Source of the DNA: Candidatus Vecturithrix granuli
Lineage (GTDB): Bacteria; Moduliflexota; Moduliflexia; Moduliflexales; Moduliflexaceae
Length of the DNA: 64,000 nucleotides
Assembly: GCA_000739535.1 (NCBI GenBank)
Contig: DF820480.1
Span: 12,948-76,947, forward strand
Direction of reading: 5' to 3'
The notes beneath the pieces are model-generated. The model saw only the letters and a list, made by a program, of their open reading frames with translations, ran no database searches and was not told where the DNA came from. Both the position numbers and the translations under genes were made by a program. Below are positions 1 through 64,000 of this stretch, piece after piece. How positions within the stretch are numbered: the stretch's first letter is position 1; each line of letters starts with the position of its first letter.

Positions 1-3000
1 CCTCCAGTGAAAACCCTAATAAAACCCTGGAAGGGATTAAAACGATTTGCTCGGCGTCGCCCAGGGCTAAAATGGCCGTGCGAGTGAAAACCCTAATAAA
101 ACCCTGGAAGGGATTAAAACTCATACGCCTGATCGCCGTAGACGGTCAGTTGCAAGCCCGTGAAAACCCTAATAAAACCCTGGAAGGGATTAAAACGGGA
201 TATTAACGAGCAAGCCTGGAAAAGCTGCAAATTCGGTGAAAACCCTAATAAAACCCTGGAAGGGATTAAAACCCAAAATAGCGCGGTTCTGCGCCTGGAA
301 AAATGCGCGTGAAAACCCTAATAAAACCCTGGAAGGGATTAAAACGTTGGCTGCGCTGCCAGGCTTCCTCAAGCTGCTGGCGGTGAAAACCCTAATAAAA
401 CCCTGGAAGGGATTAAAACGCAAAACATAGCGGGCAACGCTGCTTGTAATGCCACCAAGTGAAAACCCTAATAAAACCCTGGAAGGGATTAAAACATATG
501 CTTAATGGAGGGAACCCATGAAATTATGTGAGTGAAAACCCTAATAAAACCCTGGAAGGGATTAAAACAAAGGCTTGCTGCACTTTGTCTGCGCCGTTCA
601 ATCCGTGAAAACCCTAATAAAACCCTGGAAGGGATTAAAACATCTTCGAACGTGACCGGAATGACCTGATATTTGGGCACGTGAAAACCCTAATAAAACC
701 CTGGAAGGGATTAAAACTACAGTCCCGCGCTTGCGAGCATGTCCAGGAAGCCCCCGGTGAAAACCCTAATAAAACCCTGGAAGGGATTAAAACTTGAAAC
801 CCGCAACCGCATAGAAAAACGCCTTGTGAAAGTGAAAACCCTAATAAAACCCTGGAAGGGATTAAAACTCTGCCACGCGCAGCACCGCAGCGTCCTGGCC
901 TGTTCCGTGAAAACCCTAATAAAACCCTGGAAGGGATTAAAACACATATTCCTGCTGTTCCGCGACGGTCAGCGTGCTGGTGTGAAAACCCTAATAAAAC
1001 CCTGGAAGGGATTAAAACTTTTGATGCGCGCCATGCGGTCAATATGCGCATTGGCCTGGTGAAAACCCTAATAAAACCCTGGAAGGGATTAAAACATACG
1101 ACACGGTTGCCGGGGCTGGCAAAGCCAGGCTCTCGTGAAAACCCTAATAAAACCCTGGAAGGGATTAAAACTATCAAGATTGAAATACTATTCCTGGCGA
1201 TTCGTCAAGTGAAAACCCTAATAAAACCCTGGAAGGGATTAAAACCGTATTCCGGAGGCGTCGGGAATGAGGGAGATTGCAGAGTGAAAACCCTAATAAA
1301 ACCCTGGAAGGGATTAAAACTTTTCCTTCGGCTCAGATGCCGAATGCGTTCACGGTGTGTGAAAACCCTAATAAAACCCTGGAAGGGATTAAAACGACAT
1401 TGGCTTGTTATGGATTTTCAAGAATTCCTGGGCGTGAAAACCCTAATAAAACCCTGGAAGGGATTAAAACCTGATAGAGTTATTCCGAAATTACGGGCGG
1501 ACTTTGGTGAAAACCCTAATAAAACCCTGGAAGGGATTAAAACGGGATGTTGGTTTCTGGATTGTTGGAAGATGCTGAGTGAAAACCCTAATAAAACCCT
1601 GGAAGGGATTAAAACTTTGAGAAAGTTTGTGTCGAAAAGCGTCTTCCTGCGGGTGAAAACCCTAATAAAACCCTGGAAGGGATTAAAACGGAATGCTGAG
1701 GGAGGATATTTGAGTGATGGACATAATAGTGAAAACCCTAATAAAACCCTGGAAGGGATTAAAACGCACCCCGGGCAAGGCGCTATGCGGATGACCTCAC
1801 ATGTGAAAACCCTAATAAAACCCTGGAAGGGATTAAAACTTGAGAAGTTCCATACGCATCTGTCAGAGGCTGACCGGTGAAAACCCTAATAAAACCCTGG
1901 AAGGGATTAAAACATTAACCTTGCCTTTCAGCGCATAATACGCTTCATAGTGAAAACCCTAATAAAACCCTGGAAGGGATTAAAACTATTGTCTCTGAAT
2001 CTGCAAATTGAATCGTTACAATAGTGAAAACCCTAATAAAACCCTGGAAGGGATTAAAACACACCAACGGCAATTCAGTTAGCAGACGCGAAAACGTGAA
2101 AACCCTAATAAAACCCTGGAAGGGATTAAAACCAGGTATAAGCCCGCATCTTCCCGAGTTGAAGATCGAAGTGAAAACCCTAATAAAACCCTGGAAGGGA
2201 TTAAAACAACTAATATGCCACGCGGTGGCGATAGAGGGGGGCGTGTGAAAACCCTAATAAAACCCTGGAAGGGATTAAAACGAGAAAAAAGGCGGCGATT
2301 CGTTCGACACCTACAACCAGGTGAAAACCCTAATAAAACCCTGGAAGGGATTAAAACTTTGCGCGGCTTGAATGAGTTCGGCTTGACATGTGGCTGTGAA
2401 AACCCTAATAAAACCCTGGAAGGGATTAAAACGGAAAGTCATCTGCGTCGGCCTCCGCAAATTTTAGCAGCGTGTGAAAACCCTAATAAAACCCTGGAAG
2501 GGATTAAAACGTTGAGTATTTTCTCAGCACCCTCGACAAACGTAAGGCCGGTGAAAACCCTAATAAAACCCTGGAAGGGATTAAAACGCGTGCCTGTGTG
2601 CCCCTATTCAAGGGCACGTCCTTCAGGGGTGAAAACCCTAATAAAACCCTGGAAGGGATTAAAACCTCAGACACACAAATCAAGGTGCTGGCTGGCGGAC
2701 AATGGTGAAAACCCTAATAAAACCCTGGAAGGGATTAAAACTGTTTGAGCAGCATTAAATCATCATAGGCCCCAGCCCAGTGAAAACCCTAATAAAACCC
2801 TGGAAGGGATTAAAACTTCAAAAACGGCGATGCTTTGTCGGGTTGCGTTTTCGAGTGAAAACCCTAATAAAACCCTGGAAGGGATTAAAACGACACTATT
2901 AAGGAAATCAAACAATGCGGCTTCGAGTGAAAACCCTAATAAAACCCTGGAAGGGATTAAAACAAATCTATTTTCCCCATCGTGTTCGCCGTCCGTTTCG

Positions 3001-6000
3001 TGAAAACCCTAATAAAACCCTGGAAGGGATTAAAACTCGGGATGAGGATGAAGGCAAATTGTGGTGCATTCCGAGTGAAAACCCTAATAAAACCCTGGAA
3101 GGGATTAAAACAATTGATACTCGTGATGTCCTGAATGTCCTTTCTGTCCCGTGAAAACCCTAATAAAACCCTGGAAGGGATTAAAACGCCGATCTGACCG
3201 CGCTCAATACGGCGGTGCAAGCCGATGTGAAAACCCTAATAAAACCCTGGAAGGGATTAAAACTCTCCCGTATTTTATTGAGAAAATTTTGCTTCTTATT
3301 GGTGAAAACCCTAATAAAACCCTGGAAGGGATTAAAACAACCAATTGTTCAAAATCGCGTTTGCTCATCAGACGTGAAAACCCTAATAAAACCCTGGAAG
3401 GGATTAAAACACGCCGTATTTCTGGAATACCTGTATCGCTCGCCGCTCCGTGAAAACCCTAATAAAACCCTGGAAGGGATTAAAACTGAACATCCATAAA
3501 AGCTGCTGTGTAGATTTCGCTGTAAGTGAAAACCCTAATAAAACCCTGGAAGGGATTAAAACTTCGGCCGAATGCCTGGCGCTGCCGGCATTGCGCTTTG
3601 TGAAAACCCTAATAAAACCCTGGAAGGGATTAAAACATCAAAAGAATATAGGATAAACTTTCCAGGAGGCACAGGTGAAAACCCTAATAAAACCCTGGAA
3701 GGGATTAAAACCGAAGAAGGCATGTCCTTCCTGTCCTTCTTCGTCCTTTGTGAAAACCCTAATAAAACCCTGGAAGGGATTAAAACAAAGGTTTTAATAA
3801 TCCGATCAATGGCGTCCGCCTTGTGAAAACCCTAATAAAACCCTGGAAGGGATTAAAACACGATTATCGATACATTGCACAAGATTTATTTCGGGAAGGT
3901 GAAAACCCTAATAAAACCCTGGAAGGGATTAAAACTCCAGTCCGAGAAAATGCCATAATCGCTTTTGCCGTCACCGTGAAAACCCTAATAAAACCCTGGA
4001 AGGGATTAAAACCTCGGTTTGTCGGTGATGATGGACCAGGCCACGCTTTGTGAAAACCCTAATAAAACCCTGGAAGGGATTAAAACAATAATTTTACCTC
4101 AGCAATTTTTATTGAGATTGCGTGAAAACCCTAATAAAACCCTGGAAGGGATTAAAACCTTTCTGTCCCCATCTCTGAAGCAACCGGCCAGCCTCAGTGA
4201 AAACCCTAATAAAACCCTGGAAGGGATTAAAACTCCACCGATCGTACCACTCGGATCGCAGCGACCGATGTGAAAACCCTAATAAAACCCTGGAAGGGAT
4301 TAAAACATCGAGAGTGTAGTAGCTCCAATATCAGCAATCTTAGCGTGAAAACCCTAATAAAACCCTGGAAGGGATTAAAACCTTCCGACCGTAACGGCTG
4401 AAACGATTGTTGCCGCAATGTGAAAACCCTAATAAAACCCTGGAAGGGATTAAAACTGCACAGGTGCCTGAGATATATGTCAGAGTTCCAGCAAGTGAAA
4501 ACCCTAATAAAACCCTGGAAGGGATTAAAACAGGAAGACACACAGCAGCAATGCTCCCCATATTATTGTGAAAACCCTAATAAAACCCTGGAAGGGATTA
4601 AAACAGTTGAAATCCAACACAAAAGACGGCCGCTATATTTCCGTGAAAACCCTAATAAAACCCTGGAAGGGATTAAAACCGGAGAGATAGCGCAGGAAAT
4701 CACCGTGGCGGTCATGGTGAAAACCCTAATAAAACCCTGGAAGGGATTAAAACCTGGCTGTGGCGATGGGATGAACGCCCGACGCGGCGGGGTGAAAACC
4801 CTAATAAAACCCTGGAAGGGATTAAAACCACTGACCGCCATATCCAGAGCCTGCACCGCTGCGAGTGGTGAAAACCCTAATAAAACCCTGGAAGGGATTA
4901 AAACGCCACAGGTTCAGGCGGGCGCACTTTGGGGTTGCTGGCGGTGAAAACCCTAATAAAACCCTGGAAGGGATTAAAACTCCTCCATCTCAAACTCCCC
5001 TTCGTAGCTCTGCAATGTGAAAACCCTAATAAAACCCTGGAAGGGATTAAAACTCAATCACGTGCTGACAGCCGAATTCTTGCTGCTGCTGAGTGAAAAC
5101 CCTAATAAAACCCTGGAAGGGATTAAAACAAGAAGTGGACGGCGGCAGCTATTTTGACATCTGCGGCAGTGAAAACCCTAATAAAACCCTGGAAGGGATT
5201 AAAACTTGACCGCTGAATTGAGGCCGGGTTCAGAGGCCAGGTGAAAACCCTAATAAAACCCTGGAAGGGATTAAAACATCAGGGGAATATCCCGGTCTAT
5301 GCCTTCGACAAATCGGGTGAAAACCCTAATAAAACCCTGGAAGGGATTAAAACTGTTACACGCTTTACAAGGGCGTTAGACAGTACGGCAGCCGTGAAAA
5401 CCCTAATAAAACCCTGGAAGGGATTAAAACCGCTGGCGAAATTGACCGGCGCAAAAAGCTTGACAGGTGAAAACCCTAATAAAACCCTGGAAGGGATTAA
5501 AACTCTACTCCTGTTTAAACGGTTTCAGCCCTTTTTCCGCCCCGTGAAAACCCTAATAAAACCCTGGAAGGGATTAAAACAGCTTCACCGTTTTTTTTAC
5601 AGATTCCAGGTTGAGCGGCGTGAAAACCCTAATAAAACCCTGGAAGGGATTAAAACAGGTTCGGGTCAGCCGGGTCAAGGGCTTCAATCTGAGTGAAAAC
5701 CCTAATAAAACCCTGGAAGGGATTAAAACTTGGACGGCCAGAAAGTCGCGCCGGAGAAGCCGTCGCGCTTGTGAAAACCCTAATAAAACCCTGGAAGGGA
5801 TTAAAACGTCACGGTCCATTCGTGATCATGCCAATCGTCATCCTCGGGTGAAAACCCTAATAAAACCCTGGAAGGGATTAAAACGACTTTCGGGGCTAAG
5901 GCGCGTTGACGTTCGGCCGTCAAGTGAAAACCCTAATAAAACCCTGGAAGGGATTAAAACCACGTGCACGAACTCAGTCCCCAGGCCAGGCTGCGCTTTG

Positions 6001-9000
6001 TGAAAACCCTAATAAAACCCTGGAAGGGATTAAAACGGTCATGCGCTCCAGGTCTTTCTCCGAAATCGTGGGTGAAAACCCTAATAAAACCCTGGAAGGG
6101 ATTAAAACATCAACGATAAAATTTGTTTCTGATGGTCAACCTCGGCCGTGAAAACCCTAATAAAACCCTGGAAGGGATTAAAACGGTAGAAACAGAATTA
6201 GGGTGGTCAATTCGCACGGCGTGAAAACCCTAATAAAACCCTGGAAGGGATTAAAACAGTTTTGATAGCAGCATTCCGTTTATCGTGAATGTGTGAAAAC
6301 CCTAATAAAACCCTGGAAGGGATTAAAACAACTGGCCTACGGCACAGGCCGGGCGTCTATCTCAGGTGAAAACCCTAATAAAACCCTGGAAGGGATTAAA
6401 ACCGGGTTTGAACATCCTGGTATTTTGCAGTATATTCAAGTGAAAACCCTAATAAAACCCTGGAAGGGATTAAAACAATTTCGCCAGCGCACGTTTTTTG
6501 ATGCGCGCCATGGTGAAAACCCTAATAAAACCCTGGAAGGGATTAAAACTATCCAGCAGACAATTCGCTCTCATCGTGTGCGCCTGATGTGAAAACCCTA
6601 ATAAAACCCTGGAAGGGATTAAAACAAAGGCTTCGACCAGGTACTTTCTGACGGGCTGCTTGAGTGAAAACCCTAATAAAACCCTGGAAGGGATTAAAAC
6701 GGGCGTCTTCGATGTCGTCAATCCAGGCCAGGTCAACACGTGAAAACCCTAATAAAACCCTGGAAGGGATTAAAACATGAAATTGTACCCGGATGCCCCG
6801 CGGCGGCAGATTCGTGAAAACCCTAATAAAACCCTGGAAGGGATTAAAACCCATTTGATTTTGCTGTTATGCGCGTTGATCGCGTACTGGTGAAAACCCT
6901 AATAAAACCCTGGAAGGGATTAAAACTCGAAACAGCCCTGCTGGTTGTTCCTGCGGCTGCTCTTCGTGAAAACCCTAATAAAACCCTGGAAGGGATTAAA
7001 ACCTGGCTGGCGGACAATGTCGTAGTTCCGATGGGCAGAGTGAAAACCCTAATAAAACCCTGGAAGGGATTAAAACCGTGAAATACATCCAATATGACCG
7101 AATAATCATATTGTGAAAACCCTAATAAAACCCTGGAAGGGATTAAAACAAAGGCATATTTCAGGGCGTCCGGCCCGTCATCGTGCTTGTGAAAACCCTA
7201 ATAAAACCCTGGAAGGGATTAAAACACGAGTACATAAATCATCATACGGCGTCAAAACTTCTTTCGTGAAAACCCTAATAAAACCCTGGAAGGGATTAAA
7301 ACGAGCTTGAATTATTCCTGCAAATCCCTGACAATAAGATTGTGAAAACCCTAATAAAACCCTGGAAGGGATTAAAACCAGGATGCTTTAGATCAGTGTT
7401 TGCAAATGATTGAGTGAAAACCCTAATAAAACCCTGGAAGGGATTAAAACTGATCCAAATGAAATCTATGTATTACGCCGGGCTTCTGTGTGAAAACCCT
7501 AATAAAACCCTGGAAGGGATTAAAACTTGTCAGCGGCAGATTAAGCGCGATGCGCCGCGCACGGTGAAAACCCTAATAAAACCCTGGAAGGGATTAAAAC
7601 TTTATACAGGACCTGAAAGCCGTTTTCTTCGCGCGTGAAAACCCTAATAAAACCCTGGAAGGGATTAAAACTGCGCGGACTGATCCCAAAGCACCACAAC
7701 AAAGGGGTGAAAACCCTAATAAAACCCTGGAAGGGATTAAAACGAACTGCTGCAAGAGAGCGTGGTGGCGATGGTGCGGCGCAGTGAAAACCCTAATAAA
7801 ACCCTGGAAGGGATTAAAACAGCCGGGTCATAGCGCACCCACACCTTTTTGTCTTTATGTGAAAACCCTAATAAAACCCTGGAAGGGATTAAAACATCAA
7901 TTTTTTGGGCTTCCCGGCTCGGCCGTAGGGGGTGAAAACCCTAATAAAACCCTGGAAGGGATTAAAACTTTTTCGAGCCAGGGGGTCAGCAGATTGATCG
8001 GGGTGTGAAAACCCTAATAAAACCCTGGAAGGGATTAAAACAAAATCGCATTGGAAACGGTGATCCACAAGCTGCCCGCGGTGAAAACCCTAATAAAACC
8101 CTGGAAGGGATTAAAACAGACTCTCTTGCTTCTCAAGCACCATGCGCTGGTAGTGAAAACCCTAATAAAACCCTGGAAGGGATTAAAACCTTTTGATTAT
8201 CTTAGGCATTGTGATGCTGCTGGGGCGTGAAAACCCTAATAAAACCCTGGAAGGGATTAAAACAAGGCCAGGCGATTTCCCGGTCGTCTTATGCCGCATT
8301 GTGTGAAAACCCTAATAAAACCCTGGAAGGGATTAAAACGAAGGGTATGAAATTATTTTTAATGTGTTAGATGAGTGAAAACCCTAATAAAACCCTGGAA
8401 GGGATTAAAACAAGAAAAATATATGCTATAGCTAAAAATTTATATGGTGAAAACCCTAATAAAACCCTGGAAGGGATTAAAACGTATGCTGCTCTCAGTC
8501 ATAATCATACTGGAGTATGTGAAAACCCTAATAAAACCCTGGAAGGGATTAAAACAGCAATGGCATCAGGGACTTCTGCCCCTGACATTGGTGAAAACCC
8601 TAATAAAACCCTGGAAGGGATTAAAACCCTGCTATTGGAGCAATTCCTTCTAATGCAGATTTGTGAAAACCCTAATAAAACCCTGGAAGGGATTAAAACA
8701 TCAAAAAACTTGACAAGATGCTTTTTATCCAAAAACGTGAAAACCCTAATAAAACCCTGGAAGGGATTAAAACTTATATTTAGGTTCAATTCCCAACTCT
8801 TGGCAGGCCTTGGTGAAAACCCTAATAAAACCCTGGAAGGGATTAAAACGCAACGAGAACGACGCCAGCTTATGCTTTAAGTGCTGTGAAAACCCTAATA
8901 AAACCCTGGAAGGGATTAAAACATTATGCAAATGCCGCGGTTCCCTGGTCAACAGTGGCGTGAAAACCCTAATAAAACCCTGGAAGGGATTAAAACGTAA

Positions 9001-12000
9001 CGGGCACGATATTGAGGAGGCCATCAAACTTTGGGTGAAAACCCTAATAAAACCCTGGAAGGGATTAAAACCACACGTGCCTGGTTTCTCGTAATCGGTC
9101 ATATCGGTGAAAACCCTAATAAAACCCTGGAAGGGATTAAAACTGGCAAAAAGATGTTCTTTCTTTTGCAATGGCAAAAGAAGTGAAAACCCTAATAAAA
9201 CCCTGGAAGGGATTAAAACGTATTCACTGCTTTGGTAACAACTCCAATTTCGCCATTGTGAAAACCCTAATAAAACCCTGGAAGGGATTAAAACGACATG
9301 ATAGAATCAATTAATACCATGTTGACACAGTGAAAACCCTAATAAAACCCTGGAAGGGATTAAAACGTCGCTGTTTGTTGATACCAATCTAACGATAATC
9401 CAAGTGAAAACCCTAATAAAACCCTGGAAGGGATTAAAACTCTTTCGAGTAATTGTTTGTTTTTGAGAACCTTGTGTGAAAACCCTAATAAAACCCTGGA
9501 AGGGATTAAAACCGTTTCACGCCAGACATTGCATCTTCAAGCTCTATCGGTGAAAACCCTAATAAAACCCTGGAAGGGATTAAAACGTTCTTCACGCTTG
9601 ACCATTTTATGCGCTTCATTGACGGTGAAAACCCTAATAAAACCCTGGAAGGGATTAAAACCTTCATGCACGGATTGGCGAGCACTCTGACATTCCAGTG
9701 TGAAAACCCTAATAAAACCCTGGAAGGGATTAAAACGTTCGCTGCTTATTGGTAAAGAACTTGAATTTGAATTTGTGAAAACCCTAATAAAACCCTGGAA
9801 GGGATTAAAACGAACTCCGGGCGATTTTCGCAGGAGTCGCAAAGGGGTGAAAACCCTAATAAAACCCTGGAAGGGATTAAAACCGCAAGGCGCGGCGAAT
9901 CAATTCACCTTCACCAGCATTCTGTGAAAACCCTAATAAAACCCTGGAAGGGATTAAAACACAGTAAAATTTATTGATGGAACAGTAAGCAATCCACAAG
10001 TGAAAACCCTAATAAAACCCTGGAAGGGATTAAAACCAATTTTAGAATTAAATCCTCCGGGCTTTCCCCTGCGGGGGGGTGAAAACCCTAATAAAACCCT
10101 GGAAGGGATTAAAACTCCAGAGCCCCTTTGATTGCTGCAATTGTAGCCGGAAGTGAAAACCCTAATAAAACCCTGGAAGGGATTAAAACTGCTTTCCCCT
10201 CTTTGATTTCAGCTCGCTCAACAACACGTGAAAACCCTAATAAAACCCTGGAAGGGATTAAAACATTTTATAATGAATTAGCTATTATCTCAATTTGTTT
10301 TTGTGAAAACCCTAATAAAACCCTGGAAGGGATTAAAACTAATTTTTTCCCTGGCCAAAGCGCAATTTGTGAGTTGTGAAAACCCTAATAAAACCCTGGA
10401 AGGGATTAAAACTTTAACCTCTGGCATTCTATCGGCTAATACAAGAGTGTGAAAACCCTAATAAAACCCTGGAAGGGATTAAAACAAGGTGCTATTGCAA
10501 CCTTAACGTTTACAGCAGATCAGGGGTGAAAACCCTAATAAAACCCTGGAAGGGATTAAAACTAAGCGAGTTGCTTCTCGCGTGCCATCACGCATCGTAG
10601 CGTGAAAACCCTAATAAAACCCTGGAAGGGATTAAAACGATCTTTTCTCATCTGCGATTGCCGGTCAAAGTGGAGTGAAAACCCTAATAAAACCCTGGAA
10701 GGGATTAAAACCATTCCAACAATGCAAGAAATCAGCAACATATAAAGGTGAAAACCCTAATAAAACCCTGGAAGGGATTAAAACGCGATAAAAAAGCAGC
10801 TCGGCCTTTCGCTTTCATTGCCAGTGAAAACCCTAATAAAACCCTGGAAGGGATTAAAACCAATATTTCAGTGTGTATTTACCGGCAGAATTTTTAGTGA
10901 AAACCCTAATAAAACCCTGGAAGGGATTAAAACTATCCATCGGTTTATAACTTTTTCCAAGATATAAAATCGTGAAAACCCTAATAAAACCCTGGAAGGG
11001 ATTAAAACTGTATTGCCTCTGCAATGTCTTGCGGCACATCTCGAGTGAAAACCCTAATAAAACCCTGGAAGGGATTAAAACGGATCTATTTTAACATTAA
11101 TCGAGGTTGAATTATCGTGAAAACCCTAATAAAACCCTGGAAGGGATTAAAACGCGTTGTATGATCCGGGCGTCCAGCCCGAATTTTCAGTGAAAACCCT
11201 AATAAAACCCTGGAAGGGATTAAAACAATGGGACATATTCCATTTGCTTCTGAAATGACTCCCCCGTGAAAACCCTAATAAAACCCTGGAAGGGATTAAA
11301 ACTAGTTTGGATGGGACGAATGACTATATTTCCGTTGGTGAAAACCCTAATAAAACCCTGGAAGGGATTAAAACCTCGCGTTTTCTGCGCATCATACCGG
11401 AGTTGTTCTGCCTCGTGAAAACCCTAATAAAACCCTGGAAGGGATTAAAACTTTAAAACAACCGCATGGATGCCGACACCTTTCTTAATGTGAAAACCCT
11501 AATAAAACCCTGGAAGGGATTAAAACGTGCGACAACGCCGCATAAACGCTATCATGATTGTGCGTGAAAACCCTAATAAAACCCTGGAAGGGATTAAAAC
11601 CCCCCTGCTCTCACGATTTCCTTACCCCCGCAACAAGTGAAAACCCTAATAAAACCCTGGAAGGGATTAAAACTATTCACCGCTGCCATATTTAATGGCA
11701 GCTCTTTTACATGTGAAAACCCTAATAAAACCCTGGAAGGGATTAAAACAGTAATCCGCAACTTGAACAAGGGTATATTCAAACGCGTGAAAACCCTAAT
11801 AAAACCCTGGAAGGGATTAAAACACGAATATGATTTTAGAGTGCATTTTGAACATAATCTTGTGAAAACCCTAATAAAACCCTGGAAGGGATTAAAACTA
11901 GAACTGGCGAGGAAATGAAAAAGTTAGTTATGGCAAAGTGAAAACCCTAATAAAACCCTGGAAGGGATTAAAACTATTCTAAGATATTCTCACTGGCATC

Positions 12001-15000
12001 AGTGACATAGTGAAAACCCTAATAAAACCCTGGAAGGGATTAAAACCCGGAGTGGCAGGCGTCACGCCTTCCCGGAATATTTTGGTGAAAACCCTAATAA
12101 AACCCTGGAAGGGATTAAAACTATACGTGCCGGGACGCAACCCCTGATTGCATCCCTTGTGAAAACCCTAATAAAACCCTGGAAGGGATTAAAACTTTCG
12201 TGGCCTGATCTTAGCGAAAGCAGAGGAAGGTGAAAACCCTAATAAAACCCTGGAAGGGATTAAAACATTTGTTGCAATTTTCAATAAATTTCTAAGGATT
12301 TCATGTGAAAACCCTAATAAAACCCTGGAAGGGATTAAAACCTTTGCTGGGGCTTTTGACCTGACATATACGCTTGAAAGTGAAAACCCTAATAAAACCC
12401 TGGAAGGGATTAAAACGGACAACTTCATGCTGGAAGTTATTATGATACCTTTAGTGAAAACCCTAATAAAACCCTGGAAGGGATTAAAACTTTGCTGCGG
12501 TTGCGGTGACAATCGCTCCTTTCGCCGTGTGAAAACCCTAATAAAACCCTGGAAGGGATTAAAACAAACATACCCCACTTCGCAGATACATGGGTTTGAG
12601 CCATGTGAAAACCCTAATAAAACCCTGGAAGGGATTAAAACTATGGAGAGAGACGGCAAACGATTGAGGGTAGAAGGTGAAAACCCTAATAAAACCCTGG
12701 AAGGGATTAAAACAAGAGAACAGTGCTTCGCTGGACGACAGAGGACGCCGTGAAAACCCTAATAAAACCCTGGAAGGGATTAAAACGCAACGCAGCATAA
12801 TCCAAATCATGGTTATGCTGCGTGAAAACCCTAATAAAACCCTGGAAGGGATTAAAACGTGAGGTTGTGGTATCGTCTGGCGCGTGGCTGTCGGGTGAAA
12901 ACCCTAATAAAACCCTGGAAGGGATTAAAACTCTCTCCAGCAGGCTTTCTTTAATAGCCGGAATCGTAAGTGAAAACCCTAATAAAACCCTGGAAGGGAT
13001 TAAAACGCATGGTGTTTGCATATACTAGAGGGTAGTTCTTTGTGAAAACCCTAATAAAACCCTGGAAGGGATTAAAACGTGAAGGCTGTCGAAAGTGGAA
13101 GTTTTTTGACGCTGAGGTGAAAACCCTAATAAAACCCTGGAAGGGATTAAAACAGGGATCAGGCCGGCTACATCTTCAATCATTGTTCCGTGAAAACCCT
13201 AATAAAACCCTGGAAGGGATTAAAACCGCCGATTGCACTCCTAATAAATCCCCGTCAGCGTCAGCGTGAAAACCCTAATAAAACCCTGGAAGGGATTAAA
13301 ACCGGTACTGGGGGAAACTTTCGGAATTGGAGATGGATCAAGTGAAAACCCTAATAAAACCCTGGAAGGGATTAAAACTTACAGGATCGCGCTGGTGGAA
13401 AAAGCTCGTGTCAGTTTGTGAAAACCCTAATAAAACCCTGGAAGGGATTAAAACATATACTTTCGCGGCCTCGGCGTTCGTGCGCGGCGCATCGTGAAAA
13501 CCCTAATAAAACCCTGGAAGGGATTAAAACCTTTGGCTATGATTGTGGAAAGCTGTCAGAGATTGGGTGAAAACCCTAATAAAACCCTGGAAGGGATTAA
13601 AACCGCTGAACTTCGGCACGTTGCGGAGTTCAGTCGTTTTGTGAAAACCCTAATAAAACCCTGGAAGGGATTAAAACCTTTCTGCTGCCAAATTGGGGTT
13701 ATCTGAAGCGCAGTTGTGAAAACCCTAATAAAACCCTGGAAGGGATTAAAACCCGATAGTTCCGCACTTCCTCAAAAAGCTTGGCCCACTGTGAAAACCC
13801 TAATAAAACCCTGGAAGGGATTAAAACTTTTGCTTTTGCTATTACGGCGTTTTAGCACTGGGGTGAAAACCCTAATAAAACCCTGGAAGGGATTAAAACT
13901 TTTCCTTTTTCCTATCTTCTCCCCATTTCCTCCAGTGAAAACCCTAATAAAACCCTGGAAGGGATTAAAACAACTGACTGGACAGACCCGATGACCTACA
14001 TCGCCTGGTGTGAAAACCCTAATAAAACCCTGGAAGGGATTAAAACGACGGCGATTGCCTATCAAACGGAGGATGTCTCCAAGGTGAAAACCCTAATAAA
14101 ACCCTGGAAGGGATTAAAACTCAATAGCGGTGGCAAAGGCATTGCCAGCCGTTGAGGTGAAAACCCTAATAAAACCCTGGAAGGGATTAAAACTAGGGCC
14201 ATTAGTAAGAGGAGCCAACAAGCCAACCGTGGTGAAAACCCTAATAAAACCCTGGAAGGGATTAAAACGTTTCTCCGATAAACTTCACCAGTGGCGGCCA
14301 CCCGATGGTGAAAACCCTAATAAAACCCTGGAAGGGATTAAAACTCGCTATTCGTGTCGCTATTATGTCGCTATTCCGAAGTGAAAACCCTAATAAAACC
14401 CTGGAAGGGATTAAAACCGCATTTTTGAAAAGGAGGGACTGCGCGGCCTGATTCCAGTGAAAACCCTAATAAAACCCTGGAAGGGATTAAAACTAGCAGA
14501 CGGTGTCGGCGTTGGGCTGTAACACAATAGTGAAAACCCTAATAAAACCCTGGAAGGGATTAAAACGTTTATTGATTCAATATAGGAAATGGCATTTCTT
14601 GTTGTGAAAACCCTAATAAAACCCTGGAAGGGATTAAAACCGCGGAGAACCTGTTTCTTGAGTTTTTTGCGTTGGGTGAAAACCCTAATAAAACCCTGGA
14701 AGGGATTAAAACGCTATTATGTCGCTATTCCGAATAGCGACATTTTCCGAGTGAAAACCCTAATAAAACCCTGGAAGGGATTAAAACAGGGGGCGTGCAG
14801 GCTGCGCCTGGCCTATCACGAGACGTGTGAAAACCCTAATAAAACCCTGGAAGGGATTAAAACGGCGAATATCACATGGACGCCTTCTGATTGGTAAATC
14901 CGTGAAAACCCTAATAAAACCCTGGAAGGGATTAAAACTATACTCGTCGATAGTTTCTCGTTGAGGGGGGGGTGTGGTGAAAACCCTAATAAAACCCTGG

Positions 15001-18000
15001 AAGGGATTAAAACAATAAAAAAAAGGAGTAAAGTATGAGAGATTTCGTTTAGTGAAAACCCTAATAAAACCCTGGAAGGGATTAAAACCTGCACTTCAAC
15101 CATAAACCGCTGATATTGCTTCAGTGTGAAAACCCTAATAAAACCCTGGAAGGGATTAAAACCGGCGAACTGCGCTTCAGACAATCCCAACCGGGCAGCA
15201 GAGTGAAAACCCTAATAAAACCCTGGAAGGGATTAAAACAAATTATCGCCTGTTGTAGCGCGTTTTTTCCTTTTTCCGTGAAAACCCTAATAAAACCCTG
15301 GAAGGGATTAAAACGACTATGGCATTCAAAATGATAAAAGTGATTACCGAGCGTGAAAACCCTAATAAAACCCTGGAAGGGATTAAAACCGGTATTCAAG
15401 TTGTTGTGCCTGTCGTACCTCCGAAAGGTGAAAACCCTAATAAAACCCTGGAAGGGATTAAAACGGGATGACTACGTTCGGTATTATTGCTGGTGAGGAG
15501 TGAAAACCCTAATAAAACCCTGGAAGGGATTAAAACTTGGCTCCATTTGGCAAAACTTTACAATATTGTTCGTGAAAACCCTAATAAAACCCTGGAAGGG
15601 ATTAAAACTCAAGTTGGCCGATACGCAGAGTTAATCGTTCGTTCTCGTGAAAACCCTAATAAAACCCTGGAAGGGATTAAAACCGTTCAAATAACGCACG
15701 GGCAATTGATTCTTTTCCAGTGAAAACCCTAATAAAACCCTGGAAGGGATTAAAACGTAAATATGTTTTTCACACTTACCGAACCAGTTGAGGTGAAAAC
15801 CCTAATAAAACCCTGGAAGGGATTAAAACTCATACGAACAGAACCGACGCAATGCATATCCCGTTCCAGTGAAAACCCTAATAAAACCCTGGAAGGGATT
15901 AAAACACGATGCCCGTTCCAGTTTGGATATGGAGATGCGTATAGTGAAAACCCTAATAAAACCCTGGAAGGGATTAAAACATAATTGCCTAAATCACAGC
16001 CGACATAATATTTTTTATGTGAAAACCCTAATAAAACCCTGGAAGGGATTAAAACCATGATACTCTATCACCCATTTTTCAATGTGTGGATGGAGTGAAA
16101 ACCCTAATAAAACCCTGGAAGGGATTAAAACAATTTTTTCCATATCCACTCCTCCACGATGAAATTGGTGAAAACCCTAATAAAACCCTGGAAGGGATTA
16201 AAACAATCATTCTTTCCAGAATATAAAACCCGATACGAAGTGAAAACCCTAATAAAACCCTGGAAGGGATTAAAACTCGAAACACGCGATAATCTGGGGA
16301 GCCAACAACTTTGAGTGAAAACCCTAATAAAACCCTGGAAGGGATTAAAACTCACAGATCGCCATGAATACACGCAAGACGAAATTGAGTGAAAACCCTA
16401 ATAAAACCCTGGAAGGGATTAAAACTTTCCAGTCAGCGTCTCTAACGCGGTTTTAATGGAAGGTGAAAACCCTAATAAAACCCTGGAAGGGATTAAAACG
16501 TATAGGGCTTTCCAGTAACTCCCCAACTTCATTGATGTGTGAAAACCCTAATAAAACCCTGGAAGGGATTAAAACTTATCGTTAGTAACATGACATGTTT
16601 AATATCGTTCCGTGAAAACCCTAATAAAACCCTGGAAGGGATTAAAACATAAAACCCCCACTTAGCTGAAACATGTGTCTGAGGTGAAAACCCTAATAAA
16701 ACCCTGGAAGGGATTAAAACGCCACTTATCAGGAATTGTCCCGTTTTCGTCTTCAATCATGTGAAAACCCTAATAAAACCCTGGAAGGGATTAAAACCGT
16801 TATTTGAACGCACACTTCAGCGATTAGGCGCGGTGAAAACCCTAATAAAACCCTGGAAGGGATTAAAACCATTTTGGTTCAGAAAACCATTCTATATTCA
16901 TAAGTGAAAACCCTAATAAAACCCTGGAAGGGATTAAAACTCCGCTCGTTTTTGATAGTGCAACGACAAGGCAATGTGTGTGAAAACCCTAATAAAACCC
17001 TGGAAGGGATTAAAACTACAGAAGAGGAAACCTTAACACTTTTGCAAGCTGGGGTGAAAACCCTAATAAAACCCTGGAAGGGATTAAAACAGAGACTATT
17101 TCTTGAATTGGTAAATTTTGAGGGAAGCGGTGAAAACCCTAATAAAACCCTGGAAGGGATTAAAACGCCTCTGGAAATCTCATTAAAATTGAAAGAGAAG
17201 ACATGTGAAAACCCTAATAAAACCCTGGAAGGGATTAAAACCTTTCTTGACATCGGCATTTGTCCCGCAAATTGTCCAGTGAAAACCCTAATAAAACCCT
17301 GGAAGGGATTAAAACCAAGTCAAATACTGACTTGCCAAGTCAACCGGCAATCCCTGTGAAAACCCTAATAAAACCCTGGAAGGGATTAAAACATTTCTTA
17401 ACTCACTTTACTCACTTTATGTGAATCAGCGTGAAAACCCTAATAAAACCCTGGAAGGGATTAAAACCAGATACGCAACCGACGCGACGCCAATCAAAGA
17501 GGGAGAAGTGAAAACCCTAATAAAACCCTGGAAGGGATTAAAACATTTCATGGACGGGAACTGCGACTTGTACTGTCAACGTGAAAACCCTAATAAAACC
17601 CTGGAAGGGATTAAAACGAAAGCTTCACTTCTAAGGCTGGGAAGTCGATTTCTAGTGAAAACCCTAATAAAACCCTGGAAGGGATTAAAACTTTTGAAAG
17701 AGGGTTCTTGTATGGCAAAAAATCAAGTGGTGAAAACCCTAATAAAACCCTGGAAGGGATTAAAACGCATTGTGGATTTGAACCAGCTTGACATGATGTG
17801 GACGTGTGAAAACCCTAATAAAACCCTGGAAGGGATTAAAACGCTTACTTATTTGAGAGGTAGAGTATGAATAAAACGTGAAAACCCTAATAAAACCCTG
17901 GAAGGGATTAAAACTTATCTTTTAGGACGGGTAAACATGCTTCATTCTGAGTGAAAACCCTAATAAAACCCTGGAAGGGATTAAAACACCACAAAATCAC

Positions 18001-21000
18001 ACACACTTACCTGAAAATCATATATAAGTGAAAACCCTAATAAAACCCTGGAAGGGATTAAAACTTTTTGCCTTCGGACGTGTGTCCGCTGTTCAAGATG
18101 GTGAAAACCCTAATAAAACCCTGGAAGGGATTAAAACGATATGCGGGTTTCACCATGAACGGAACAACCCTGGTGAAAACCCTAATAAAACCCTGGAAGG
18201 GATTAAAACCCTTTTGACAAAGGGGCTACTGTCAAGGTGTCTTTCTGGTGAAAACCCTAATAAAACCCTGGAAGGGATTAAAACTTTTCTTCCCCATCAT
18301 TTGACTTCGATTCTGGCAAATAAGTGAAAACCCTAATAAAACCCTGGAAGGGATTAAAACAAAATGTGGCGTTGAATTGGATATGTACTGGACGCCGAAA
18401 GTGAAAACCCTAATAAAACCCTGGAAGGGATTAAAACTTTTGAGAAGGAATACGAAACGGTGCAGACACTTATGTGAAAACCCTAATAAAACCCTGGAAG
18501 GGATTAAAACTTATTTGACGTATGCTTCTACCTGGCAGAACCAAATGAGTGAAAACCCTAATAAAACCCTGGAAGGGATTAAAACTCATAATTCATAACT
18601 TGCTCAAAATTTATTTTTGGGTGAAAACCCTAATAAAACCCTGGAAGGGATTAAAACTTAATTTGGGTATATCAAGAATTGCCCACTTTTCAGTGAAAAC
18701 CCTAATAAAACCCTGGAAGGGATTAAAACAAGTCAAGGCGCGTATCATAGACAAAATTGTCGAGAAAGGTGAAAACCCTAATAAAACCCTGGAAGGGATT
18801 AAAACATGGCGAAAAAGTTAGGATGGAGTACAGGCAAGGTAGCAGTGAAAACCCTAATAAAACCCTGGAAGGGATTAAAACCCAAAAGGTGAAAGAATGG
18901 ATGCGACAAGATGGGACGAGTGAAAACCCTAATAAAACCCTGGAAGGGATTAAAACGCTATTTGTTCCGCAAATTGACCAGCGTTCGCCGTGTGAAAACC
19001 CTAATAAAACCCTGGAAGGGATTAAAACTGCTTGTAAAAAGTTTGACTTTCTCCTATTTTAGGTGAAAACCCTAATAAAACCCTGGAAGGGATTAAAACA
19101 TGCTGATTCACACTCACAAACATGCTCACACTCATATTGTGAAAACCCTAATAAAACCCTGGAAGGGATTAAAACCCTTCTAACGGGATCACGGCTGATT
19201 CCCATTCAGAGTGAAAACCCTAATAAAACCCTGGAAGGGATTAAAACACCATCAAAAAACCAATAACTCTTCGATATCGCATCTAGTGAAAACCCTAATA
19301 AAACCCTGGAAGGGATTAAAACATCCTGTGTTTCTCATGTTCCTTTCTCCTTTTTTTCGGTGAAAACCCTAATAAAACCCTGGAAGGGATTAAAACTTTT
19401 TGAAGGAATCTCCATTGGAGATCGCCTTAACGGGGTGAAAACCCTAATAAAACCCTGGAAGGGATTAAAACTGTTGCGACATGCCCGGCGCACTCTTCAA
19501 AACTCCAGTGAAAACCCTAATAAAACCCTGGAAGGGATTAAAACTGAACATATAGGATTAGAAGCATACATTAAGGGCATAAGTGAAAACCCTAATAAAA
19601 CCCTGGAAGGGATTAAAACATCTAAATTAGAAATGTCATTGTTTCCGGCCGTGACTGAGTGAAAACCCTAATAAAACCCTGGAAGGGATTAAAACACTGA
19701 TCCGACATTAGTGAAGCTCGTTGCGGTCGTTCCGTGAAAACCCTAATAAAACCCTGGAAGGGATTAAAACGTACATTTTCGGAGTGGCTTTAATCGTGTT
19801 CTCTTTTGTGTGAAAACCCTAATAAAACCCTGGAAGGGATTAAAACTGATCAAAAGGCTTGCCAAAAACATCCTTGGAAGGAGTGAAAACCCTAATAAAA
19901 CCCTGGAAGGGATTAAAACAGTAACAACCATTGATAAACAGAACTTGACCGTGTTTGTGAAAACCCTAATAAAACCCTGGAAGGGATTAAAACTGAGGAC
20001 TGCCATCCCCATCGTAGAAGCAATACGAGTGAAAACCCTAATAAAACCCTGGAAGGGATTAAAACGTATTCACTACAAACGATACCCCAATCATCCACTC
20101 AGGGTGAAAACCCTAATAAAACCCTGGAAGGGATTAAAACGTTGAAGCTGAGTGTATGCCCAAGTTTCCATATAGTGAAAACCCTAATAAAACCCTGGAA
20201 GGGATTAAAACAAATCTGATCTTAAACTCGCCAATTCCCGATGTTTCATGTGAAAACCCTAATAAAACCCTGGAAGGGATTAAAACTTGACGATTTTTTA
20301 GGGATGATCTCCAATTTGTTGACGTGAAAACCCTAATAAAACCCTGGAAGGGATTAAAACGAGAAACCAGAGATGGCCTGCTTGACGACATTCAAAAGTG
20401 AAAACCCTAATAAAACCCTGGAAGGGATTAAAACAATGCTGTATCGAGATAAGGCGCAATGGCCGTTTGCAGGTGAAAACCCTAATAAAACCCTGGAAGG
20501 GATTAAAACGTTGATTCAATTTCTTATCGGGTGCGGGTGTATCGCTGCGTGAAAACCCTAATAAAACCCTGGAAGGGATTAAAACCATTTTCTCTTTGAG
20601 GGGTTGTTATCCGGTGATATGTGAAAACCCTAATAAAACCCTGGAAGGGATTAAAACAGAAAAACACAGAGTTAATCCGAAGCTCTACGCACATGTGAAA
20701 ACCCTAATAAAACCCTGGAAGGGATTAAAACGTCTTTCTTTCAGGGGGTGTGGTTGGCATGATTCTGTGAAAACCCTAATAAAACCCTGGAAGGGATTAA
20801 AACACATCTTTTTTCAGACTCAACCGCAGATCTTGCGCTAATGGTGAAAACCCTAATAAAACCCTGGAAGGGATTAAAACGCACGCTCTGTTTACGTACT
20901 ACAGCCACGCCAAATGGTGAAAACCCTAATAAAACCCTGGAAGGGATTAAAACATGATCATGATGCCGATTATGCTGCGTTGACTCAGTGAAAACCCTAA

Positions 21001-24000
21001 TAAAACCCTGGAAGGGATTAAAACGATTTCACGTGGGGAAAGCGTCACATGGTGTTTTAGTGAAAACCCTAATAAAACCCTGGAAGGGATTAAAACCGTT
21101 GTCTGCGGAGGGGTAAAGGATTGAGGGCGTTATGTGAAAACCCTAATAAAACCCTGGAAGGGATTAAAACCTGAAGATGGTGCGGTGTTACGATGCCCGT
21201 TCCAGTGTGAAAACCCTAATAAAACCCTGGAAGGGATTAAAACAAAAAGAGGAGAGAGATAAGAAGATTGTCGAGTTATATTGTGAAAACCCTAATAAAA
21301 CCCTGGAAGGGATTAAAACTTTGCGTTATATAACGACACGGGGTTTGAGCATGTGTGAAAACCCTAATAAAACCCTGGAAGGGATTAAAACGTGTTTCTG
21401 TTGTGAATCTGGTTTCTGAAGTGCCTTATGTGAAAACCCTAATAAAACCCTGGAAGGGATTAAAACAACTTTTCGCCACTTGTTAGCTGATCTTTCGCAA
21501 TATCGTGAAAACCCTAATAAAACCCTGGAAGGGATTAAAACGATTGATTTGCGTCGTGATGTGCGATCGCTGGTTTCAATGTGAAAACCCTAATAAAACC
21601 CTGGAAGGGATTAAAACGATTCTACTAGTTCTTTTCTCGGTTCGTTGGTGACTCTTGTGAAAACCCTAATAAAACCCTGGAAGGGATTAAAACCTTCATA
21701 CATGCGTTCCACTTTCCCGACGAATTTCGTGAAAACCCTAATAAAACCCTGGAAGGGATTAAAACTAATCTGCTGCTCCAGCAAAAGGGAGAGCAGAATA
21801 GTGAAAACCCTAATAAAACCCTGGAAGGGATTAAAACGATCGATAAAAGAGCAGAGAAGGAAAGCAGACTTTTGTGAAAACCCTAATAAAACCCTGGAAG
21901 GGATTAAAACGCATTAATAAGCCATTGAAAGACTGATACGGGTTTTTGGTGAAAACCCTAATAAAACCCTGGAAGGGATTAAAACTTCATAGTGGAACTC
22001 CTTTAAAAAAATTGAACATAGTGAAAACCCTAATAAAACCCTGGAAGGGATTAAAACTCTACGATTTCAAAAGTTTCATCTGAATAACCATGTAAGTGAA
22101 AACCCTAATAAAACCCTGGAAGGGATTAAAACATAATTGCCTAAATCACAGCCGATATAATATTTTTGTGAAAACCCTAATAAAACCCTGGAAGGGATTA
22201 AAACTCACTTTTATCAAATTTCCCATCATTGACTATCCATACGTGAAAACCCTAATAAAACCCTGGAAGGGATTAAAACTTGATCGGTGCTCCTCTAAAA
22301 GGCGGAATCCTATCATCTGGTGAAAACCCTAATAAAACCCTGGAAGGGATTAAAACAGCATACGACCAACACGTAATGCAGGCAACGCGTCGTGAAAACC
22401 CTAATAAAACCCTGGAAGGGATTAAAACGATTCTTCCGTTTGGTTATAGTTTGCCTTTTCCTGGGGGTGAAAACCCTAATAAAACCCTGGAAGGGATTAA
22501 AACTCTTTCAGCAAGGCCGTGCAGACGGCCTAAAAGAGTGAAAACCCTAATAAAACCCTGGAAGGGATTAAAACTGCGAGTTCAACGGCGTTGAGTCTTT
22601 CTGATGTGGCGTGAAAACCCTAATAAAACCCTGGAAGGGATTAAAACTGCCTTGAAGCGTGATATTTCTGAGGTTTGGCTTCGCAGTGAAAACCCTAATA
22701 AAACCCTGGAAGGGATTAAAACGTAAACCCTCCGTCTTCATCATAACCGGAGGCATAGTGAAAACCCTAATAAAACCCTGGAAGGGATTAAAACATCCTC
22801 ACAAGAGAATAAAAGAAGGGCATTTTCACAGAGTGAAAACCCTAATAAAACCCTGGAAGGGATTAAAACTTAACTGGAATGCCAGCAGCTTGCATCCCCT
22901 CAACGTGAAAACCCTAATAAAACCCTGGAAGGGATTAAAACATTATTTTCTGAATTGGTAAATTTTGAGGGAAGCGAGGTGAAAACCCTAATAAAACCCT
23001 GGAAGGGATTAAAACTTAACTCGCTAAATTTTATAAATAGCGGGGCGCGAAGTGAAAACCCTAATAAAACCCTGGAAGGGATTAAAACGCTATTTTTAAT
23101 TATTTCTTTTATTTTCTTTGATATTGTGAAAACCCTAATAAAACCCTGGAAGGGATTAAAACGGTATAAGGTGGATGGAATTCTCCCAACTCGTTCCAAG
23201 TGAAAACCCTAATAAAACCCTGGAAGGGATTAAAACGGTTTCTTTCCAGACTTTGAGGGGGTCAAGGCAGCCATTGTGAAAACCCTAATAAAACCCTGGA
23301 AGGGATTAAAACTTTTTGCGCCCAAACCTTGACCGGCAGATTGGCATTGTGAAAACCCTAATAAAACCCTGGAAGGGATTAAAACAACTTTTGAGTCGAG
23401 TGCGCACTGAACTTTTGAGTCGGTGAAAACCCTAATAAAACCCTGGAAGGGATTAAAACATGGTATGATTTAACAGCGTGGACAATAATTCTTGAGAGTG
23501 AAAACCCTAATAAAACCCTGGAAGGGATTAAAACAGAAATACTTTTCGCGTTTCTTCTTTCCCTTTCTTTTAGTGAAAACCCTAATAAAACCCTGGAAGG
23601 GATTAAAACGAACCATTCATGTTAAATTCGGATACATTGCGTGGTGAAAACCCTAATAAAACCCTGGAAGGGATTAAAACCCATCTGAAACATTCCATAA
23701 AATCGGGTAGTTATTCTCGGTGAAAACCCTAATAAAACCCTGGAAGGGATTAAAACCGCTCCGGCGCACATGCGCGACCCTCTGTGCTCCGGGTGAAAAC
23801 CCTAATAAAACCCTGGAAGGGATTAAAACCATATTTTTTATCCATTACAGAAAGGGTTATAATTATCAAGTGAAAACCCTAATAAAACCCTGGAAGGGAT
23901 TAAAACATGTGGCACATCGCAGATTCTTCTATGGGTTGCGAGATGTGAAAACCCTAATAAAACCCTGGAAGGGATTAAAACATGAAATTACCATTGCCAC

Positions 24001-27000
24001 CGCGCACTCGGCTAAAGTGAAAACCCTAATAAAACCCTGGAAGGGATTAAAACCGCATATACATAGGGCGTACAGCCCCAAAGAATAAGGTGAAAACCCT
24101 AATAAAACCCTGGAAGGGATTAAAACTCAGAGCTTCCTGGCGTTCGGTTTCGACGACCTGAAGTGAAAACCCTAATAAAACCCTGGAAGGGATTAAAACA
24201 GACCAGAGTAAAGGAAGTCAATCAATTCATCTAAAGTGAAAACCCTAATAAAACCCTGGAAGGGATTAAAACACCATAATCATCAACCCATTGAAAGATA
24301 GCTGTCGTTTGGTGAAAACCCTAATAAAACCCTGGAAGGGATTAAAACCTATCACAAGCCTGACGGAATCTCCTATAGTTAGATTGTGTGAAAACCCTAA
24401 TAAAACCCTGGAAGGGATTAAAACACTTCAGGATAATCGACAAAAAATACTTCAGCATTGGTGAAAACCCTAATAAAACCCTGGAAGGGATTAAAACTAC
24501 AATATGGCCGGTGAGCTTTGCCGGTTATATTAGTGAAAACCCTAATAAAACCCTGGAAGGGATTAAAACACATCAGATTTTCCTTCTGAAGAATATCCGG
24601 TGGTGGTGAAAACCCTAATAAAACCCTGGAAGGGATTAAAACTGTATGTCTAGAGGTGCGTGGAAAGAAAAGATGCCGTGAAAACCCTAATAAAACCCTG
24701 GAAGGGATTAAAACTAACGATATTGTTCCGTCCTCCTGGGCGGAACAATATGGTGAAAACCCTAATAAAACCCTGGAAGGGATTAAAACGTGTATTAGCG
24801 TTTTAGGAAGTGCCATTTCTTATTCTTGTGTGAAAACCCTAATAAAACCCTGGAAGGGATTAAAACACAAAAAAATGACGTATGGCGAATATTGCCTGTT
24901 TGGTGAAAACCCTAATAAAACCCTGGAAGGGATTAAAACTTCGGCTTTGGGACATAATCATGATTCAGATTATGCCGGTGAAAACCCTAATAAAACCCTG
25001 GAAGGGATTAAAACTTGTAATCGTCCGCTGTATAGGCTTGCGTTTGCGTGAGTGAAAACCCTAATAAAACCCTGGAAGGGATTAAAACAGCAACAAATTC
25101 AATATCGTTCCAACCCCTCATTTTGTGAAAACCCTAATAAAACCCTGGAAGGGATTAAAACGCGTTGGGCTTGTGTCGGGGCGGTTGGCTCTTCATGGTG
25201 AAAACCCTAATAAAACCCTGGAAGGGATTAAAACAAAATCGTGGCTGGCCGTGAAAATGGAGTCAATCATTGTGAAAACCCTAATAAAACCCTGGAAGGG
25301 ATTAAAACGGTAATTTTATTGCAGATCGGGCTAAGGGTGGGGTTTGTGAAAACCCTAATAAAACCCTGGAAGGGATTAAAACACACCAACGGCAATTCAG
25401 TTAGCAGACGCGAAAACCGCGTGAAAACCCTAATAAAACCCTGGAAGGGATTAAAACAGCATTGAGTATCGTGATGTCTCGCATATTTGGAAGTGAAAAC
25501 CCTAATAAAACCCTGGAAGGGATTAAAACAGCAGGAATTCATTTTATCTCGATGTAAGGTCATACTGAGTGAAAACCCTAATAAAACCCTGGAAGGGATT
25601 AAAACTTTCGAAACTGATCATCACGATCATCTGATCAGAAACTGTGAAAACCCTAATAAAACCCTGGAAGGGATTAAAACAAACCGGAAATGTTTGTTGA
25701 TCGCCGCAACCCCGATCCGGTGAAAACCCTAATAAAACCCTGGAAGGGATTAAAACCATAAGGTTCTTGATCAAGTCAATCCGCATAAGATGGAAGTGAA
25801 AACCCTAATAAAACCCTGGAAGGGATTAAAACATTGTCATCGAGCGTTTCAGGGAGAATCCCTTTCATGTGAAAACCCTAATAAAACCCTGGAAGGGATT
25901 AAAACTGAAATGAGATGAATCATGTCATTTTCCCAGTATTCAGTGAAAACCCTAATAAAACCCTGGAAGGGATTAAAACACTGCTTTCGGGCGAGGATCG
26001 TAACGCCCATGAGTCTGGTGAAAACCCTAATAAAACCCTGGAAGGGATTAAAACAATGTGATGTTGCATCTTCCGAGAAGTTTCATCAAACTTGTGAAAA
26101 CCCTAATAAAACCCTGGAAGGGATTAAAACACCACACGCGCAACCGTCGCCAGAACAGCAGACGGAAGGTGAAAACCCTAATAAAACCCTGGAAGGGATT
26201 AAAACTCCGTAAGACGCGGAGCGTCCGCCCGTTCCTTCCGGGTGAAAACCCTAATAAAACCCTGGAAGGGATTAAAACTAAAGCCCTCCCCCCTCAACAC
26301 CAATGATCTCGCTCGTGAAAACCCTAATAAAACCCTGGAAGGGATTAAAACTGTATAGCTGGGGCGTTCAGAATGACGTGATTGTAAGTGAAAACCCTAA
26401 TAAAACCCTGGAAGGGATTAAAACTCTGGATACTCTCGTCCAGCATTCATTCGCCATGCGGCTGGTGAAAACCCTAATAAAACCCTGGAAGGGATTAAAA
26501 CTTCAGGATTTCTCTTTTGAATGATCGCCTGTTGTGGGTGAAAACCCTAATAAAACCCTGGAAGGGATTAAAACACGATTCAAAATCTCAATGTGCAAGG
26601 CAGCCTGAGGTGAAAACCCTAATAAAACCCTGGAAGGGATTAAAACCAGGCTTTCCTGAAAACCGGATGTTGCTCAATGACTTCCAGTGAAAACCCTAAT
26701 AAAACCCTGGAAGGGATTAAAACTTTTGGTAATGTTCGAAGACCTGAATACCTTTGAGTGAAAACCCTAATAAAACCCTGGAAGGGATTAAAACTTTTGC
26801 CGATGCCCGCCTCGCCCACGAACAAGGCAAGTGAAAACCCTAATAAAACCCTGGAAGGGATTAAAACACCAGAATGACATCGCCGGAGACGGAAGCGGTA
26901 TCGGTGAAAACCCTAATAAAACCCTGGAAGGGATTAAAACAACCTTCTCCTCAAGAGACTGACTTCGCAGCCGCTCCGGTGAAAACCCTAATAAAACCCT

Positions 27001-28648
27001 GGAAGGGATTAAAACAGAAGGACATCATCAGGCTTTCCTTTTCTGTGAAAAGTGAAAACCCTAATAAAACCCTGGAAGGGATTAAAACGGGCACGTCAAC
27101 CCCGGTTTCTCCTGCGGATATTACGTGAAAACCCTAATAAAACCCTGGAAGGGATTAAAACAAATCGATTGAATTGCCGTATGACGAGCTAGTCCCGTGT
27201 GAAAACCCTAATAAAACCCTGGAAGGGATTAAAACGATGTTGAGAGGGGAGGGCTTTAGGCCCTTCTCTCTGTGAAAACCCTAATAAAACCCTGGAAGGG
27301 ATTAAAACAACAGCTCATCTACCTTCGCCTCAAGAGACTGACTTGTGAAAACCCTAATAAAACCCTGGAAGGGATTAAAACTTGAAATATGTCAAGAGTG
27401 GCGTTGTATGATCCGGGGTGTGAAAACCCTAATAAAACCCTGGAAGGGATTAAAACCCAAGGAGAACATTGACGTCAACAGCTCATCTACCTGTGAAAAC
27501 CCTAATAAAACCCTGGAAGGGATTAAAACGCCCGGAGTGTCATGTCGCGGTGAAATCGATTGAATGTGAAAACCCTAATAAAACCCTGGAAGGGATTAAA
27601 ACACATGATAACGTATGGTCGCATTTATTTCCAACTAGGGTGAAAACCCTAATAAAACCCTGGAAGGGATTAAAACAACAAATTCAAGCGTTAGACGCCG
27701 AATGGCAGCATTTGGGTGAAAACCCTAATAAAACCCTGGAAGGGATTAAAACACGGAGTTTCCCTTACTCCCATTGTCTGTGGCCATTTAAGTGAAAACC
27801 CTAATAAAACCCTGGAAGGGATTAAAACTCCAGTCCGGCGTTCGCCTGTTTGAGTTGCTCGCCGTTCACGTGAAAACCCTAATAAAACCCTGGAAGGGAT
27901 TAAAACCTATTAGTTAAAGAAAAGCCATTTCCTATTTATAGGAAAAGTGAAAACCCTAATAAAACCCTGGAAGGGATTAAAACCGCTTTAGCATCTGATC
28001 ACGCGTCATGAAAAAAAAGTGAAAACCCTAATAAAACCCTGGAAGGGATTAAAACAATCCAGAAGGGCAGATACCAGCGCGCAAACAGATCGTGAAAACC
28101 CTAATAAAACCCTGGAAGGGATTAAAACTCCCAGACTATGGGATTTCTCCTTTTTGAAGATTGCCGGGTGAAAACCCTAATAAAACCCTGGAAGGGATTA
28201 AAACTTTTTGGATATTGGAGATGGAGAACTTTTTGAGCTGTGAAAACCCTAATAAAACCCTGGAAGGGATTAAAACTCGGTGGGTTAAAGTACTTGAGTT
28301 ACACGATTCTTCTGAGTGAAAACCCTAATAAAACCCTGGAAGGGATTAAAACGGAAAGAAGAAGAACCCACCCAAGCGGCTTGCTAAGGTGAAAACCCTA
28401 ATAAAACCCTGGAAGGGATTAAAACCCCCGGCGAGGGGATTGCGGGAACTCCAGCCGATGAACGTGAAAACCCTAATAAAACCCTGGAAGGGATTAAAAC
28501 ACGCTGACGCCCCCGCTTTCATAACTTACTTTTTAACGTGAAAACCCTAATAAAACCCTGGAAGGGATTAAAACATCGTCATAATATTCCAGGCAAATCA
28601 TAAGGACTTCAGTGAAAACCCTAATAAAACCCTGGAAGGGATTAAAAC
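1..28648 (+). CRISPR. Giant CRISPR array, about 385 repeats, left end outside the window
   Basis: A 37-nt direct repeat, beginning GTGAAAACCCTA and ending AGGGATTAAAAC, recurs from position 7 (first full copy 7-43) to the last copy at 28612-28648. Bases 1-6 are the tail of another spacer, so the array continues leftwards. Sampled unit lengths are 72-77 nt (mean near 74), so spacers are about 34-41 nt and the window holds about 385 repeats. Reading through, I found no repeat variant, and even the last copy is intact. The repeat contains a CCCT/AGGG stem with a 3-nt loop, followed by ATTAAAAC. This matches the 8-nt 5' handle (ATTGAAAC-like) of type I and III crRNAs, so transcription is inferred on the + strand. 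The right flank after 28648 is not AT-rich and has no obvious leader, which again puts the leader to the left. No cas gene lies in the window, so the subtype is unproven. Confidence 0.98.
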
Positions 28649-28710
28649 TCAAGGGTTGCCGGGAATCTGACCACGGTCTATCATCTCAAATATATGTCTC
28701 TTCTGAGCGG

Positions 28711-28816
28711 CAGGGCTGTTAAGTTCTCTTATCTTATGAGAATATGAGAATTCTTCGCTCCTACGGCGCGAAGAACCTCTGTGTTTCCAACGAGATAGAA
28801 GAACTTAACAGCCCTG
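28711..28816. repeat. MITE-like palindromic element, CTGTTAAGTTCT family, copy 1
   Basis: Perfect 17-bp terminal inverted repeats (CAGGGCTGTTAAGTTCT at 28711-28727, its complement at 28800-28816) enclose about 70 bp that itself contains short inverted repeats (GAATTCTTCG, GGCGCGAAGAA). Related ends bound the elements at 40694-40810 and 52290-52413, whose interiors are unrelated. It lies between the end of the CRISPR array and the convergent gene ending at 29012. Together with the next element it fills the 363-bp gap 28649-29011, in which I see no gene. Confidence 0.8.
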
Positions 28817-28854
28817 CTTCCGAGCGGATATGTCTGGTAGATTCTTTCATGATA

Positions 28855-28958
28855 TATAGCGATCCTAAATTAGTTGTTGTCTCGACTCCGCTCGACAACT
28901 GGTGCGGACACTGAGCGGAGTTGAAGTGTATGATTACAAATGATTTAGGATCGCTATA
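28855..28958. repeat. Nested palindromic element with 16-bp terminal inverted repeats
   Basis: TATAGCGATCCTAAAT at 28855-28870 is perfectly inverted at 28943-28958. The interior carries the CGACTCCGCTCGAC motif (about 28881-28895) and an inverted variant near 28911-28925. Variants of this motif recur near 49852-49905, 52317-52385 and 63030-63080. The transcript would fold into a long hairpin between two convergent transcription units, so a bidirectional terminator role is possible but not shown. Confidence 0.75.
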
Positions 28959-29011
28959 GTTCAAAGCAGAAACACTGGAGACCACCATTGCGGCGGCCTC
29001 CATCTGACAGA

Positions 29012-30019
29012 TCACGATTTGTAACGTCCGCCGTCGAGTTGATCTTGCAAGGTTTTCAGAGCCTCCCAATCTCCTCTGGCGGCCAAACCCGCTTGTTCGG
29101 GCCAGCTTGCCGGATCCATAGCTTTGAAAATGCCTCCGGCTCCTTCCAAAATGGCCCGTAAACGTTCAACCTCGGTCCGGGCGAGTTGCTCGAAGGTTAA
29201 AATGCCTGCTTCGTTGAGAAGTTGCTCGACTTTCGGTCCAATACCTTCAATCTTACGCAGGTTATCTATTTTTTCCGGGGTCAAACGAACTGCTTCCGGT
29301 TGCAGTTCTGTCTCTGCCACTGGCATCACTTTTTCCGTTGGCGTTTCGGCTTCAACTTCCGGTTCTATTTCTGTCGCTGTTACTGGCGGGGCTTCTTCTG
29401 GCGGTGTTTCAGGCTCAACTACCTGAGGAATTTCCTCTTCAACGGCTGGTGGGGCTTCTATTGGCGATATTACCGGCTCAATTTCTCGGGGAATTTCCTC
29501 TTCTACTGCTTCTTCTGGCGGCGTTTCAGGTTCAACTACCTGAGGAATTTCCTCTTCAATTGCTGTTGGGGCTTCTATTGGCGATATTAGCGGTTGAATT
29601 ATCAGGGAACTTTCCTCTTCTACTTCCGGCGAGGTTTTCGCCATCGGTATTTCTATGCCTGTTTCCGACGGAATCTCTGCCGCAGGAGTTCCTGTTGCCG
29701 CTTGAATTTTCTGCTCCAGGGATGTTATGTGTTGCTGCAATGTTTCAATCCGCGTTTCTGCTGAAGTAAATTTGGCGTTGTAGTCTTCCAGTTCTTCAGT
29801 TTTCTGTTGTAGTTGGGCTTCACAAGCATTGAGTTGTTCCTGCAGGTGTTGATATTGGCTGAGTTGGGTTTCAAGGCGGCGAATCGTATCTTTGGCTTCG
29901 CTCAATTCCCTTTGGAAAGCCAGTTCTTCTTCCTTCCTTTTTTTGGGCATATAGAGTCGAAAAACATAGCCAAGCACCCATCCGATCAAGACTCCGAACA
30001 GAATAAGTAATTCTCTCAT
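29012..30019 (-). CDS. Membrane-anchored coiled-coil protein with C-terminal helix-hairpin-helix domain
   Basis: 335 residues from the ATG at 30019, chosen because a GGGAGGA ribosome-binding site precedes it; the open frame extends further upstream without one. Residues about 1-24 form a single hydrophobic segment (ELLILFGVLIGWVLGYVF). Residues about 30-130 are a Glu/Gln/Leu-rich coiled coil. Residues about 135-235 are a Pro/Glu-rich low-complexity linker that contains a near-duplicated block (EEEIPQVVEPETPPEEA twice). The last 90 residues carry LRKIEGIGPKVEQLLNEAGI, a helix-hairpin-helix fold like the DUF4332 or ribosomal L21-fused domains, which bind DNA or proteins. The architecture (anchor, coiled coil, extended stalk, HHH head) suggests tethering of nucleic acid or a partner to the membrane; that is inference. 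It is monocistronic and converges on the CRISPR array end. Confidence 0.85.
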   Translation of the reverse strand: MRELLILFGVLIGWVLGYVFRLYMPKKRKEEELAFQRELSEAKDTIRRLETQLSQYQHLQEQLNACEAQLQQKTEELEDYNAKFTSAETRIETLQQHITSLEQKIQAATGTPAAEIPSETGIEIPMAKTSPEVEEESSLIIQPLISPIEAPTAIEEEIPQVVEPETPPEEAVEEEIPREIEPVISPIEAPPAVEEEIPQVVEPETPPEEAPPVTATEIEPEVEAETPTEKVMPVAETELQPEAVRLTPEKIDNLRKIEGIGPKVEQLLNEAGILTFEQLARTEVERLRAILEGAGGIFKAMDPASWPEQAGLAARGDWEALKTLQDQLDGGRYKS

Positions 30020-30153
30020 GTGTCCTATCCTCCCTGTCTTTAGAATGTATATATTGATTTCAATCCGACCCAAAATACGACATGCTAACAGCTTATGGCC
30101 GTCTAACACAATCATAAATATTTGCGTACAAGTGTCAACATATTTCTTCTAAG

Positions 30154-30275
30154 TAACTACAAGGATTTCTCATACGCAGGAATTTCAGGGATGTTGTGGA
30201 TATTATACAACACTGCGGTTTTCGTTAAACAAAAGTCAAAGAAAATTCTTGCTCATTCTTCATTTCTTGTAGTTA
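30154..30275. repeat. Palindromic element, TAACTACAAGGATTT family
   Basis: TAACTACAAG at 30154-30163 is inverted at 30266-30275 (CTTGTAGTTA), with partially matching interior arms. The same left end recurs at 31267 and, without TAA, at 47211. It occupies most of the 349-bp divergent gap 30020-30368. The rest of that gap is the AT-rich upstream region of the activase gene. Confidence 0.65.
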
Positions 30276-30298
30276 TTTAAAATTTTATCAAAAATCAC

Positions 30299-30337
30299 TT
30301 GACTTTTAAATGAAATGTTTTCATTTTCAAATGAAAA
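30299..30337 (+). promoter_or_regulatory. Candidate promoter and operator upstream of the glycyl radical enzyme operon
   Basis: A TTGACT -35-like hexamer at 30299-30304 is followed by a perfect 9-bp inverted repeat, TTTTCATTT at 318-326 and AAATGAAAA at 329-337 (30.3 kb numbering). A further AAATGAAA half-site lies at 30308-30315, giving three alternating half-sites. No good -10 hexamer is visible at 17-18 nt spacing. The position, 32 bp before the start codon and overlapping the presumed promoter, suits a repressor site, but no regulator is identified. Confidence 0.45.
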
Positions 30338-30368
30338 TAATCAAATTTATTTAGGAGTGAGCCATTAG

Positions 30369-31259
30369 ATGATTTTTAATATTCAACGATTTTCCACGCA
30401 TGACGGCGCAGGCATTCGCACGGTGATCTTTTTCAAGGGGTGTCCTCTGCGCTGTTCCTGGTGCAGTAATCCGGAAAGCCAATCTTTTGACTATGACCTC
30501 ATGTTTGAGCTGCGCAAATGTATTGGCTGTCTCGAATGCGTCCATCATGCCCAATTCCAGGAATTTACAGCAGATAATGGTCAGGTCAGGCTTCAACGCG
30601 AACGCCTCAAACAGCCTTTTGCCTTTAAAGATGTGTGTCCGGCGAAAGCGATCACGGTAATCGGCGAAGAGAAGAGCGTGGCGGACATCCTGGCAGAAAT
30701 CAGCAAAGACCTTCCGTTTTACAGCAAAAGCAGCGGCGGAGTGACGCTTTCCGGGGGTGAACCGTTTGCCCAACCGGAGATATTATCGGAATTACTGCCG
30801 CAGCTCAAACAGTCAGGAATTCATGTGGCGGTGGAAACCTGCCTGCATGTGCCCTGGAAACAGATCGAAGCGCACCTTCAATACATCGCTCTCTTTTTGG
30901 CGGATTTGAAACATACTGATCCTGAAAAATTTCAGGCTGCCACCGGAGGGAGATTAGACCTGATCATCTCGAATTTCAAACAGTTGGAAACAGCGCAGAT
31001 TCCGGTTGTCGCTCGCATTCCGATCATCCCGGGATTTAACCATAGCGAGGCTGAAATGTACTCTATTATTGATTTTGCCGCCTCATTGACAAACATCCAT
31101 GAGGTTCACTTGATCCCCTATCATGCTCTGGGACGCCATAAATACTCACTGTTAGGTCGAACCTACGAACTTCCGGCCGCATCAGTGTCAGAAGATGAAA
31201 TACAACCATACATTGAATACGCAGAGCACAAAGGGCTTCTTGCCAGTATCGGAGGATAA
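30369..31259 (+). CDS. Glycyl radical enzyme activating enzyme (radical SAM)
   Basis: 296 residues; AGGAG ribosome-binding site 13 bases before the ATG. It uses S-adenosylmethionine and a [4Fe-4S] cluster to place a glycyl radical on its partner enzyme, encoded next. The cluster motif CPLRCSWC supplies Cys25, Cys29 and Cys32 in the CX3CX2C spacing of the PflA family. A small ferredoxin-like insert follows (CIGCLEC, then CPAKAI), giving four cysteines for about one auxiliary cluster, fewer than the two usual in many GRE activases. The SAM-binding GGVTLSGGEP motif is present. Length and layout match the PflA/PflC type. The adjacent enzyme gene makes the assignment firm, although its substrate is unknown. 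Confidence 0.95.
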   Translation: MIFNIQRFSTHDGAGIRTVIFFKGCPLRCSWCSNPESQSFDYDLMFELRKCIGCLECVHHAQFQEFTADNGQVRLQRERLKQPFAFKDVCPAKAITVIGEEKSVADILAEISKDLPFYSKSSGGVTLSGGEPFAQPEILSELLPQLKQSGIHVAVETCLHVPWKQIEAHLQYIALFLADLKHTDPEKFQAATGGRLDLIISNFKQLETAQIPVVARIPIIPGFNHSEAEMYSIIDFAASLTNIHEVHLIPYHALGRHKYSLLGRTYELPAASVSEDEIQPYIEYAEHKGLLASIGG

Positions 31260-31266
31260 TTTTAGA

Positions 31267-31352
31267 TAACTACAAGGATTTTTTATAAGCAAGGATTTCT
31301 TGACTTTTGCTTGATACGCGCGCTTTTTTTCAAACAAGAGTTCAAGAAAGGT
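31267..31352. repeat. Palindromic element, TAACTACAAGGATTT family, second copy
   Basis: It starts with the same TAACTACAAGGATTT end as the element at 30154. The interior has imperfect inverted arms, GCAAGGATTTCTTGA near 31289-31303 and TCAAGAAAGGTATTTGC near 31340-31356. It sits between the activase stop and the glycyl radical enzyme start and accounts for the unusual 107-bp gap inside an otherwise tight operon. Confidence 0.5.
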
Positions 31353-31366
31353 ATTTGCACTTACTT

Positions 31367-33781
31367 ATGTTACAAATTGACGCGAAACCAGGTTTATCAA
31401 CACGCATCCATGCCTTACGCGAACAAGTGTTAAACGCCAGACCCACGGTCTGCCTCGAACGCGCGAAATGTTATACTGAGGCTTACCAGCAACATGCGGC
31501 GAAACCGGTTATTCTGAGACGCGCGTTCGCGCTGGAAAAAACCTTGCAAGAGATGACCGTTTTTATTGATGACGGCGAACTGATCGTGGGCAATCAATCG
31601 TCAAAATTGAGAGCCGCGCCGATCTTTCCAGAATATGCGGTCGAATGGATTCTCAAAGAACTGGATGAATTTGACAAACGTCCCGGGGACGCCTTTTATC
31701 TTTCAGAGGAAACCAAAGAGGAATTAAAGGAGATTTGCGCCTATTGGCACGGAAAAACCACGTTGGAAAAGGGACGCGAACTGATGACGGACACGCTGCG
31801 CGAGATCCATGCGGCCGGCATCATTCGCGCCGAAGGAAATTTAACCTCAGGCGACGGGCATATTGCGGTCAATTTTGAAAAAATCCTGAAACTCGGCATA
31901 CAAGGCTATCTGGACAAAGTGGAATTTAAACGCAAGCAGCTTGACCTGACGGATTGGGCGGATCTCAAAAAATCGCAATTTTATCAGGCCGTGGAAATCA
32001 GCTTACGCGCTCTGCGCGATTTTATCAATCGTTACGCCGCGCTCGCCCTCGCTATGAGCGAACAGGAGAACGATTCAGTACGCAAAGCTGAATTGATCAG
32101 AATTCATGAAAACTGCCGCCAGATCGCCCAGTATCCGCCGCAGGATTTTTATCAGGCCTTGCAGTTGACCTATTTTATCCAGCTTGTGTTGCAAATTGAA
32201 AGCAACGGACATTCAGTGTCCCTGGGACGAATGGATCAGTATCTCTATCCTTTCTACAAACAGGATAAGCAGGAAGAGAAAATCACGGACGATTTTGTCA
32301 TGGAGTTATTAGAGAATACCTGGATCAAACTTCTCTCCTTTTTGAAGATTCGCTCCTGGTCGCACACCCGCTTTTCGGCAGGGAGTCCCTTGTATCAAAA
32401 TGTCACCATCGGCGGTCAAACCGTTGATGGCGAAGACGCGGTAAATGAACTCAGTTATCTTATTCTGCGCTCAGTAGGCGAAACGAAATTAACACAGCCG
32501 AACCTCTCAATTCGCTATCATAAACATATCGACGACGAGTTTATGCTGGAATGTATGCAAGTGATTGAAAAAGGCTTTGGAATGCCAGCCTTTAACAATG
32601 ATGAAATTGTGATCCCGTCTTTTCTCAAGCTTGGAGTTGACAAAGAAGACGCGTATAATTATTCCGCAATCGGCTGTATTGAAGTGGCTGTGCCCGGCAA
32701 ATGGGGCTATCGCTGCACCGGAATGCACTTTCTGAACTTTATGCGTGTGTTGCTTGCAGCCCTGAATGACGGCAAAGATACCATGTCCGGCAAAACCTTT
32801 AAGAAAGGAATTGGCAAATTAACCGACTTTGAGTCCTTTGACGATGTGTTACGAGCCTGGCAACAACAGGTCAAATATTACGCCCGGGCCGGCGTGGCGA
32901 TTGATACGGCCGTGGATACGATCTTAGAGGAAGAAGTGCCCGACGTTCTCTGCTCGGCCTTTGTGGATGACTGCTTGAAACAGGGAAAAACCATTAAAGA
33001 AGGCGGCTCAAAGTACGATTTCATCTCTGGTTTGCAAGTCGGAATTGCGAACCTCGGCAATTCGCTGGCGGCCATCAAAAAGCTGGTGTTTGAGGAACAG
33101 AAAATTTCCAAAGCAGAACTTCTGCGTCATCTGGAAACCAATTTTGAAGGCCTCGAGGGGGAAAAGGTGCGGCAAATTCTGCTGAATTACGCGCCGAAAT
33201 TCGGCAATGATGACAATTATGTGGATATTCTGCTGCGCGAAGCCTATATGGATTTTATCAATGAACTGAAAAAATATCACACCACGCGCTACGGACGCGG
33301 CCCGATTGGATGCCAGTATTACGCCGGAACATCGAGTATTTCCGCCAACGTGCCATCCGGAGCGGTGGTGCCGGCTACGCCAGACGGCAGAAAAGCCTTT
33401 CAACCCCTGGCTGAAGGAAGTTCGCCCTCTTCAGGCACTGATGAACTCGGTCCTACAGCGGTCTTTAAGTCAATTGCCAAACTCCCCACCAACAAGATTT
33501 TGGGCGGCGTGCTCTTGAATCAGAAATTGTCGCCGGCCGCCATTAAACAGGAGCGGGATAAGAAAAAGCTGATTGCGATGCTGCACACGTTTTTCACCGA
33601 TTTAAAAGGTTGGCACGTGCAGTATAATATTGTGGATCGCGTCACGCTGCTCGATGCGAAAAAACATCCTGAGCAATACCGCGATCTGATCGTGCGGGTC
33701 GCCGGCTATTCCGCATTTTTCACAACCTTAGCGCCGGATACCCAGGATGATATTATCGCCCGAACTGAGCATACCTTATGA
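31367..33781 (+). CDS. Glycyl radical enzyme of the PFL/glycerol dehydratase superfamily, substrate unassigned
   Basis: 804 residues from the ATG at 31367. An upstream TTG at 31307 in the same frame lies in a palindromic repeat and would add 20 residues unlike the family, so I reject it. The N-terminal part (MLQIDAKPGLSTRIHAL, then NARPTVCLERA) is typical of the dehydratase/PFL2 group. The active-site cysteine is in YSAIGCIE (Cys437) and the radical glycine in RVAGYSAFF (Gly780), 24 residues from the C terminus as usual. The sequence after GCIE (VAVPGKWGYRC) does not match the GCVEP pattern I would expect of glycerol dehydratase or choline lyase, so no substrate is given. It is coupled to the next gene by an ATGA overlap. 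The enzyme is oxygen-sensitive, implying anaerobic growth. Confidence 0.93.
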   Translation: MLQIDAKPGLSTRIHALREQVLNARPTVCLERAKCYTEAYQQHAAKPVILRRAFALEKTLQEMTVFIDDGELIVGNQSSKLRAAPIFPEYAVEWILKELDEFDKRPGDAFYLSEETKEELKEICAYWHGKTTLEKGRELMTDTLREIHAAGIIRAEGNLTSGDGHIAVNFEKILKLGIQGYLDKVEFKRKQLDLTDWADLKKSQFYQAVEISLRALRDFINRYAALALAMSEQENDSVRKAELIRIHENCRQIAQYPPQDFYQALQLTYFIQLVLQIESNGHSVSLGRMDQYLYPFYKQDKQEEKITDDFVMELLENTWIKLLSFLKIRSWSHTRFSAGSPLYQNVTIGGQTVDGEDAVNELSYLILRSVGETKLTQPNLSIRYHKHIDDEFMLECMQVIEKGFGMPAFNNDEIVIPSFLKLGVDKEDAYNYSAIGCIEVAVPGKWGYRCTGMHFLNFMRVLLAALNDGKDTMSGKTFKKGIGKLTDFESFDDVLRAWQQQVKYYARAGVAIDTAVDTILEEEVPDVLCSAFVDDCLKQGKTIKEGGSKYDFISGLQVGIANLGNSLAAIKKLVFEEQKISKAELLRHLETNFEGLEGEKVRQILLNYAPKFGNDDNYVDILLREAYMDFINELKKYHTTRYGRGPIGCQYYAGTSSISANVPSGAVVPATPDGRKAFQPLAEGSSPSSGTDELGPTAVFKSIAKLPTNKILGGVLLNQKLSPAAIKQERDKKKLIAMLHTFFTDLKGWHVQYNIVDRVTLLDAKKHPEQYRDLIVRVAGYSAFFTTLAPDTQDDIIARTEHTL

Positions 33782-34500
33782 CGCAAGAACATGCGGGCCA
33801 ATCTATGGCGTTCCGGGAATGTGTGTTGTTCTACGTAAAATGGCCGGAACCGGGGAAAGTGAAAACCCGGTTGGCGGCGGATATTGGCGACGAACATGCC
33901 GCCGGGTTCTATCGCTGCTTTATTCTGGATATGCTGGCGGCGTTGGCGCACAATCCGCAGCCGATCTGTATCTGCTATGCCCCGGCAGAGTCCGAGTTCA
34001 ACTTTCGCCGCTGGTTAGGTCCGGCCTATTACTATCTGCCTCAATCTGGGGATGATTTGGGGGAGCGAATGCAGCGTTCGTTTCAACAGGCATTCCAGCG
34101 TGGCTTCGAATCCGCGTGTCTGGTCGGCAGCGATCTCCCGGCGTTGCCGCCTGAATACGTGAACGAAGCCTTTACCCGCCTGCATCAGTATGACAGCGTC
34201 ATCGGGCCGTCCAACGATGGCGGGTATTACCTCATCGGATTTCGGCGCGAGACCTTTTTTCCAGAAATTTTTCAGAACATCGCCTGGAGTCAACCGACCG
34301 TCTATCAGGTCACGCTCGCCAAATATCGTCAACGCGAAACACGATTGTTTCCGTTATTTTCCTGGGATGATGTTGACAATTGGCGCGATCTGCAACAATG
34401 GTATCAACTGGGCTGCGACAAACGTCGCGCGCCGCGCACCTGCGCCTATTTTACGACATTGAGGAACAACCTGCCGCTCTCACAGCGTCGTAAAAAGTAA
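33778..34500 (+). CDS. TIGR04282-type glycosyltransferase (DUF2064), arsenosugar-cluster family
   Basis: 240 residues, starting within the stop codon of the glycyl radical enzyme gene (ATGA). The family is related to nucleotidyltransferases such as CofC. Seen here: FVKWPEPGKVKTRLA-like N terminus (VKWPEPGKVKTRLA), the SDLPALPPEYV motif around the middle and GPSNDGGYYLIGF, which together are diagnostic of DUF2064. It is normally found beside a TIGR04283 glycosyltransferase, as here (37688). The actual sugar donor and acceptor are unknown, and the arsenosugar label comes from clusters that include ArsM and ArsS, which are missing here. Confidence 0.88.
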   Translation: MTQEHAGQSMAFRECVLFYVKWPEPGKVKTRLAADIGDEHAAGFYRCFILDMLAALAHNPQPICICYAPAESEFNFRRWLGPAYYYLPQSGDDLGERMQRSFQQAFQRGFESACLVGSDLPALPPEYVNEAFTRLHQYDSVIGPSNDGGYYLIGFRRETFFPEIFQNIAWSQPTVYQVTLAKYRQRETRLFPLFSWDDVDNWRDLQQWYQLGCDKRRAPRTCAYFTTLRNNLPLSQRRKK

Positions 34501-34513
34501 GGAGGAGACAACG

Positions 34514-34840
34514 ATGAGTCCATTGATGATCAGTTTCAGCGTCGTTCTCTTGAGTATTTTGTGCATTCAATTGTTGGTTCCACGCCGCGCGAGCGCTCAT
34601 TGTGATACACTGGACGGCCCACTTATCACAGTCGCCTCAGAATTCACCGCGCCAGCGAAGGGGAACCCTATGCCGGCCTGAAACCTGCCGGCCAGATTGA
34701 TCCGGCTGAAAAAGCGGCAGATCATGCTCTGGAAACCAATTCGGTCGAGGGCCTCGTGTATGACATGACTCATCACCTGGCCGAGGAAATTCGGGAGTCA
34801 TCGAATGACACGAATATAACGAATGTGACAAACGCACGGA
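34514..34840 (+). pseudogene. Decayed DUF6448-like periplasmic protein gene
   Basis: A GGAGGAGA ribosome-binding site precedes the ATG at 34514. The first 30 residues are a Sec signal peptide ending in RASA, followed by HCDTLDGPLI, the mature N terminus of DUF6448 proteins. The frame then stops at 34680. In another frame the sequence resumes as GEPYAGLKPAGQIDPAEKAA, which is the family's later conserved block, and continues to about 34840. The stretch between the two blocks (normally about 60-80 residues) is missing, so this is an internal deletion plus frameshift. Sequence after about 34855 (CCAAAGCTCGACTTTGG) looks like palindromic repeat. The family assignment is from memory of conserved motifs. 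Confidence 0.65.
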
Positions 34841-34950
34841 TGAAAATCAAAAGGAGTACCAAAGCTCGACTTTGGCTGCGAGCGAAGCGAAGCCATTCTC
34901 CGCAGGGGTGAACCTGCTTCTGACTATCAGATAATTTACATGGGAGGAAC

Positions 34951-35709
34951 ATGACAGAGGAGAATTATACATTGAAAGAACTGTCCGTTAAAAAAAGGCC
35001 GTTGGTGCAGAAAATATTGGTGATTGGCGCAATTCTGCTGCTGGTGATCCTGTTTTATGCGTTTGATCTTGGGCAATATTTTTCCCTTGAGTACGTCAAG
35101 GCGTCGCAAGCGCGCTTTGCCCTGGCCTATCAAGCTCAGCCCGCGCTGGTCATTGCGACCTATATGGGCATTTATATTCTCATGGCCGCGTTGTCGCTGC
35201 CGGGCGCTGCGGTTATGACGTTGCTCGGCGGCGCGCTTTTTGGTCGTCTGATTGGCACGGTCGCGGTGTCGTTTGCCAGTACAATCGGGGCGACCCTGGC
35301 CTACCTGGTATCCCGTTTCCTCTTGCGCGACTGGGTGCAAAGCAAGGTTGGCAAACGTTTACAGCCAATCAATGAGGGGGTTGAAAGAGAAGGCGCGTTC
35401 TACCTGTTTACGATGCGATTGATTCCGGCCTTTCCTTTCTGGCTGATCAATCTGGCGATGGGGCTGACCAAAATGCCGTTGTGGAGCTTCTATTGGGTCT
35501 CGCAAATCGGGATGCTGCCCGGCACGTTCGTATATGTGAACGCCGGCACGGAATTAGCCCGGATCGACTCACTGAAAGGCATTCTCAACCCGACCTTGAT
35601 TATTTCATTCGTCATTTTGGGCCTGTTTCCGCTGATCGTAAAAAAATTATTGTCCCTGTATAAACGGCCTGAACAACATAGACATAATTTCGATGATTCC
35701 ACAGGCTGA
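34951..35709 (+). CDS. TVP38/TMEM64 (SNARE-associated/DedA superfamily) membrane protein, first copy
   Basis: 252 residues with a GGGAGGA ribosome-binding site. A hydrophobic segment lies at about 22-43, another at 68-90, and more towards the C terminus (about 150-170, 185-205 and 215-235). The family core is visible: LSLPGAAVMTLLGGALFG followed by GATLAYLVSRFLLRDWV and RLIPAFPFWLINLAMGLTK. These proteins sit in the inner membrane and are thought to act in lipid scrambling or small-molecule transport; the role here is unknown. A second, different member is at 39240. The flavoprotein 76 bp downstream is a frequent neighbour of this family. Confidence 0.9.
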   Translation: MTEENYTLKELSVKKRPLVQKILVIGAILLLVILFYAFDLGQYFSLEYVKASQARFALAYQAQPALVIATYMGIYILMAALSLPGAAVMTLLGGALFGRLIGTVAVSFASTIGATLAYLVSRFLLRDWVQSKVGKRLQPINEGVEREGAFYLFTMRLIPAFPFWLINLAMGLTKMPLWSFYWVSQIGMLPGTFVYVNAGTELARIDSLKGILNPTLIISFVILGLFPLIVKKLLSLYKRPEQHRHNFDDSTG

Positions 35710-35785
35710 AACTATCCCGTTTATACTGAAATATGGCGTGGCTTGAGCGCATCTCACGCCGATTAAACACACAAGGGAGGTTCTC

Positions 35786-37246
35786 ATGGCAACGTATGAC
35801 TTTGATATTGGAATTCTGGGCGGCGGCTCCGCAGGGTTGACTATTGCGGCCGGGTCAGCTATGTTAGGCGCGAAAACTTTGTTGATTGAAAAAGAAGCGC
35901 ACCTGGGCGGAGATTGTCTGCACTATGGCTGTGTACCGAGCAAAACCTTGATTAAAACCGCGCATGTCTATCATCTGATGAAACAGGCGCAAAAATTCGG
36001 CTTGCCGGCCGTGCAGCTCACGCCGGTTGACTACAAAGAGGTCGCTAAACGGATTCAATCGGTGATTGCCGTCATCCAAAAACACGATTCCGCGGAACGC
36101 TTTTGCAAACTCGGCGCACGGGTTGAATTCGGCGCGGCTCGCTTTGTTGACCCGCATGTCGTCCGGATGGATGGGCAGACATTTTCCGCGAAGAATTGGG
36201 TCATCGCCACCGGCTCGTCGCCGGCCATGCCGAACATCGAGGGATTGGCGAACACGCCGCATCTGACGAACCGCGACATCTTTTCCCTCGATCATCTGCC
36301 GGAGTCGTTGATCGTCATCGGCGGCGGTCCGATCGGGATTGAAATGGCGCAAGCCTTTGCCCGCCTGGGCAGCCGCGTAACGGTGATTCAGCATGGCGGT
36401 CAAATTTTGAGCAAAGAAGACAAGGACATGGCGGATCTCGTGCTGCAAGCCTTGCAGCGCGAAGGCGTGACGGTCCATTTGAACGCCGAGATTCTGCGAA
36501 CGCAGGACCTCGGGAACAGCCGCGAAGTCGTGATCAAAACCGGCGGCCAGGAATTCGCCCTTCAGAGTGAGATGCTGCTGGCAGCCGCCGGACGCAACCT
36601 CAACCTCGCAGAGTTAGGGTTAGAATCCATTGACGTCGAGTTTGACCGGCGCGGCCTGAAATTAGACGCGCGCCTGCGCAGCGTCACGCAGCCGCATATT
36701 TACGGCGCCGGCGATGTGACCGGGCAATATCTGTTCACGCACGCCGCGGGCTACGAAGGCGGCATCGTGATTCGCAACGCTATTTTTCATTTACCGTCCA
36801 AAGTGGATTATACCAATCTGCCCTGGTGTACCTATACCGACCCGGAACTGGCGAGTATTGGCATGAATGAAAAAGGGGCGCAAGCGGCAGGCATAACATA
36901 CTCCGTCTGGACCGAGCCGTTTCGGAGCAATGACCGCAGTCTGGCCGAAGGGGAAGAAGTAGGACTGATCAAGCTGGTATTAGACGAAAAAGAGCGTCCG
37001 TTGGGCGTGCAGATTCTCGGCCCCCACGCCGGGGAACTGGTTAGTGAATGGGTGGCGATCATGAACGGCAAGGCCAAGCTTTCTACCATGGCCTCTGCCG
37101 TGCACCCCTATCCGACCCTGGGAGAGATCAATAAGCGCGTGATCGGCAATCTCTTTGCCGGCAAAGTCTATTCAGACAAAGTCAAAAAAGGCTTGAAATT
37201 CTTTTTCAACCTGCGCGGCCGCGCCTGCGGCGCAGAAGACGCCTGA
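35786..37246 (+). CDS. FAD-dependent pyridine nucleotide-disulfide oxidoreductase (Lpd/MerA-like)
   Basis: 486 residues with a GGGAGG ribosome-binding site. The FAD-binding GGGSAGLTIA motif is near residue 11. The redox-active disulfide is GGDCLHYGCVPSK (Cys residues near 45 and 50). The NAD(P)-binding GGGPIGIEMA is near residue 175, and YGAGDVTGQ gives the second FAD contact near 310. The C-terminal dimer domain has AVHPYPTLGEINKR, with His where Lpd has its catalytic base. It lacks the N-terminal heavy-metal domain and the C-terminal vicinal cysteines of mercuric reductase, so mercury reduction should not be assumed. It is placed between a TVP38 protein and a TIGR04283 glycosyltransferase, a common arrangement in this cluster type. 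Confidence 0.92.
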   Translation: MATYDFDIGILGGGSAGLTIAAGSAMLGAKTLLIEKEAHLGGDCLHYGCVPSKTLIKTAHVYHLMKQAQKFGLPAVQLTPVDYKEVAKRIQSVIAVIQKHDSAERFCKLGARVEFGAARFVDPHVVRMDGQTFSAKNWVIATGSSPAMPNIEGLANTPHLTNRDIFSLDHLPESLIVIGGGPIGIEMAQAFARLGSRVTVIQHGGQILSKEDKDMADLVLQALQREGVTVHLNAEILRTQDLGNSREVVIKTGGQEFALQSEMLLAAAGRNLNLAELGLESIDVEFDRRGLKLDARLRSVTQPHIYGAGDVTGQYLFTHAAGYEGGIVIRNAIFHLPSKVDYTNLPWCTYTDPELASIGMNEKGAQAAGITYSVWTEPFRSNDRSLAEGEEVGLIKLVLDEKERPLGVQILGPHAGELVSEWVAIMNGKAKLSTMASAVHPYPTLGEINKRVIGNLFAGKVYSDKVKKGLKFFFNLRGRACGAEDA

Positions 37247-37247
37247 A

Positions 37248-37277
37248 CAGGAGTGCGACGCGGTCGTCGCACTCCTG
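37248..37277. repeat. REP-like palindrome, GGAGTGCGACG family
   Basis: Perfect 13-bp arms (CAGGAGTGCGACG and its complement) separated by CGGT, starting two bases after the stop of the flavoprotein gene. Related copies are at 37578-37600, 37606-37679 and 40719-40740, and degenerate forms lie near 41819 and 41869. Together with the next copies it flanks a RAYT transposase remnant. Confidence 0.85.
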
Positions 37278-37294
37278 AGAAAGAAATCAAGACT

Positions 37295-37579
37295 ATGATG
37301 AAGCAACACCCACACACGCCGAAACATTTGTTTTTGGATGATACGCCCTATTTCATCACTGCTGCGATTTATCAGAAACGTCGCTTGATGGCAGCGAAGA
37401 CATTTCTCTTGTATAATCCCGTCAAACACGGCTATGTGAGCGATCTACGGAACTATGTCACATCCAATTTTCACGAAGCCTTTAAGGCGTTTGGGCGAGA
37501 CGGTTTAGCCGAACAATTCAGGACATATTCCGAGTATAAAACTTTACGTATCACAGAAGCCTTAGACGACGACTTTTAG
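37295..37579 (+). pseudogene. Deleted REP-associated tyrosine transposase (RAYT) gene
   Basis: 94 residues from the ATG at 37295. The N terminus (HTPKHLFLDDTPYFITAAIY) and C-terminal part (YNPVKHGYVSDLRN, then FRTYSEYKTLRI) are both recognisable RAYT (Y1 transposase, IS200-like) sequence. They are joined directly after RRLMAAKTFLL: the central domain with the MPNHVH-type metal-binding histidines, about 60-80 residues, is gone. The frame stays open, so a short protein could still be made, but it cannot be an active transposase. The gene is bracketed by GGAGTGCGACG palindromes, the REP-type partner these enzymes mobilise, so this is the relic of a transposase-plus-REP unit inserted into the biosynthetic cluster. 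Confidence 0.75.
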
Positions 37580-37679
37580 GAGTGCGACGCGGTCGTCGCC
37601 AAGGACTCAGGAGTGCGACGCGGTCGTCGCATCGCTGCACAGCAGCGACTAGCAGCGACGACCGCGTCGCACTCCTGAG
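37578..37679. repeat. REP-like palindrome pair, GGAGTGCGACG family
   Basis: One single copy (37578-37600) is followed by a large palindrome with perfect 25-bp arms at 37606-37630 and 37655-37679; the loop contains a secondary GCTGCACAGCAGC repeat. The right arm ends nine bases before the ATG of the next gene. The paired, inverted layout is that of a REPIN. Confidence 0.88.
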
Positions 37680-37687
37680 TGTTCCGA

Positions 37688-38422
37688 ATGTTCGCGGTGT
37701 ATCCATTTTCTTGCATTATTCCGGCTCTGCACGAAGCCGAAGGCATCAATGCCTGTTTGGAGCGTTTGTTCCGCCATGTCACGCCGGATATATGCGAAGT
37801 GATTGTGGTAGATGGCGATGCTGAGGGGAGTACGATCCGGCAGATTACGTATCCTAACGTCGTCACGTTTTGCGCGCTGCGCGGACGCGGCGCGCAGATG
37901 AACGCCGGCGCGCGGCAGGCGCGCGGCGAACGCCTGATTTTTCTCCACGCCGATACCGTGCTGCCTGCCAACGCCCTGGTATTGGTTCAAGAGACGTTGG
38001 CCAAGCCGGATTTTGTCGCGGGGGCTTTTACGCTGCGCTTCGACAGTCCGCGCATGGCGTTCAGACTGATTGAACTGGCCGCGTCGTGGAGGTATCGTTT
38101 CACCCGACTGCCTTACGGCGATCAGGCGATTTTTATGACGAGGGCTTACTTCTGGAAAATTGGCGGGTTTGCCGAGATTCCGTTGATGGAAGACCTCGAC
38201 CTGATGCGGCGCACCAAAAGGCGCGGCGACCGGATCTGCATTCTGCCGGACGCCGTCACCACCTCGGCGCGGCGTTGGGAGCAGGAAGGCGTCCTGTATT
38301 GCGTGTTGCGCTCCTGGATCCTAGCATCATTGTTTTGCGCGGGCGTGTCGCCGCGAACACTGTCCCGCTATTATCGCGTCTGGCGCGTCGGCGCGCATCA
38401 CCACACGGAGGAACCGGTATGA
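37688..38422 (+). CDS. TIGR04283-type glycosyltransferase (GT-A), arsenosugar-cluster family
   Basis: 244 residues from the ATG at 37688; a GTG at 37679 in frame lies in the palindrome and is less likely. No ribosome-binding site is visible, because the repeat ends just upstream. Family-2-like fold: SCIIPALHEAEGI at the N terminus, EVIVVDGDAEG with a nucleotide-binding Asp, RGRGAQMNAGARQARGERLIFLHADT with the DxD-like HAD motif, and PYGDQAIFM with LMEDLDLMRR as the acceptor-side motifs. These match TIGR04283 closely. The next gene starts inside its stop codon (ATGA). Substrate unknown; it pairs with the DUF2064 protein at 33778. Confidence 0.9.
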   Translation: MFAVYPFSCIIPALHEAEGINACLERLFRHVTPDICEVIVVDGDAEGSTIRQITYPNVVTFCALRGRGAQMNAGARQARGERLIFLHADTVLPANALVLVQETLAKPDFVAGAFTLRFDSPRMAFRLIELAASWRYRFTRLPYGDQAIFMTRAYFWKIGGFAEIPLMEDLDLMRRTKRRGDRICILPDAVTTSARRWEQEGVLYCVLRSWILASLFCAGVSPRTLSRYYRVWRVGAHHHTEEPV

Positions 38423-39243
38423 CGACCTGGATCATCCACCATGAAGCGATCTTACGCCTGGGGGCGTTTGCGGTGATGCTCGGCTTGTTGACCGTCGGGG
38501 AGCTTCTGACCCCGCGCCGTCCGTTAACCGCGTCGAAAGCGGTGCGCTGGTATAGCAATCTTGGTTTGGTATTTGTCAACAGTCTGACGCTGCGCTGGAG
38601 TTTTCCGATCCTGGCGGTCGGATTTGCCAGCCTGGCGCAGGAACGCCAGTGGGGACTGTTCAATAATATTGCGGCGCCAACAGCCGTGCGCATCATCGCA
38701 TCATTGCTTGTGTTGGATTGCGCGATTTATTTGCAGCACGTCATGTTTCACGCCGTGCCGCTGCTGTGGCGTCTGCACCGGATGCACCATACGGATCTGG
38801 ATTATGACCTGACCACCGGTTTGCGGTTTCATCCCGTTGAGATTATGCTGTCAATGGGGATCAAAATCGGCGTGGTGGCCGTGCTTGGCCCTCCGGCTGT
38901 CGCGGTAGTGCTCTTCGAAATCATCCTGAACCTGACGGCCATGTTCAACCACAGCAATATCATGCTGCCCCTGCATGTTGACCGTATGTTGCGCTGGTTT
39001 CTGGTCACGCCGGACATGCACCGCGTTCATCACTCGGTCATTCACAAGGAATCCGACAGCAATTTCGGGTTTAGCGTGCCCTGGTGGGATTATCTGTTCG
39101 GCACCTATCGCGCCCAGCCCCAACAAGGACATGCGGACATGACGATTGGACTGAAGGAATTTCGCGACCCCAAATATCTGCACCTTGTCTGGCTGTTCGT
39201 ACAGCCCTTTTTACGTGCAGAGAAAAGTATAACTACGAAATGA
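38419..39243 (+). CDS. Sterol desaturase/fatty acid hydroxylase family membrane protein
   Basis: 274 residues from the ATG overlapping the previous stop. The open frame extends to 38086, but that part is the glycosyltransferase gene read out of frame. Membrane segments lie at about 8-25, 42-60, 80-100 and 148-175. The diiron histidine clusters are clear: HVMFH, HRMHHTD, then HSN and HRVHHSVIH followed by NFGFSVPWWDYLFGTY, the standard C-terminal motif. The family hydroxylates or desaturates lipids using oxygen, which sits oddly beside a strictly anaerobic glycyl radical enzyme. It is coupled by ATGA to the next gene. Confidence 0.92.
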   Translation: MTTWIIHHEAILRLGAFAVMLGLLTVGELLTPRRPLTASKAVRWYSNLGLVFVNSLTLRWSFPILAVGFASLAQERQWGLFNNIAAPTAVRIIASLLVLDCAIYLQHVMFHAVPLLWRLHRMHHTDLDYDLTTGLRFHPVEIMLSMGIKIGVVAVLGPPAVAVVLFEIILNLTAMFNHSNIMLPLHVDRMLRWFLVTPDMHRVHHSVIHKESDSNFGFSVPWWDYLFGTYRAQPQQGHADMTIGLKEFRDPKYLHLVWLFVQPFLRAEKSITTK

Positions 39244-39989
39244 CGAAAAATACTCTGAGGATTAACCGCGTCCTGAAGCGAATAGGCGCAGAGTTGCAAA
39301 GCACCCGCGCGCGCCTTGCATTAGGGGCGGCGATCGTTATCGGACTGATTGCCGCGTATTGGATACTCAAAGCGACCGGGACATTAGACGAAATCTGTGA
39401 CTGTCAGACGCTGCACGCTCACATTGTCCATCTTGGCGTGTTTGGTCCGCTGGCTATTATCGGGCTGATGGCGGCCGCCATTGTGGTCAGCCCCATTCCG
39501 AGCGCGCCGATTGCTATTGCGTCCGGTCTGGCCTACGGACATATCTGGGGTACGCTCTACATCGTCATCGGAGCCGAAATCGGCGCGATCACGGCATTTT
39601 CGATTGGCCGGATGGTTGGGTATGACATCTTACACCGATGGTTTGGCGAGCGATTGTCTATGGGATTACTCGGTTCGCAATGGAGTTTGATGTTAATCGT
39701 GCTGCTCGGACGGCTGCTCCCCTTTATCTCGTTCGACATTCTCAGCTATGCCGCCGGCCTGACGCCCCTGCGTTTTTGGCGCTTTGCGCTGGTGACGCTG
39801 CTGGGTGTCATTCCCGTCAGCTTTTTGCTGGCGCATTTTGGCGAAGAATTCGGCTCGACGGACATGACGCGCATGACCGTCGCCGTGTTAGCCCTCGGCG
39901 GCGTCACGCTGATTCCCGTTGTCGTGAAGTGGCTGCGCATCCGCCGCAAACGGGATCAGGGCATCAACGAGAAGAATTCTCAACAATAG
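39240..39989 (+). CDS. TVP38/TMEM64 family membrane protein, second copy
   Basis: 249 residues from the ATG overlapping the hydroxylase stop; the upstream extension of the frame is a shadow of that gene. Hydrophobic segments lie at about 25-42, 62-85, 95-130, 155-180 and 185-205. Family motifs: VVSPIPSAPIAIASGLAYGH, then GAEIGAITAFSIGRMVGYD and RLLPFISFDILSYAAGLTP. It differs clearly from the first copy at 34951, so the two are not a recent duplication. The chain 37688-38419-39240 is translationally coupled, suggesting the three proteins are made together. Confidence 0.9.
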   Translation: MTKNTLRINRVLKRIGAELQSTRARLALGAAIVIGLIAAYWILKATGTLDEICDCQTLHAHIVHLGVFGPLAIIGLMAAAIVVSPIPSAPIAIASGLAYGHIWGTLYIVIGAEIGAITAFSIGRMVGYDILHRWFGERLSMGLLGSQWSLMLIVLLGRLLPFISFDILSYAAGLTPLRFWRFALVTLLGVIPVSFLLAHFGEEFGSTDMTRMTVAVLALGGVTLIPVVVKWLRIRRKRDQGINEKNSQQ

Positions 39990-40003
39990 AAAGGAGATGT
40001 TTC

Positions 40004-40693
40004 ATGCTAATTCCTCAGGGAGAAATCCTCAAGACTCGGTCGAATCCTTTCAGGCATTCAAAAAATCATTTTCTTATGGCTCGCGCAGCGACCTGAATTT
40101 TAAATTTTGGGCCGGCCTGCCAGACGAAGAGGCCGGACAATTTTTTCAAGAACTGTTATGGAAATTAGGCGATGCGGCCGATGACGGCGCGTTTGGCCGG
40201 CTGCTGGATCTGATGTACGCCTGGCAAGTACGCGGTTATGCCGGCGAAAGTACGTGGAACTATGACGACGGCCCGTTTACGCCGTTGGGCAAGCCACTGA
40301 AGAAAGCGCGGCTGGCATTGTTGACGTCCAGCGGTCATTTTGTCGAAGGCGACGATCCGCAGCCATTTGGGGTACCCAATATGTCGCAAGACGAAGCCAT
40401 GGCGCGCATCGGAGAGTTTTTGAAGCAGAATCCCACGCTTTCGGTGATTCCCGCGACAACTCCGAACGACCGGCTGCGCGTGAGGCACGGCGGCTACGAT
40501 ATCCGCGGCGCGCAGCGCGACCCGAATGTGGCGCTTCCGCTTGAACGCCTGCGAGAAATCCAACAGGAAGGACTGGTTGGAGAATTGGCGCCGGACGCGG
40601 CAGCGCGAAACGCTGATGGCCGCCTTTGAATTGCTGGAACAGGCCGGCCAGGGTGAAACCATTCGCTATTTGCCAGGAACGTATCGCCCATAA
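40004..40693 (+). pseudogene. Frameshifted glycine/sarcosine/betaine reductase selenoprotein-B-like gene
   Basis: An AAAGGAGATG ribosome-binding site favours the ATG at 40004, whose frame reads MLIPQGEILKTRSNPFR and stops at 40096. The main body is in the neighbouring frame (open from 39997): FKFWAGLPDEEAGQFFQELL, then LALLTSSGHFVEGDDPQPFG, the signature of the selenoprotein-B-like family seen in such clusters. After EGLVGELAPD the frame changes again, and RETLMAAFELLEQAGQG ends in YLPGTYRP at 40693. The segment that carries the UxxCxxC-type redox motif in this family is missing. I read this as two frameshifts plus an internal deletion. A 210-residue product from 39997 remains formally possible. 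Confidence 0.65.
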
Positions 40694-40810
40694 CAGGGTA
40701 AATCTGTTAGGTTCTCTCAGGAGTGCGACGCGGTCGTCGTATCAGAAATGCCGCTGCGACGACCTGGATGCTTTTCATGGTGAAAAATTCTTGAGAACGT
40801 AACAGCCCTG
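40694..40810. repeat. Composite palindromic element, CTGTTAAGTTCT family, copy 2
   Basis: The left end (CTGTTAGGTTCTC, 40704-40716) and right end (GAGAACGTAACAGCCCTG, 40793-40810) are inverted and match the ends of the element at 28711. The interior holds a half copy of the GGAGTGCGACG REP-like repeat (40719-40740), an example of one repeat family lying inside another. Confidence 0.7.
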
Positions 40811-40854
40811 CCCGTTTACGGGGGGAATGAGGGGGATATTGCGTAAGTCCTGTT

Positions 40855-40914
40855 AAAATTCCTAACGGACACAAGAACCCAATGGAGATTGTTCTTGTAT
40901 CCGTTGGGAGTTTT
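40855..40914. repeat. Palindrome with about 24-bp arms upstream of the DUF547 gene
   Basis: Arms at 40855-40878 and 40891-40914 (core AACGGACACAAGAAC and its near-complement) are separated by 12 bp. Together with the element before it, this fills the 259-bp gap 40694-40952, where I see no gene. It may act as a leader hairpin or terminator; no T-run follows. Confidence 0.65.
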
Positions 40915-40952
40915 GCAGAAGATTACTAATCTACAACGAGAAGGAGAACACT

Positions 40953-41711
40953 ATGCGAGTTTTACGATTCGTGACAACATGCGCCATATTCGTGTTTGGC
41001 GTGTTCCTGCTTGTGAGCAGTTCAAGCAGTCAGGCGGAAACGATTGTGGACAACGCAATTTATGCGGAGTTGCTTGAAAAATATTTGCAGGATGGGGTCG
41101 TCAATTATGAGGGCTTGAAAACCGAAGAGACGCGCCTGGATCAGTATCTCGCCCTTCTGGATCAAACCGATCCTGACGCATTGGCGCGGAACGAGCAGTT
41201 TGCCTTCTATATGAACGCCTACAATGCCTATACCCTCAAACTGATTGTTGAGCATTATCCGGTGAAATCCATCAAGGATATCGGCGGCCTGTTCAAAAGT
41301 CCCTGGAAGATCAAATTCTGCAAGGTGGGCGGGGAAACCCTGACGCTGGACGATATTGAACATAATATCCTCCGTCCGCGCTTTCAGGATGCGCGGGTGC
41401 ATTTTGCCATTAATTGCGCGGCTAAAGACTGCCCGCCGCTGATCTCAGTTCCCTATCAGGGGGCGATGCTGGATCAGCAATTAGACGCCAACACGCGGGC
41501 GTTTCTCAACAACCCCGCCAAAACCTATCTGGACGGCGATACCCTGTGGGTGTCGAGCATTTTCAAGTGGTTTGGCGAAGATTTTAACAAAGATCCCTTG
41601 AGTTTTGTCTTGACGTATGCAGAGGGGGATTTTAAACAACGTTTAGAGGACGCCAAAGATCGGATCAAGGTCAAATACCTGAAGTACGACTGGTCGTTGA
41701 ATGGCCAATAA
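40953..41711 (+). CDS. DUF547 domain periplasmic protein
   Basis: 252 residues with an AGAAGGAGA ribosome-binding site. The Sec signal peptide covers residues about 1-28, ending SSSSSQAE. The mature part is the DUF547 domain: VNYEGLK near residue 50, NEQFAFYMNAYNAYTLKLI near 87-105, the FHxINCAxxxCPPL pattern seen as VHFAINCAAKDCPPL near 150, and the closing ISSxFxWFxxDF pattern seen as VSSIFKWFGEDF. The paired cysteines and histidine recall thiol-protease or transglutaminase folds, but no activity is established. It is a standard member of TVP38/TIGR04283 gene clusters and closes this one. Confidence 0.93.
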   Translation: MRVLRFVTTCAIFVFGVFLLVSSSSSQAETIVDNAIYAELLEKYLQDGVVNYEGLKTEETRLDQYLALLDQTDPDALARNEQFAFYMNAYNAYTLKLIVEHYPVKSIKDIGGLFKSPWKIKFCKVGGETLTLDDIEHNILRPRFQDARVHFAINCAAKDCPPLISVPYQGAMLDQQLDANTRAFLNNPAKTYLDGDTLWVSSIFKWFGEDFNKDPLSFVLTYAEGDFKQRLEDAKDRIKVKYLKYDWSLNGQ

Positions 41712-41767
41712 TTGAGAAAAGAGCATGATTCTTGCGTCTATATCAATTCCAGTAGTTTCACAGGAGT

Positions 41768-41797
41768 CGTATATGTGAACAGCCTTGTTCACATACG
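41768..41797. repeat. Short hairpin after the DUF547 gene
   Basis: GTATATGTGAACA at 41769-41781 pairs with TGTTCACATACG at 41786-41797 around a 4-nt loop. No T-run follows, so it is not a canonical intrinsic terminator. Degenerate GGAGTGC-type repeat fragments follow at about 41819-41890, up to the truncated transporter gene. Confidence 0.5.
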
Positions 41798-41889
41798 CAC
41801 GGGATGAGAATCAACGTCAGGAGTGCAAAAGGATCACGCGAAGCACTCGGTGTCATGCACAAATTTTTAGGAGTGTGATGAGGTCATCG

Positions 41890-42140
41890 CAAAATGGACT
41901 GCTCTTCGGCCCCTTTGCCGATTTGCTGCCAAATCAAACATTGGTGAATTGGGAACGGGCATCCGTGAAAAACGATTTTGGCGAGCCGGTAGAAGGAATG
42001 GAATCGCCGTATGGCCGCGCCCAGGTTGTTTTCGCCTACGATACAGCCCGGCTGTCTGCGCCGCCCAAAACGATGGGTGAATTATTCGATTGGATTCGTC
42101 AGTATCCGGGGAAATTCGCCTATCCGGCTCCACCAGATTT
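41890..42140 (+). pseudogene. Internal fragment of a YnjB-like ABC substrate-binding protein gene
   Basis: About 84 residues, QNGLLFGPFADLLPNQTLVN through PGKFAYPAPPDF, closely follow the central part of the YnjB family of periplasmic binding proteins (PAPPDFTGSAF is the usual continuation). The N-terminal half and signal peptide are missing; the sequence begins directly after a degenerate GGAGTG repeat. At about 42140 it runs straight into ATPase sequence in another frame, so the C-terminal half, the permease and the N-terminal part of the ATPase have been lost in one or more deletions. Confidence 0.65.
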
Positions 42141-42929
42141 CAGCTGTTCCCGTTTTTGAACGTCGAACAAAACGTGGTGTTCGGCCTGCGGATGCGTGGA
42201 CGCCTCGGGCGGCAGGAGTGGCAGCGCGTCAATGACATGCTGGAACTTGTCTAACTGACCGGGCTGAATCGCCGTAAAGTCCATGAACTCTCGGGCGGAC
42301 AACAGCAGCGGGTCAGCCTGGCTCGCGCCCTTGTGCTGCAACCCGCCGTGCTGCTGCTCGATGAGCCGTTGAGCAATTTAGACGCCGCGCTCCGGCAGCA
42401 GATGCGCGAACTCATCAAATCCATTCAGGCGCAGATTCGCATGACTATGCTGTTTGTCACCCACGACCAGACCGAGGCCCTGACGCTTTCGCATCGAGTA
42501 AGCGTGCTGTTGGATGGGCGTTTGCGTCAAATCGGCGCGCCACAGCAGGTCTTTTACGAACCGGTTGATACGGAGGTCGCACGATTTTTCGGCGGCTGTA
42601 ACTTTTTCAGCGGACGCTTCGAAAATGGCCGGTTTCATTCCGACATCGGCGCGTTTGAATTGACGCAGCTTCCCGGCGTGAACGGTCACGCGCTCACGGC
42701 AACAATCCGGCCTGAGGATATTGTGATTGCCGAACAACGCGGACAAGGAATCGAAGCCATTGTGCAGGGCGTCAGTTTTGAAGGAAGCGCAACCCGGCTG
42801 CGCGTCGAGATTCAAGGGCAATCCTGGTGTGTATTAAGCAATTCCCCCGGATTTTCCATTGGACAGCCCGTATGTCTGCGCTTTCCGCCAGAAAAAATCC
42901 GCATTTTTACAGGAGGTTCTTCAACATGA
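42141..42929 (+). pseudogene. Truncated ABC transporter ATPase gene (YnjD/PotA-like) lacking Walker A
   Basis: Reading from CAG at 42141: QLFPFLNVEQNVVFGL (Q-loop region), an in-frame TAA at about 42252, then LSGGQQQRVSLARAL (signature) and LLLDEPLSNLD (Walker B), FVTHDQTEALTL (switch His) and a C-terminal TOBE-like regulatory domain. The Walker A loop is absent, so ATP could not be bound normally. An open frame from a GTG at 42333 (198 residues) could still be translated and is coupled to the next gene (its TGA overlaps that ATG). The wreck suggests the transporter once fed the hydrolase and kinase that follow. Confidence 0.8.
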
Positions 42930-43798
42930 ACGTCTATTTTGATTGCGACAATACCATGGGCCTGCCAGGCTGCGACATGGACGACGGCATGGCGCTGCTG
43001 TATCTGTTGGGACACGAGCGAATTCGCCTGCGCGCGGTCACGACAAGTTTCGGCAACAGCACGATTGCGCAAGTGCATGCCAACACGGAACGCATGTTTC
43101 GGGAACTGGGCCTTGAGCAGATTCCGCTGCGAAAAGGCGCGGCCTCGCCGCAGGAGCGTGAGAGTGAGGCTTCCAGGTTTTTAGCGTCTGCGCTGATGCA
43201 GGAGACTGAACCGGCGACCCTGCTGATTACCGGTTCACCCACCAACATCTACGCCGCCTGCCTTGAGAATGAGCGCATTCTCGCGCACATTGACGAAATG
43301 GTCTTCATGGGTGGCGTCACAGAGCCGCTCATCATCGGTGGCAAGCCGATGGCGGAACTGAATTTCTCCTCGGATCCCGAGGCCATGCATTATCTGATCA
43401 ATTGCCCGGTTCCCAAAACGATCATAAGCGCTCAGATATGCCTGAACGCCTTTTTCGATGCGTCGAAGATGGCTGAGGTACTGGAACATCAGGAGATTCC
43501 GGCGTTTGCGTATATGCGCGAGCCGCTGCAATTGTGGTACGATTTCATCAGCCGGCAATATGGCGCGCCGGGCTTTCACGCATGGGATGTGACGGCCGCG
43601 GTGTACCTGACGAACCCGGAATTGTTTGATCGCCGGGACATCAGCGTGACGTCAAGCGTCGCCGATTTGCAAAGCGGTTGGCTGCGCCTCGACCAGCAAT
43701 CCCACCTTAACCGGGTGAACGTGCCGGAACGCATCCTGGATAGGGACCGTTTCTGGCGTGAAATCTTTGCGACCTGGAAGGAAGTTCGACGCCCATGA
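42926..43798 (+). CDS. Nucleoside hydrolase (IUNH family)
   Basis: 290 residues from the ATG at 42926, with an AGGAGG ribosome-binding site; an upstream extension of the frame belongs to the ATPase remnant. The calcium-binding N-terminal aspartate cluster is visible as FDCDNTMGLPGCDMDDGMAL, corresponding to DTDxGxDDAxAL of the family. Later motifs are LLITGSPTNIYAAC and VFMGGVTE, then ELNFSSDPEAMHYL (NxxxDPxA). HAWDVTAAVYL supplies the C-terminal catalytic His-Asp pair. The enzyme cleaves the N-glycosidic bond of nucleosides to free base and ribose. It is followed by a phosphotransferase with an ATGA overlap, consistent with nucleoside or cofactor salvage. Confidence 0.92.
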   Translation: MNVYFDCDNTMGLPGCDMDDGMALLYLLGHERIRLRAVTTSFGNSTIAQVHANTERMFRELGLEQIPLRKGAASPQERESEASRFLASALMQETEPATLLITGSPTNIYAACLENERILAHIDEMVFMGGVTEPLIIGGKPMAELNFSSDPEAMHYLINCPVPKTIISAQICLNAFFDASKMAEVLEHQEIPAFAYMREPLQLWYDFISRQYGAPGFHAWDVTAAVYLTNPELFDRRDISVTSSVADLQSGWLRLDQQSHLNRVNVPERILDRDRFWREIFATWKEVRRP

Positions 43799-44856
43799 TT
43801 GATTCGCACGCCATGCAAACGCAGATAGAAAAATATCTCCGCACTCCTGAGGCCCTCCGGATTCCGGAGATCGGCGGGCGCGAGTTTCATGTGACGCTGC
43901 TTGCGCGCGGCGAATATAATCTGAATTATCTGCTGACCTCGCAGACTGACGACCGACAGTGTGTGTTCCGCGTCAATATTGGAACACAAATTAATCGCGC
44001 CGATCAAATTCTCTATGAATATCGCGCGCTCAAACTGCTTGCAGGCAGCGGCGTCACACCTGTGCCATATATGGTGGATGATTCGCGGGAATTTTTTCCA
44101 CAGGGGATTTTACTGATGGAGTATCTCCCCGGAGAACCTCTGGATTATAGGCGTGATACCGACGATGCGGCGCGCGTGTTTGCCGCGATTCATCAGGTTG
44201 ATGTTCCGGTAGAACAGAACCATCTGATTCGGGAGGATGCGCCGCTTTCGTTGATTTACGGCGAATGCGCCCGCCTGCTCGACGTCTATTTCACCTCCGA
44301 ACTCGCCGATCCTGAGATTCGAGCCTATTTACAGGAGGTACTCGCCTGGATGGATGCTCATCGAGGTGAGGAGCGCTATTACCAGGCCGATCCCTGGCCA
44401 TGCATTGTGAATACCGAAGTTAATTCCGGGAATTTCATTGTGAATCGCGATCTCCAGACGATTCATTTAGTAGATTGGGAAATGCCGCGCTGGGGCGATC
44501 CGTCGCAGGATTTATCGCATTTTTGCGCTCCGTTGACCACGCTCTGGAAAACCACATTCCGTATGACCGATGCTCAGAAGCGTGCGTTCCTGAACGCGTA
44601 TAAAGCCCATATCAAAGACTCTCATCTGCGCGACACCTTAGACGAGCGCGTCCGGCTGCGCGACCCCTTTGTCTATCTGCGCGGCATCTCCTGGTCAGCG
44701 ATGGGGTGGGTCGCGTATCAGACCACCTTCAGCGGCATGAAAAATCAGGATACCTGGGACAAATTACAGCAATACATGCAATTAGAATTCATCCGGTCAT
44801 TGTTTGATCCTTACCTCGGCGGAGAATTGATCATATCGCTTTCTCCAACGAATTGA
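43795..44856 (+). CDS. Aminoglycoside phosphotransferase/choline kinase-like protein with altered Brenner motif
   Basis: 353 residues, starting inside the stop of the nucleoside hydrolase gene. The kinase-like fold is recognisable: CVFRVN for the nucleotide-binding lysine strand (here Arg), the YRALKLLAGSG helix, ILLMEYLPGEPLD as hinge, and VDWEMPRWGDPSQDLSHF as the metal-binding DxD-like segment (Asp227). The catalytic loop, usually HGDxxxxN, reads NTEVNSGN (206-213), so both the His and the catalytic Asp are replaced. Either the loop uses Glu208 or the protein is a non-canonical or inactive kinase. The substrate is probably a small alcohol or nucleoside-derived sugar, judging from its partner; that is inference. 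Confidence 0.8.
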   Translation: MIDSHAMQTQIEKYLRTPEALRIPEIGGREFHVTLLARGEYNLNYLLTSQTDDRQCVFRVNIGTQINRADQILYEYRALKLLAGSGVTPVPYMVDDSREFFPQGILLMEYLPGEPLDYRRDTDDAARVFAAIHQVDVPVEQNHLIREDAPLSLIYGECARLLDVYFTSELADPEIRAYLQEVLAWMDAHRGEERYYQADPWPCIVNTEVNSGNFIVNRDLQTIHLVDWEMPRWGDPSQDLSHFCAPLTTLWKTTFRMTDAQKRAFLNAYKAHIKDSHLRDTLDERVRLRDPFVYLRGISWSAMGWVAYQTTFSGMKNQDTWDKLQQYMQLEFIRSLFDPYLGGELIISLSPTN

Positions 44857-44927
44857 AAAAAACTGCCCCTGACCGAAATGAACTTAAGTTTGCATTTGAA
44901 AACGGTTACAATATTTCGAAAAAAAAG

Positions 44928-44956
44928 TTGACAGGTTCAAATTCATATTTGACAAT
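44928..44956 (+). promoter_or_regulatory. Sigma-70-type promoter candidate for the Dpp/Opp-type transporter
   Basis: TTGACA at 44928-44933, a 17-bp AT-rich spacer, then GACAAT at 44951-44956 (four of six to TATAAT). It lies in the 263-bp gap 44857-45119 before the binding-protein gene, which is otherwise AT-rich with no gene. Confidence 0.55.
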
Positions 44957-45119
44957 ACCCTCTTCATTTTACCATGAAAGGCAAAACCTAATTTAGTAAG
45001 GAGGTGAAAACATTCTCTCTGGTTTTCTTGTGTTGAGGTGGAGTTGTATTTTAATCAAACCCTTCATACATGCAGGTGCATATAGGATAATTCATTAACA
45101 AAATAAGAAGGAGGAACTT

Positions 45120-47147
45120 ATGAGAAGATGCTTAGTGCTTTTTGTATGTTTGACATTATTTTGGTCCGGAATCACATTTGGAGAAGGCTCTACCGTTCAA
45201 AATCCCATGGGGGTGCCGGCAGGAAAGTTCCCGGGCCAGTGGGACCTTCAAGAGTTTGAGAAACTGGCAAATGTGACGCTGACATTTAAGGAAAACCCCG
45301 ACATTGCAAAGTATAATGCGATGATCGTCGGGAATCCGCCTCTCCCTCCAGTAAAAGACCGTATTCCAGAGGAGGCCTTGGTGCTTCAGCCATACTTTGA
45401 AATCGGCCGCTATGGCGGGCGTCTTCAAGGACATTCAGGGGCGACTGAGGCTGGTACGTCAGATATATTATCATTGCGGCATGTGAACCTAGTGCGTATT
45501 TCTGAGGACTATAAGAGCATCAAGCCGGACATTGCCAAAGACTGGGAATGGAACGACGATTATACCGAAATTATCTTTACGCTTCGAAAAGGGCACAAGT
45601 GGTCTGATGGTCAGCCCTTTACCGCAGCGGATATTGAGTTCTGGTACAACGATCTGGTTCTCAATCCGCAGATTTATGCGAATCCTCCATCTTATGCAAC
45701 CCATGCTGGTCAACCTTACAAGGTGGAGGCTCTCAACGAAACACAGGTGAAGTTTACTTTTGCAGCGCCCTATCCGGGGTTTCTTTTGTTCTATGCGACA
45801 GCCTATGTCCAGCCCTTTCAGCCGAAACACTTCTATGAACAATACCACATCACATACAATCCTGACGCTGATAAATTGGCAAAGGAAAAGGGATTTAAAG
45901 ACTGGGCTGAACTTGTGAATGTGTTCTATGGCAATAGCGACTGGAAGGATGTCCCGTCGCCCATGCTGAAGGGATTCTTCGACTTTGATGAGCCAACCCT
46001 GGAAGCCTTTATCGTTGTCAAAGATACCCCTAACGGCCGGTTTCATGTGCCGAATCCCTATTTCCATCAGATCGACACCGCAGGGAATCAGTTGCCCTAT
46101 ATCAGCGAGATTGAAGAAACTTATGTCCCTGACCTTGAAATATGGAAGCTGAGAATCACCAAAGGGCAGATTGATTATAAGACCCAGGCCATGCTGCTTG
46201 AGGATTATCCGCTCTTTAAGGAGAACGAACAAGCCGGGAACTATACGGTGTATCTGGCGCCTGCTCCAGGAAATAATCAGTGGTATTCCCCCAATACAAC
46301 TGTGAAAGATCCGGAACTAAACAAGATTTTCAGCGATGTTCGTTTCCGTCAGGCCTTGTCGCTGGCAATTAACCGGGATGAGATCAATGAACTTATTTAC
46401 CTGGGCCAGGGCGTGCCGCAGCAATTTGTCCCAATAGATCCGACAACAACCAATCTGCCTACCCAGGAGGATCTTGAGTACTATGCCAAGTACGATCCGG
46501 CCCAGGCCAGGAAACTGCTGGATGACATGGGATTAAAGGATACGGATGGCGATGGTTTCAGGGAGCGCCTGGACGGAAGCAGACTGGCTATTGATTTATT
46601 CCACTCAAATCAGGAACAATCGCCGCGGATGCACGAGCTGGTACGCGATTACTGGGCTGCTGTCGGGGTAAGAGTGATGCTGAAGGAAGTCAGCTCAGAC
46701 GAGTACCGCGCCCGGACGAACAACAATGATGGCGAACTCGCCACCTGGGGCGGCTCTGATACCAATCCATGGCTGATCCTGACAAACGCCCTGGTTTTTA
46801 CTCCACCTTTTGGTGGTTACTTTACGACGGGAACAGGGTATGGCTGGGCTTCATGGATGCAGAGCGGCGGCAAAGAGGGGGTTGAACCTCCTGCGGATAT
46901 CAAGCGGCTGTATGAATTGAGCGATGAGTTTGTGAAATATCCTCTTGATACTCCGGAGAGTAACCGCATTGGCCGTGAAATTATAGATATCCACCTGAGA
47001 AATCTGTGGAAGATCGGTACGGTAGGCAGCATCCCGCTTCCAATCATAGTCAGCAACAAAATCGGCAATTTCAGTCCTTTTCAGGTGTGGTCTCCGGCCT
47101 ACTGGGCGTATGCGTACCGCCCGACTCAATGGTATTTTAAAGAATAA
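45120..47147 (+). CDS. ABC transporter substrate-binding protein, family 5 (oligopeptide/oligosaccharide type)
   Basis: 675 residues with an AGGAGGA ribosome-binding site. The signal peptide is residues about 1-21 (MRRCLVLF to ITFG); no lipobox, so a soluble periplasmic protein. Family-5 motifs: DIAKDWEWNDDYTEIIFTLR and GHKWSDGQPFTAADIEFWYND near 135-175, and FSDVRFRQALSLAINRDEI near 405-425. At 675 residues it is longer than typical dipeptide binders (about 540) and resembles the long family-5 proteins that bind oligosaccharides in Thermotoga-like bacteria. The opposing TIM-barrel sugar isomerase and GH4 operon nearby support a sugar ligand, but peptides cannot be excluded. A strong terminator hairpin directly follows, which would make this gene the most highly expressed of the operon. 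Confidence 0.92.
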   Translation: MRRCLVLFVCLTLFWSGITFGEGSTVQNPMGVPAGKFPGQWDLQEFEKLANVTLTFKENPDIAKYNAMIVGNPPLPPVKDRIPEEALVLQPYFEIGRYGGRLQGHSGATEAGTSDILSLRHVNLVRISEDYKSIKPDIAKDWEWNDDYTEIIFTLRKGHKWSDGQPFTAADIEFWYNDLVLNPQIYANPPSYATHAGQPYKVEALNETQVKFTFAAPYPGFLLFYATAYVQPFQPKHFYEQYHITYNPDADKLAKEKGFKDWAELVNVFYGNSDWKDVPSPMLKGFFDFDEPTLEAFIVVKDTPNGRFHVPNPYFHQIDTAGNQLPYISEIEETYVPDLEIWKLRITKGQIDYKTQAMLLEDYPLFKENEQAGNYTVYLAPAPGNNQWYSPNTTVKDPELNKIFSDVRFRQALSLAINRDEINELIYLGQGVPQQFVPIDPTTTNLPTQEDLEYYAKYDPAQARKLLDDMGLKDTDGDGFRERLDGSRLAIDLFHSNQEQSPRMHELVRDYWAAVGVRVMLKEVSSDEYRARTNNNDGELATWGGSDTNPWLILTNALVFTPPFGGYFTTGTGYGWASWMQSGGKEGVEPPADIKRLYELSDEFVKYPLDTPESNRIGREIIDIHLRNLWKIGTVGSIPLPIIVSNKIGNFSPFQVWSPAYWAYAYRPTQWYFKE

Positions 47148-47160
47148 CACTGGCATGGGT

Positions 47161-47200
47161 CAGCATAGGGGGTATCACAGTACCCTCTATGCTGTTCTTT
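47161..47200 (+). terminator. Rho-independent terminator/attenuator after the binding-protein gene
   Basis: CAGCATAGGGGGTA pairs with TACCCTCTATGCTG (one G-T wobble) around a 6-nt loop and is followed by TTCTTTTCC. Placed between binding-protein and permease genes, it would reduce read-through to the permeases, a usual way to set binding protein in excess. Confidence 0.85.
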
Positions 47201-47210
47201 TCCTGTGAAA

Positions 47211-47309
47211 CTACAAGGATTTCGTGTAGGAAGGATTCTCAAAGGCATGGTTCGATGTCACACCGACCAATTCTCCCTCAGGAATCCTTCCTACAGAAAA
47301 TCCTTGTAG
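47211..47309. repeat. Palindromic element, CTACAAGGATTT family, third copy
   Basis: Arms at 47211-47238 and 47281-47309 (CTACAAGGATTTC..., GTAGGAAGGATTC) pair over about 28 bp with one or two mismatches; the loop is 42 bp. The outer end is shared with the elements at 30154 and 31267. Confidence 0.8.
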
Positions 47310-47408
47310 TTTGATAATGCCAGGTGAGCCGTCCACTCGAAATGATTCCTTTGCAGCAGAGCAGCTCTGGTGACTCTGTCGCAATATTTACAAAAGAGGC
47401 GTGTAATC

Positions 47409-48404
47409 ATGATTGGGTTTATAGTGCGGCGCTTTGCCGGAATGCTGGTAACAATGGTATGTGTTTCAATCCTTGTTTTTTTTATCATGCGGCTGCCCCC
47501 GGGAGATTATGCTGAAAGACATGCTTTCCGGAAATTCGCCGGATCCGGCACCATTATCACTGAGTCTGATATCCAGGCGCTCAAGGTCAGGTTTGGGCTG
47601 AATAAGCCTGGCTGGCGGCTGTATCTTGACTGGGTATGGGGTATCGTAACCCGTTTTGATTTCGGCCGGGCGTTTACCACAGAAACGTCAGTGAACCATG
47701 TTATTGGTCAGCGTTGGATTTTAACGCTGGCTCTGCTTGTCGCAGCAATTATCTTAACCTATGGGACAGCTATTCCCATAGGCATCTATGCCGCCATGCA
47801 CCGGCATTCGCTTACTGACTATACCTTAACTGTCGTCAGTTATCTGGGACTTGCGATACCAGGGTTTCTGCTCGCATTAGTGCTGCTCTACTTTATCAGC
47901 ACCTATTTTGGCGGTACGGTCGGGGGGCTTTTTTCGCCGCAGTATATAGATGCGCCCTGGAGCATGGCAAAAGTGCTTGATCTGTTAAGTCATCTTGTTA
48001 TCCCGGCAATTATGCTGGCCTGGTCAGCGACAGCATTACAGTTGCAGACCGTGCGAGCAACTATGTCTGATGAGATCAACAAACTTTCTGTCACCGCTGC
48101 CCGGGCCCGTGGGAATCCTGAATGGAAAGTCATGGTCAAATATCCAGCCCGTCTTGCGATAAATCCTGTCGCCGGGAGCATCGGTTTTGATGTGAACCGC
48201 ATCTTTTCAGATCTACCCATCGTGGCGCTTGTACTTGGACTCTCGGATCTGGGGGAACTCCTCATCAAGTCCTATATTGATCTGGATATGTATGTTGCCG
48301 GCACCATCTTGCTGCTGCTAACGTTCGTGGTGGTTGTGATGAATTTCTTTTCCGACATCCTACTGGCATTTTTGGATCCGCGGATTAAACTTCTGGGAAA
48401 CTAA
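47409..48404 (+). CDS. Dpp/Opp-type ABC transporter permease, DppB-like
   Basis: 331 residues from the ATG at 47409; the in-frame start at 47370 lies upstream of the AAGAGGCG ribosome-binding site and is rejected. N-terminal MIGFIVRRFAGMLVTMV and FFIMRLPPGD are the classical DppB opening. About six membrane segments lie at roughly 9-28, 103-130, 140-165, 195-215, 265-285 and 300-325. The cytoplasmic coupling loop, TAARARGNPEWKVMVKYPAR, corresponds to the EAA motif. It forms the channel with the next gene's product. Confidence 0.93.
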   Translation: MIGFIVRRFAGMLVTMVCVSILVFFIMRLPPGDYAERHAFRKFAGSGTIITESDIQALKVRFGLNKPGWRLYLDWVWGIVTRFDFGRAFTTETSVNHVIGQRWILTLALLVAAIILTYGTAIPIGIYAAMHRHSLTDYTLTVVSYLGLAIPGFLLALVLLYFISTYFGGTVGGLFSPQYIDAPWSMAKVLDLLSHLVIPAIMLAWSATALQLQTVRATMSDEINKLSVTAARARGNPEWKVMVKYPARLAINPVAGSIGFDVNRIFSDLPIVALVLGLSDLGELLIKSYIDLDMYVAGTILLLLTFVVVVMNFFSDILLAFLDPRIKLLGN

Positions 48405-48423
48405 AAGAAGGGAGTCAAGCATA

Positions 48424-48453
48424 GAAACCGGGTTTTTCGAAAAACCCGGTTTC
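48424..48453. repeat. Perfect 30-bp palindrome between the two permease genes
   Basis: GAAACCGGGTTTTTC is followed immediately by its exact complement, with no spacer. The same AACCGGGTTT arms form the hairpin at 54858-54890. It lies 20 bp upstream of the DppC-like gene's ribosome-binding region. Confidence 0.9.
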
Positions 48454-48472
48454 TTACACTGGAGAGAGTGGA

Positions 48473-49678
48473 ATGATGAGTGTTACTGGTACCAAAGATA
48501 TTCCGGCAGGAGACGCCGCCCAATTATCCCCGCAGGCCCTGAAATACTATTCTGCGACCCAGTGGCAGCTTATTTGGAGGCGCTTCAAGAAACACCGGAC
48601 GGCTCTGGCAGGAGGCTGCGTCCTCCTTTTTATGCTGTTTATTGGGGCGTTTGCTGGTTTCCTCGCGCCTTATGGAGGGACGACGCGCAACAGACAGTAT
48701 GTGATGGGGCCTCCCCAAATTCCCCATTTCTGGGACGAAGACGGGCTTTCTTTCCGCCCTTTTATTTATGGAGTCAAGACCGCGCGTGACCCTGTGACTC
48801 TACGGGCAGTCCCGGTTGTAGATAGAAACGTTCGCAAGCCAATCTACTTTTTTGTCCGGGCAGAAACATACACATTTCTCGGACTTTTTAAAACCAATAT
48901 CCATCTTTTTGGTCTGCACAAGGACCTGTCCCCGTATTTTCAGGCAGAGGAAATTCCTCAGAATGTGCAGATAGATATGATCCATCTGTTCGGAACAGAT
49001 GACATGGGGCGGGATCTTTTTTCTCGGCTGCTGTATGGTACCTGGACCTCTCTCACCATCGGGATTATCGGGGTGCTTATTGCCTTTGTGCTTGCCCTGA
49101 TTATAGGGGGCATCGCAGGGTATTACAGCGGCTGGATTGACTATGGAATTCAGCGGTTTACGGAAATCGTACGCGTCGTGCCGGTTATACCGCTATACAT
49201 GGGGCTTGCGGCTGCGTTTCCCAAGGAATGGTCAACACAGCAGATCTACTTTGCCATGACGCTTATTCTCGGACTGGTTGGATGGCCGACATTGGCAAGG
49301 CGCATCAGGGGCCAACTGTTATCATTGAGAGATGAAGATTATGTTGTTGCCGCACGCCTGGCCGGCGCCGGACCGGCCCGGATCATCGCGCGCCACATGC
49401 TGCCCTCTTTCACCAGCTACATCATCGTCGATCTGGTCATCTCATTCCCCTACATGATCCTGTCTGAAACAGCGTTAAGCTTTGTCGGACTTGGGCTGCG
49501 GCCTCCCTCGATCAGTTGGGGAGTTCTGCTGCGAAATGCCCAGAATGTCAGGACAATTCAACAAGCTCCGTGGCTGTTTATCCCGGCCGGCTTCGTGATT
49601 GTGGCCGTGCTGGCGTTCACAATCCTGGGCGACGGAGTACGGGATGCTGCTGATCCTTACATGGTGAGCAGTTCCTGA
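48473..49678 (+). CDS. Dpp/Opp-type ABC transporter permease, DppC-like
   Basis: 401 residues; GGAGAG precedes two consecutive ATGs (48473 and 48476). The N-terminal cytoplasmic arm contains WRRFKKHRTALAGGCVLL, the DppC opening, and the first membrane segment covers about 43-65. A long periplasmic insert (about 70-165) is typical of permeases paired with oversized family-5 binding proteins. Four or five more segments follow at about 200-230, 250-270, 280-295, 330-350 and 370-390. The coupling loop is VVAARLAGAGPARIIARHMLP, with FGTDDMGRDLFSR before it. It partners the DppB-like subunit encoded just upstream. Confidence 0.93.
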   Translation: MMSVTGTKDIPAGDAAQLSPQALKYYSATQWQLIWRRFKKHRTALAGGCVLLFMLFIGAFAGFLAPYGGTTRNRQYVMGPPQIPHFWDEDGLSFRPFIYGVKTARDPVTLRAVPVVDRNVRKPIYFFVRAETYTFLGLFKTNIHLFGLHKDLSPYFQAEEIPQNVQIDMIHLFGTDDMGRDLFSRLLYGTWTSLTIGIIGVLIAFVLALIIGGIAGYYSGWIDYGIQRFTEIVRVVPVIPLYMGLAAAFPKEWSTQQIYFAMTLILGLVGWPTLARRIRGQLLSLRDEDYVVAARLAGAGPARIIARHMLPSFTSYIIVDLVISFPYMILSETALSFVGLGLRPPSISWGVLLRNAQNVRTIQQAPWLFIPAGFVIVAVLAFTILGDGVRDAADPYMVSSS

Positions 49679-49698
49679 TAACACTTATAGTGCTTTGG

Positions 49699-49804
49699 GA
49701 CAGAAGTTCTTACTATCAGGATTTGTCGGACCCTGTCGGACAAGTCTGAGTTATTCGACAAGGCCACCTCAGTCAAGGATTTCCGAGGTAGTAAAACTTC
49801 TGTC
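49699..49804. repeat. Palindromic element after the DppC-like gene
   Basis: GACAGAAGTTCTTACTATC (49699-49717) is inverted at 49785-49804 (core AGTAAAACTTCTGTC) with a few mismatches. The interior has a tandem GTCGGACCCT/GTCGGACAAG and a CGACAAGG inversion. It fills the first part of the 307-bp gap 49679-49985. Confidence 0.7.
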
Positions 49805-49815
49805 TAAGAGCAATA

Positions 49816-49938
49816 ATTTTTGGTAGTGGCTACCTTGTACATGATGACCGGTCGTCGAGCGGAGTCGAGACGAGCACGCAGGCGTTCCCTTCGACTTCGC
49901 TCAGGGAACGTGCATCATGTACAGGATACCACTACCTA
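49816..49938. repeat. Nested palindromic element, GGTAGTGG family
   Basis: The outer arms, 49822-49846 and 49913-49936, share GGTAGTGG and TGTACATGATG and pair over about 24 bp with a few mismatches. The interior contains CGTTCCCTTCGACTTCGC with its own inverted AGGGAACG (about 49884-49910). The outer end plus flanking AATTTTTGG also occurs inverted at 63100-63118, so the elements at 49816 and 63000 are one family. Confidence 0.75.
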
Positions 49939-49985
49939 ATTTCTCACATAAGAGTTTCAGTTTACGAAAGAGGAGTGACAGGTTT

Positions 49986-51041
49986 ATGAGCTGCACAGCA
50001 AAACCCGCTTCAGGACAAACGGGGACAATGGATGCCGGTGAAGACAATATTATTCAGGTAAAGGGGCTTGAGATTTCTTTTAAAACGGATGAGGGCCTTA
50101 TCCGCGCTGTAGATGGCGTTGATTTTTCAGTAGGACGGGGCAGAACCCTTGGGCTGGTAGGCGAGAGCGGTTCAGGAAAGAGCGTCAGTACCTGGGCGAT
50201 TATGAAGCTTTTGCCGAAGAGCGCTGTGATCCATGAAAACTCTTCCATTCTGCTGAAACGGAAGGATGGAAATGTTATTGATATTACGAAGCTCAACTCT
50301 TCAGGACAGATGATTGAAGATATCCGCGGCGGCGATGTTTCTATCGTTTTCCAGGAACCCATGAGCTCCTTTTCGCCGGTCTATACAATCGGCAACCAGA
50401 TTTCAGAAGCAATCATGCTGCATCGTCGCTTAAGTAAGCAGGAGGCCAGAGAAATTGCGGTGAATATGCTTGACCGCGTAGGCATTCCTAATCCTGCCCG
50501 GCGCTTTAACGAATATCCCTTTGAACTGTCTGGCGGTATGCGGCAGCGCGCAATGATTGCCATAGCGTTATGCACGCATCCTTCCCTGTTAATTGCCGAC
50601 GAACCGACGACAGCTCTGGATGTGACCATTCAGGCTCAAGTGCTGGAATTGATGAAGGAACTGCAGAGTGATTTAAACATGTCAACGATTTTTATTACCC
50701 ATAACCTGGGGGTCATTGCTCAAATGGCTGACGAGATTGCGGTGATGTACCTCGGAGGCATCGTCGAACGCGGCCTATGCCGCGACATCTTTTTTGATCC
50801 CAAACACCCCTACACCGTGAATCTGTTACGGGCGATTCCGCGTTTGGGCAGGGCGCGGAATCAGCGCCTTGTGCCGATTTCGGGCATGATTCCCAGCCCA
50901 CTGGAGCGGCCGCCGGGCTGCCGCTTTCATACTCGCTGCGAACAGATGATCCCTGGACGCTGTAATGTGTATATCCCTGAAACAGTCAAGATAACTGAAA
51001 ACCATACGGTTGATTGCTTTCTCTACTCAGATTCAGTTTGA
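49986..51041 (+). CDS. Dpp/Opp-type ABC transporter ATPase, DppD-like
   Basis: 351 residues from the ATG at 49986, preceded by GAGGAG; the longer frame from 49917 begins in the repeat element. Walker A GESGSGKSVS near residue 61, Q-loop FQEPMSSFSP, signature LSGGMRQRAMIAIAL, Walker B LLIADEPTTALD and switch ITHNLG are all intact. The C-terminal oligopeptide-type extension is CRFHTRCEQMIPGRC with its cysteine cluster. It energises the transporter together with the next gene's product. Confidence 0.95.
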   Translation: MSCTAKPASGQTGTMDAGEDNIIQVKGLEISFKTDEGLIRAVDGVDFSVGRGRTLGLVGESGSGKSVSTWAIMKLLPKSAVIHENSSILLKRKDGNVIDITKLNSSGQMIEDIRGGDVSIVFQEPMSSFSPVYTIGNQISEAIMLHRRLSKQEAREIAVNMLDRVGIPNPARRFNEYPFELSGGMRQRAMIAIALCTHPSLLIADEPTTALDVTIQAQVLELMKELQSDLNMSTIFITHNLGVIAQMADEIAVMYLGGIVERGLCRDIFFDPKHPYTVNLLRAIPRLGRARNQRLVPISGMIPSPLERPPGCRFHTRCEQMIPGRCNVYIPETVKITENHTVDCFLYSDSV

Positions 51042-51072
51042 CCGTCCGGAAGTTGTGTGAAGGAGCAACCAG

Positions 51073-52098
51073 ATGTCGAAGGAAACATGGAAATTGCTGG
51101 AAGTTGAGGATCTCAAAAAACACTTTCCTTTAAGGAAAGGACGCCTGGGTTTAAAGGATATTGAAACAGTTAAGGCTGTAGATGGCGTCAGTTTTTACAT
51201 TAACCAGGGAGAAACCTTCGGTTTAGTCGGAGAGAGCGGATCAGGCAAGACAACTGTAGGACGGACGATTCTGCGGGCGATTGAGCCTGACAGCGGCAAG
51301 GTGATGATCCGGCTGACGCCGGAAGAAGCGACTGATATCCTGGCGCTTGACAGGAAACATCTCAAGGCGTTCCGGAAGCAGATGCAACTGATCTTTCAGG
51401 ATCCCTATTCCTCTCTCAATCCAAGAATGACTGTCAGAGATATTATTGCCGAACCCCTTATAATCAATAAAATCTACAATGGATCTCAACTTGAGGAACG
51501 TGTCCGTGAAATAGCGAATCAATGCCGGTTAAACGTTGAACATCTGCGCCGCTTCCCCCATGCCTTCAGCGGAGGACAACGGCAGCGGATCGGGATAGCC
51601 CGCGCTCTGGCATTGAATCCCAGGCTCATTGTCTGTGATGAACCGGTTTCCGCCCTGGATGTCTCGGTACAGGCAGAGATACTGAATCTGCTTATAGATC
51701 TTCAAAATACGCTGAGCTTGACCTATCTCTTTGTCGCTCACGATTTAAGCGTCATTGAGTATATCTGCGACCGGATAGGGGTCATGTATCTTGGCCGCAT
51801 TGTTGAAATGGCGCCGACAGTGGAGCTATTTTCAAGACCTCTCCATCCATATACCGAGGCGCTGATGTCAGCTATCCCGGCCCCGGATCCTGATGCCCCC
51901 ATGAAACCTGCCATACTTCAAGGGGAAATTCCCAGTCCCACCAATCCTCCCTCAGGCTGCCACCTGCATCCGCGCTGCAGGTATGCCCAGGAAATCTGTA
52001 GAAAGGAAAGGCCGGAGTGGAAGGAGTATGGCCCAGACCATTTTTCGGCCTGCCACTTTTCCAGCACACTGGATTTGATGGCGACAACGTCAGGTTAA
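51073..52098 (+). CDS. Dpp/Opp-type ABC transporter ATPase, DppF-like
   Basis: 341 residues with an AAGGAG ribosome-binding site, 31 bp after the previous gene. Intact Walker A GESGSGKTTVG, Q-loop FQDPYSSLNPRM, signature FSGGQRQRIGIARAL, Walker B LIVCDEPVSALD and switch VAHDLS. The C-terminal cysteine-containing extension (SGCHLHPRCRYAQEIC) is characteristic of DppF/OppF subunits. A heterodimer with the DppD-like subunit is expected. It is the last gene of the importer operon. Confidence 0.95.
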   Translation: MSKETWKLLEVEDLKKHFPLRKGRLGLKDIETVKAVDGVSFYINQGETFGLVGESGSGKTTVGRTILRAIEPDSGKVMIRLTPEEATDILALDRKHLKAFRKQMQLIFQDPYSSLNPRMTVRDIIAEPLIINKIYNGSQLEERVREIANQCRLNVEHLRRFPHAFSGGQRQRIGIARALALNPRLIVCDEPVSALDVSVQAEILNLLIDLQNTLSLTYLFVAHDLSVIEYICDRIGVMYLGRIVEMAPTVELFSRPLHPYTEALMSAIPAPDPDAPMKPAILQGEIPSPTNPPSGCHLHPRCRYAQEICRKERPEWKEYGPDHFSACHFSSTLDLMATTSG

Positions 52099-52289
52099 GA
52101 GATAAGAAAAACGCCGTAAAAGTCCCGAAGGGACGGAATATGGTAGCCCAGGGTGTCAGTGAAAATCCGACGTGTGTACCCTCCCCTCTCCGCTGAATTA
52201 GGGGAGGGATGGGGTCAGGCGCTCCCTCCCGTAATTTAGGGGAGGGATGGGGTGGGGTCAGGAGTTTTTTCCGGTAGCTCTAAGCAGGC
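52099..52289. other. Intergenic repeat tract after the transporter operon
   Basis: No gene seen. GTCCCGAAGGGAC at 52122-52134 is a short palindrome followed by TATGGTAGCCCAGGGTGTCA, a tract resembling a common dispersed bacterial repeat. Two near-direct copies of TTAGGGGAGGGATGGGGT lie at 52198-52215 and 52236-52253, each preceded by CCCTCCC-type sequence that can pair with it. Confidence 0.55.
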
Positions 52290-52413
52290 AGAGCTGTTAA
52301 GTTCTGCCATACTCCTCATCTCGACTTCGCTCGATGACCGGAAGACCCGACGTCGAGCGGAGTGGACGTCGAGCGAAGTCGAGACGACTTTAGGCGAGAA
52401 TTGAACAGGCCTG
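52290..52413. repeat. Composite palindromic element, CTGTTAAGTTCT family, copy 3
   Basis: Left end CAGAGCTGTTAAGTTCT (52290-52306); right end 52397-52413 matches its complement at 13 of 17 positions. The interior is a separate palindrome built from CTCGACTTCGCTCGATGACC (52319-52338) and inverted CGAGCGAAGTCGAGA (about 52369-52383). It lies just past the stop of the TIM-barrel gene. Confidence 0.7.
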
Positions 52414-52416
52414 GGG

Positions 52417-53247
52417 TTAAGCAGCGGTCCCTGATTTTACCGTTTCGATCATGGCCTCTATTTTTTTAGCAGCCTCCAACGCTTGAACCAGGAACTCCAT
52501 TTCTATAGTGAATCCGGTTTTATGAATAGCACATTCCAGATTCACCGCTTTGTTGTATGGCGACTCAGCAATTATTCTTGTAAGCCTGTCCCAATCTACT
52601 CTTCCGGTAAAGGGAATTTTATGCTGATCAGAGGTGCCGTCATTATCATGCAGATGGAGAGAAATAAGCCGCTCTTTTCTTGGTTCAAGCCAGTCAAGCC
52701 CGCTGCCTTTCAGAAAGTTGCCGTGACCTGAATCATAGCAGATTCCAATATAATCAGGACTATAGTTGTCAAGTCCAAGATTGACCAGGAAAGGCGTATT
52801 CATCACGTTTTCCAGGGCGAACCTGACACCATGGCTTTTCGCAAAAGGCTGCAGCTCATCAAGGGAGCGCAATAGTCTGTCTCCGTGCTTTTCCCTGGAG
52901 TCAGATTCATCCGGCGTGTTTGAAGGATGCATGATAATCACATCTGTCTCAAGCCTTGCGGCCATTTCAATGCGGTTTTTTACCAGATCCACCCCAGCCT
53001 GACGCTCATACTCCAGGCTTGAAACCCAGTATTTTTCCTTCCCTGCTGTGGCGTGCAGATCGTTAAGCTTCAGACCATACTCATCAAGCCACTTTTTAAT
53101 TTGAACGATTTCAGAATCACCGTATAAAAAATCCGTATCCCAATGGTGGCACCAATGGATATGGGTAAAACCTGCATCAGCGATCTTCCTCAGGTATGGC
53201 TGAGGAGAGTCTATACTCTTCACATAATCACTTGTCATTGAATACAT
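52417..53247 (-). CDS. Sugar phosphate isomerase/epimerase-like TIM-barrel protein
   Basis: 276 residues from the ATG at 53247, preceded on its strand by GAGGG. The xylose isomerase-like TIM-barrel fold is shown by GFTHIHWCHHWDTDF near the N terminus, and by the metal ligands in FALENVM (Glu), GICYDSGHGNF (Asp/His), SLHLHDNDGTSDQH (His, Asp) and VNLECAIH (Glu). Members of this superfamily interconvert keto sugars or inositols using a divalent metal. It faces the transporter operon tail-to-tail and is divergent from the GH4 operon, so it may share control with the latter. Exact substrate unknown. Confidence 0.88.
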   Translation of the reverse strand: MYSMTSDYVKSIDSPQPYLRKIADAGFTHIHWCHHWDTDFLYGDSEIVQIKKWLDEYGLKLNDLHATAGKEKYWVSSLEYERQAGVDLVKNRIEMAARLETDVIIMHPSNTPDESDSREKHGDRLLRSLDELQPFAKSHGVRFALENVMNTPFLVNLGLDNYSPDYIGICYDSGHGNFLKGSGLDWLEPRKERLISLHLHDNDGTSDQHKIPFTGRVDWDRLTRIIAESPYNKAVNLECAIHKTGFTIEMEFLVQALEAAKKIEAMIETVKSGTAA

Positions 53248-53371
53248 GTATTTTCCCTCGTCATTTTACTTGTCAACTTAGAGTAGATTGTATATTGAGT
53301 CAGAAGGGAGTTAAAGGAGGATACCAAAGAAGTCAAGCACAATGAGTAAAAAAAATTCTTCCTGTAAACAT

Positions 53372-53434
53372 CTGGAGTGCGAAAGTTCTACTTTCGCCCG
53401 CGTTACGCGCGAAAGTAGAACTTTCGCACTCCAG
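53372..53434. repeat. Palindrome with perfect 26-bp arms in the divergent GH4 promoter region
   Basis: Arms at 53372-53397 and 53409-53434, each containing CTGGAGTGCGAAAG and TACTTTCGC, enclose an 11-bp loop. It sits in the 240-bp gap between the divergent TIM-barrel and GH4 genes, where promoters of both must lie; I see no clear -35/-10 pair there. Confidence 0.9.
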
Positions 53435-53487
53435 CCTGGCCGATAAAATGATAGCTAAGGATTAAAAAAATAAGGAGGGAAAAAACT

Positions 53488-54852
53488 ATGAGCAGTAAAA
53501 TTGTTCTAATTGGGGCGGGAAGTGCAATGTTTGGTCTTGGTTCTGTAGGTAATATTTTCAAAAACAAAGCGTTGCAAGGCAGTACGGTCGTACTGCACGA
53601 TATTAATCCGCAAGCTCTGAGCAAAGTTGAGAGAATTGCCCGGGGGTATATGGAAGAGCACCAACTTCCTTATACCCTGGTTGCGACGACTTCGCGGCAA
53701 GAGGCGCTGCGGGGAGCGAATTTTTGCATTCTTGCCATTGAAATCGGCAATCGCTACGAATTGTGGGAGCAGGATTGGAAAATTCCGCTGCAATACGGCA
53801 TTCATCAGGTGTACGGCGAAAACGGCGGCCCTGGTGGCTTATTCCATTCTTTACGGATTATTCCGCCAATTCTTGAGATTTGCAGCGACATTCAAAAGCT
53901 CTGTCCCAATGCATATCTGTTCAATCTCAGCAACCCCATGACCCGCATTTGTCTGGCGATTACGCGCAAATTTCCTGAACTCAAAGTCATCGGATTATGT
54001 CATGAAGTTGTCTCCTTAATGGAACACCTCCCGAAAATTCTCAATACGCCCTGGTCGAATCTCCAGATCAAAGCCGGAGGCTTGAACCATTTCAGCGTGC
54101 TGCTCGAAGCGATCTATAAAGACACGGGTAAAGACGCGTATCCTGAAATCCGCACTAAAGCTCCGGCCTACTTCGAACGCCTGCCGGAACAATCTTATGA
54201 AAATCTGGGGGCTATGAAAGAGATGTTAGATGCGGCGCGCGGCAGCGGCGAGCGTCTTCCCAGTCGGCAGCATGTCTGGGCCGAACGCGAACTATTCAAG
54301 GTGATTCTGGAAAAATTCGGGCTACTGCCGATTACTACCGACAGCCATGTCGGCGAATACATCCAATGGGCGCATTCGGTAGTTGATCACAAAGGCATCT
54401 TAGATTTCTATAATTTTTACAAAAAATGGTGTTTGGAGCAAGTGCCGGAATCGAGAATTAAGGGTACCCTGGAAATCGAATACTGGCGCGAAATCCCGAT
54501 TATCGAAGGCATTCTCACGGATTCCCACCAGGAAGAACTGGCAGTGAATATTCCGAATAACGGTTTGATCGAGAATCTATCACCCGATATGGTCGTTGAA
54601 GTGCCGGCGACTGTGGATAAAGACGGCGTGCATGGCGTTAAACTCGGAAAACTGCCCAGAGGCTTTGCCGGTCTGCTCAATAATCAGGTCGCAGTGAACG
54701 ATTTGACCGTTGAAGCGGTGCTGACCGGTTCCCGTGAACTGGCGTTGCAAGCCTTGTTAGTCGATCCGGTGGTTGATAACGTGGCCGCCGCCGAAGCCGC
54801 CTTAGACGCGATTCTTGAATATCAGCAAGACTATCTTGGGTATATTCGTTAA
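53488..54852 (+). CDS. Glycoside hydrolase family 4 (CHEV subgroup; alpha-glucosidase-like)
   Basis: 454 residues with an AAGGAGGG ribosome-binding site. GH4 enzymes use NAD+ and a divalent metal in a redox elimination mechanism. NAD-binding GAGSAMFG is at the N terminus, followed by YGENGGPGGLFHSLR near 110-124, NLSNPMTR near 150-157, GLCHEV near 171-176 carrying the metal-binding Cys and His, and GGLNHFSVL near 197-205. The CHEV motif places it in the GH4 subgroup described for alpha-glucosidases and related non-phosphorylated substrates rather than the 6-phospho-glycosidases. That agrees with an ABC importer (not a PTS) and a ROK sugar kinase downstream. The sugar is inferred, not shown. 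Confidence 0.92.
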   Translation: MSSKIVLIGAGSAMFGLGSVGNIFKNKALQGSTVVLHDINPQALSKVERIARGYMEEHQLPYTLVATTSRQEALRGANFCILAIEIGNRYELWEQDWKIPLQYGIHQVYGENGGPGGLFHSLRIIPPILEICSDIQKLCPNAYLFNLSNPMTRICLAITRKFPELKVIGLCHEVVSLMEHLPKILNTPWSNLQIKAGGLNHFSVLLEAIYKDTGKDAYPEIRTKAPAYFERLPEQSYENLGAMKEMLDAARGSGERLPSRQHVWAERELFKVILEKFGLLPITTDSHVGEYIQWAHSVVDHKGILDFYNFYKKWCLEQVPESRIKGTLEIEYWREIPIIEGILTDSHQEELAVNIPNNGLIENLSPDMVVEVPATVDKDGVHGVKLGKLPRGFAGLLNNQVAVNDLTVEAVLTGSRELALQALLVDPVVDNVAAAEAALDAILEYQQDYLGYIR

Positions 54853-54857
54853 AATAA

Positions 54858-54890
54858 AAAAACCGGGTTTCTTCAAGAAACCCGGTTTTT
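54858..54890. terminator. Terminator-like hairpin between GH4 and DUF4432 genes
   Basis: AAAAACCGGGTTTCT and its complement (15-bp arms) enclose a 3-nt loop; the hairpin is flanked by A-runs and T-runs on both sides, so it could terminate on either strand. Its core is the same as the palindrome at 48424, so it is also a member of a dispersed repeat family. Confidence 0.7.
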
Positions 54891-54902
54891 AGGGTATTCA
54901 TC

Positions 54903-56072
54903 ATGGAAAAAATTTGGATCATCACAGACACAAACGCCTCTTTCTCAGCTTCCGATTTCTGCATTCCGGGCCGTGAACTCGGCTTTAACGACGCGGCTTA
55001 TTGTCGCAAAATGACCCTGAGCGGCGGGCGGCAGACCGGGGTTGAGATTATTGAGATTTCCAACGGTCTCCTGACTCTGCGCGTATGCCCTACCCGCGGT
55101 ATGGGGATTATTGACGGGCATTTCGGTCCGCATCCGCTTGGCTGGCAGTCGCCGGTGCGGGAAATTGTGCATCCGCAGTATATTCATCTGCTGGAAATGG
55201 GCGGGAGAGGCTGTCATTACGGATTTAACGAATTTCTCAATCGCTGCGGCATCGAATGGTCAGGGGCTATGGGCGATGATGAAATTATCAATAACATGGG
55301 GAACACCGATCGCATTTTTTTACCTCTGCACGGTAAAGTCGGCTGGACCCCGGCCTGCCGGGTTGCGCTGCGCTGCCAGGATGAGACGCTCATCCTTGAG
55401 GGCGACGTTCCTGAACAGATCGTATTCGGTGTGAATTATATGCTGCGCACACAACTGATCCTGGAAAAAGGGCGCACGCGGATTCGGATTGAAGATACGC
55501 TCTCGAATCTCGGGGACGGGGCCGGAGAATACGAAATGTTGTATCACACCAATTTTGGCCCTCCGTTTTTAGAAGCGGGTTCGCAATTTCTGGGAACCTA
55601 CGATAAATTGGTGCCACGCGATCAATTTGCGGCCGCCGGAATGGACGATCTCGCCGTATTTCCCGGCCCCACGCCCGGCTTTATCGAGCAGGTCTTTCTG
55701 CTGCAAGGCTGCCCGGATGAGCAGGGATTTGCGCATCAACTGCTTGTCAACGCTGCTCAGAATTTAGCGGCAAAGGTCAGTTATCAGATTGCGACGCTGC
55801 CTTATACGATTCTCTGGAAACGCTGTTCAGGAATGCGCGATGGCTACGTGGCCGGCTTCAATCCCTGTTCGGATTTGCCGAATCCCCGCAGAATAGAACG
55901 CGAAGGCGGACGAGTCGCCCAAATTCAGGCCGGAGCGGACGTGACTTTCTCGCACTGGATTGAACTTTTCGAAGGCCAGGATACCGTGAGCGCGGTCAAG
56001 GCTGAAATCCAGCGCAAACGAGGACAGGAACAGATTGGAGCAGCCGGAGATTTTACCTTTTTTACGAGATAA
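54903..56072 (+). CDS. DUF4432 family protein (aldose 1-epimerase-like)
   Basis: 389 residues. The start ATG at 54903 lies 13 bp after the hairpin, with no clear Shine-Dalgarno sequence. The DUF4432/mutarotase-like beta-sandwich is indicated by LRVCPTRGMGIIDGHFGPHP, LGWQSPVREIVHP, LHGKVG and the MLYHTNFGPPFL segment, with HGxxG, YHxNxG and the terminal SHWIE motif (FSHWIELFEG). Related proteins interconvert sugar anomers or epimers. Placed between a GH4 glycosidase and a sugar ABC importer, it probably prepares the released sugar; inference only. Confidence 0.85.
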   Translation: MEKIWIITDTNASFSASDFCIPGRELGFNDAAYCRKMTLSGGRQTGVEIIEISNGLLTLRVCPTRGMGIIDGHFGPHPLGWQSPVREIVHPQYIHLLEMGGRGCHYGFNEFLNRCGIEWSGAMGDDEIINNMGNTDRIFLPLHGKVGWTPACRVALRCQDETLILEGDVPEQIVFGVNYMLRTQLILEKGRTRIRIEDTLSNLGDGAGEYEMLYHTNFGPPFLEAGSQFLGTYDKLVPRDQFAAAGMDDLAVFPGPTPGFIEQVFLLQGCPDEQGFAHQLLVNAAQNLAAKVSYQIATLPYTILWKRCSGMRDGYVAGFNPCSDLPNPRRIEREGGRVAQIQAGADVTFSHWIELFEGQDTVSAVKAEIQRKRGQEQIGAAGDFTFFTR

Positions 56073-56159
56073 AACGAAAAACTGAGCTTTTTGATTCTAC
56101 TTTGTTAGATTCGGCTTTGCCCTTTCAGGGCAACATCCAGGACCGTTGAAATTTAAGAA

Positions 56160-56276
56160 AGTAGTACTTTGTCAACATTTGAGTGACTGGTTTGTAGTAA
56201 ACGCTTTAGCGTTTAAACGCCGCTTAAGCGGCTACTACGAACCCGTCGGTCAAACTTTGACAAAACAGTAGTATTG
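56160..56276. repeat. Nested palindromic element, GTAGTA/CGCTTTAGCG family
   Basis: The outer arms (from about 56160 and ending about 56276) share TTTGTCAA and GGTTTGTAGTA-type sequence, inverted with mismatches. Inside is a cleaner palindrome, 56194-56238: GTAGTAAACGCTTTAGCG and GGCTACTAC. The inner unit is repeated at 59705-59780. It occupies the middle of the 433-bp gap 56073-56505; a further CCCTTTCAGGG palindrome lies near 56120. No gene is seen in the gap. Confidence 0.75.
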
Positions 56277-56355
56277 AAACAACTCAATTTTTAGATCGGT
56301 CATTTTGAAAAACAAGAGCTTCAAGTGAAAATGAAGAATTTTTTAAATGAAAATT

Positions 56356-56388
56356 TTCTTGACAAGCGTGAAATGACCTGGTCAAGAA
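56356..56388 (+). promoter_or_regulatory. Candidate promoter/operator of the sugar ABC importer
   Basis: TTCTTGAC at 56356-56363 is inverted as GTCAAGAA at 56381-56388, a 25-bp centre-to-centre dyad that suits a dimeric regulator. TTGACA at 56359-56364 within the left arm could be a -35 box, but no strong -10 lies 17 bp on (AGAATA is two to five bases further). The DeoR-type protein at 60738 is a candidate binder. The AAATGAAAATTTTC tract just upstream resembles the operator half-sites near 30308-30337. Confidence 0.4.
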
Positions 56389-56505
56389 TAAGGTGTCTCT
56401 TTATTTGAAGAGAGTCAGTGTAAATCTAATGTTTACATTAATGAACAAGCAGGTGTATATGTTGTTCAGACAAGCATAGAAACCTGCACAACAGGAGGGA
56501 GTGCA

Positions 56506-57780
56506 ATGAAAAAGCTCAGTATTCTCGGACTTATTCTGGTCATGATGTGTGTCGGGGTCGCGCAAGTGTATGCGGCTGATGAATTCATCATCTTCCATTA
56601 TTGGACGGCGGGCGGCGAGAAGGAAGCGATTGATGAACTCTTTAAATTGTTCAAAGAAAAACATCCCGATGTGAATATCCTTGAAAATCCTGTGGCAGGC
56701 GGCGGCGGAGCCAATATGCTCGCCGTGCTGATGGGCAATCTTGAATCCGGCAATCCGCCCGATATTTTCCAGGATCATCAGGGCAATCAGCAGAAGAGCT
56801 ATATTGACGCCGGCTATCTGGAAGAGATCAATGCGGTCTGGGAAAAAACCAATTTTGAAAGCCGCATCAACCCGGCCTGGGTCAAAAGCTTGAAATTTGA
56901 CGGCAAGGTGTATTCCGTGCCGATCAATGCGCACCGGACAAACTGGTTGTGGTACAATAAACCGTTGTTTGAAGAACTCGGTTTGACCCCACCGGAAACC
57001 TACGATGCCCTGCTTGAAACCTGCAAAAAGATCAAAGAAGCCAAACCGGATATCGCTCCGCTCTCTTTAGGCACGCGTGAGAAAGTCTGGGCCACGTATA
57101 TTTATGATATGTGCTTGGTTGCCGCTGGCGGCCCTGATTTTTATGAAAAGGCAAATACCGGGATGATCGATTTCAAAACAGATCCGACCTTCCGCGACGC
57201 CATGGAAAAATATAAAGCCTTGATTCCCTATTTCTATCCTTTCCATGCCACCAAAAGTTGGGATGAAGCCGGCGCGTTACTGAAAGACGGGCAAGCGGCG
57301 ATGTATTGGATGGGCGACTGGGTGCTGGGTTACTATCTGGCAATTGGGATGGAGCCTGAGAAAGATTTCAGCGCTACCGCAATTCCCAAAGACCTGTGGT
57401 TTGGTCATGCCGATACCTTCCCCTTAGCCAACGGCGCACCGCATAAAGATCTGGCGTTAAGCTGGCTTGAAATCTGCATGTCGAATGAAGGCCAGAAAAA
57501 CTTCAACCTCAAAAAAGGCTCTGTGACCATCGTCAATGATGTGCCGCCGGATGTGTATCCTGATCCATACCGCCAACGCAGCGCGAAAGATCTGGCCTCC
57601 TTACGGGCCGCGATTGACGGCTATCATGGCGGCATTATGACCCCGGCCTTTGGGGATGATCTGCAAGACATCCTGACGCAATTCCTGACAGACGGCGATG
57701 TTGATTCCGCGATTGCAGAAATTGCCGCCTCAGCCGAACGGAACGAGATCAAAGAAAAGTGCAGTTGGTTCTGGCAATAA
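56506..57780 (+). CDS. Sugar ABC transporter substrate-binding protein (family 1)
   Basis: 424 residues with an AGGAGGGAG ribosome-binding site. The signal peptide is residues about 1-23 (MKKLSILGLILVMM to VYA-AD). The mature protein begins with FIIFHYWTAGGEKEAIDELF, the typical opening of carbohydrate-binding family-1 proteins. PPDIFQDHQGNQQKSYIDAG, VYSVPINAHRTNWLWYNK and GQAAMYWMGDWVLGYY are further family motifs, with aromatic residues suited to sugar stacking. With the two permeases it makes a MalEFG-type importer. No dedicated ATPase is encoded nearby, so a shared MsmK-like ATPase elsewhere is needed. Confidence 0.93.
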   Translation: MKKLSILGLILVMMCVGVAQVYAADEFIIFHYWTAGGEKEAIDELFKLFKEKHPDVNILENPVAGGGGANMLAVLMGNLESGNPPDIFQDHQGNQQKSYIDAGYLEEINAVWEKTNFESRINPAWVKSLKFDGKVYSVPINAHRTNWLWYNKPLFEELGLTPPETYDALLETCKKIKEAKPDIAPLSLGTREKVWATYIYDMCLVAAGGPDFYEKANTGMIDFKTDPTFRDAMEKYKALIPYFYPFHATKSWDEAGALLKDGQAAMYWMGDWVLGYYLAIGMEPEKDFSATAIPKDLWFGHADTFPLANGAPHKDLALSWLEICMSNEGQKNFNLKKGSVTIVNDVPPDVYPDPYRQRSAKDLASLRAAIDGYHGGIMTPAFGDDLQDILTQFLTDGDVDSAIAEIAASAERNEIKEKCSWFWQ

Positions 57781-57806
57781 GAGGTTTGGAGAGATAGATA
57801 AACTTA

Positions 57807-57997
57807 GCCCGCGAAACACGCGAAATACGCGAAAATTTTTCAAAGGATCAAAAGTTTTTGATTCTCTGTGAATTCCCGTACTGCTGGAGTGGCAAAGCTT
57901 GTCTTTGCCGTCCACTAGCTGCGTCGGCAAAGACACTCCAGCAGCGCAAAAGTTGCTAAAGGGTCAGATTTTCGCGTATTTCGCGTGTTTCGCGGGC
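57807..57997. repeat. Large nested palindrome with perfect 30-bp arms
   Basis: The arms at 57807-57836 and 57968-57997 (GCCCGCGAAACACGCG onward) are perfectly inverted. Between them lies a second palindrome at 57881-57944, with CTGCTGGAGTG/CACTCCAGCAG outer arms and GTCTTTGCC/GGCAAAGAC inner arms. It separates the binding-protein gene from its first permease and ends 6 bp before that permease's ATG, replacing any ribosome-binding site. Confidence 0.92.
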
Positions 57998-58003
57998 AAT
58001 ACC

Positions 58004-58876
58004 ATGAAACATTATAAAATTTACGGATTTCTTTTTTTAACGCCGGTTCTCATCGGGGTTGGCATTCTGTATTTGATGATCATCTGGAACGTCATCGCCG
58101 CGTTTACCGAATGGCAGGGACTGAAATCAACCTGGAACTTTATCGGTCTGAAATATTTTCTGGATTTGTTCTCCCTGCGGCGGTTCTGGGTGAATATCTG
58201 GAATAATTTTTTATGGTTACTCCTTTTTATCGGCCCCACAACGCTGGTGGGTTTTGTGCTGGCCTATCTGTTTTCCAATATCGGACGCGCTGAATATCTG
58301 CTCAGGCAGGTCTTTTTATTTCCAATGGCCCTGTCGTTTATCATCACCGGCGTGCTTTGGTCCTGGATGTATGATCCGGGTTCGGGTCTGATTAATACGA
58401 TCTTAAAAAGTTTTGGCATGAACACCGCCCATCTGGGCTGGCTGGCGGACCCGAAACTGTCGATCTATTGCATGATCTTTACCGGATTCTGGCAGTATGT
58501 CGGCTTTGCGATGGTCATCTACATCGGCGCCATCCGCGGACTTTCCACTTCAATGATTGAAGCGGCCAAAATTGACGGGGCCGGCCGTTTCCGCATTCTC
58601 TTTCAAATCATTTTCCCCAATGTGGGGCATGGCACACTGATTTGCACGACCATGTTAGGCATTACTACCGTCAAAGTCTTTGATCTTGTCTGGATTATGA
58701 CCGGCGGCGGACCTGGAATCAAGACCGAAGTGCTCCCGTACCTGATGTATCGCCTGAGTTTCAGTCAGCGTAATCTCGGCATGGGCGCGGCAACCAGTAT
58801 CGTCATTTTAATCTTAGCCAGTTTTCTGGTCATTCCCTATTCACTCTGGGCCATGAAAAGGTGGGTAAACACATGA
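58004..58876 (+). CDS. Sugar ABC transporter permease (MalF/UgpA type)
   Basis: 290 residues from the ATG at 58004; the in-frame extension to 57899 is repeat sequence and is rejected. No Shine-Dalgarno is visible because the palindrome ends just upstream. Membrane segments lie at about 8-32, 72-95, 105-125, 155-175, 205-225 and 260-280. The coupling motif is EAAKIDGAGRFRILFQIIFP, the EAA loop of MalF-type permeases. It overlaps the next permease by ATGA. Confidence 0.92.
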   Translation: MKHYKIYGFLFLTPVLIGVGILYLMIIWNVIAAFTEWQGLKSTWNFIGLKYFLDLFSLRRFWVNIWNNFLWLLLFIGPTTLVGFVLAYLFSNIGRAEYLLRQVFLFPMALSFIITGVLWSWMYDPGSGLINTILKSFGMNTAHLGWLADPKLSIYCMIFTGFWQYVGFAMVIYIGAIRGLSTSMIEAAKIDGAGRFRILFQIIFPNVGHGTLICTTMLGITTVKVFDLVWIMTGGGPGIKTEVLPYLMYRLSFSQRNLGMGAATSIVILILASFLVIPYSLWAMKRWVNT

Positions 58877-59697
58877 AAGAACGCCGTTTTACACGTATCA
58901 CCGTGGTGCTTTTGCTCCTGTTGTCCATCCCCTGGTTACTTCCGGTTTATGCTATGTTAACGACTTCTGTCAAAACCCAGGCCGAAGTCGCCGGTCAGCA
59001 ATATTTACAACTCCCGGAAACGCTCAATTGGAGCAACTATGTCGTGGCTTTCAAAGCTTTGAAACAGGGCTTACTGAACAGTATTATTATCACAATTCCA
59101 GCGACCTTCTTGTGTATTTTTTTTGGTTCTCTGGGCGGCTATTTTCTCACCATGTTCGATTTTAAACCGTCGCAGCTCATCTTTTTCGGAATTGTGGTGG
59201 CCTCCTTTCTGCCTTACCAGATCGTCGTTATTCCTATTACCCGTTTCCTGAGCATGTTCAATCTGCTCAATTCGTATTCGGGCTTGATTCTGATTTACGT
59301 GATTCTGAATTTACCGATGGGCACGCTGATTACTGCGACTTTTTTCATGAAGATGCCCAAAAGTATTCTGGAAGCGGCGATTATTGACGGCTGCAAACCG
59401 ATTGCTTTTTACCATCGAATTCTGATTCCGCTTTCGATTCCGGGCTTGATTTCCGCCGCGATTCTGGTGTTTGTGCAAGTTTACAATGAATTTCTGTTAG
59501 GCATTGTCGTCACCCGGGGCCCGCAGGTCAAGCCGGTCATGCCAATTCTGGCAGAACTCAAAGGCTCGCAAATTGCGCAATGGCATATCCAAATGGCCGG
59601 GGCCGTCATTACCGCCTTAATTCCGCTGGCGGTGTTCATCTTTTTATCAAATTATTTCATCGCAGGCTTAACGGTCGGCTACGCCAGCGAAGAATAA
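58873..59697 (+). CDS. Sugar ABC transporter permease (MalG/UgpE type)
   Basis: 274 residues from the ATG at 58873, inside the previous stop; the GTG at 58861 is less likely. Six membrane segments at about 10-30, 70-92, 103-125, 135-158, 180-205 and 240-262. The coupling loop is ILEAAIIDGCKPIAFYHRI, and MLTTSVKTQAEV after the first segment is typical of MalG-type subunits. It partners the previous permease. Confidence 0.93.
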   Translation: MKERRFTRITVVLLLLLSIPWLLPVYAMLTTSVKTQAEVAGQQYLQLPETLNWSNYVVAFKALKQGLLNSIIITIPATFLCIFFGSLGGYFLTMFDFKPSQLIFFGIVVASFLPYQIVVIPITRFLSMFNLLNSYSGLILIYVILNLPMGTLITATFFMKMPKSILEAAIIDGCKPIAFYHRILIPLSIPGLISAAILVFVQVYNEFLLGIVVTRGPQVKPVMPILAELKGSQIAQWHIQMAGAVITALIPLAVFIFLSNYFIAGLTVGYASEE

Positions 59698-59704
59698 GAG
59701 GTTT

Positions 59705-59780
59705 GTAGTAGCCGCTTTAGCGGCGTCATGAAACGCTAAAGCGTTTACTACGAGCGAACGCTAAAGCGTTTACTACGAGC
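59705..59780. repeat. GTAGTA/CGCTTTAGCG repeat, second copy
   Basis: GTAGTAGCCGCTTTAGCGGC at 59705-59724 is followed by two direct copies of CGCTAAAGCGTTTACTACGA (59734-59753, 59760-59779) that are inverse to the first arm. The inner unit of the element at 56194 is the same. It fills the 88-bp gap before the ROK kinase gene, whose ATG follows within six bases. Confidence 0.8.
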
Positions 59781-59785
59781 AAAAA

Positions 59786-60745
59786 ATGAAACAACAATTA
59801 TGCGGCGTGGATTTTGGGGGAACCAAGCTGGCAGTTGTCCTGACTGACCGCGAGGGGAAGATTCATGATAAACACGTGGTTTATGATCATGTGAGCAGAA
59901 CGGATCGCGAAATTGCCTGCTATATCGTACAACTCATCAAAGAGAGGCTTGCTGCAAACGCCCTGGATGAAACCGAACTGGAAGGCATCGGCATTTGTTT
60001 CCCCGGGCATCTGCGTTTTCGGGAAGGCGTGACGATCACTACGTCCAATCTGCCGGGATTCAAGAATTTTCCGCTGCGCCAGGCCATTCAAGACCATTTT
60101 CAGGTGCGTGTGATGCTCGATAACGATGCCAACGCGCAGACCTATGCGGAATTCCTGTACGGGGCCGGTAAAGGCCACGACAGTATGTTATTTATGACGA
60201 TCAGCACCGGCATTGGCGGCGGTATCGTGATCGACAGAAGATTGTATCGCGGTATGACCGGCACGGCCGGAGAATTCGGTCATATCATTATTGACCCACA
60301 CAGCCCGATCCGTTGCGGTTGCGGCAATTATGGCTGTTTGATGGGCTGCGCCAGCGGACTTTCCCTGCCCCAGGTGTTTCAATATTATCGCCAACAAGGA
60401 ATGCAAAGTACACTGGGAATTTCCGATCCGTCAGCCTTTAACGGACATCTGCTCAAAATCGGTCTGAACCAGCATGATCCCTTATGTGAACAGGTGATGG
60501 CAGATTATGCTCATGCTATCGGCATCGGAGTCTATAATCTATTTCAAATTTTTAACCCACCTCTGATCGTATTGGGCGGTGGATTAATGAAATTAGGGGA
60601 TCGTTTTTTTCAAAAAATCGAGGCCACTTTCAGGGAGCTTGCTAAAGATATGATCTACGATGATATAAAGCTTGCAGTTTCGGCCCTTGGGGATGACGCC
60701 GGCCTGATTGGAGCTGCAGCCTTACTCTTAGAACATCATGCATGA
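59786..60745 (+). CDS. ROK family sugar kinase (glucokinase-like)
   Basis: 319 residues, no N-terminal DNA-binding domain, so a kinase rather than a ROK repressor. ATP-binding GVDFGGTKLA is at the N terminus, catalytic Asp is in LDNDANA, and STGIGGGIV is the second phosphate-binding motif. The zinc site CGCGNYGC is intact, but the residue after it, usually Glu in CXCGXXGCXE, is Met (LMGCASG). That Glu contacts the sugar in glucokinases, so substrate preference may differ. GGGLMKLGD is the adenosine motif. It probably phosphorylates the sugar released by the GH4 enzyme. It overlaps the DeoR gene by 8 bases. Confidence 0.92.
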   Translation: MKQQLCGVDFGGTKLAVVLTDREGKIHDKHVVYDHVSRTDREIACYIVQLIKERLAANALDETELEGIGICFPGHLRFREGVTITTSNLPGFKNFPLRQAIQDHFQVRVMLDNDANAQTYAEFLYGAGKGHDSMLFMTISTGIGGGIVIDRRLYRGMTGTAGEFGHIIIDPHSPIRCGCGNYGCLMGCASGLSLPQVFQYYRQQGMQSTLGISDPSAFNGHLLKIGLNQHDPLCEQVMADYAHAIGIGVYNLFQIFNPPLIVLGGGLMKLGDRFFQKIEATFRELAKDMIYDDIKLAVSALGDDAGLIGAAALLLEHHA

Positions 60746-61481
60746 ACGACAAAAAGCTATTCTTAATCTTATTCTTGAGCAGAAAGAAGTTTCGGTCACG
60801 CTGCTCTCAGAGCGATTAGGCGTCTCCGGGGTCACGATCCGCCAGGATTTGAATTATCTTGAAGAACAAGGCTTTATCAAGCGGGTTCACGGCGGAGCGG
60901 TGTTAAACGAAACTGATGATATTTCGACCCGCATGGTCTTTAATTACAAACAAAAGCTCAAAATCGCCCAGAAAGCAGCCACTCTCGTCGAAGATGGCGA
61001 AACTGTACTGATCGAAGCCGGTTCCACCAATGCCCTGGTCGCCAGAGCCTTGATTGAAAAAAAAGGGATCACGATTATCACACCGAATGTCTTTATCGCC
61101 CGCGAACTCAGAGAATACCTGGATACCCCGGTCGTGCTCTTAGGGGGATTATATCAGCATCAAAGCGAAAGTCTGGTGGGCAAAATAACCAAACTGTGCA
61201 TCGATCATCTCAATTTTCATAAAGCCTTTATCGGCGTTGATGGATTTTCGCAAACGGCCGGATTTACCGGAAAAGATATGATGCGCGCCGAAATCATCGC
61301 CTATATCGCCGCCAAAAGTCCGCAAGTGATCGTCGTCACCGATTCGAGCAAATTTGGCAAAACCCAACTGACCACCTATTTTGGCCCGCAGGATGTGGAT
61401 TATGTGATTACCGATGAAGGTATTCCCGCCGACGATAAAACCTTTCTTGAAGCTGCCGGAGTCACGGTGCTGCTGACGTAA
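60738..61481 (+). CDS. DeoR-type transcriptional regulator
   Basis: 247 residues. N-terminal winged helix: RQKAILNLILEQKEVSVTLL with SERLGVSGVTIRQDLNYLEE as helix-turn-helix and IKRVHGGAV as the wing, the DeoR signature. The C-terminal DeoR sensor domain has IEAGSTNALVARAL for sugar-phosphate binding, LLGGLYQHQSESLVG, FIGVDGFS and VVTDSSKFG. It is a likely local repressor of this sugar operon, responding to a phosphorylated sugar made by the ROK kinase next to it. The dyad at 56356-56388 is a candidate site. Confidence 0.94.
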   Translation: MHERQKAILNLILEQKEVSVTLLSERLGVSGVTIRQDLNYLEEQGFIKRVHGGAVLNETDDISTRMVFNYKQKLKIAQKAATLVEDGETVLIEAGSTNALVARALIEKKGITIITPNVFIARELREYLDTPVVLLGGLYQHQSESLVGKITKLCIDHLNFHKAFIGVDGFSQTAGFTGKDMMRAEIIAYIAAKSPQVIVVTDSSKFGKTQLTTYFGPQDVDYVITDEGIPADDKTFLEAAGVTVLLT

Positions 61482-61516
61482 CAAAATCCTTGCACCATGA
61501 CCTCTGCCGATTCAAT

Positions 61517-62347
61517 ATGAACGCAAAGCCCTTCAAGCTGGCGATGATCCAAATGGAAGTGAAAGGCGGCGAAAAAGCGTGGAATGTGCGCCATGCCGTT
61601 GAATTGATCGCCGAAGCGGCCTCAAATAAGGCTGATGTTGTTCTCCTGCCTGAGTGCATGGATTTAGGTTGGACGCACCCATCGAGCCGCAGCATGGCAG
61701 AAGAAATTCCAGATGGCGCGCCATGTCAGGAACTGATTGAATCAGCCAAAATGCACGCGCTGTACGTGTGCGCTGGTCTGACGGAGAAATCTGGTAAGGA
61801 TGTGTATAATTCTGCCATTCTCATAGATAAACAGGGCCGAGTCCTTTGTAAACATCGTAAGTTGCATGAGCTTGATATTGGCCATCCCTATTATGCGCAG
61901 GGCGATCGCTTGAATGTTGCCCACACAGAATTCGGGACCTTCGGCCTGATGATTTGCGCCGACGGATTTGCCAAAAACCTTGTGCTCACCCGTTCTCTTG
62001 GCTATATGGGGGCTGATGTGATCTTGTCGCCTTGCGCCTGGGCTGTGGATGCCAACCATGATAATCATGCCGAGCCTTACGGCGATCTCTGGCGCAATTC
62101 ATACATGCCTGTGGCAAAAGAGTTTTCCCTGGCGATTTTCGGCGTAAGTAATGTCGGATATATCAACGCTGGCCCCTGGCAAGGCAGAAAATGTATCGGC
62201 TGTTCGCTTGGCATCAACGCTCTCGGAGAAGAAATCCTGCAAGGCCCCTATGGAGTTGACGCAGAGTGCATTCTCTATGTGGATGTGACGCCGACTCAAA
62301 GACCTGCAAGGGGAACAGGATGGGATGACTTCTGGCTGCGAAAATAG
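61517..62347 (+). CDS. Carbon-nitrogen hydrolase (nitrilase superfamily)
   Basis: 276 residues from the ATG at 61517; the frame opens earlier (61490), but MNAKPFKLAMIQME is the family start. The catalytic triad is visible: Glu46 in LLPECMD, Lys115 in KHRKLHE and Cys147 in MICADGF. The region after the cysteine (GADVILSPCAWAVDANHDNH) and the C-terminal ALGEEILQGPYG fit amidases or N-carbamoyl hydrolases. It is the last gene of the sugar operon; an amide-containing substrate such as an acetamido sugar derivative would tie it to the pathway, but nothing in the sequence proves this. Confidence 0.9.
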   Translation: MNAKPFKLAMIQMEVKGGEKAWNVRHAVELIAEAASNKADVVLLPECMDLGWTHPSSRSMAEEIPDGAPCQELIESAKMHALYVCAGLTEKSGKDVYNSAILIDKQGRVLCKHRKLHELDIGHPYYAQGDRLNVAHTEFGTFGLMICADGFAKNLVLTRSLGYMGADVILSPCAWAVDANHDNHAEPYGDLWRNSYMPVAKEFSLAIFGVSNVGYINAGPWQGRKCIGCSLGINALGEEILQGPYGVDAECILYVDVTPTQRPARGTGWDDFWLRK

Positions 62348-62373
62348 ATGGAGTATGCAGCAGAAACTCATTC

Positions 62374-62437
62374 GGATTCCCCTCCCAGGAGGGGAATGTG
62401 TGCTCCTCTGTGGATCAATTCCCCTCCTGGGAGGGGT
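62374..62437. repeat. Pair of CCCCTCC palindromes after the nitrilase gene
   Basis: ATTCCCCTCCCAGGAGGGGAAT (as two arms of about 10 around CAG) at about 62377-62397 and AATTCCCCTCCTGGGAGGGG at 62418-62437 are each palindromic and can also pair with each other. Similar CCCTCCC/GGGAGGG tracts lie at 52180-52255. No gene is seen in 62348-62611. Confidence 0.7.
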
Positions 62438-62611
62438 GAGGGGTGGGTTCTCTTGCCCATCCGGCAATGGATGTTCAAAAAGAAACGATAACCGTTCCCA
62501 TTATCTCCCTGCCTACCTCGTAACGGTGGATAGAACGCCTACGGCGAACAAAAAGCAAGGGTGAGGACATGCTGTTCCATGTTGCAAAATTATCTTTTTT
62601 CGCTTGACACA

Positions 62612-62640
62612 TTGACAAATACGGACAATTAAAGGATAAT
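62612..62640 (+). promoter_or_regulatory. Strong sigma-70-type promoter
   Basis: TTGACA at 62612-62617, a 17-bp spacer and GATAAT at 62635-62640 (five of six to TATAAT). A second TTGACA overlaps just upstream at 62604-62609. Transcription would start near 62647, so the GTG there cannot be a start codon with a leader; the real start is downstream at 62713. Confidence 0.75.
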
Positions 62641-62712
62641 CATGATTTGGTCACATCTATATGTGGGTGCGCGTATATGATTCGCCGCCATGCTATCAGA
62701 GGGGAAATGGGT

Positions 62713-63003
62713 ATGGTCACAATTCCCGAACGTATTGCCGAACAGATTGAATTTTTAGAACAGGGTGAGTATCCTCTCAATCTGAAACTCGAGCGAATTA
62801 TCCAACACGAGTATCGCCGGAAATTGGTTCGTTATCAACACGCCGATCGCCTGTTCGGAAAGAAATACCAGATGGATTTTGAGACGTTTCGCCGTACGAA
62901 TATGGTCGCCCAACTCAATGACTCCTTCGAGGTTGAAACGGATGCTTCAGATCGGGAATTCGCTATAGGTGACATCCGGACCATGACCAGAAAAATTCGG
63001 TAG
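62713..63003 (+). CDS. Small acidic/basic protein, antitoxin-like
   Basis: 96 residues from the ATG at 62713, nine bases after AGAGGGG. I do not recognise it with certainty. The layout, a basic helix (LERIIQHEYRRKLVRYQHADRL as two pieces), then KKYQMDFETFRRTNMV and a C-terminal acidic part with VETDASDREFAIGDIRTM, recalls short antitoxins found before DUF6516-type toxins, where EVESDAMEWE-like segments occur. No matching toxin follows: the next sequence is a palindromic element, and the stop codon TAG (63001-63003) lies inside that element's left arm. It has its own strong promoter. Confidence 0.6.
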   Translation: MVTIPERIAEQIEFLEQGEYPLNLKLERIIQHEYRRKLVRYQHADRLFGKKYQMDFETFRRTNMVAQLNDSFEVETDASDREFAIGDIRTMTRKIR

Positions 63004-63111
63004 TGGTTAAATGGGAAGTGATGCGTTCCCTGAGCGAAGTCGAAGGGAACAGTGAGCGGCTCGTTTCGACTTCGCTCAACGAGCGGGCATCACTTCCCAT
63101 TTAACCACTAC
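63000..63111. repeat. Nested palindromic element with perfect 25-bp arms, GTAGTGG family
   Basis: Arms at 63000-63024 and 63087-63111 (GTAGTGGTTAAATGGG onward) are perfect. Inside are two further hairpins: GTTCCCT/AGGGAAC at 63025-63050 and CTCGTT/AACGAG at about 63060-63083, both carrying the CGACTTCGCTC motif. Outer end and flank (CCAAAAATT) match the element at 49816. Confidence 0.92.
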
Positions 63112-63147
63112 CAAAAATTCAAGAACTGACGGACGGAGGTACATATC

Positions 63148-63434
63148 ATGAAATTTGTCAATCCACACGTGCCGCATATAACATCGCCAACCAGTTCAGT
63201 TGGACTAAAGAAGAATTAGAGATCTACGACTATTGGGGCATCAAGGAGCAAGACGAACGCTGGGCGGTGCTATACGCCCTGAAAACAGGAGAACAGAAAG
63301 GGGAACGCAAAGGACGCCTGGAAACCGCCAGCAGGATGCTGGCCGATAGACTAGACGTGACGCTCATTGTCAAATATACCGGTCTGACCGACGACGAGAT
63401 CGCGGCGCTGGCGGCCAACGCTCGTGATGAATAG
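63148..63434 (+). pseudogene. Remnant of an Rpn/PD-(D/E)XK family transposase-like nuclease gene
   Basis: GGACGGAGGT precedes ATG at 63148, which reads MKFVNPHV, the family's N terminus, then leaves the frame. From about 63172 another frame carries its C-terminal part: NQFSWTKEELEIYDYWGIK, GEQKGERKGRLETASRML and the tail VKYTGLTDDEIAAL, ending at 63434. The nuclease core between them (about 200 residues with the catalytic D and ExK) is deleted. Rpn proteins are recombination-promoting nucleases common in multicopy in such genomes; this copy is dead. Confidence 0.75.
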
Positions 63435-63463
63435 GCGTAATGTGACACAATCTGCTTGACAAG

Positions 63464-63628
63464 GTGTGTGACTTACATGAGACTGGAAACAAAGGGGGTG
63501 AACAAGCACAATATCTCCAAGAGTTACGAGCTATTACCGAATCCAAAGATTATCACGACGGGATGTGGACCATAAATAATGACAAATCGTTACAGCGGCT
63601 ACGTACGCATATTCAGCTTATGAAATGA
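63464..63628 (+). CDS. Small hypothetical open frame upstream of the antitoxin-like gene
   Basis: 54 residues from a GTG at 63464, ending in LRTHIQLMK with a TGA that overlaps the next ATG (ATGA). The sequence GGEQAQYLQELRAITESKDY reads like a protein, but there is no ribosome-binding site and no upstream start in frame, so it may be the C-terminal remnant of a larger gene. No function assigned. Confidence 0.3.
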   Translation: MCDLHETGNKGGEQAQYLQELRAITESKDYHDGMWTINNDKSLQRLRTHIQLMK

Positions 63629-63795
63629 ATGAGAACATTCCTACATTTGATACGCTTCAGGACATGGCGCAATTTTGGGATACTCACGAGATAACCGATT
63701 TCGAAGCGCAGTTACAAGAAGTGTGCGAACCGATTTTTGACCACCTGAACTGGGGTGACATATTGCCATTGAACGGCCAGATACACTCAGAGTGA
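63625..63795 (+). CDS. CopG/BrnA-like antitoxin, short or truncated
   Basis: 56 residues. IPTFDTLQDMAQFWDTHEIT with DFEAQLQEV is the N-terminal motif (FWDTHDxTDF) common to small CopG- or BrnA-type antitoxins of type II toxin-antitoxin modules. The usual ribbon-helix-helix DNA-binding part that should follow is missing: the protein ends NWGDILPLNGQIHSE. It starts inside the stop of the preceding small frame. Probably a truncated antitoxin. Confidence 0.5.
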   Translation: MNENIPTFDTLQDMAQFWDTHEITDFEAQLQEVCEPIFDHLNWGDILPLNGQIHSE

Positions 63796-64000
63796 TGAGC
63801 ATGCCTCCAGAACAATCCTTAACAATGGGAGATCGATCAATTGTATCCGAATAATTCGTCGCAATAGTCGAGACATGTAAAGAAACATCCGAACAGGAAC
63901 CACCCCCGCATAAAATTCATTAGAAAATCCTTGACTTCTTTTTTTGCACGATCCACTCACATAAGTATGTACTGAGAAAACCAAACCTATCGTGAGATAG
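63796..64000. other. Right-edge region without a convincing gene
   Basis: I see no supported gene. A TTGACTTC near 63931 could be a -35 element, but no -10 box lies at the right distance. The 65-residue minus-strand frame here has no family features. Confidence 0.4.

What the first reader, a model, noticed from the sequence alone, without database searches (positions are those of the whole stretch)
1..28648. Exceptionally long CRISPR array with seemingly identical repeats
At least 28.6 kb and about 385 repeats, continuing past the left edge, puts this among the longest arrays known. I found no repeat variant over the whole length, including the last copy, although old distal repeats normally decay. 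This implies either recent rapid growth, gene-conversion-like homogenisation, or strong selection on every repeat.
Basis: partly seen in the sequence, partly recalled or inferred. Interest (0 to 1): 0.85.

Follow-up and report, generated by a model that had tools for sequence, protein, structure and literature searches.

The report
Giant uniform type I-D CRISPR array
A wastewater bacterium carries an immune memory of roughly 390-400 stored DNA fragments in one row, with every separating repeat letter-for-letter identical; the array is very large, but its uniformity is what ordinary copying of the newest repeat produces in a fairly young array.

Summary
The window holds 386 exact copies of a 37-nt repeat (7..28648), with no variant at up to 8 edits and 385 distinct spacers. 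To the left the array continues: three more exact copies and part of a fourth, a 614-N scaffold gap (about 8 units), then a leader and a complete type I-D cas operon ending in cas4-cas1-cas2. Assembly length and scaffold number match Candidatus Vecturithrix granuli UASB270 (published 2015). The array has about 397 repeats, fewer than the 587 spacers of Haliangium. The same genome carries two more long arrays with another repeat (301 and 234 copies), also variant-free. Interpretation: leader-end growth by Cas4-Cas1-Cas2, which copies the leader repeat at each insertion, so uniform repeats are the default. Overlapping spacers give a 5'-GTN PAM, the type I-D PAM. No spacer is an exact copy of another. 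Among 50 benchmark arrays 33 have no interior variant, and variants tend to occur in runs of one substitution, as copying predicts. Zero in 389 is uncommon, not extreme (predictive P about 0.04); zero in all three arrays is rarer (0.0004-0.003). An array younger than about 10^5-10^6 generations suffices; homogenisation and selection on every repeat are not needed.

The parts
7..28648 (+). CRISPR array, 386 identical 37-nt repeats and 385 unique spacers of 34-42 nt; leader end to the left (outside the window), oldest end at 28648
   Evidence: count, no variant at up to 8 edits; orientation from the leader and cas operon left of the window
1..6 (+). Last 6 nt (CCTCCA) of a spacer that begins inside the 614-N scaffold gap; the gap, 3 exact repeats, the leader and the type I-D cas operon lie to the left at contig C4:766-12947
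28612..28648 (+). Terminal (trailer-end, oldest) repeat, perfect copy
28649..28710 (+). Sequence after the terminal repeat; no degenerate further repeat found
   Evidence: (fuzzy search)

Best explanation
[quoted passage not shown] The Cas4-Cas1-Cas2 machinery takes DNA next to a 5'-GTN motif and inserts it beside the leader, duplicating the leader-adjacent repeat each time. All repeats are therefore copies of one master repeat and start identical; they differ only by mutations that arise later. The array grew to about 400 units in fewer generations than are needed for such mutations to appear, and old units were not lost as fast as new ones came in. Shown: the cas operon, the repeat counts, unique spacers, repeated independent sampling of the same targets, and the PAM. 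Inferred: growth rate and age, transcription and immune activity, and the idea that strain-to-strain variety of new spacers caused the assembly gap near the leader.
For: Complete operon with curated family matches to type I-D Cas3', Cas10d, Csc2, Csc1, Cas6, Cas4, Cas1d, Cas2 directly upstream of the leader. 6 of 6 perfect spacer overlaps show 5'-GTN upstream, chance 1/16 each; GTN is the type I-D PAM (PMC10212523). Same targets sampled repeatedly with different spacer ends, also across the three arrays of the genome, and no duplicated spacer. Spacer GC changes along the array (0.513 to 0.439 near spacer 113, 0 of 2000 permutations), so the array is layered in time. Benchmark: 33 of 50 arrays without interior variant; predictive P(0 in 389) = 0.043. 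In four benchmark arrays variants stand in runs of 6-16 neighbours, nearly all with one and the same substitution, as expected from copying a mutated leader repeat.
Against: Three arrays with 924 repeats and no variant are rarer than the benchmark predicts (P about 0.0004 to 0.003). No protospacer was found in phage, plasmid or viral collections, so age cannot be judged from targets. No sister strain is available.
Confidence: 0.88

Rival explanations
1. Repeats are actively homogenised by gene-conversion-like recombination between copies, so that mutations are erased even in an old array.
For: Three arrays with two different repeats and 924 copies carry no variant, including the terminal repeats; the benchmark predicts about 10 variant events.
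Against: Recombination between repeats should also delete or duplicate units; no duplicated spacer is seen. In other arrays variants persist in runs. Ordinary copying plus limited age explains the data.
Confidence: 0.05
2. Strong purifying selection acts on every repeat, because each must be cut by Cas6 to make a working guide.
For: Repeat sequence matters for Cas6 and for integration (established knowledge).
Against: Not every base of the repeat is likely to matter; the predicted hairpin is weak (-3.9 kcal/mol, z about 0). Selection on one of 400 units should be tiny. Single-base variants are tolerated in other arrays.
Confidence: 0.03
3. The uniformity or the length is an assembly artefact.
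For: Short-read metagenome co-assembled from four samples, mate-pair scaffolding, a 614-N gap inside the array. Spacers 30 and 344 (counted from the leader) share six 67-mers, and k=67 was used.
Against: SPAdes was run in assembler-only mode, so no read correction could overwrite rare repeat variants; a 67-mer covers the 37-nt repeat plus 30 nt of unique spacer. Only one ambiguous spot exists, none at k=73, and its alternative path would leave a separate circle of about 314 units. The ordered GC layering fits one array.
Confidence: 0.04

Closest known systems
[quoted passage not shown] PCC 6803, Microcystis aeruginosa; PMC10212523)
   Same: Full cas gene set, Cas10d with HD motif, separate Cas3' helicase, cas4-cas1-cas2 beside the array, GTN PAM, leader-end growth
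   Different: Cas10d only about 30% identical to plasmid-borne cyanobacterial relatives and 38% to Poribacteria homologues; array far longer than usual
Haliangium ochraceum DSM 14365 arrays (587, 189 and 36 spacers; PMC7145573, PMC8047081)
   Same: Exceptionally long bacterial arrays
   Different: Longest single array is larger there (587 versus about 397 repeats); the genome total is larger here (935 repeats counted versus 812 spacers). Its subtype and repeat variation were not examined here
CRISPRs of Ca. Vecturithrix granuli UASB270 as published (PMC4312070)
   Same: Same assembly: 8,384,694 bp in 21 scaffolds; the paper notes 'large' CRISPRs
   Different: Table 1 gives 5 arrays with 550 repeats in total; the counts here are 389 + 546 = 935. 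The text passages read there do not describe this array individually

Membership tests
CRISPR array | Regularly spaced near-identical direct repeats with unique spacers of similar length | tested here: met
   386 identical 37-nt repeats, 385 unique spacers of 34-42 nt
CRISPR array | Spacers derive from foreign DNA | tested here: inconclusive
   No match in phages, plasmids or two viral-contig probes; but overlapping spacers show independent sampling of the same targets next to a PAM
Type I-D CRISPR-Cas | Cas10d (Csc3) large subunit | tested here: met
   TIGR03174, 439 bits against a cut-off of 60
Type I-D CRISPR-Cas | HD nuclease motif in Cas10d and separate Cas3' helicase | tested here: met
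   Sequence LHDLDK in Cas10d and TGDGKS and DEFH motifs in the helicase (read); TIGR03158 type I-D Cas3', 242 bits against 69
Type I-D CRISPR-Cas | Csc1 (Cas5), Csc2 (Cas7), Cas6, Cas4, Cas1, Cas2 | tested here: met
   All above their curated cut-offs, Cas1 as Cas1d with 412 bits against 385
Type I-D CRISPR-Cas | 5'-GTN PAM | tested here: met
   6 of 6 perfect spacer overlaps and 1 of 5 imperfect ones; literature PAM
Type I-D CRISPR-Cas | crRNA processing and DNA interference | not testable with these tools
   Needs RNA sequencing and interference assays

The most novel reading that the evidence does not exclude
This lineage keeps its CRISPR repeats uniform beyond what youth explains: three arrays with two repeat sequences and 924 copies hold no variant and no decayed terminal repeat, pointing to a process that restores repeats or to exceptionally low mutation.
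Probability: 0.06. Interest if true: 0.65.

Novelty: new member of a known kind. Interest (0 to 1): 0.32.

Why it matters
It is one of the larger single CRISPR arrays on record, in a genome whose total (935 repeats counted) exceeds both the 812 spacers cited for Haliangium and the 550 repeats published for this genome. Three long arrays that share some targets make a good case for asking how arrays reach such size without collapse. The uniformity itself mainly shows that identical repeats are the default of leader-end growth, so it should not be read as evidence for a special mechanism without an independent clock.

Tried and rejected
Exact-repeat scan of genome contigs: no other genome. Relatives with the repeat core at up to 3 mismatches: none of 58 others, so no strain comparison was possible. 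Protospacers: megablast of window 1-24990 against phages and plasmids, four distant blastn slices covering the array against phages, two 24-mers of twice-sampled targets against viral contigs: all empty. Segmental duplication as the source of length: rejected, no duplicated spacer. Truncation of the trailer by a mobile element: a palindromic element of about 105 bp with some 40 places in the genome lies at 28854-28961, about 200 bp past the last repeat, but nothing shows that it removed repeats; left open. A paper search on homogenisation of CRISPR repeats found nothing.

Full report
What is there. The window begins inside a CRISPR array and holds 386 exact copies of GTGAAAACCCTAATAAAACCCTGGAAGGGATTAAAAC between 7 and 28648. 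Allowing 8 edits adds no copy; the 385 spacers (34-42 nt) all differ. In the whole genome there are 389 exact copies, all on this contig, and a 34-nt core finds nothing more at up to 3 mismatches.

Left of the window. The window is bases 12948-76947 of contig C4. Just to the left are 614 N, then part of a repeat, three exact repeats (12091-12277), a leader of up to about 480 bp and an operon with cas3', cas10d, csc2, csc1, cas6, cas4, cas1 and cas2. This is a complete type I-D set. The leader end is therefore on the left, and the right end at 28648 is the oldest part. At about 74 bp per unit the gap would hold about 8 units, giving about 397 repeats in all; the gap length is only the scaffolder's estimate.

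Which organism. The identification rests on this match of numbers. The paper mentions large CRISPRs and lists 5 arrays with 550 repeats.

Other arrays of the genome. A second 37-nt repeat occurs 546 times at up to 3 mismatches: 301 copies on C3 and 234 on C14, all exact; the other 11 were not located. The genome thus holds 935 counted repeats, more than published; why the published count is lower is not known. The C3 and C14 loci carry type III-like and CARF genes.

Is the assembly to blame? Reads were assembled with SPAdes at k=67 in assembler-only mode, so no read correction could overwrite rare repeat variants. A 67-mer spans a repeat and 30 nt of unique spacer. Only six 67-mers recur in the array, at 2024-2029 and 25346-25351 (spacers 30 and 344 counted from the leader), and none at k=73. 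The alternative path there would leave a separate circle of about 314 units, which is unlikely. The N gap remains unresolved.

Mechanism. Spacers that overlap others reveal the bases upstream of their protospacers without any database. In the six perfect overlaps these are GTT, GTG, GTA, GTC, GTT and GTC; of five imperfect overlaps one gives GTG and four do not fit. GTN is the type I-D PAM (PMC10212523). Several targets were sampled two or three times with different ends, also between the three arrays, so length came from acquisition and not from duplication. Spacer GC drops from 0.513 to 0.439 near spacer 113 (around window 8.2 kb), and none of 2000 permutations is as strong: the array is layered in time.

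Why the repeats are identical. Each insertion duplicates the leader-adjacent repeat (established mechanism), so all repeats descend from one. In 50 benchmark arrays of at least 10 repeats from other genomes there are 23 variant events in 2095 interior repeats; 33 arrays have none; 7 of 17 arrays of 50 or more repeats are perfect throughout; 20 of 41 arrays complete in the fetched stretch have both end repeats perfect. In four of them variants stand in runs of 6-16 neighbours, nearly all with the same substitution. That is what copying a mutated leader repeat gives, and such variants are not erased.

How unusual. A gamma-Poisson fit to the benchmark gives a predictive probability of 0.043 for no event in 389 repeats, and 0.0004 to 0.003 for all three arrays together. 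The benchmark is a convenience sample near cas1 genes of mostly unrelated genomes, and its variant calls ignore insertions and deletions. Zero changes in 14,393 bases bounds the mean divergence at 2.1e-4 per site, and at 8.8e-5 for the three arrays. With a mutation rate of 2e-10 to 1e-9 per site and generation (my assumption) the mean age is below roughly 10^5 to 10^6 generations; one acquisition per few hundred to few thousand generations would suffice.

Verdict. A real, very large and uniform type I-D array: ordinary in kind, notable in size, with the genome-wide uniformity as a mild puzzle. That a single organism keeps three such arrays is the part most worth following.

Noticed in passing
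G000 C3:29053-51397 (L057, L067) and C14:43539-60886 (L058, L068): Two more long arrays in the same genome sharing the repeat GTAGAAACGCGGAATAATCCCTGGAAGGGTTTGAAAC, 301 and 234 copies, all exact; with the I-D array the counted total is 935 repeats against 550 published.
   Followed up: partly
L058:10057-10614 (C14): The cas1 next to the C14 array matches only the C-terminal part (model positions 157-334 of 334) and looks truncated, although its 234 repeats are all perfect.
   Followed up: partly
window 28854-28961: Imperfect palindromic element of about 105 bp with roughly 40 places across the genome at 78-94% identity; MITE- or REP-like.
   Followed up: partly
window 28710-28817: A second imperfect palindrome just past the array; no other copy in the genome at this sensitivity.
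   Followed up: no
window 7-28648: Spacer lengths are bimodal (peaks 35-36 and 38-39, dip at 37), whereas the C3 and C14 arrays peak singly at 37-38; length class shows no clear link to end bases.
   Followed up: partly
window about 8200: Spacer GC shifts from 0.513 (newer) to 0.439 (older) near spacer 113, suggesting a change in the sampled elements.
   Followed up: yes
L057:15096-16553 (C3): Group II intron reverse transcriptase/maturase about 0.5 kb upstream of the C3 array.
   Followed up: no

Follow-up and report, generated by a model that had tools for sequence, protein, structure and literature searches.

Nested palindromes between genes of Candidatus Vecturithrix granuli as probable chimeras of MITE-like ends and REP/REPIN-like or palindromic cores

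The gaps between genes in the wastewater bacterium Vecturithrix granuli are crowded with short pieces of mobile DNA. In the stretch analysed here (64,000 nucleotides; hereafter the window), some of these pieces are palindromes with further palindromes inside. What are these nested elements? The original prediction was that they pack the intergenic gaps, form several families and have inserted into each other. We consider it very likely that they combine two types of mobile DNA already known, as chimeras with MITE-like ends around REP/REPIN-like or palindromic cores.

The Candidatus Vecturithrix granuli UASB270 genome comprises 8,384,694 bp in 21 scaffolds (N50 597,372). Inverted repeats were counted if their arms were perfect over at least 13 bp and their spacer was at most 250. 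Three dinucleotide shuffles served as controls. The counts, which take in several pairs per tandem cluster, were 15 for the last 35.3 kb of the window (28701-64000; shuffles 0, 0, 0), 148 for C20:1-400000 (shuffles 2, 3, 3) and 202 for C18:1-400000 (shuffles 1, 3, 2). Most lie largely outside long open reading frames (9 of 15, 102 of 148 and 156 of 202, respectively), at an open reading frame coverage of about 86%. The predicted packing of intergenic gaps is real. After merging overlaps, four 400-kb stretches plus the window, excluding the CRISPR array before position 28600, contained 481 palindromic loci. At 90 of these, one inverted repeat sits inside the loop of another. Dispersed families account for most perfect inverted repeats. 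Rfam gave no match in the window at the gathering score. The predicted elements (Table 1) mix three classes: loopless AAACCGGGTTT palindromes with terminator-like placement, REP/REPIN-like hairpins and MITE-like composites.

Table 1. Palindromic elements and a relic of a REP-associated tyrosine transposase (RAYT) in the window.
Element	Position	Strand	Remarks
F2 composite	28711..28816	.	CAGGGCTGTTAAGTTCT arms; small hairpin core below the threshold (inverted repeat of at least 10)
F5 composite	28855..28958	.	TATAGCGATCCTAAAT arms; core is a TCGACTCCGCTC / GAGCGGAGTTGA doublet, below the same threshold
GGAG-footed REP-like hairpin (GGAGTGCGACGCGGTCGTCGC)	37248..37270	.	directly upstream of RAYT relic
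RAYT relic, internally deleted	37295..37576	+	52-61% identity to intact L065 copy
GGAG-footed REPIN-like inverted pair	37605..37680	.	plus single REP at 37578-37599
F2 composite	40700..40810	.	GGAGTGCGACG REPIN-like core, second REP partly lost; left arm degenerate
F12 right part, end TGCGTAAGTCCTG	40811..40852	.	abuts F2 element; left part not seen
Family D hairpin, AACTACAAGGATT	47209..47311	.	family without target duplication found
Loopless AGAAACCGGGTTTTTC palindrome	48423..48454	.	terminator-like class, not nested
F2 composite	52289..52413	.	core is a TCTCGACTTCGCTCGA doublet
Free REPIN-like hairpin, GGAGTGCGAAAGTTCTACTTTCGC	53372..53434	.	
Loopless AAAAACCGGGTTTCTT palindrome	54858..54890	.	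terminator-like class
F14 composite	56161..56271	.	TTTGTCAACATTTGA arms; GTAG-footed REPIN-like core
Composite	57807..57997	.	GCCCGCGAAACACGCG arms; GGAGTGGCAAAG REPIN-like core
GTAG-footed REPIN-like cluster	59705..59776	.	
Palindrome doublet, CCCCTCCCAGGAGGGG	62379..62436	.	
F1 composite, 114 bp	62999..63112	.	26-bp arms GGTAGTGGTTAAATGGGAAGTGATGC; core is a GAGCGAAGTCGA doublet

Four elements, at 40694, 52290, 56160 and 57807, had been singled out as enclosing a second palindrome, and each does. The longer list of elements was mixed; the terminator-like palindromes at 48423 and 54858, for example, are not nested. Across the genome, 199 places match one outer arm with at most one mismatch, and 201 match another with at most two; the control gave 0 in both cases. 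Hence, the elements are not unique to single loci, and the division into several families holds. A query spanning positions 57780-58020 found 84 matched places for the arms of the composite at 57807. The F14 composite recurs at five more places at 94-97% identity, and F5 has 6 copies in the DNA searched.

The outer arms of F1, F2, F8, F11 and F12 behave as those of MITEs. They are short, multi-copy and non-coding, with terminal inverted repeats and a target-site duplication of constant length. This length is family-specific (8, about 11, 6-7 or 5 bp). Copy numbers of F1 and F2 are 37 and 30, or 39 and 33, depending on a mismatch limit of 3 or 4. An exact 8-bp duplication flanks 20 of 39 F1 pairs, and one of at least 6 bp flanks 23 of 39, compared with 5% of mismatched flank pairs. 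For the F1 composite of the window, the 8-bp duplication is AAAAATTC, found at both sides. The F2 duplication is about 11 bp. Direct flank agreement at 9 or more of 12 bases was seen for 14 of 30 copies (4.6% for comparison), and a duplication of at least 6 bp for 6 of 33 pairs (0.5% of mismatched flank pairs). The F2 composite at 28711 has flanks CTTCTGAGCGG and CTTCCGAGCGG, which resemble an 11-bp duplication with one difference. Duplications of 6-7 bp accompany 4 of 8 F11 copies (0.29 expected) and 2 of 3 F8 copies; one of 5 bp accompanies 2 of 3 F12 copies. No duplication of at least 5 bp was found for F3 (0 of 4), F4 (0 of 5), F5 (0 of 6) or F10 (0 of 7), and the numbers are too small to assess those of 2-3 bp. 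Hence, these families are termed MITE-like only. Family D had a duplication in 1 of 69 cases (0.87 expected).

Four outer families share their ends with full-length, transposase-encoding IS in the same genome. Among 10 DDE_Tnp_1 loci examined, L148 has the ends of F4 (IS5), L152 of F9 (IS5-like), L153 of F12 (IS701) and L156 of F11 (IS701-like). No partner for F1, F2, F3, F5, F8, F10 or F14 was present among these 10 loci of the draft genome. As a candidate full-length IS for F2, we considered + and - arms 1-3 kb apart. These enclose open reading frames that, judged by eye, are unlike transposases, and the candidate was rejected. A search for F5 in plasmids gave no match.

The inner cores include hairpins with a GTAG foot that form inverted pairs in high copy, as REPs and REPINs do. 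Examples are GTAGCGCGAAACTC (13 pairs) and GTAGCGCGAAATTC (5 pairs), plus others. The canonical REP foot is a 5' GT[AG]G tetranucleotide (PMC6006769). A second group has the foot GGAG, not the canonical one. Hence, we call these cores REP-like rather than canonical REP. Neither foot is present on F11 and F12 cores or on some of the F2 cores. Altogether, 67 REPIN-like pairs were found, compared with 0 in the shuffle. Of 131 REP-like cores, counted after merging overlapping ones, 52 are enclosed by an outer inverted repeat, versus 147 of 5690 intergenic controls.

The GGAG hairpins flank a RAYT gene. Six surround the intact RAYT at L065 (NF047646, 94.5 bits; cut-off 80), with REPs on both sides. 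By tblastn, the RAYT relic of the window matches this copy in two pieces (best E 5e-17). Its match to NF047646 is below the cut-off (E 6e-5), and Pfam gave no match for the corresponding open reading frame (37253-37579). No GTAG hairpin with a stem of at least 7 occurs near 12 Y1_Tnp loci, each taken with only about 1.5 kb per side.

Cores and outer arms are associated. Nine outer families supplied 100 usable composite copies, of which 90 contain an inner palindrome (inverted repeat of at least 10); 0.25 were expected. Usable copies come from 103 pairs, with two F1 and one F4 pair dropped for runs of N or interiors shorter than 15 bp, and the survey excluded F9, F14 and the GCCCG family. Composites are mostly 100-130 bp long, with family medians of 102-128 for eight families out of nine, and the core sits close to the centre. 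Copies of the 114-bp F1 composite share an identical core, and many of them are flanked by an 8-bp duplication of their own. Hence, this composite moved as a unit. In aligned pairs of occupied and empty homologues, F2 interrupts an F11 core, F11 and F8 each interrupt an F1 arm, and F1 has landed in another repeat. Together with the target duplications of the outer families, these pairs bear out the prediction that elements inserted into each other. The nearest genome compared for orthologous empty sites belongs to the same family only (about 69% identity over short pieces). In a same-order genome (G003), F2 copies have no inner palindrome (0 of 3). Hence, core and arms are not always linked. 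A Desulfobacteraceae MAG contains 28 F2 arms (control 2), and its hairpin cores differ.

Could the outer palindromes have been passive targets? A RAYT may have inserted REPINs into pre-existing, immobile palindromes, as implied in a 2013 paper (PMC3733652). Consistent with this, the loops of two homologous hairpins (C18:147515-147625 and C18:355070-355170) hold exactly a REP in one case and a non-REP sequence in the other, and the outer arms of F1 and F2 surround several unrelated cores. Immobile targets are hard to square with the unit movement of the 114-bp F1 composite, or with the four outer families that have IS copies with the same ends. We regard passive targeting as unlikely. Chimeric joins or contamination could also produce nesting; the bin contamination estimate is 10.75% and some repeats contain runs of N. 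However, many scaffolds carry the same composites free of N and flanked by target duplications, and the published genome was mate-pair curated, with a revised contamination of 1.9% (PMC4312070). An artefact is thus extremely improbable.

Alternatively, the palindromes may be kept for RNA-level functions such as termination or mRNA stability, with nesting a by-product of selection for long hairpins. The loopless AAACC palindromes speak for this. They lie just downstream of genes (median distance from the stop codon 18 bp, and at most 60 bp for 69 of 90) and are depleted between divergent genes, the placement of intrinsic terminators. Convergent gaps hold 31 of 94 noncoding copies, versus 13.5% of intergenic bases, and the arms have 2 mismatches in 819 paired positions. 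From this placement, they are probably a terminator-like class. F2 is also rare in divergent gaps (1 of 29 noncoding copies versus 22.8% of bases). All inverted repeats taken together show a modest GU excess in tandem gene context (178 GU versus 120 AC), so RNA-level selection may act on some other families. However, F1 copies are not biased in orientation (tandem 21, convergent 4, divergent 7), and divergent gaps hold half of the noncoding copies of F10 and of F11 (3 of 6 each). Mismatches in MITE arms, read in the direction of transcription, show no GU excess (F1, 21 GU versus 18 AC; F2, 10 versus 8). Furthermore, target duplications and full-length IS partners require a mobile-element explanation. 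Hence, RNA function is hard to sustain as a general account, and we think it a poor prospect.

Perfect arms had been read as a sign of strong RNA-level selection. The lack of GU excess among MITE-arm mismatches leaves this unsupported, and the arms themselves are not uniformly perfect. Three of five named examples have 100% identity (57807-57836/57968-57997, 30 nt; 37605-37630/37655-37680, 26 nt; 48423-48438/48439-48454, 16 nt). The other two have one mismatch, at 97% (53372-53400/53406-53434 and 62996-63024/63087-63115, 29 nt each). Arms look perfect in part because of how they were detected; copies gathered by arm similarity instead agree hardly more within a copy than between copies (F1, 88% versus 83%; F2, 85% versus 84%). 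Nested perfect palindromes spotted by eye are, by themselves, no evidence of RNA selection. We also rejected arm co-evolution as a general rule (matched double changes: F1, 30 versus 10.5 expected; F2, 6 versus 4.8). Since a single F1 arm alone differs in 112 cells, and F2 double changes are near expectation, arm correction is weak at best. For family D, inner arm identity is 0.69 within versus 0.50 between copies and at least 0.9 in only 12 of 69 pairs; many pairs are probably script mispairings.

The best interpretation of our data remains a chimera. Briefly, the outer arms would be the terminal inverted repeats of MITEs, which are miniature elements derived from IS. DDE transposases would move these in trans, leaving target duplications whose length depends on the family. 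As cores, the elements would enclose either pairs of REP/REPIN-like hairpins, such as a RAYT processes, or other GC-rich pairs of palindromes. Once a core was enclosed, the outer ends could copy the whole composite as a unit, and composites could insert into one another. Most likely, a REP entered the loop of a MITE-like hairpin, or a REP became bracketed by IS ends. Alongside the observed families, duplications, matching IS ends, occupied and empty pairs and core-arm association, we infer the transposase for each family, the recency of movement and the first entry of cores into arms. REP/REPIN elements would thereby gain a second, testable route of spread, by hitch-hiking in IS-driven miniature transposons. 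More speculatively, the palindromic core may help miniature transposons to move, rather than being accidental cargo, though we doubt this. Extruded as a hairpin, the core might allow the transposase complex to pair two ends that lie about 100 bp from each other. If so, REP-like sequences and MITEs would be partners; the MITE gains a hinge and the REP its second spreading route.

Each half of the composite is a known kind of element. Like known REP/REPIN and RAYT systems (PMC3116915, PMC8049555, PMC2817692, PMC6006769), the cores are multi-copy and intergenic and consist of short hairpins that have a four-base foot and are paired in inverted orientation; one family flanks a RAYT gene. Unlike them, the RAYT-linked foot is GGAG rather than GT[AG]G, and many copies lie inside MITE ends. 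The Correia/NEMIS, RUP and Nezha MITEs (PMC3733652, PMC2817692) are likewise short, non-coding and multi-copy, with IS-like terminal inverted repeats and target duplications. In Vecturithrix, however, several unrelated outer families of a single genome usually enclose a REPIN-like pair or another pair of palindromes. Short mobile repeats often lie within others among the MITEs, PATEs and small mobile repeats of Haloquadratum walsbyi, where a table totals 192 insertions of mobile repeats into mobile repeats (PMC3119063). The insertions there are of separate elements, mostly into palindromic elements of the IS605 type, whereas in Vecturithrix the repeated unit is the nest as a whole. In IStrons, too, a transposon is physically joined to another type of element, which it spreads; the partner is a group I intron (PMC4227781), rather than a REP-like palindrome.

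The original prediction recognised no described family that explains the nesting. This was not supported, since the inner parts are REP/REPIN-like, the outer parts MITE-like, and REP dimers within long palindromes were already reported in 2013 for A. variabilis, H. neapolitanus and T. roseum (PMC3733652, section 7). In the literature searched, which leaves out most subscription papers, this was the only report of REPs nested in MITEs or palindromes; wholesale pairing of the two is barely described. As in that survey, REP pairs lie within longer palindromes, with an inner palindrome here in 90 of 100 copies. Outer palindromes without a REP were not found in two of its three genomes, and our composites suggest one reason why. 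Unlike here, the outer palindrome was treated there as a target and not studied. Vecturithrix has several outer families with target duplications, four that match IS ends and one with many different cores. With these outer families, varied cores and matching full-length IS, Vecturithrix granuli lends itself to the question of whether the core is a passenger or a functional part.

We counted perfect inverted repeats with arms of at least 13 bp and spacers of up to 250 bp. There were 15 in window positions 28701-64000 and 0 in each of three shuffles. Two further 400-kb stretches held 148 and 202, against 1-3 per shuffle. After merging, the window and four 400-kb stretches gave 481 palindromic loci, 90 of which contained a nested inverted repeat. 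Hence, the nested palindromic elements of the original prediction are real. Arm clustering, which it had also proposed, placed 529 of 819 inverted repeats in 42 groups of at least three, although repeated counting of tandem REP clusters accounts for some groups; 226 repeats were singletons. The elements fall into three classes: loopless palindromes, REP- or REPIN-like hairpins, and composites in which outer arms enclose a core. Tandem runs of the 15-bp unit CTTCGACTCCGCTCC face an inverted run, with ~100 bp between, at C18:1-272 and C18:374803-375002 (C-numbers denote contigs of this genome).

The genome (8,384,694 bp, 21 contigs, N50 597,372) is that of UASB270, Candidatus Vecturithrix granuli of candidate phylum KSB3 (PMC4312070); the window spans C4:12948-76947. 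Palindrome-rich DNA begins immediately past a 28.6-kb CRISPR array (window 7-28648), whose 37-nt repeat is present in 386 exact copies. The published table gives 5 arrays and 550 CRISPR repeats in total (PMC4312070), so this array would hold most of the genome's repeats. In the accessible portion of that paper, palindromes are mentioned solely in connection with CRISPR.

REP-like hairpins with a GGAG or GTAG foot numbered 371, compared with 110 in a shuffle. Their inverted, REPIN-like pairs numbered 67 and 0, respectively. One of 12 Y1 transposase matches in the genome, L065, exceeds the NCBIfam cut-off for a REP-associated tyrosine transposase (RAYT) and is surrounded by six GGAG hairpins. 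REP-like cores were enclosed by an outer inverted repeat in 52 of 131 cases, against 147 of 5690 intergenic controls. Another set, the AACTACAAGGATT hairpins of family D (window 47209-47311), has many variants without target duplication, commonly within larger mosaics alongside GTAG REPINs.

The enclosing arms form MITE-like families. F1 arms (26 bp; GGTAGTGGTTAAATGG.AAGTGATGC) had 105 + 96 matches genome-wide and 0 in the control. Most F1 elements measure 114 bp and have a GAGCGAAGTCGA doublet as core; longer copies enclose a GGAGTGCGACG or GGAGTGCGCAAGC pair. An exact 8-bp duplication flanks 20 of 39 pairs. F2 arms (CAGGGCTGTTAAGTTCT; 99 + 100 matches, control 0) enclose mutually unrelated cores, including TCTCGACTTCGCTCGA doublets, GGAGTGCGACG pairs, GGAGTGCGAAAG pairs and CCCCCGCAAGCGGGGG doublets. 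F2 flanks agreed directly at 9 or more of 12 bases in 14 copies out of 30. Inverted agreement at this level, seen in 6 of the 30, would suit a target repeat that changed after insertion. Agreement in either orientation (17/30) compares with 7.4% by chance. Duplications also flank F11 (6-7 bp, 4/8), F12 (5 bp, 2/3) and F8 (6-7 bp, 2/3); flank comparison found none of at least 5 bp for F3, F4, F5 or F10. An inner inverted repeat scoring at least 10 was present in 90 of the 100 copies usable from nine outer families; shuffled interiors predict 0.25. The remaining 10 look mostly worn or marginally sub-threshold. A further repeat family, with TAGTGCTTTGGGACAGAAGTT arms, occurs at window 49688-49815 and has relatives at C17:343369 and C17:164436.

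Ten loci in the genome match the DDE_Tnp_1 transposase profile, and the ends of four match outer families (table). No full-length partner for F1, F2, F3, F5, F8, F10 or F14 was found among the ten. By eye, F4 composites show no likeness to the L148 element past the ends. Elsewhere, L151 (C15:354385-355020) is IS-like, with 24-bp ends and an apparent 10-bp target duplication, TTATTCTCAC; no miniature form was noticed.

Features of the palindromic elements and matching insertion sequences
Feature	Position	Length	Remarks
L148, IS5 family		867 bp	ends = F4
L152, IS5-like		1084 bp	ends = F9; below NCBIfam cut-off
L153, IS701 family		1131 bp	ends = F12
L156, IS701-like		1354 bp	ends = F11; below cut-off
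Relic of L065 RAYT	window 37295-37576		internally deleted; sister-family REPs on either side
AAACCGGGTTT loopless palindrome	window 48423-48454		terminator-like, un-nested
AAACCGGGTTT loopless palindrome	window 54858-54890		terminator-like, un-nested
F1 copy	window 62999-63112		AAAAATTC flanking both ends
F2 within F11 core	C17:364426-364537		empty homologue near C17:371450-371592
F11 within F1 arm	C18:396429-396690		TAAATG at both flanks
F8 within F1 arm	C20:147004-147255		aligned homologues
F1 within another repeat	C17:286463-286581		weaker alignment
F2 within CCCCCG palindrome	C20:277818-277936		right flank aligned poorly; clearer in split-alignment scan

Scanning the 481 loci by split alignment yielded 203 candidate events, located at 51 distinct inserts. 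Many candidates were internal REPIN differences or runs of N, so we relied only on individually aligned cases. Within-genome homologues bear out the suggestion that elements inserted into each other, with F2 in an F11 core and both F11 and F8 in F1 arms. Separately, a REP lies exactly in a hairpin loop at C18:147515-147625; the homologous loop (C18:355070-355170) holds other DNA.

Frequent surroundings of F2, in three genomes, are GC-rich palindromes (e.g. window 28711-28816 and loci L126 and L161). Among 289 genomes, the exact F2 arm matched only this genome and G003, of the same order. The three complete G003 elements (L159, L161, L165; 133 bp) also lie within GC-rich palindromes, and none has an inner palindrome. 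A scan of genome contigs, possibly excluding our own genome, found a perfect arm pair in one record, Desulfobacteraceae bin_101, which has 28 arms (control 2). Of eight complete pairs inspected there, five enclose an inner repeat scoring at least 10 and one has no inner hairpin. Two have weaker hairpins (score 8), with the GTAG foot as printed and on the reverse strand, respectively. Hence, F2 occurs with REP-like, other hairpin or no palindromic cores.

Perfect arms had been taken to imply recent activity or strong RNA-level selection. Maintenance by RNA-level selection is likely for the AAACC class, loopless AAACCGGGTTT-type palindromes of which the searched DNA holds 106. Gaps between convergent genes make up 13.5% of intergenic bases and contain 31 of the 94 noncoding copies; for divergent genes the figures are 22.8% and 11. 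The nearest upstream stop codon is a median of 18 bp away, and within 60 bp in 69 of 90. From this placement, they look like bidirectional terminators. Elsewhere, RNA-level selection is possible; GU exceed AC mismatches over all inverted repeats (178 versus 120). However, this excess is absent from MITE arms (F1, 21 versus 18; F2, 10 versus 8), and F1, F10 and F11 have no 3'-end bias. Hence, RNA-level selection leaves the MITE arms unexplained.

The best reading is that the outer ends transpose the whole unit; the composite, including its REP-like core, would be carried as one piece. Composites recur with their own duplications, insertion sequences share their ends, and insertions are nested; the enzymes responsible, the timing and the origin of the arm-core union we infer.

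The original prediction knew of no described family that explained the nesting. In fact, REP dimers within long palindromes are already in print for three genomes, two of which have no outer palindromes without REPs (PMC3733652, section 7). According to that paper, the arrangement had not been investigated in detail at that time. Our literature search, covering few subscription journals, found no earlier description of outer palindromes as transposon ends with interchangeable cores. In the present genome, the outer palindromes are identified from sequence as transposon ends. Several outer families and interchangeable cores are combined within this one genome.
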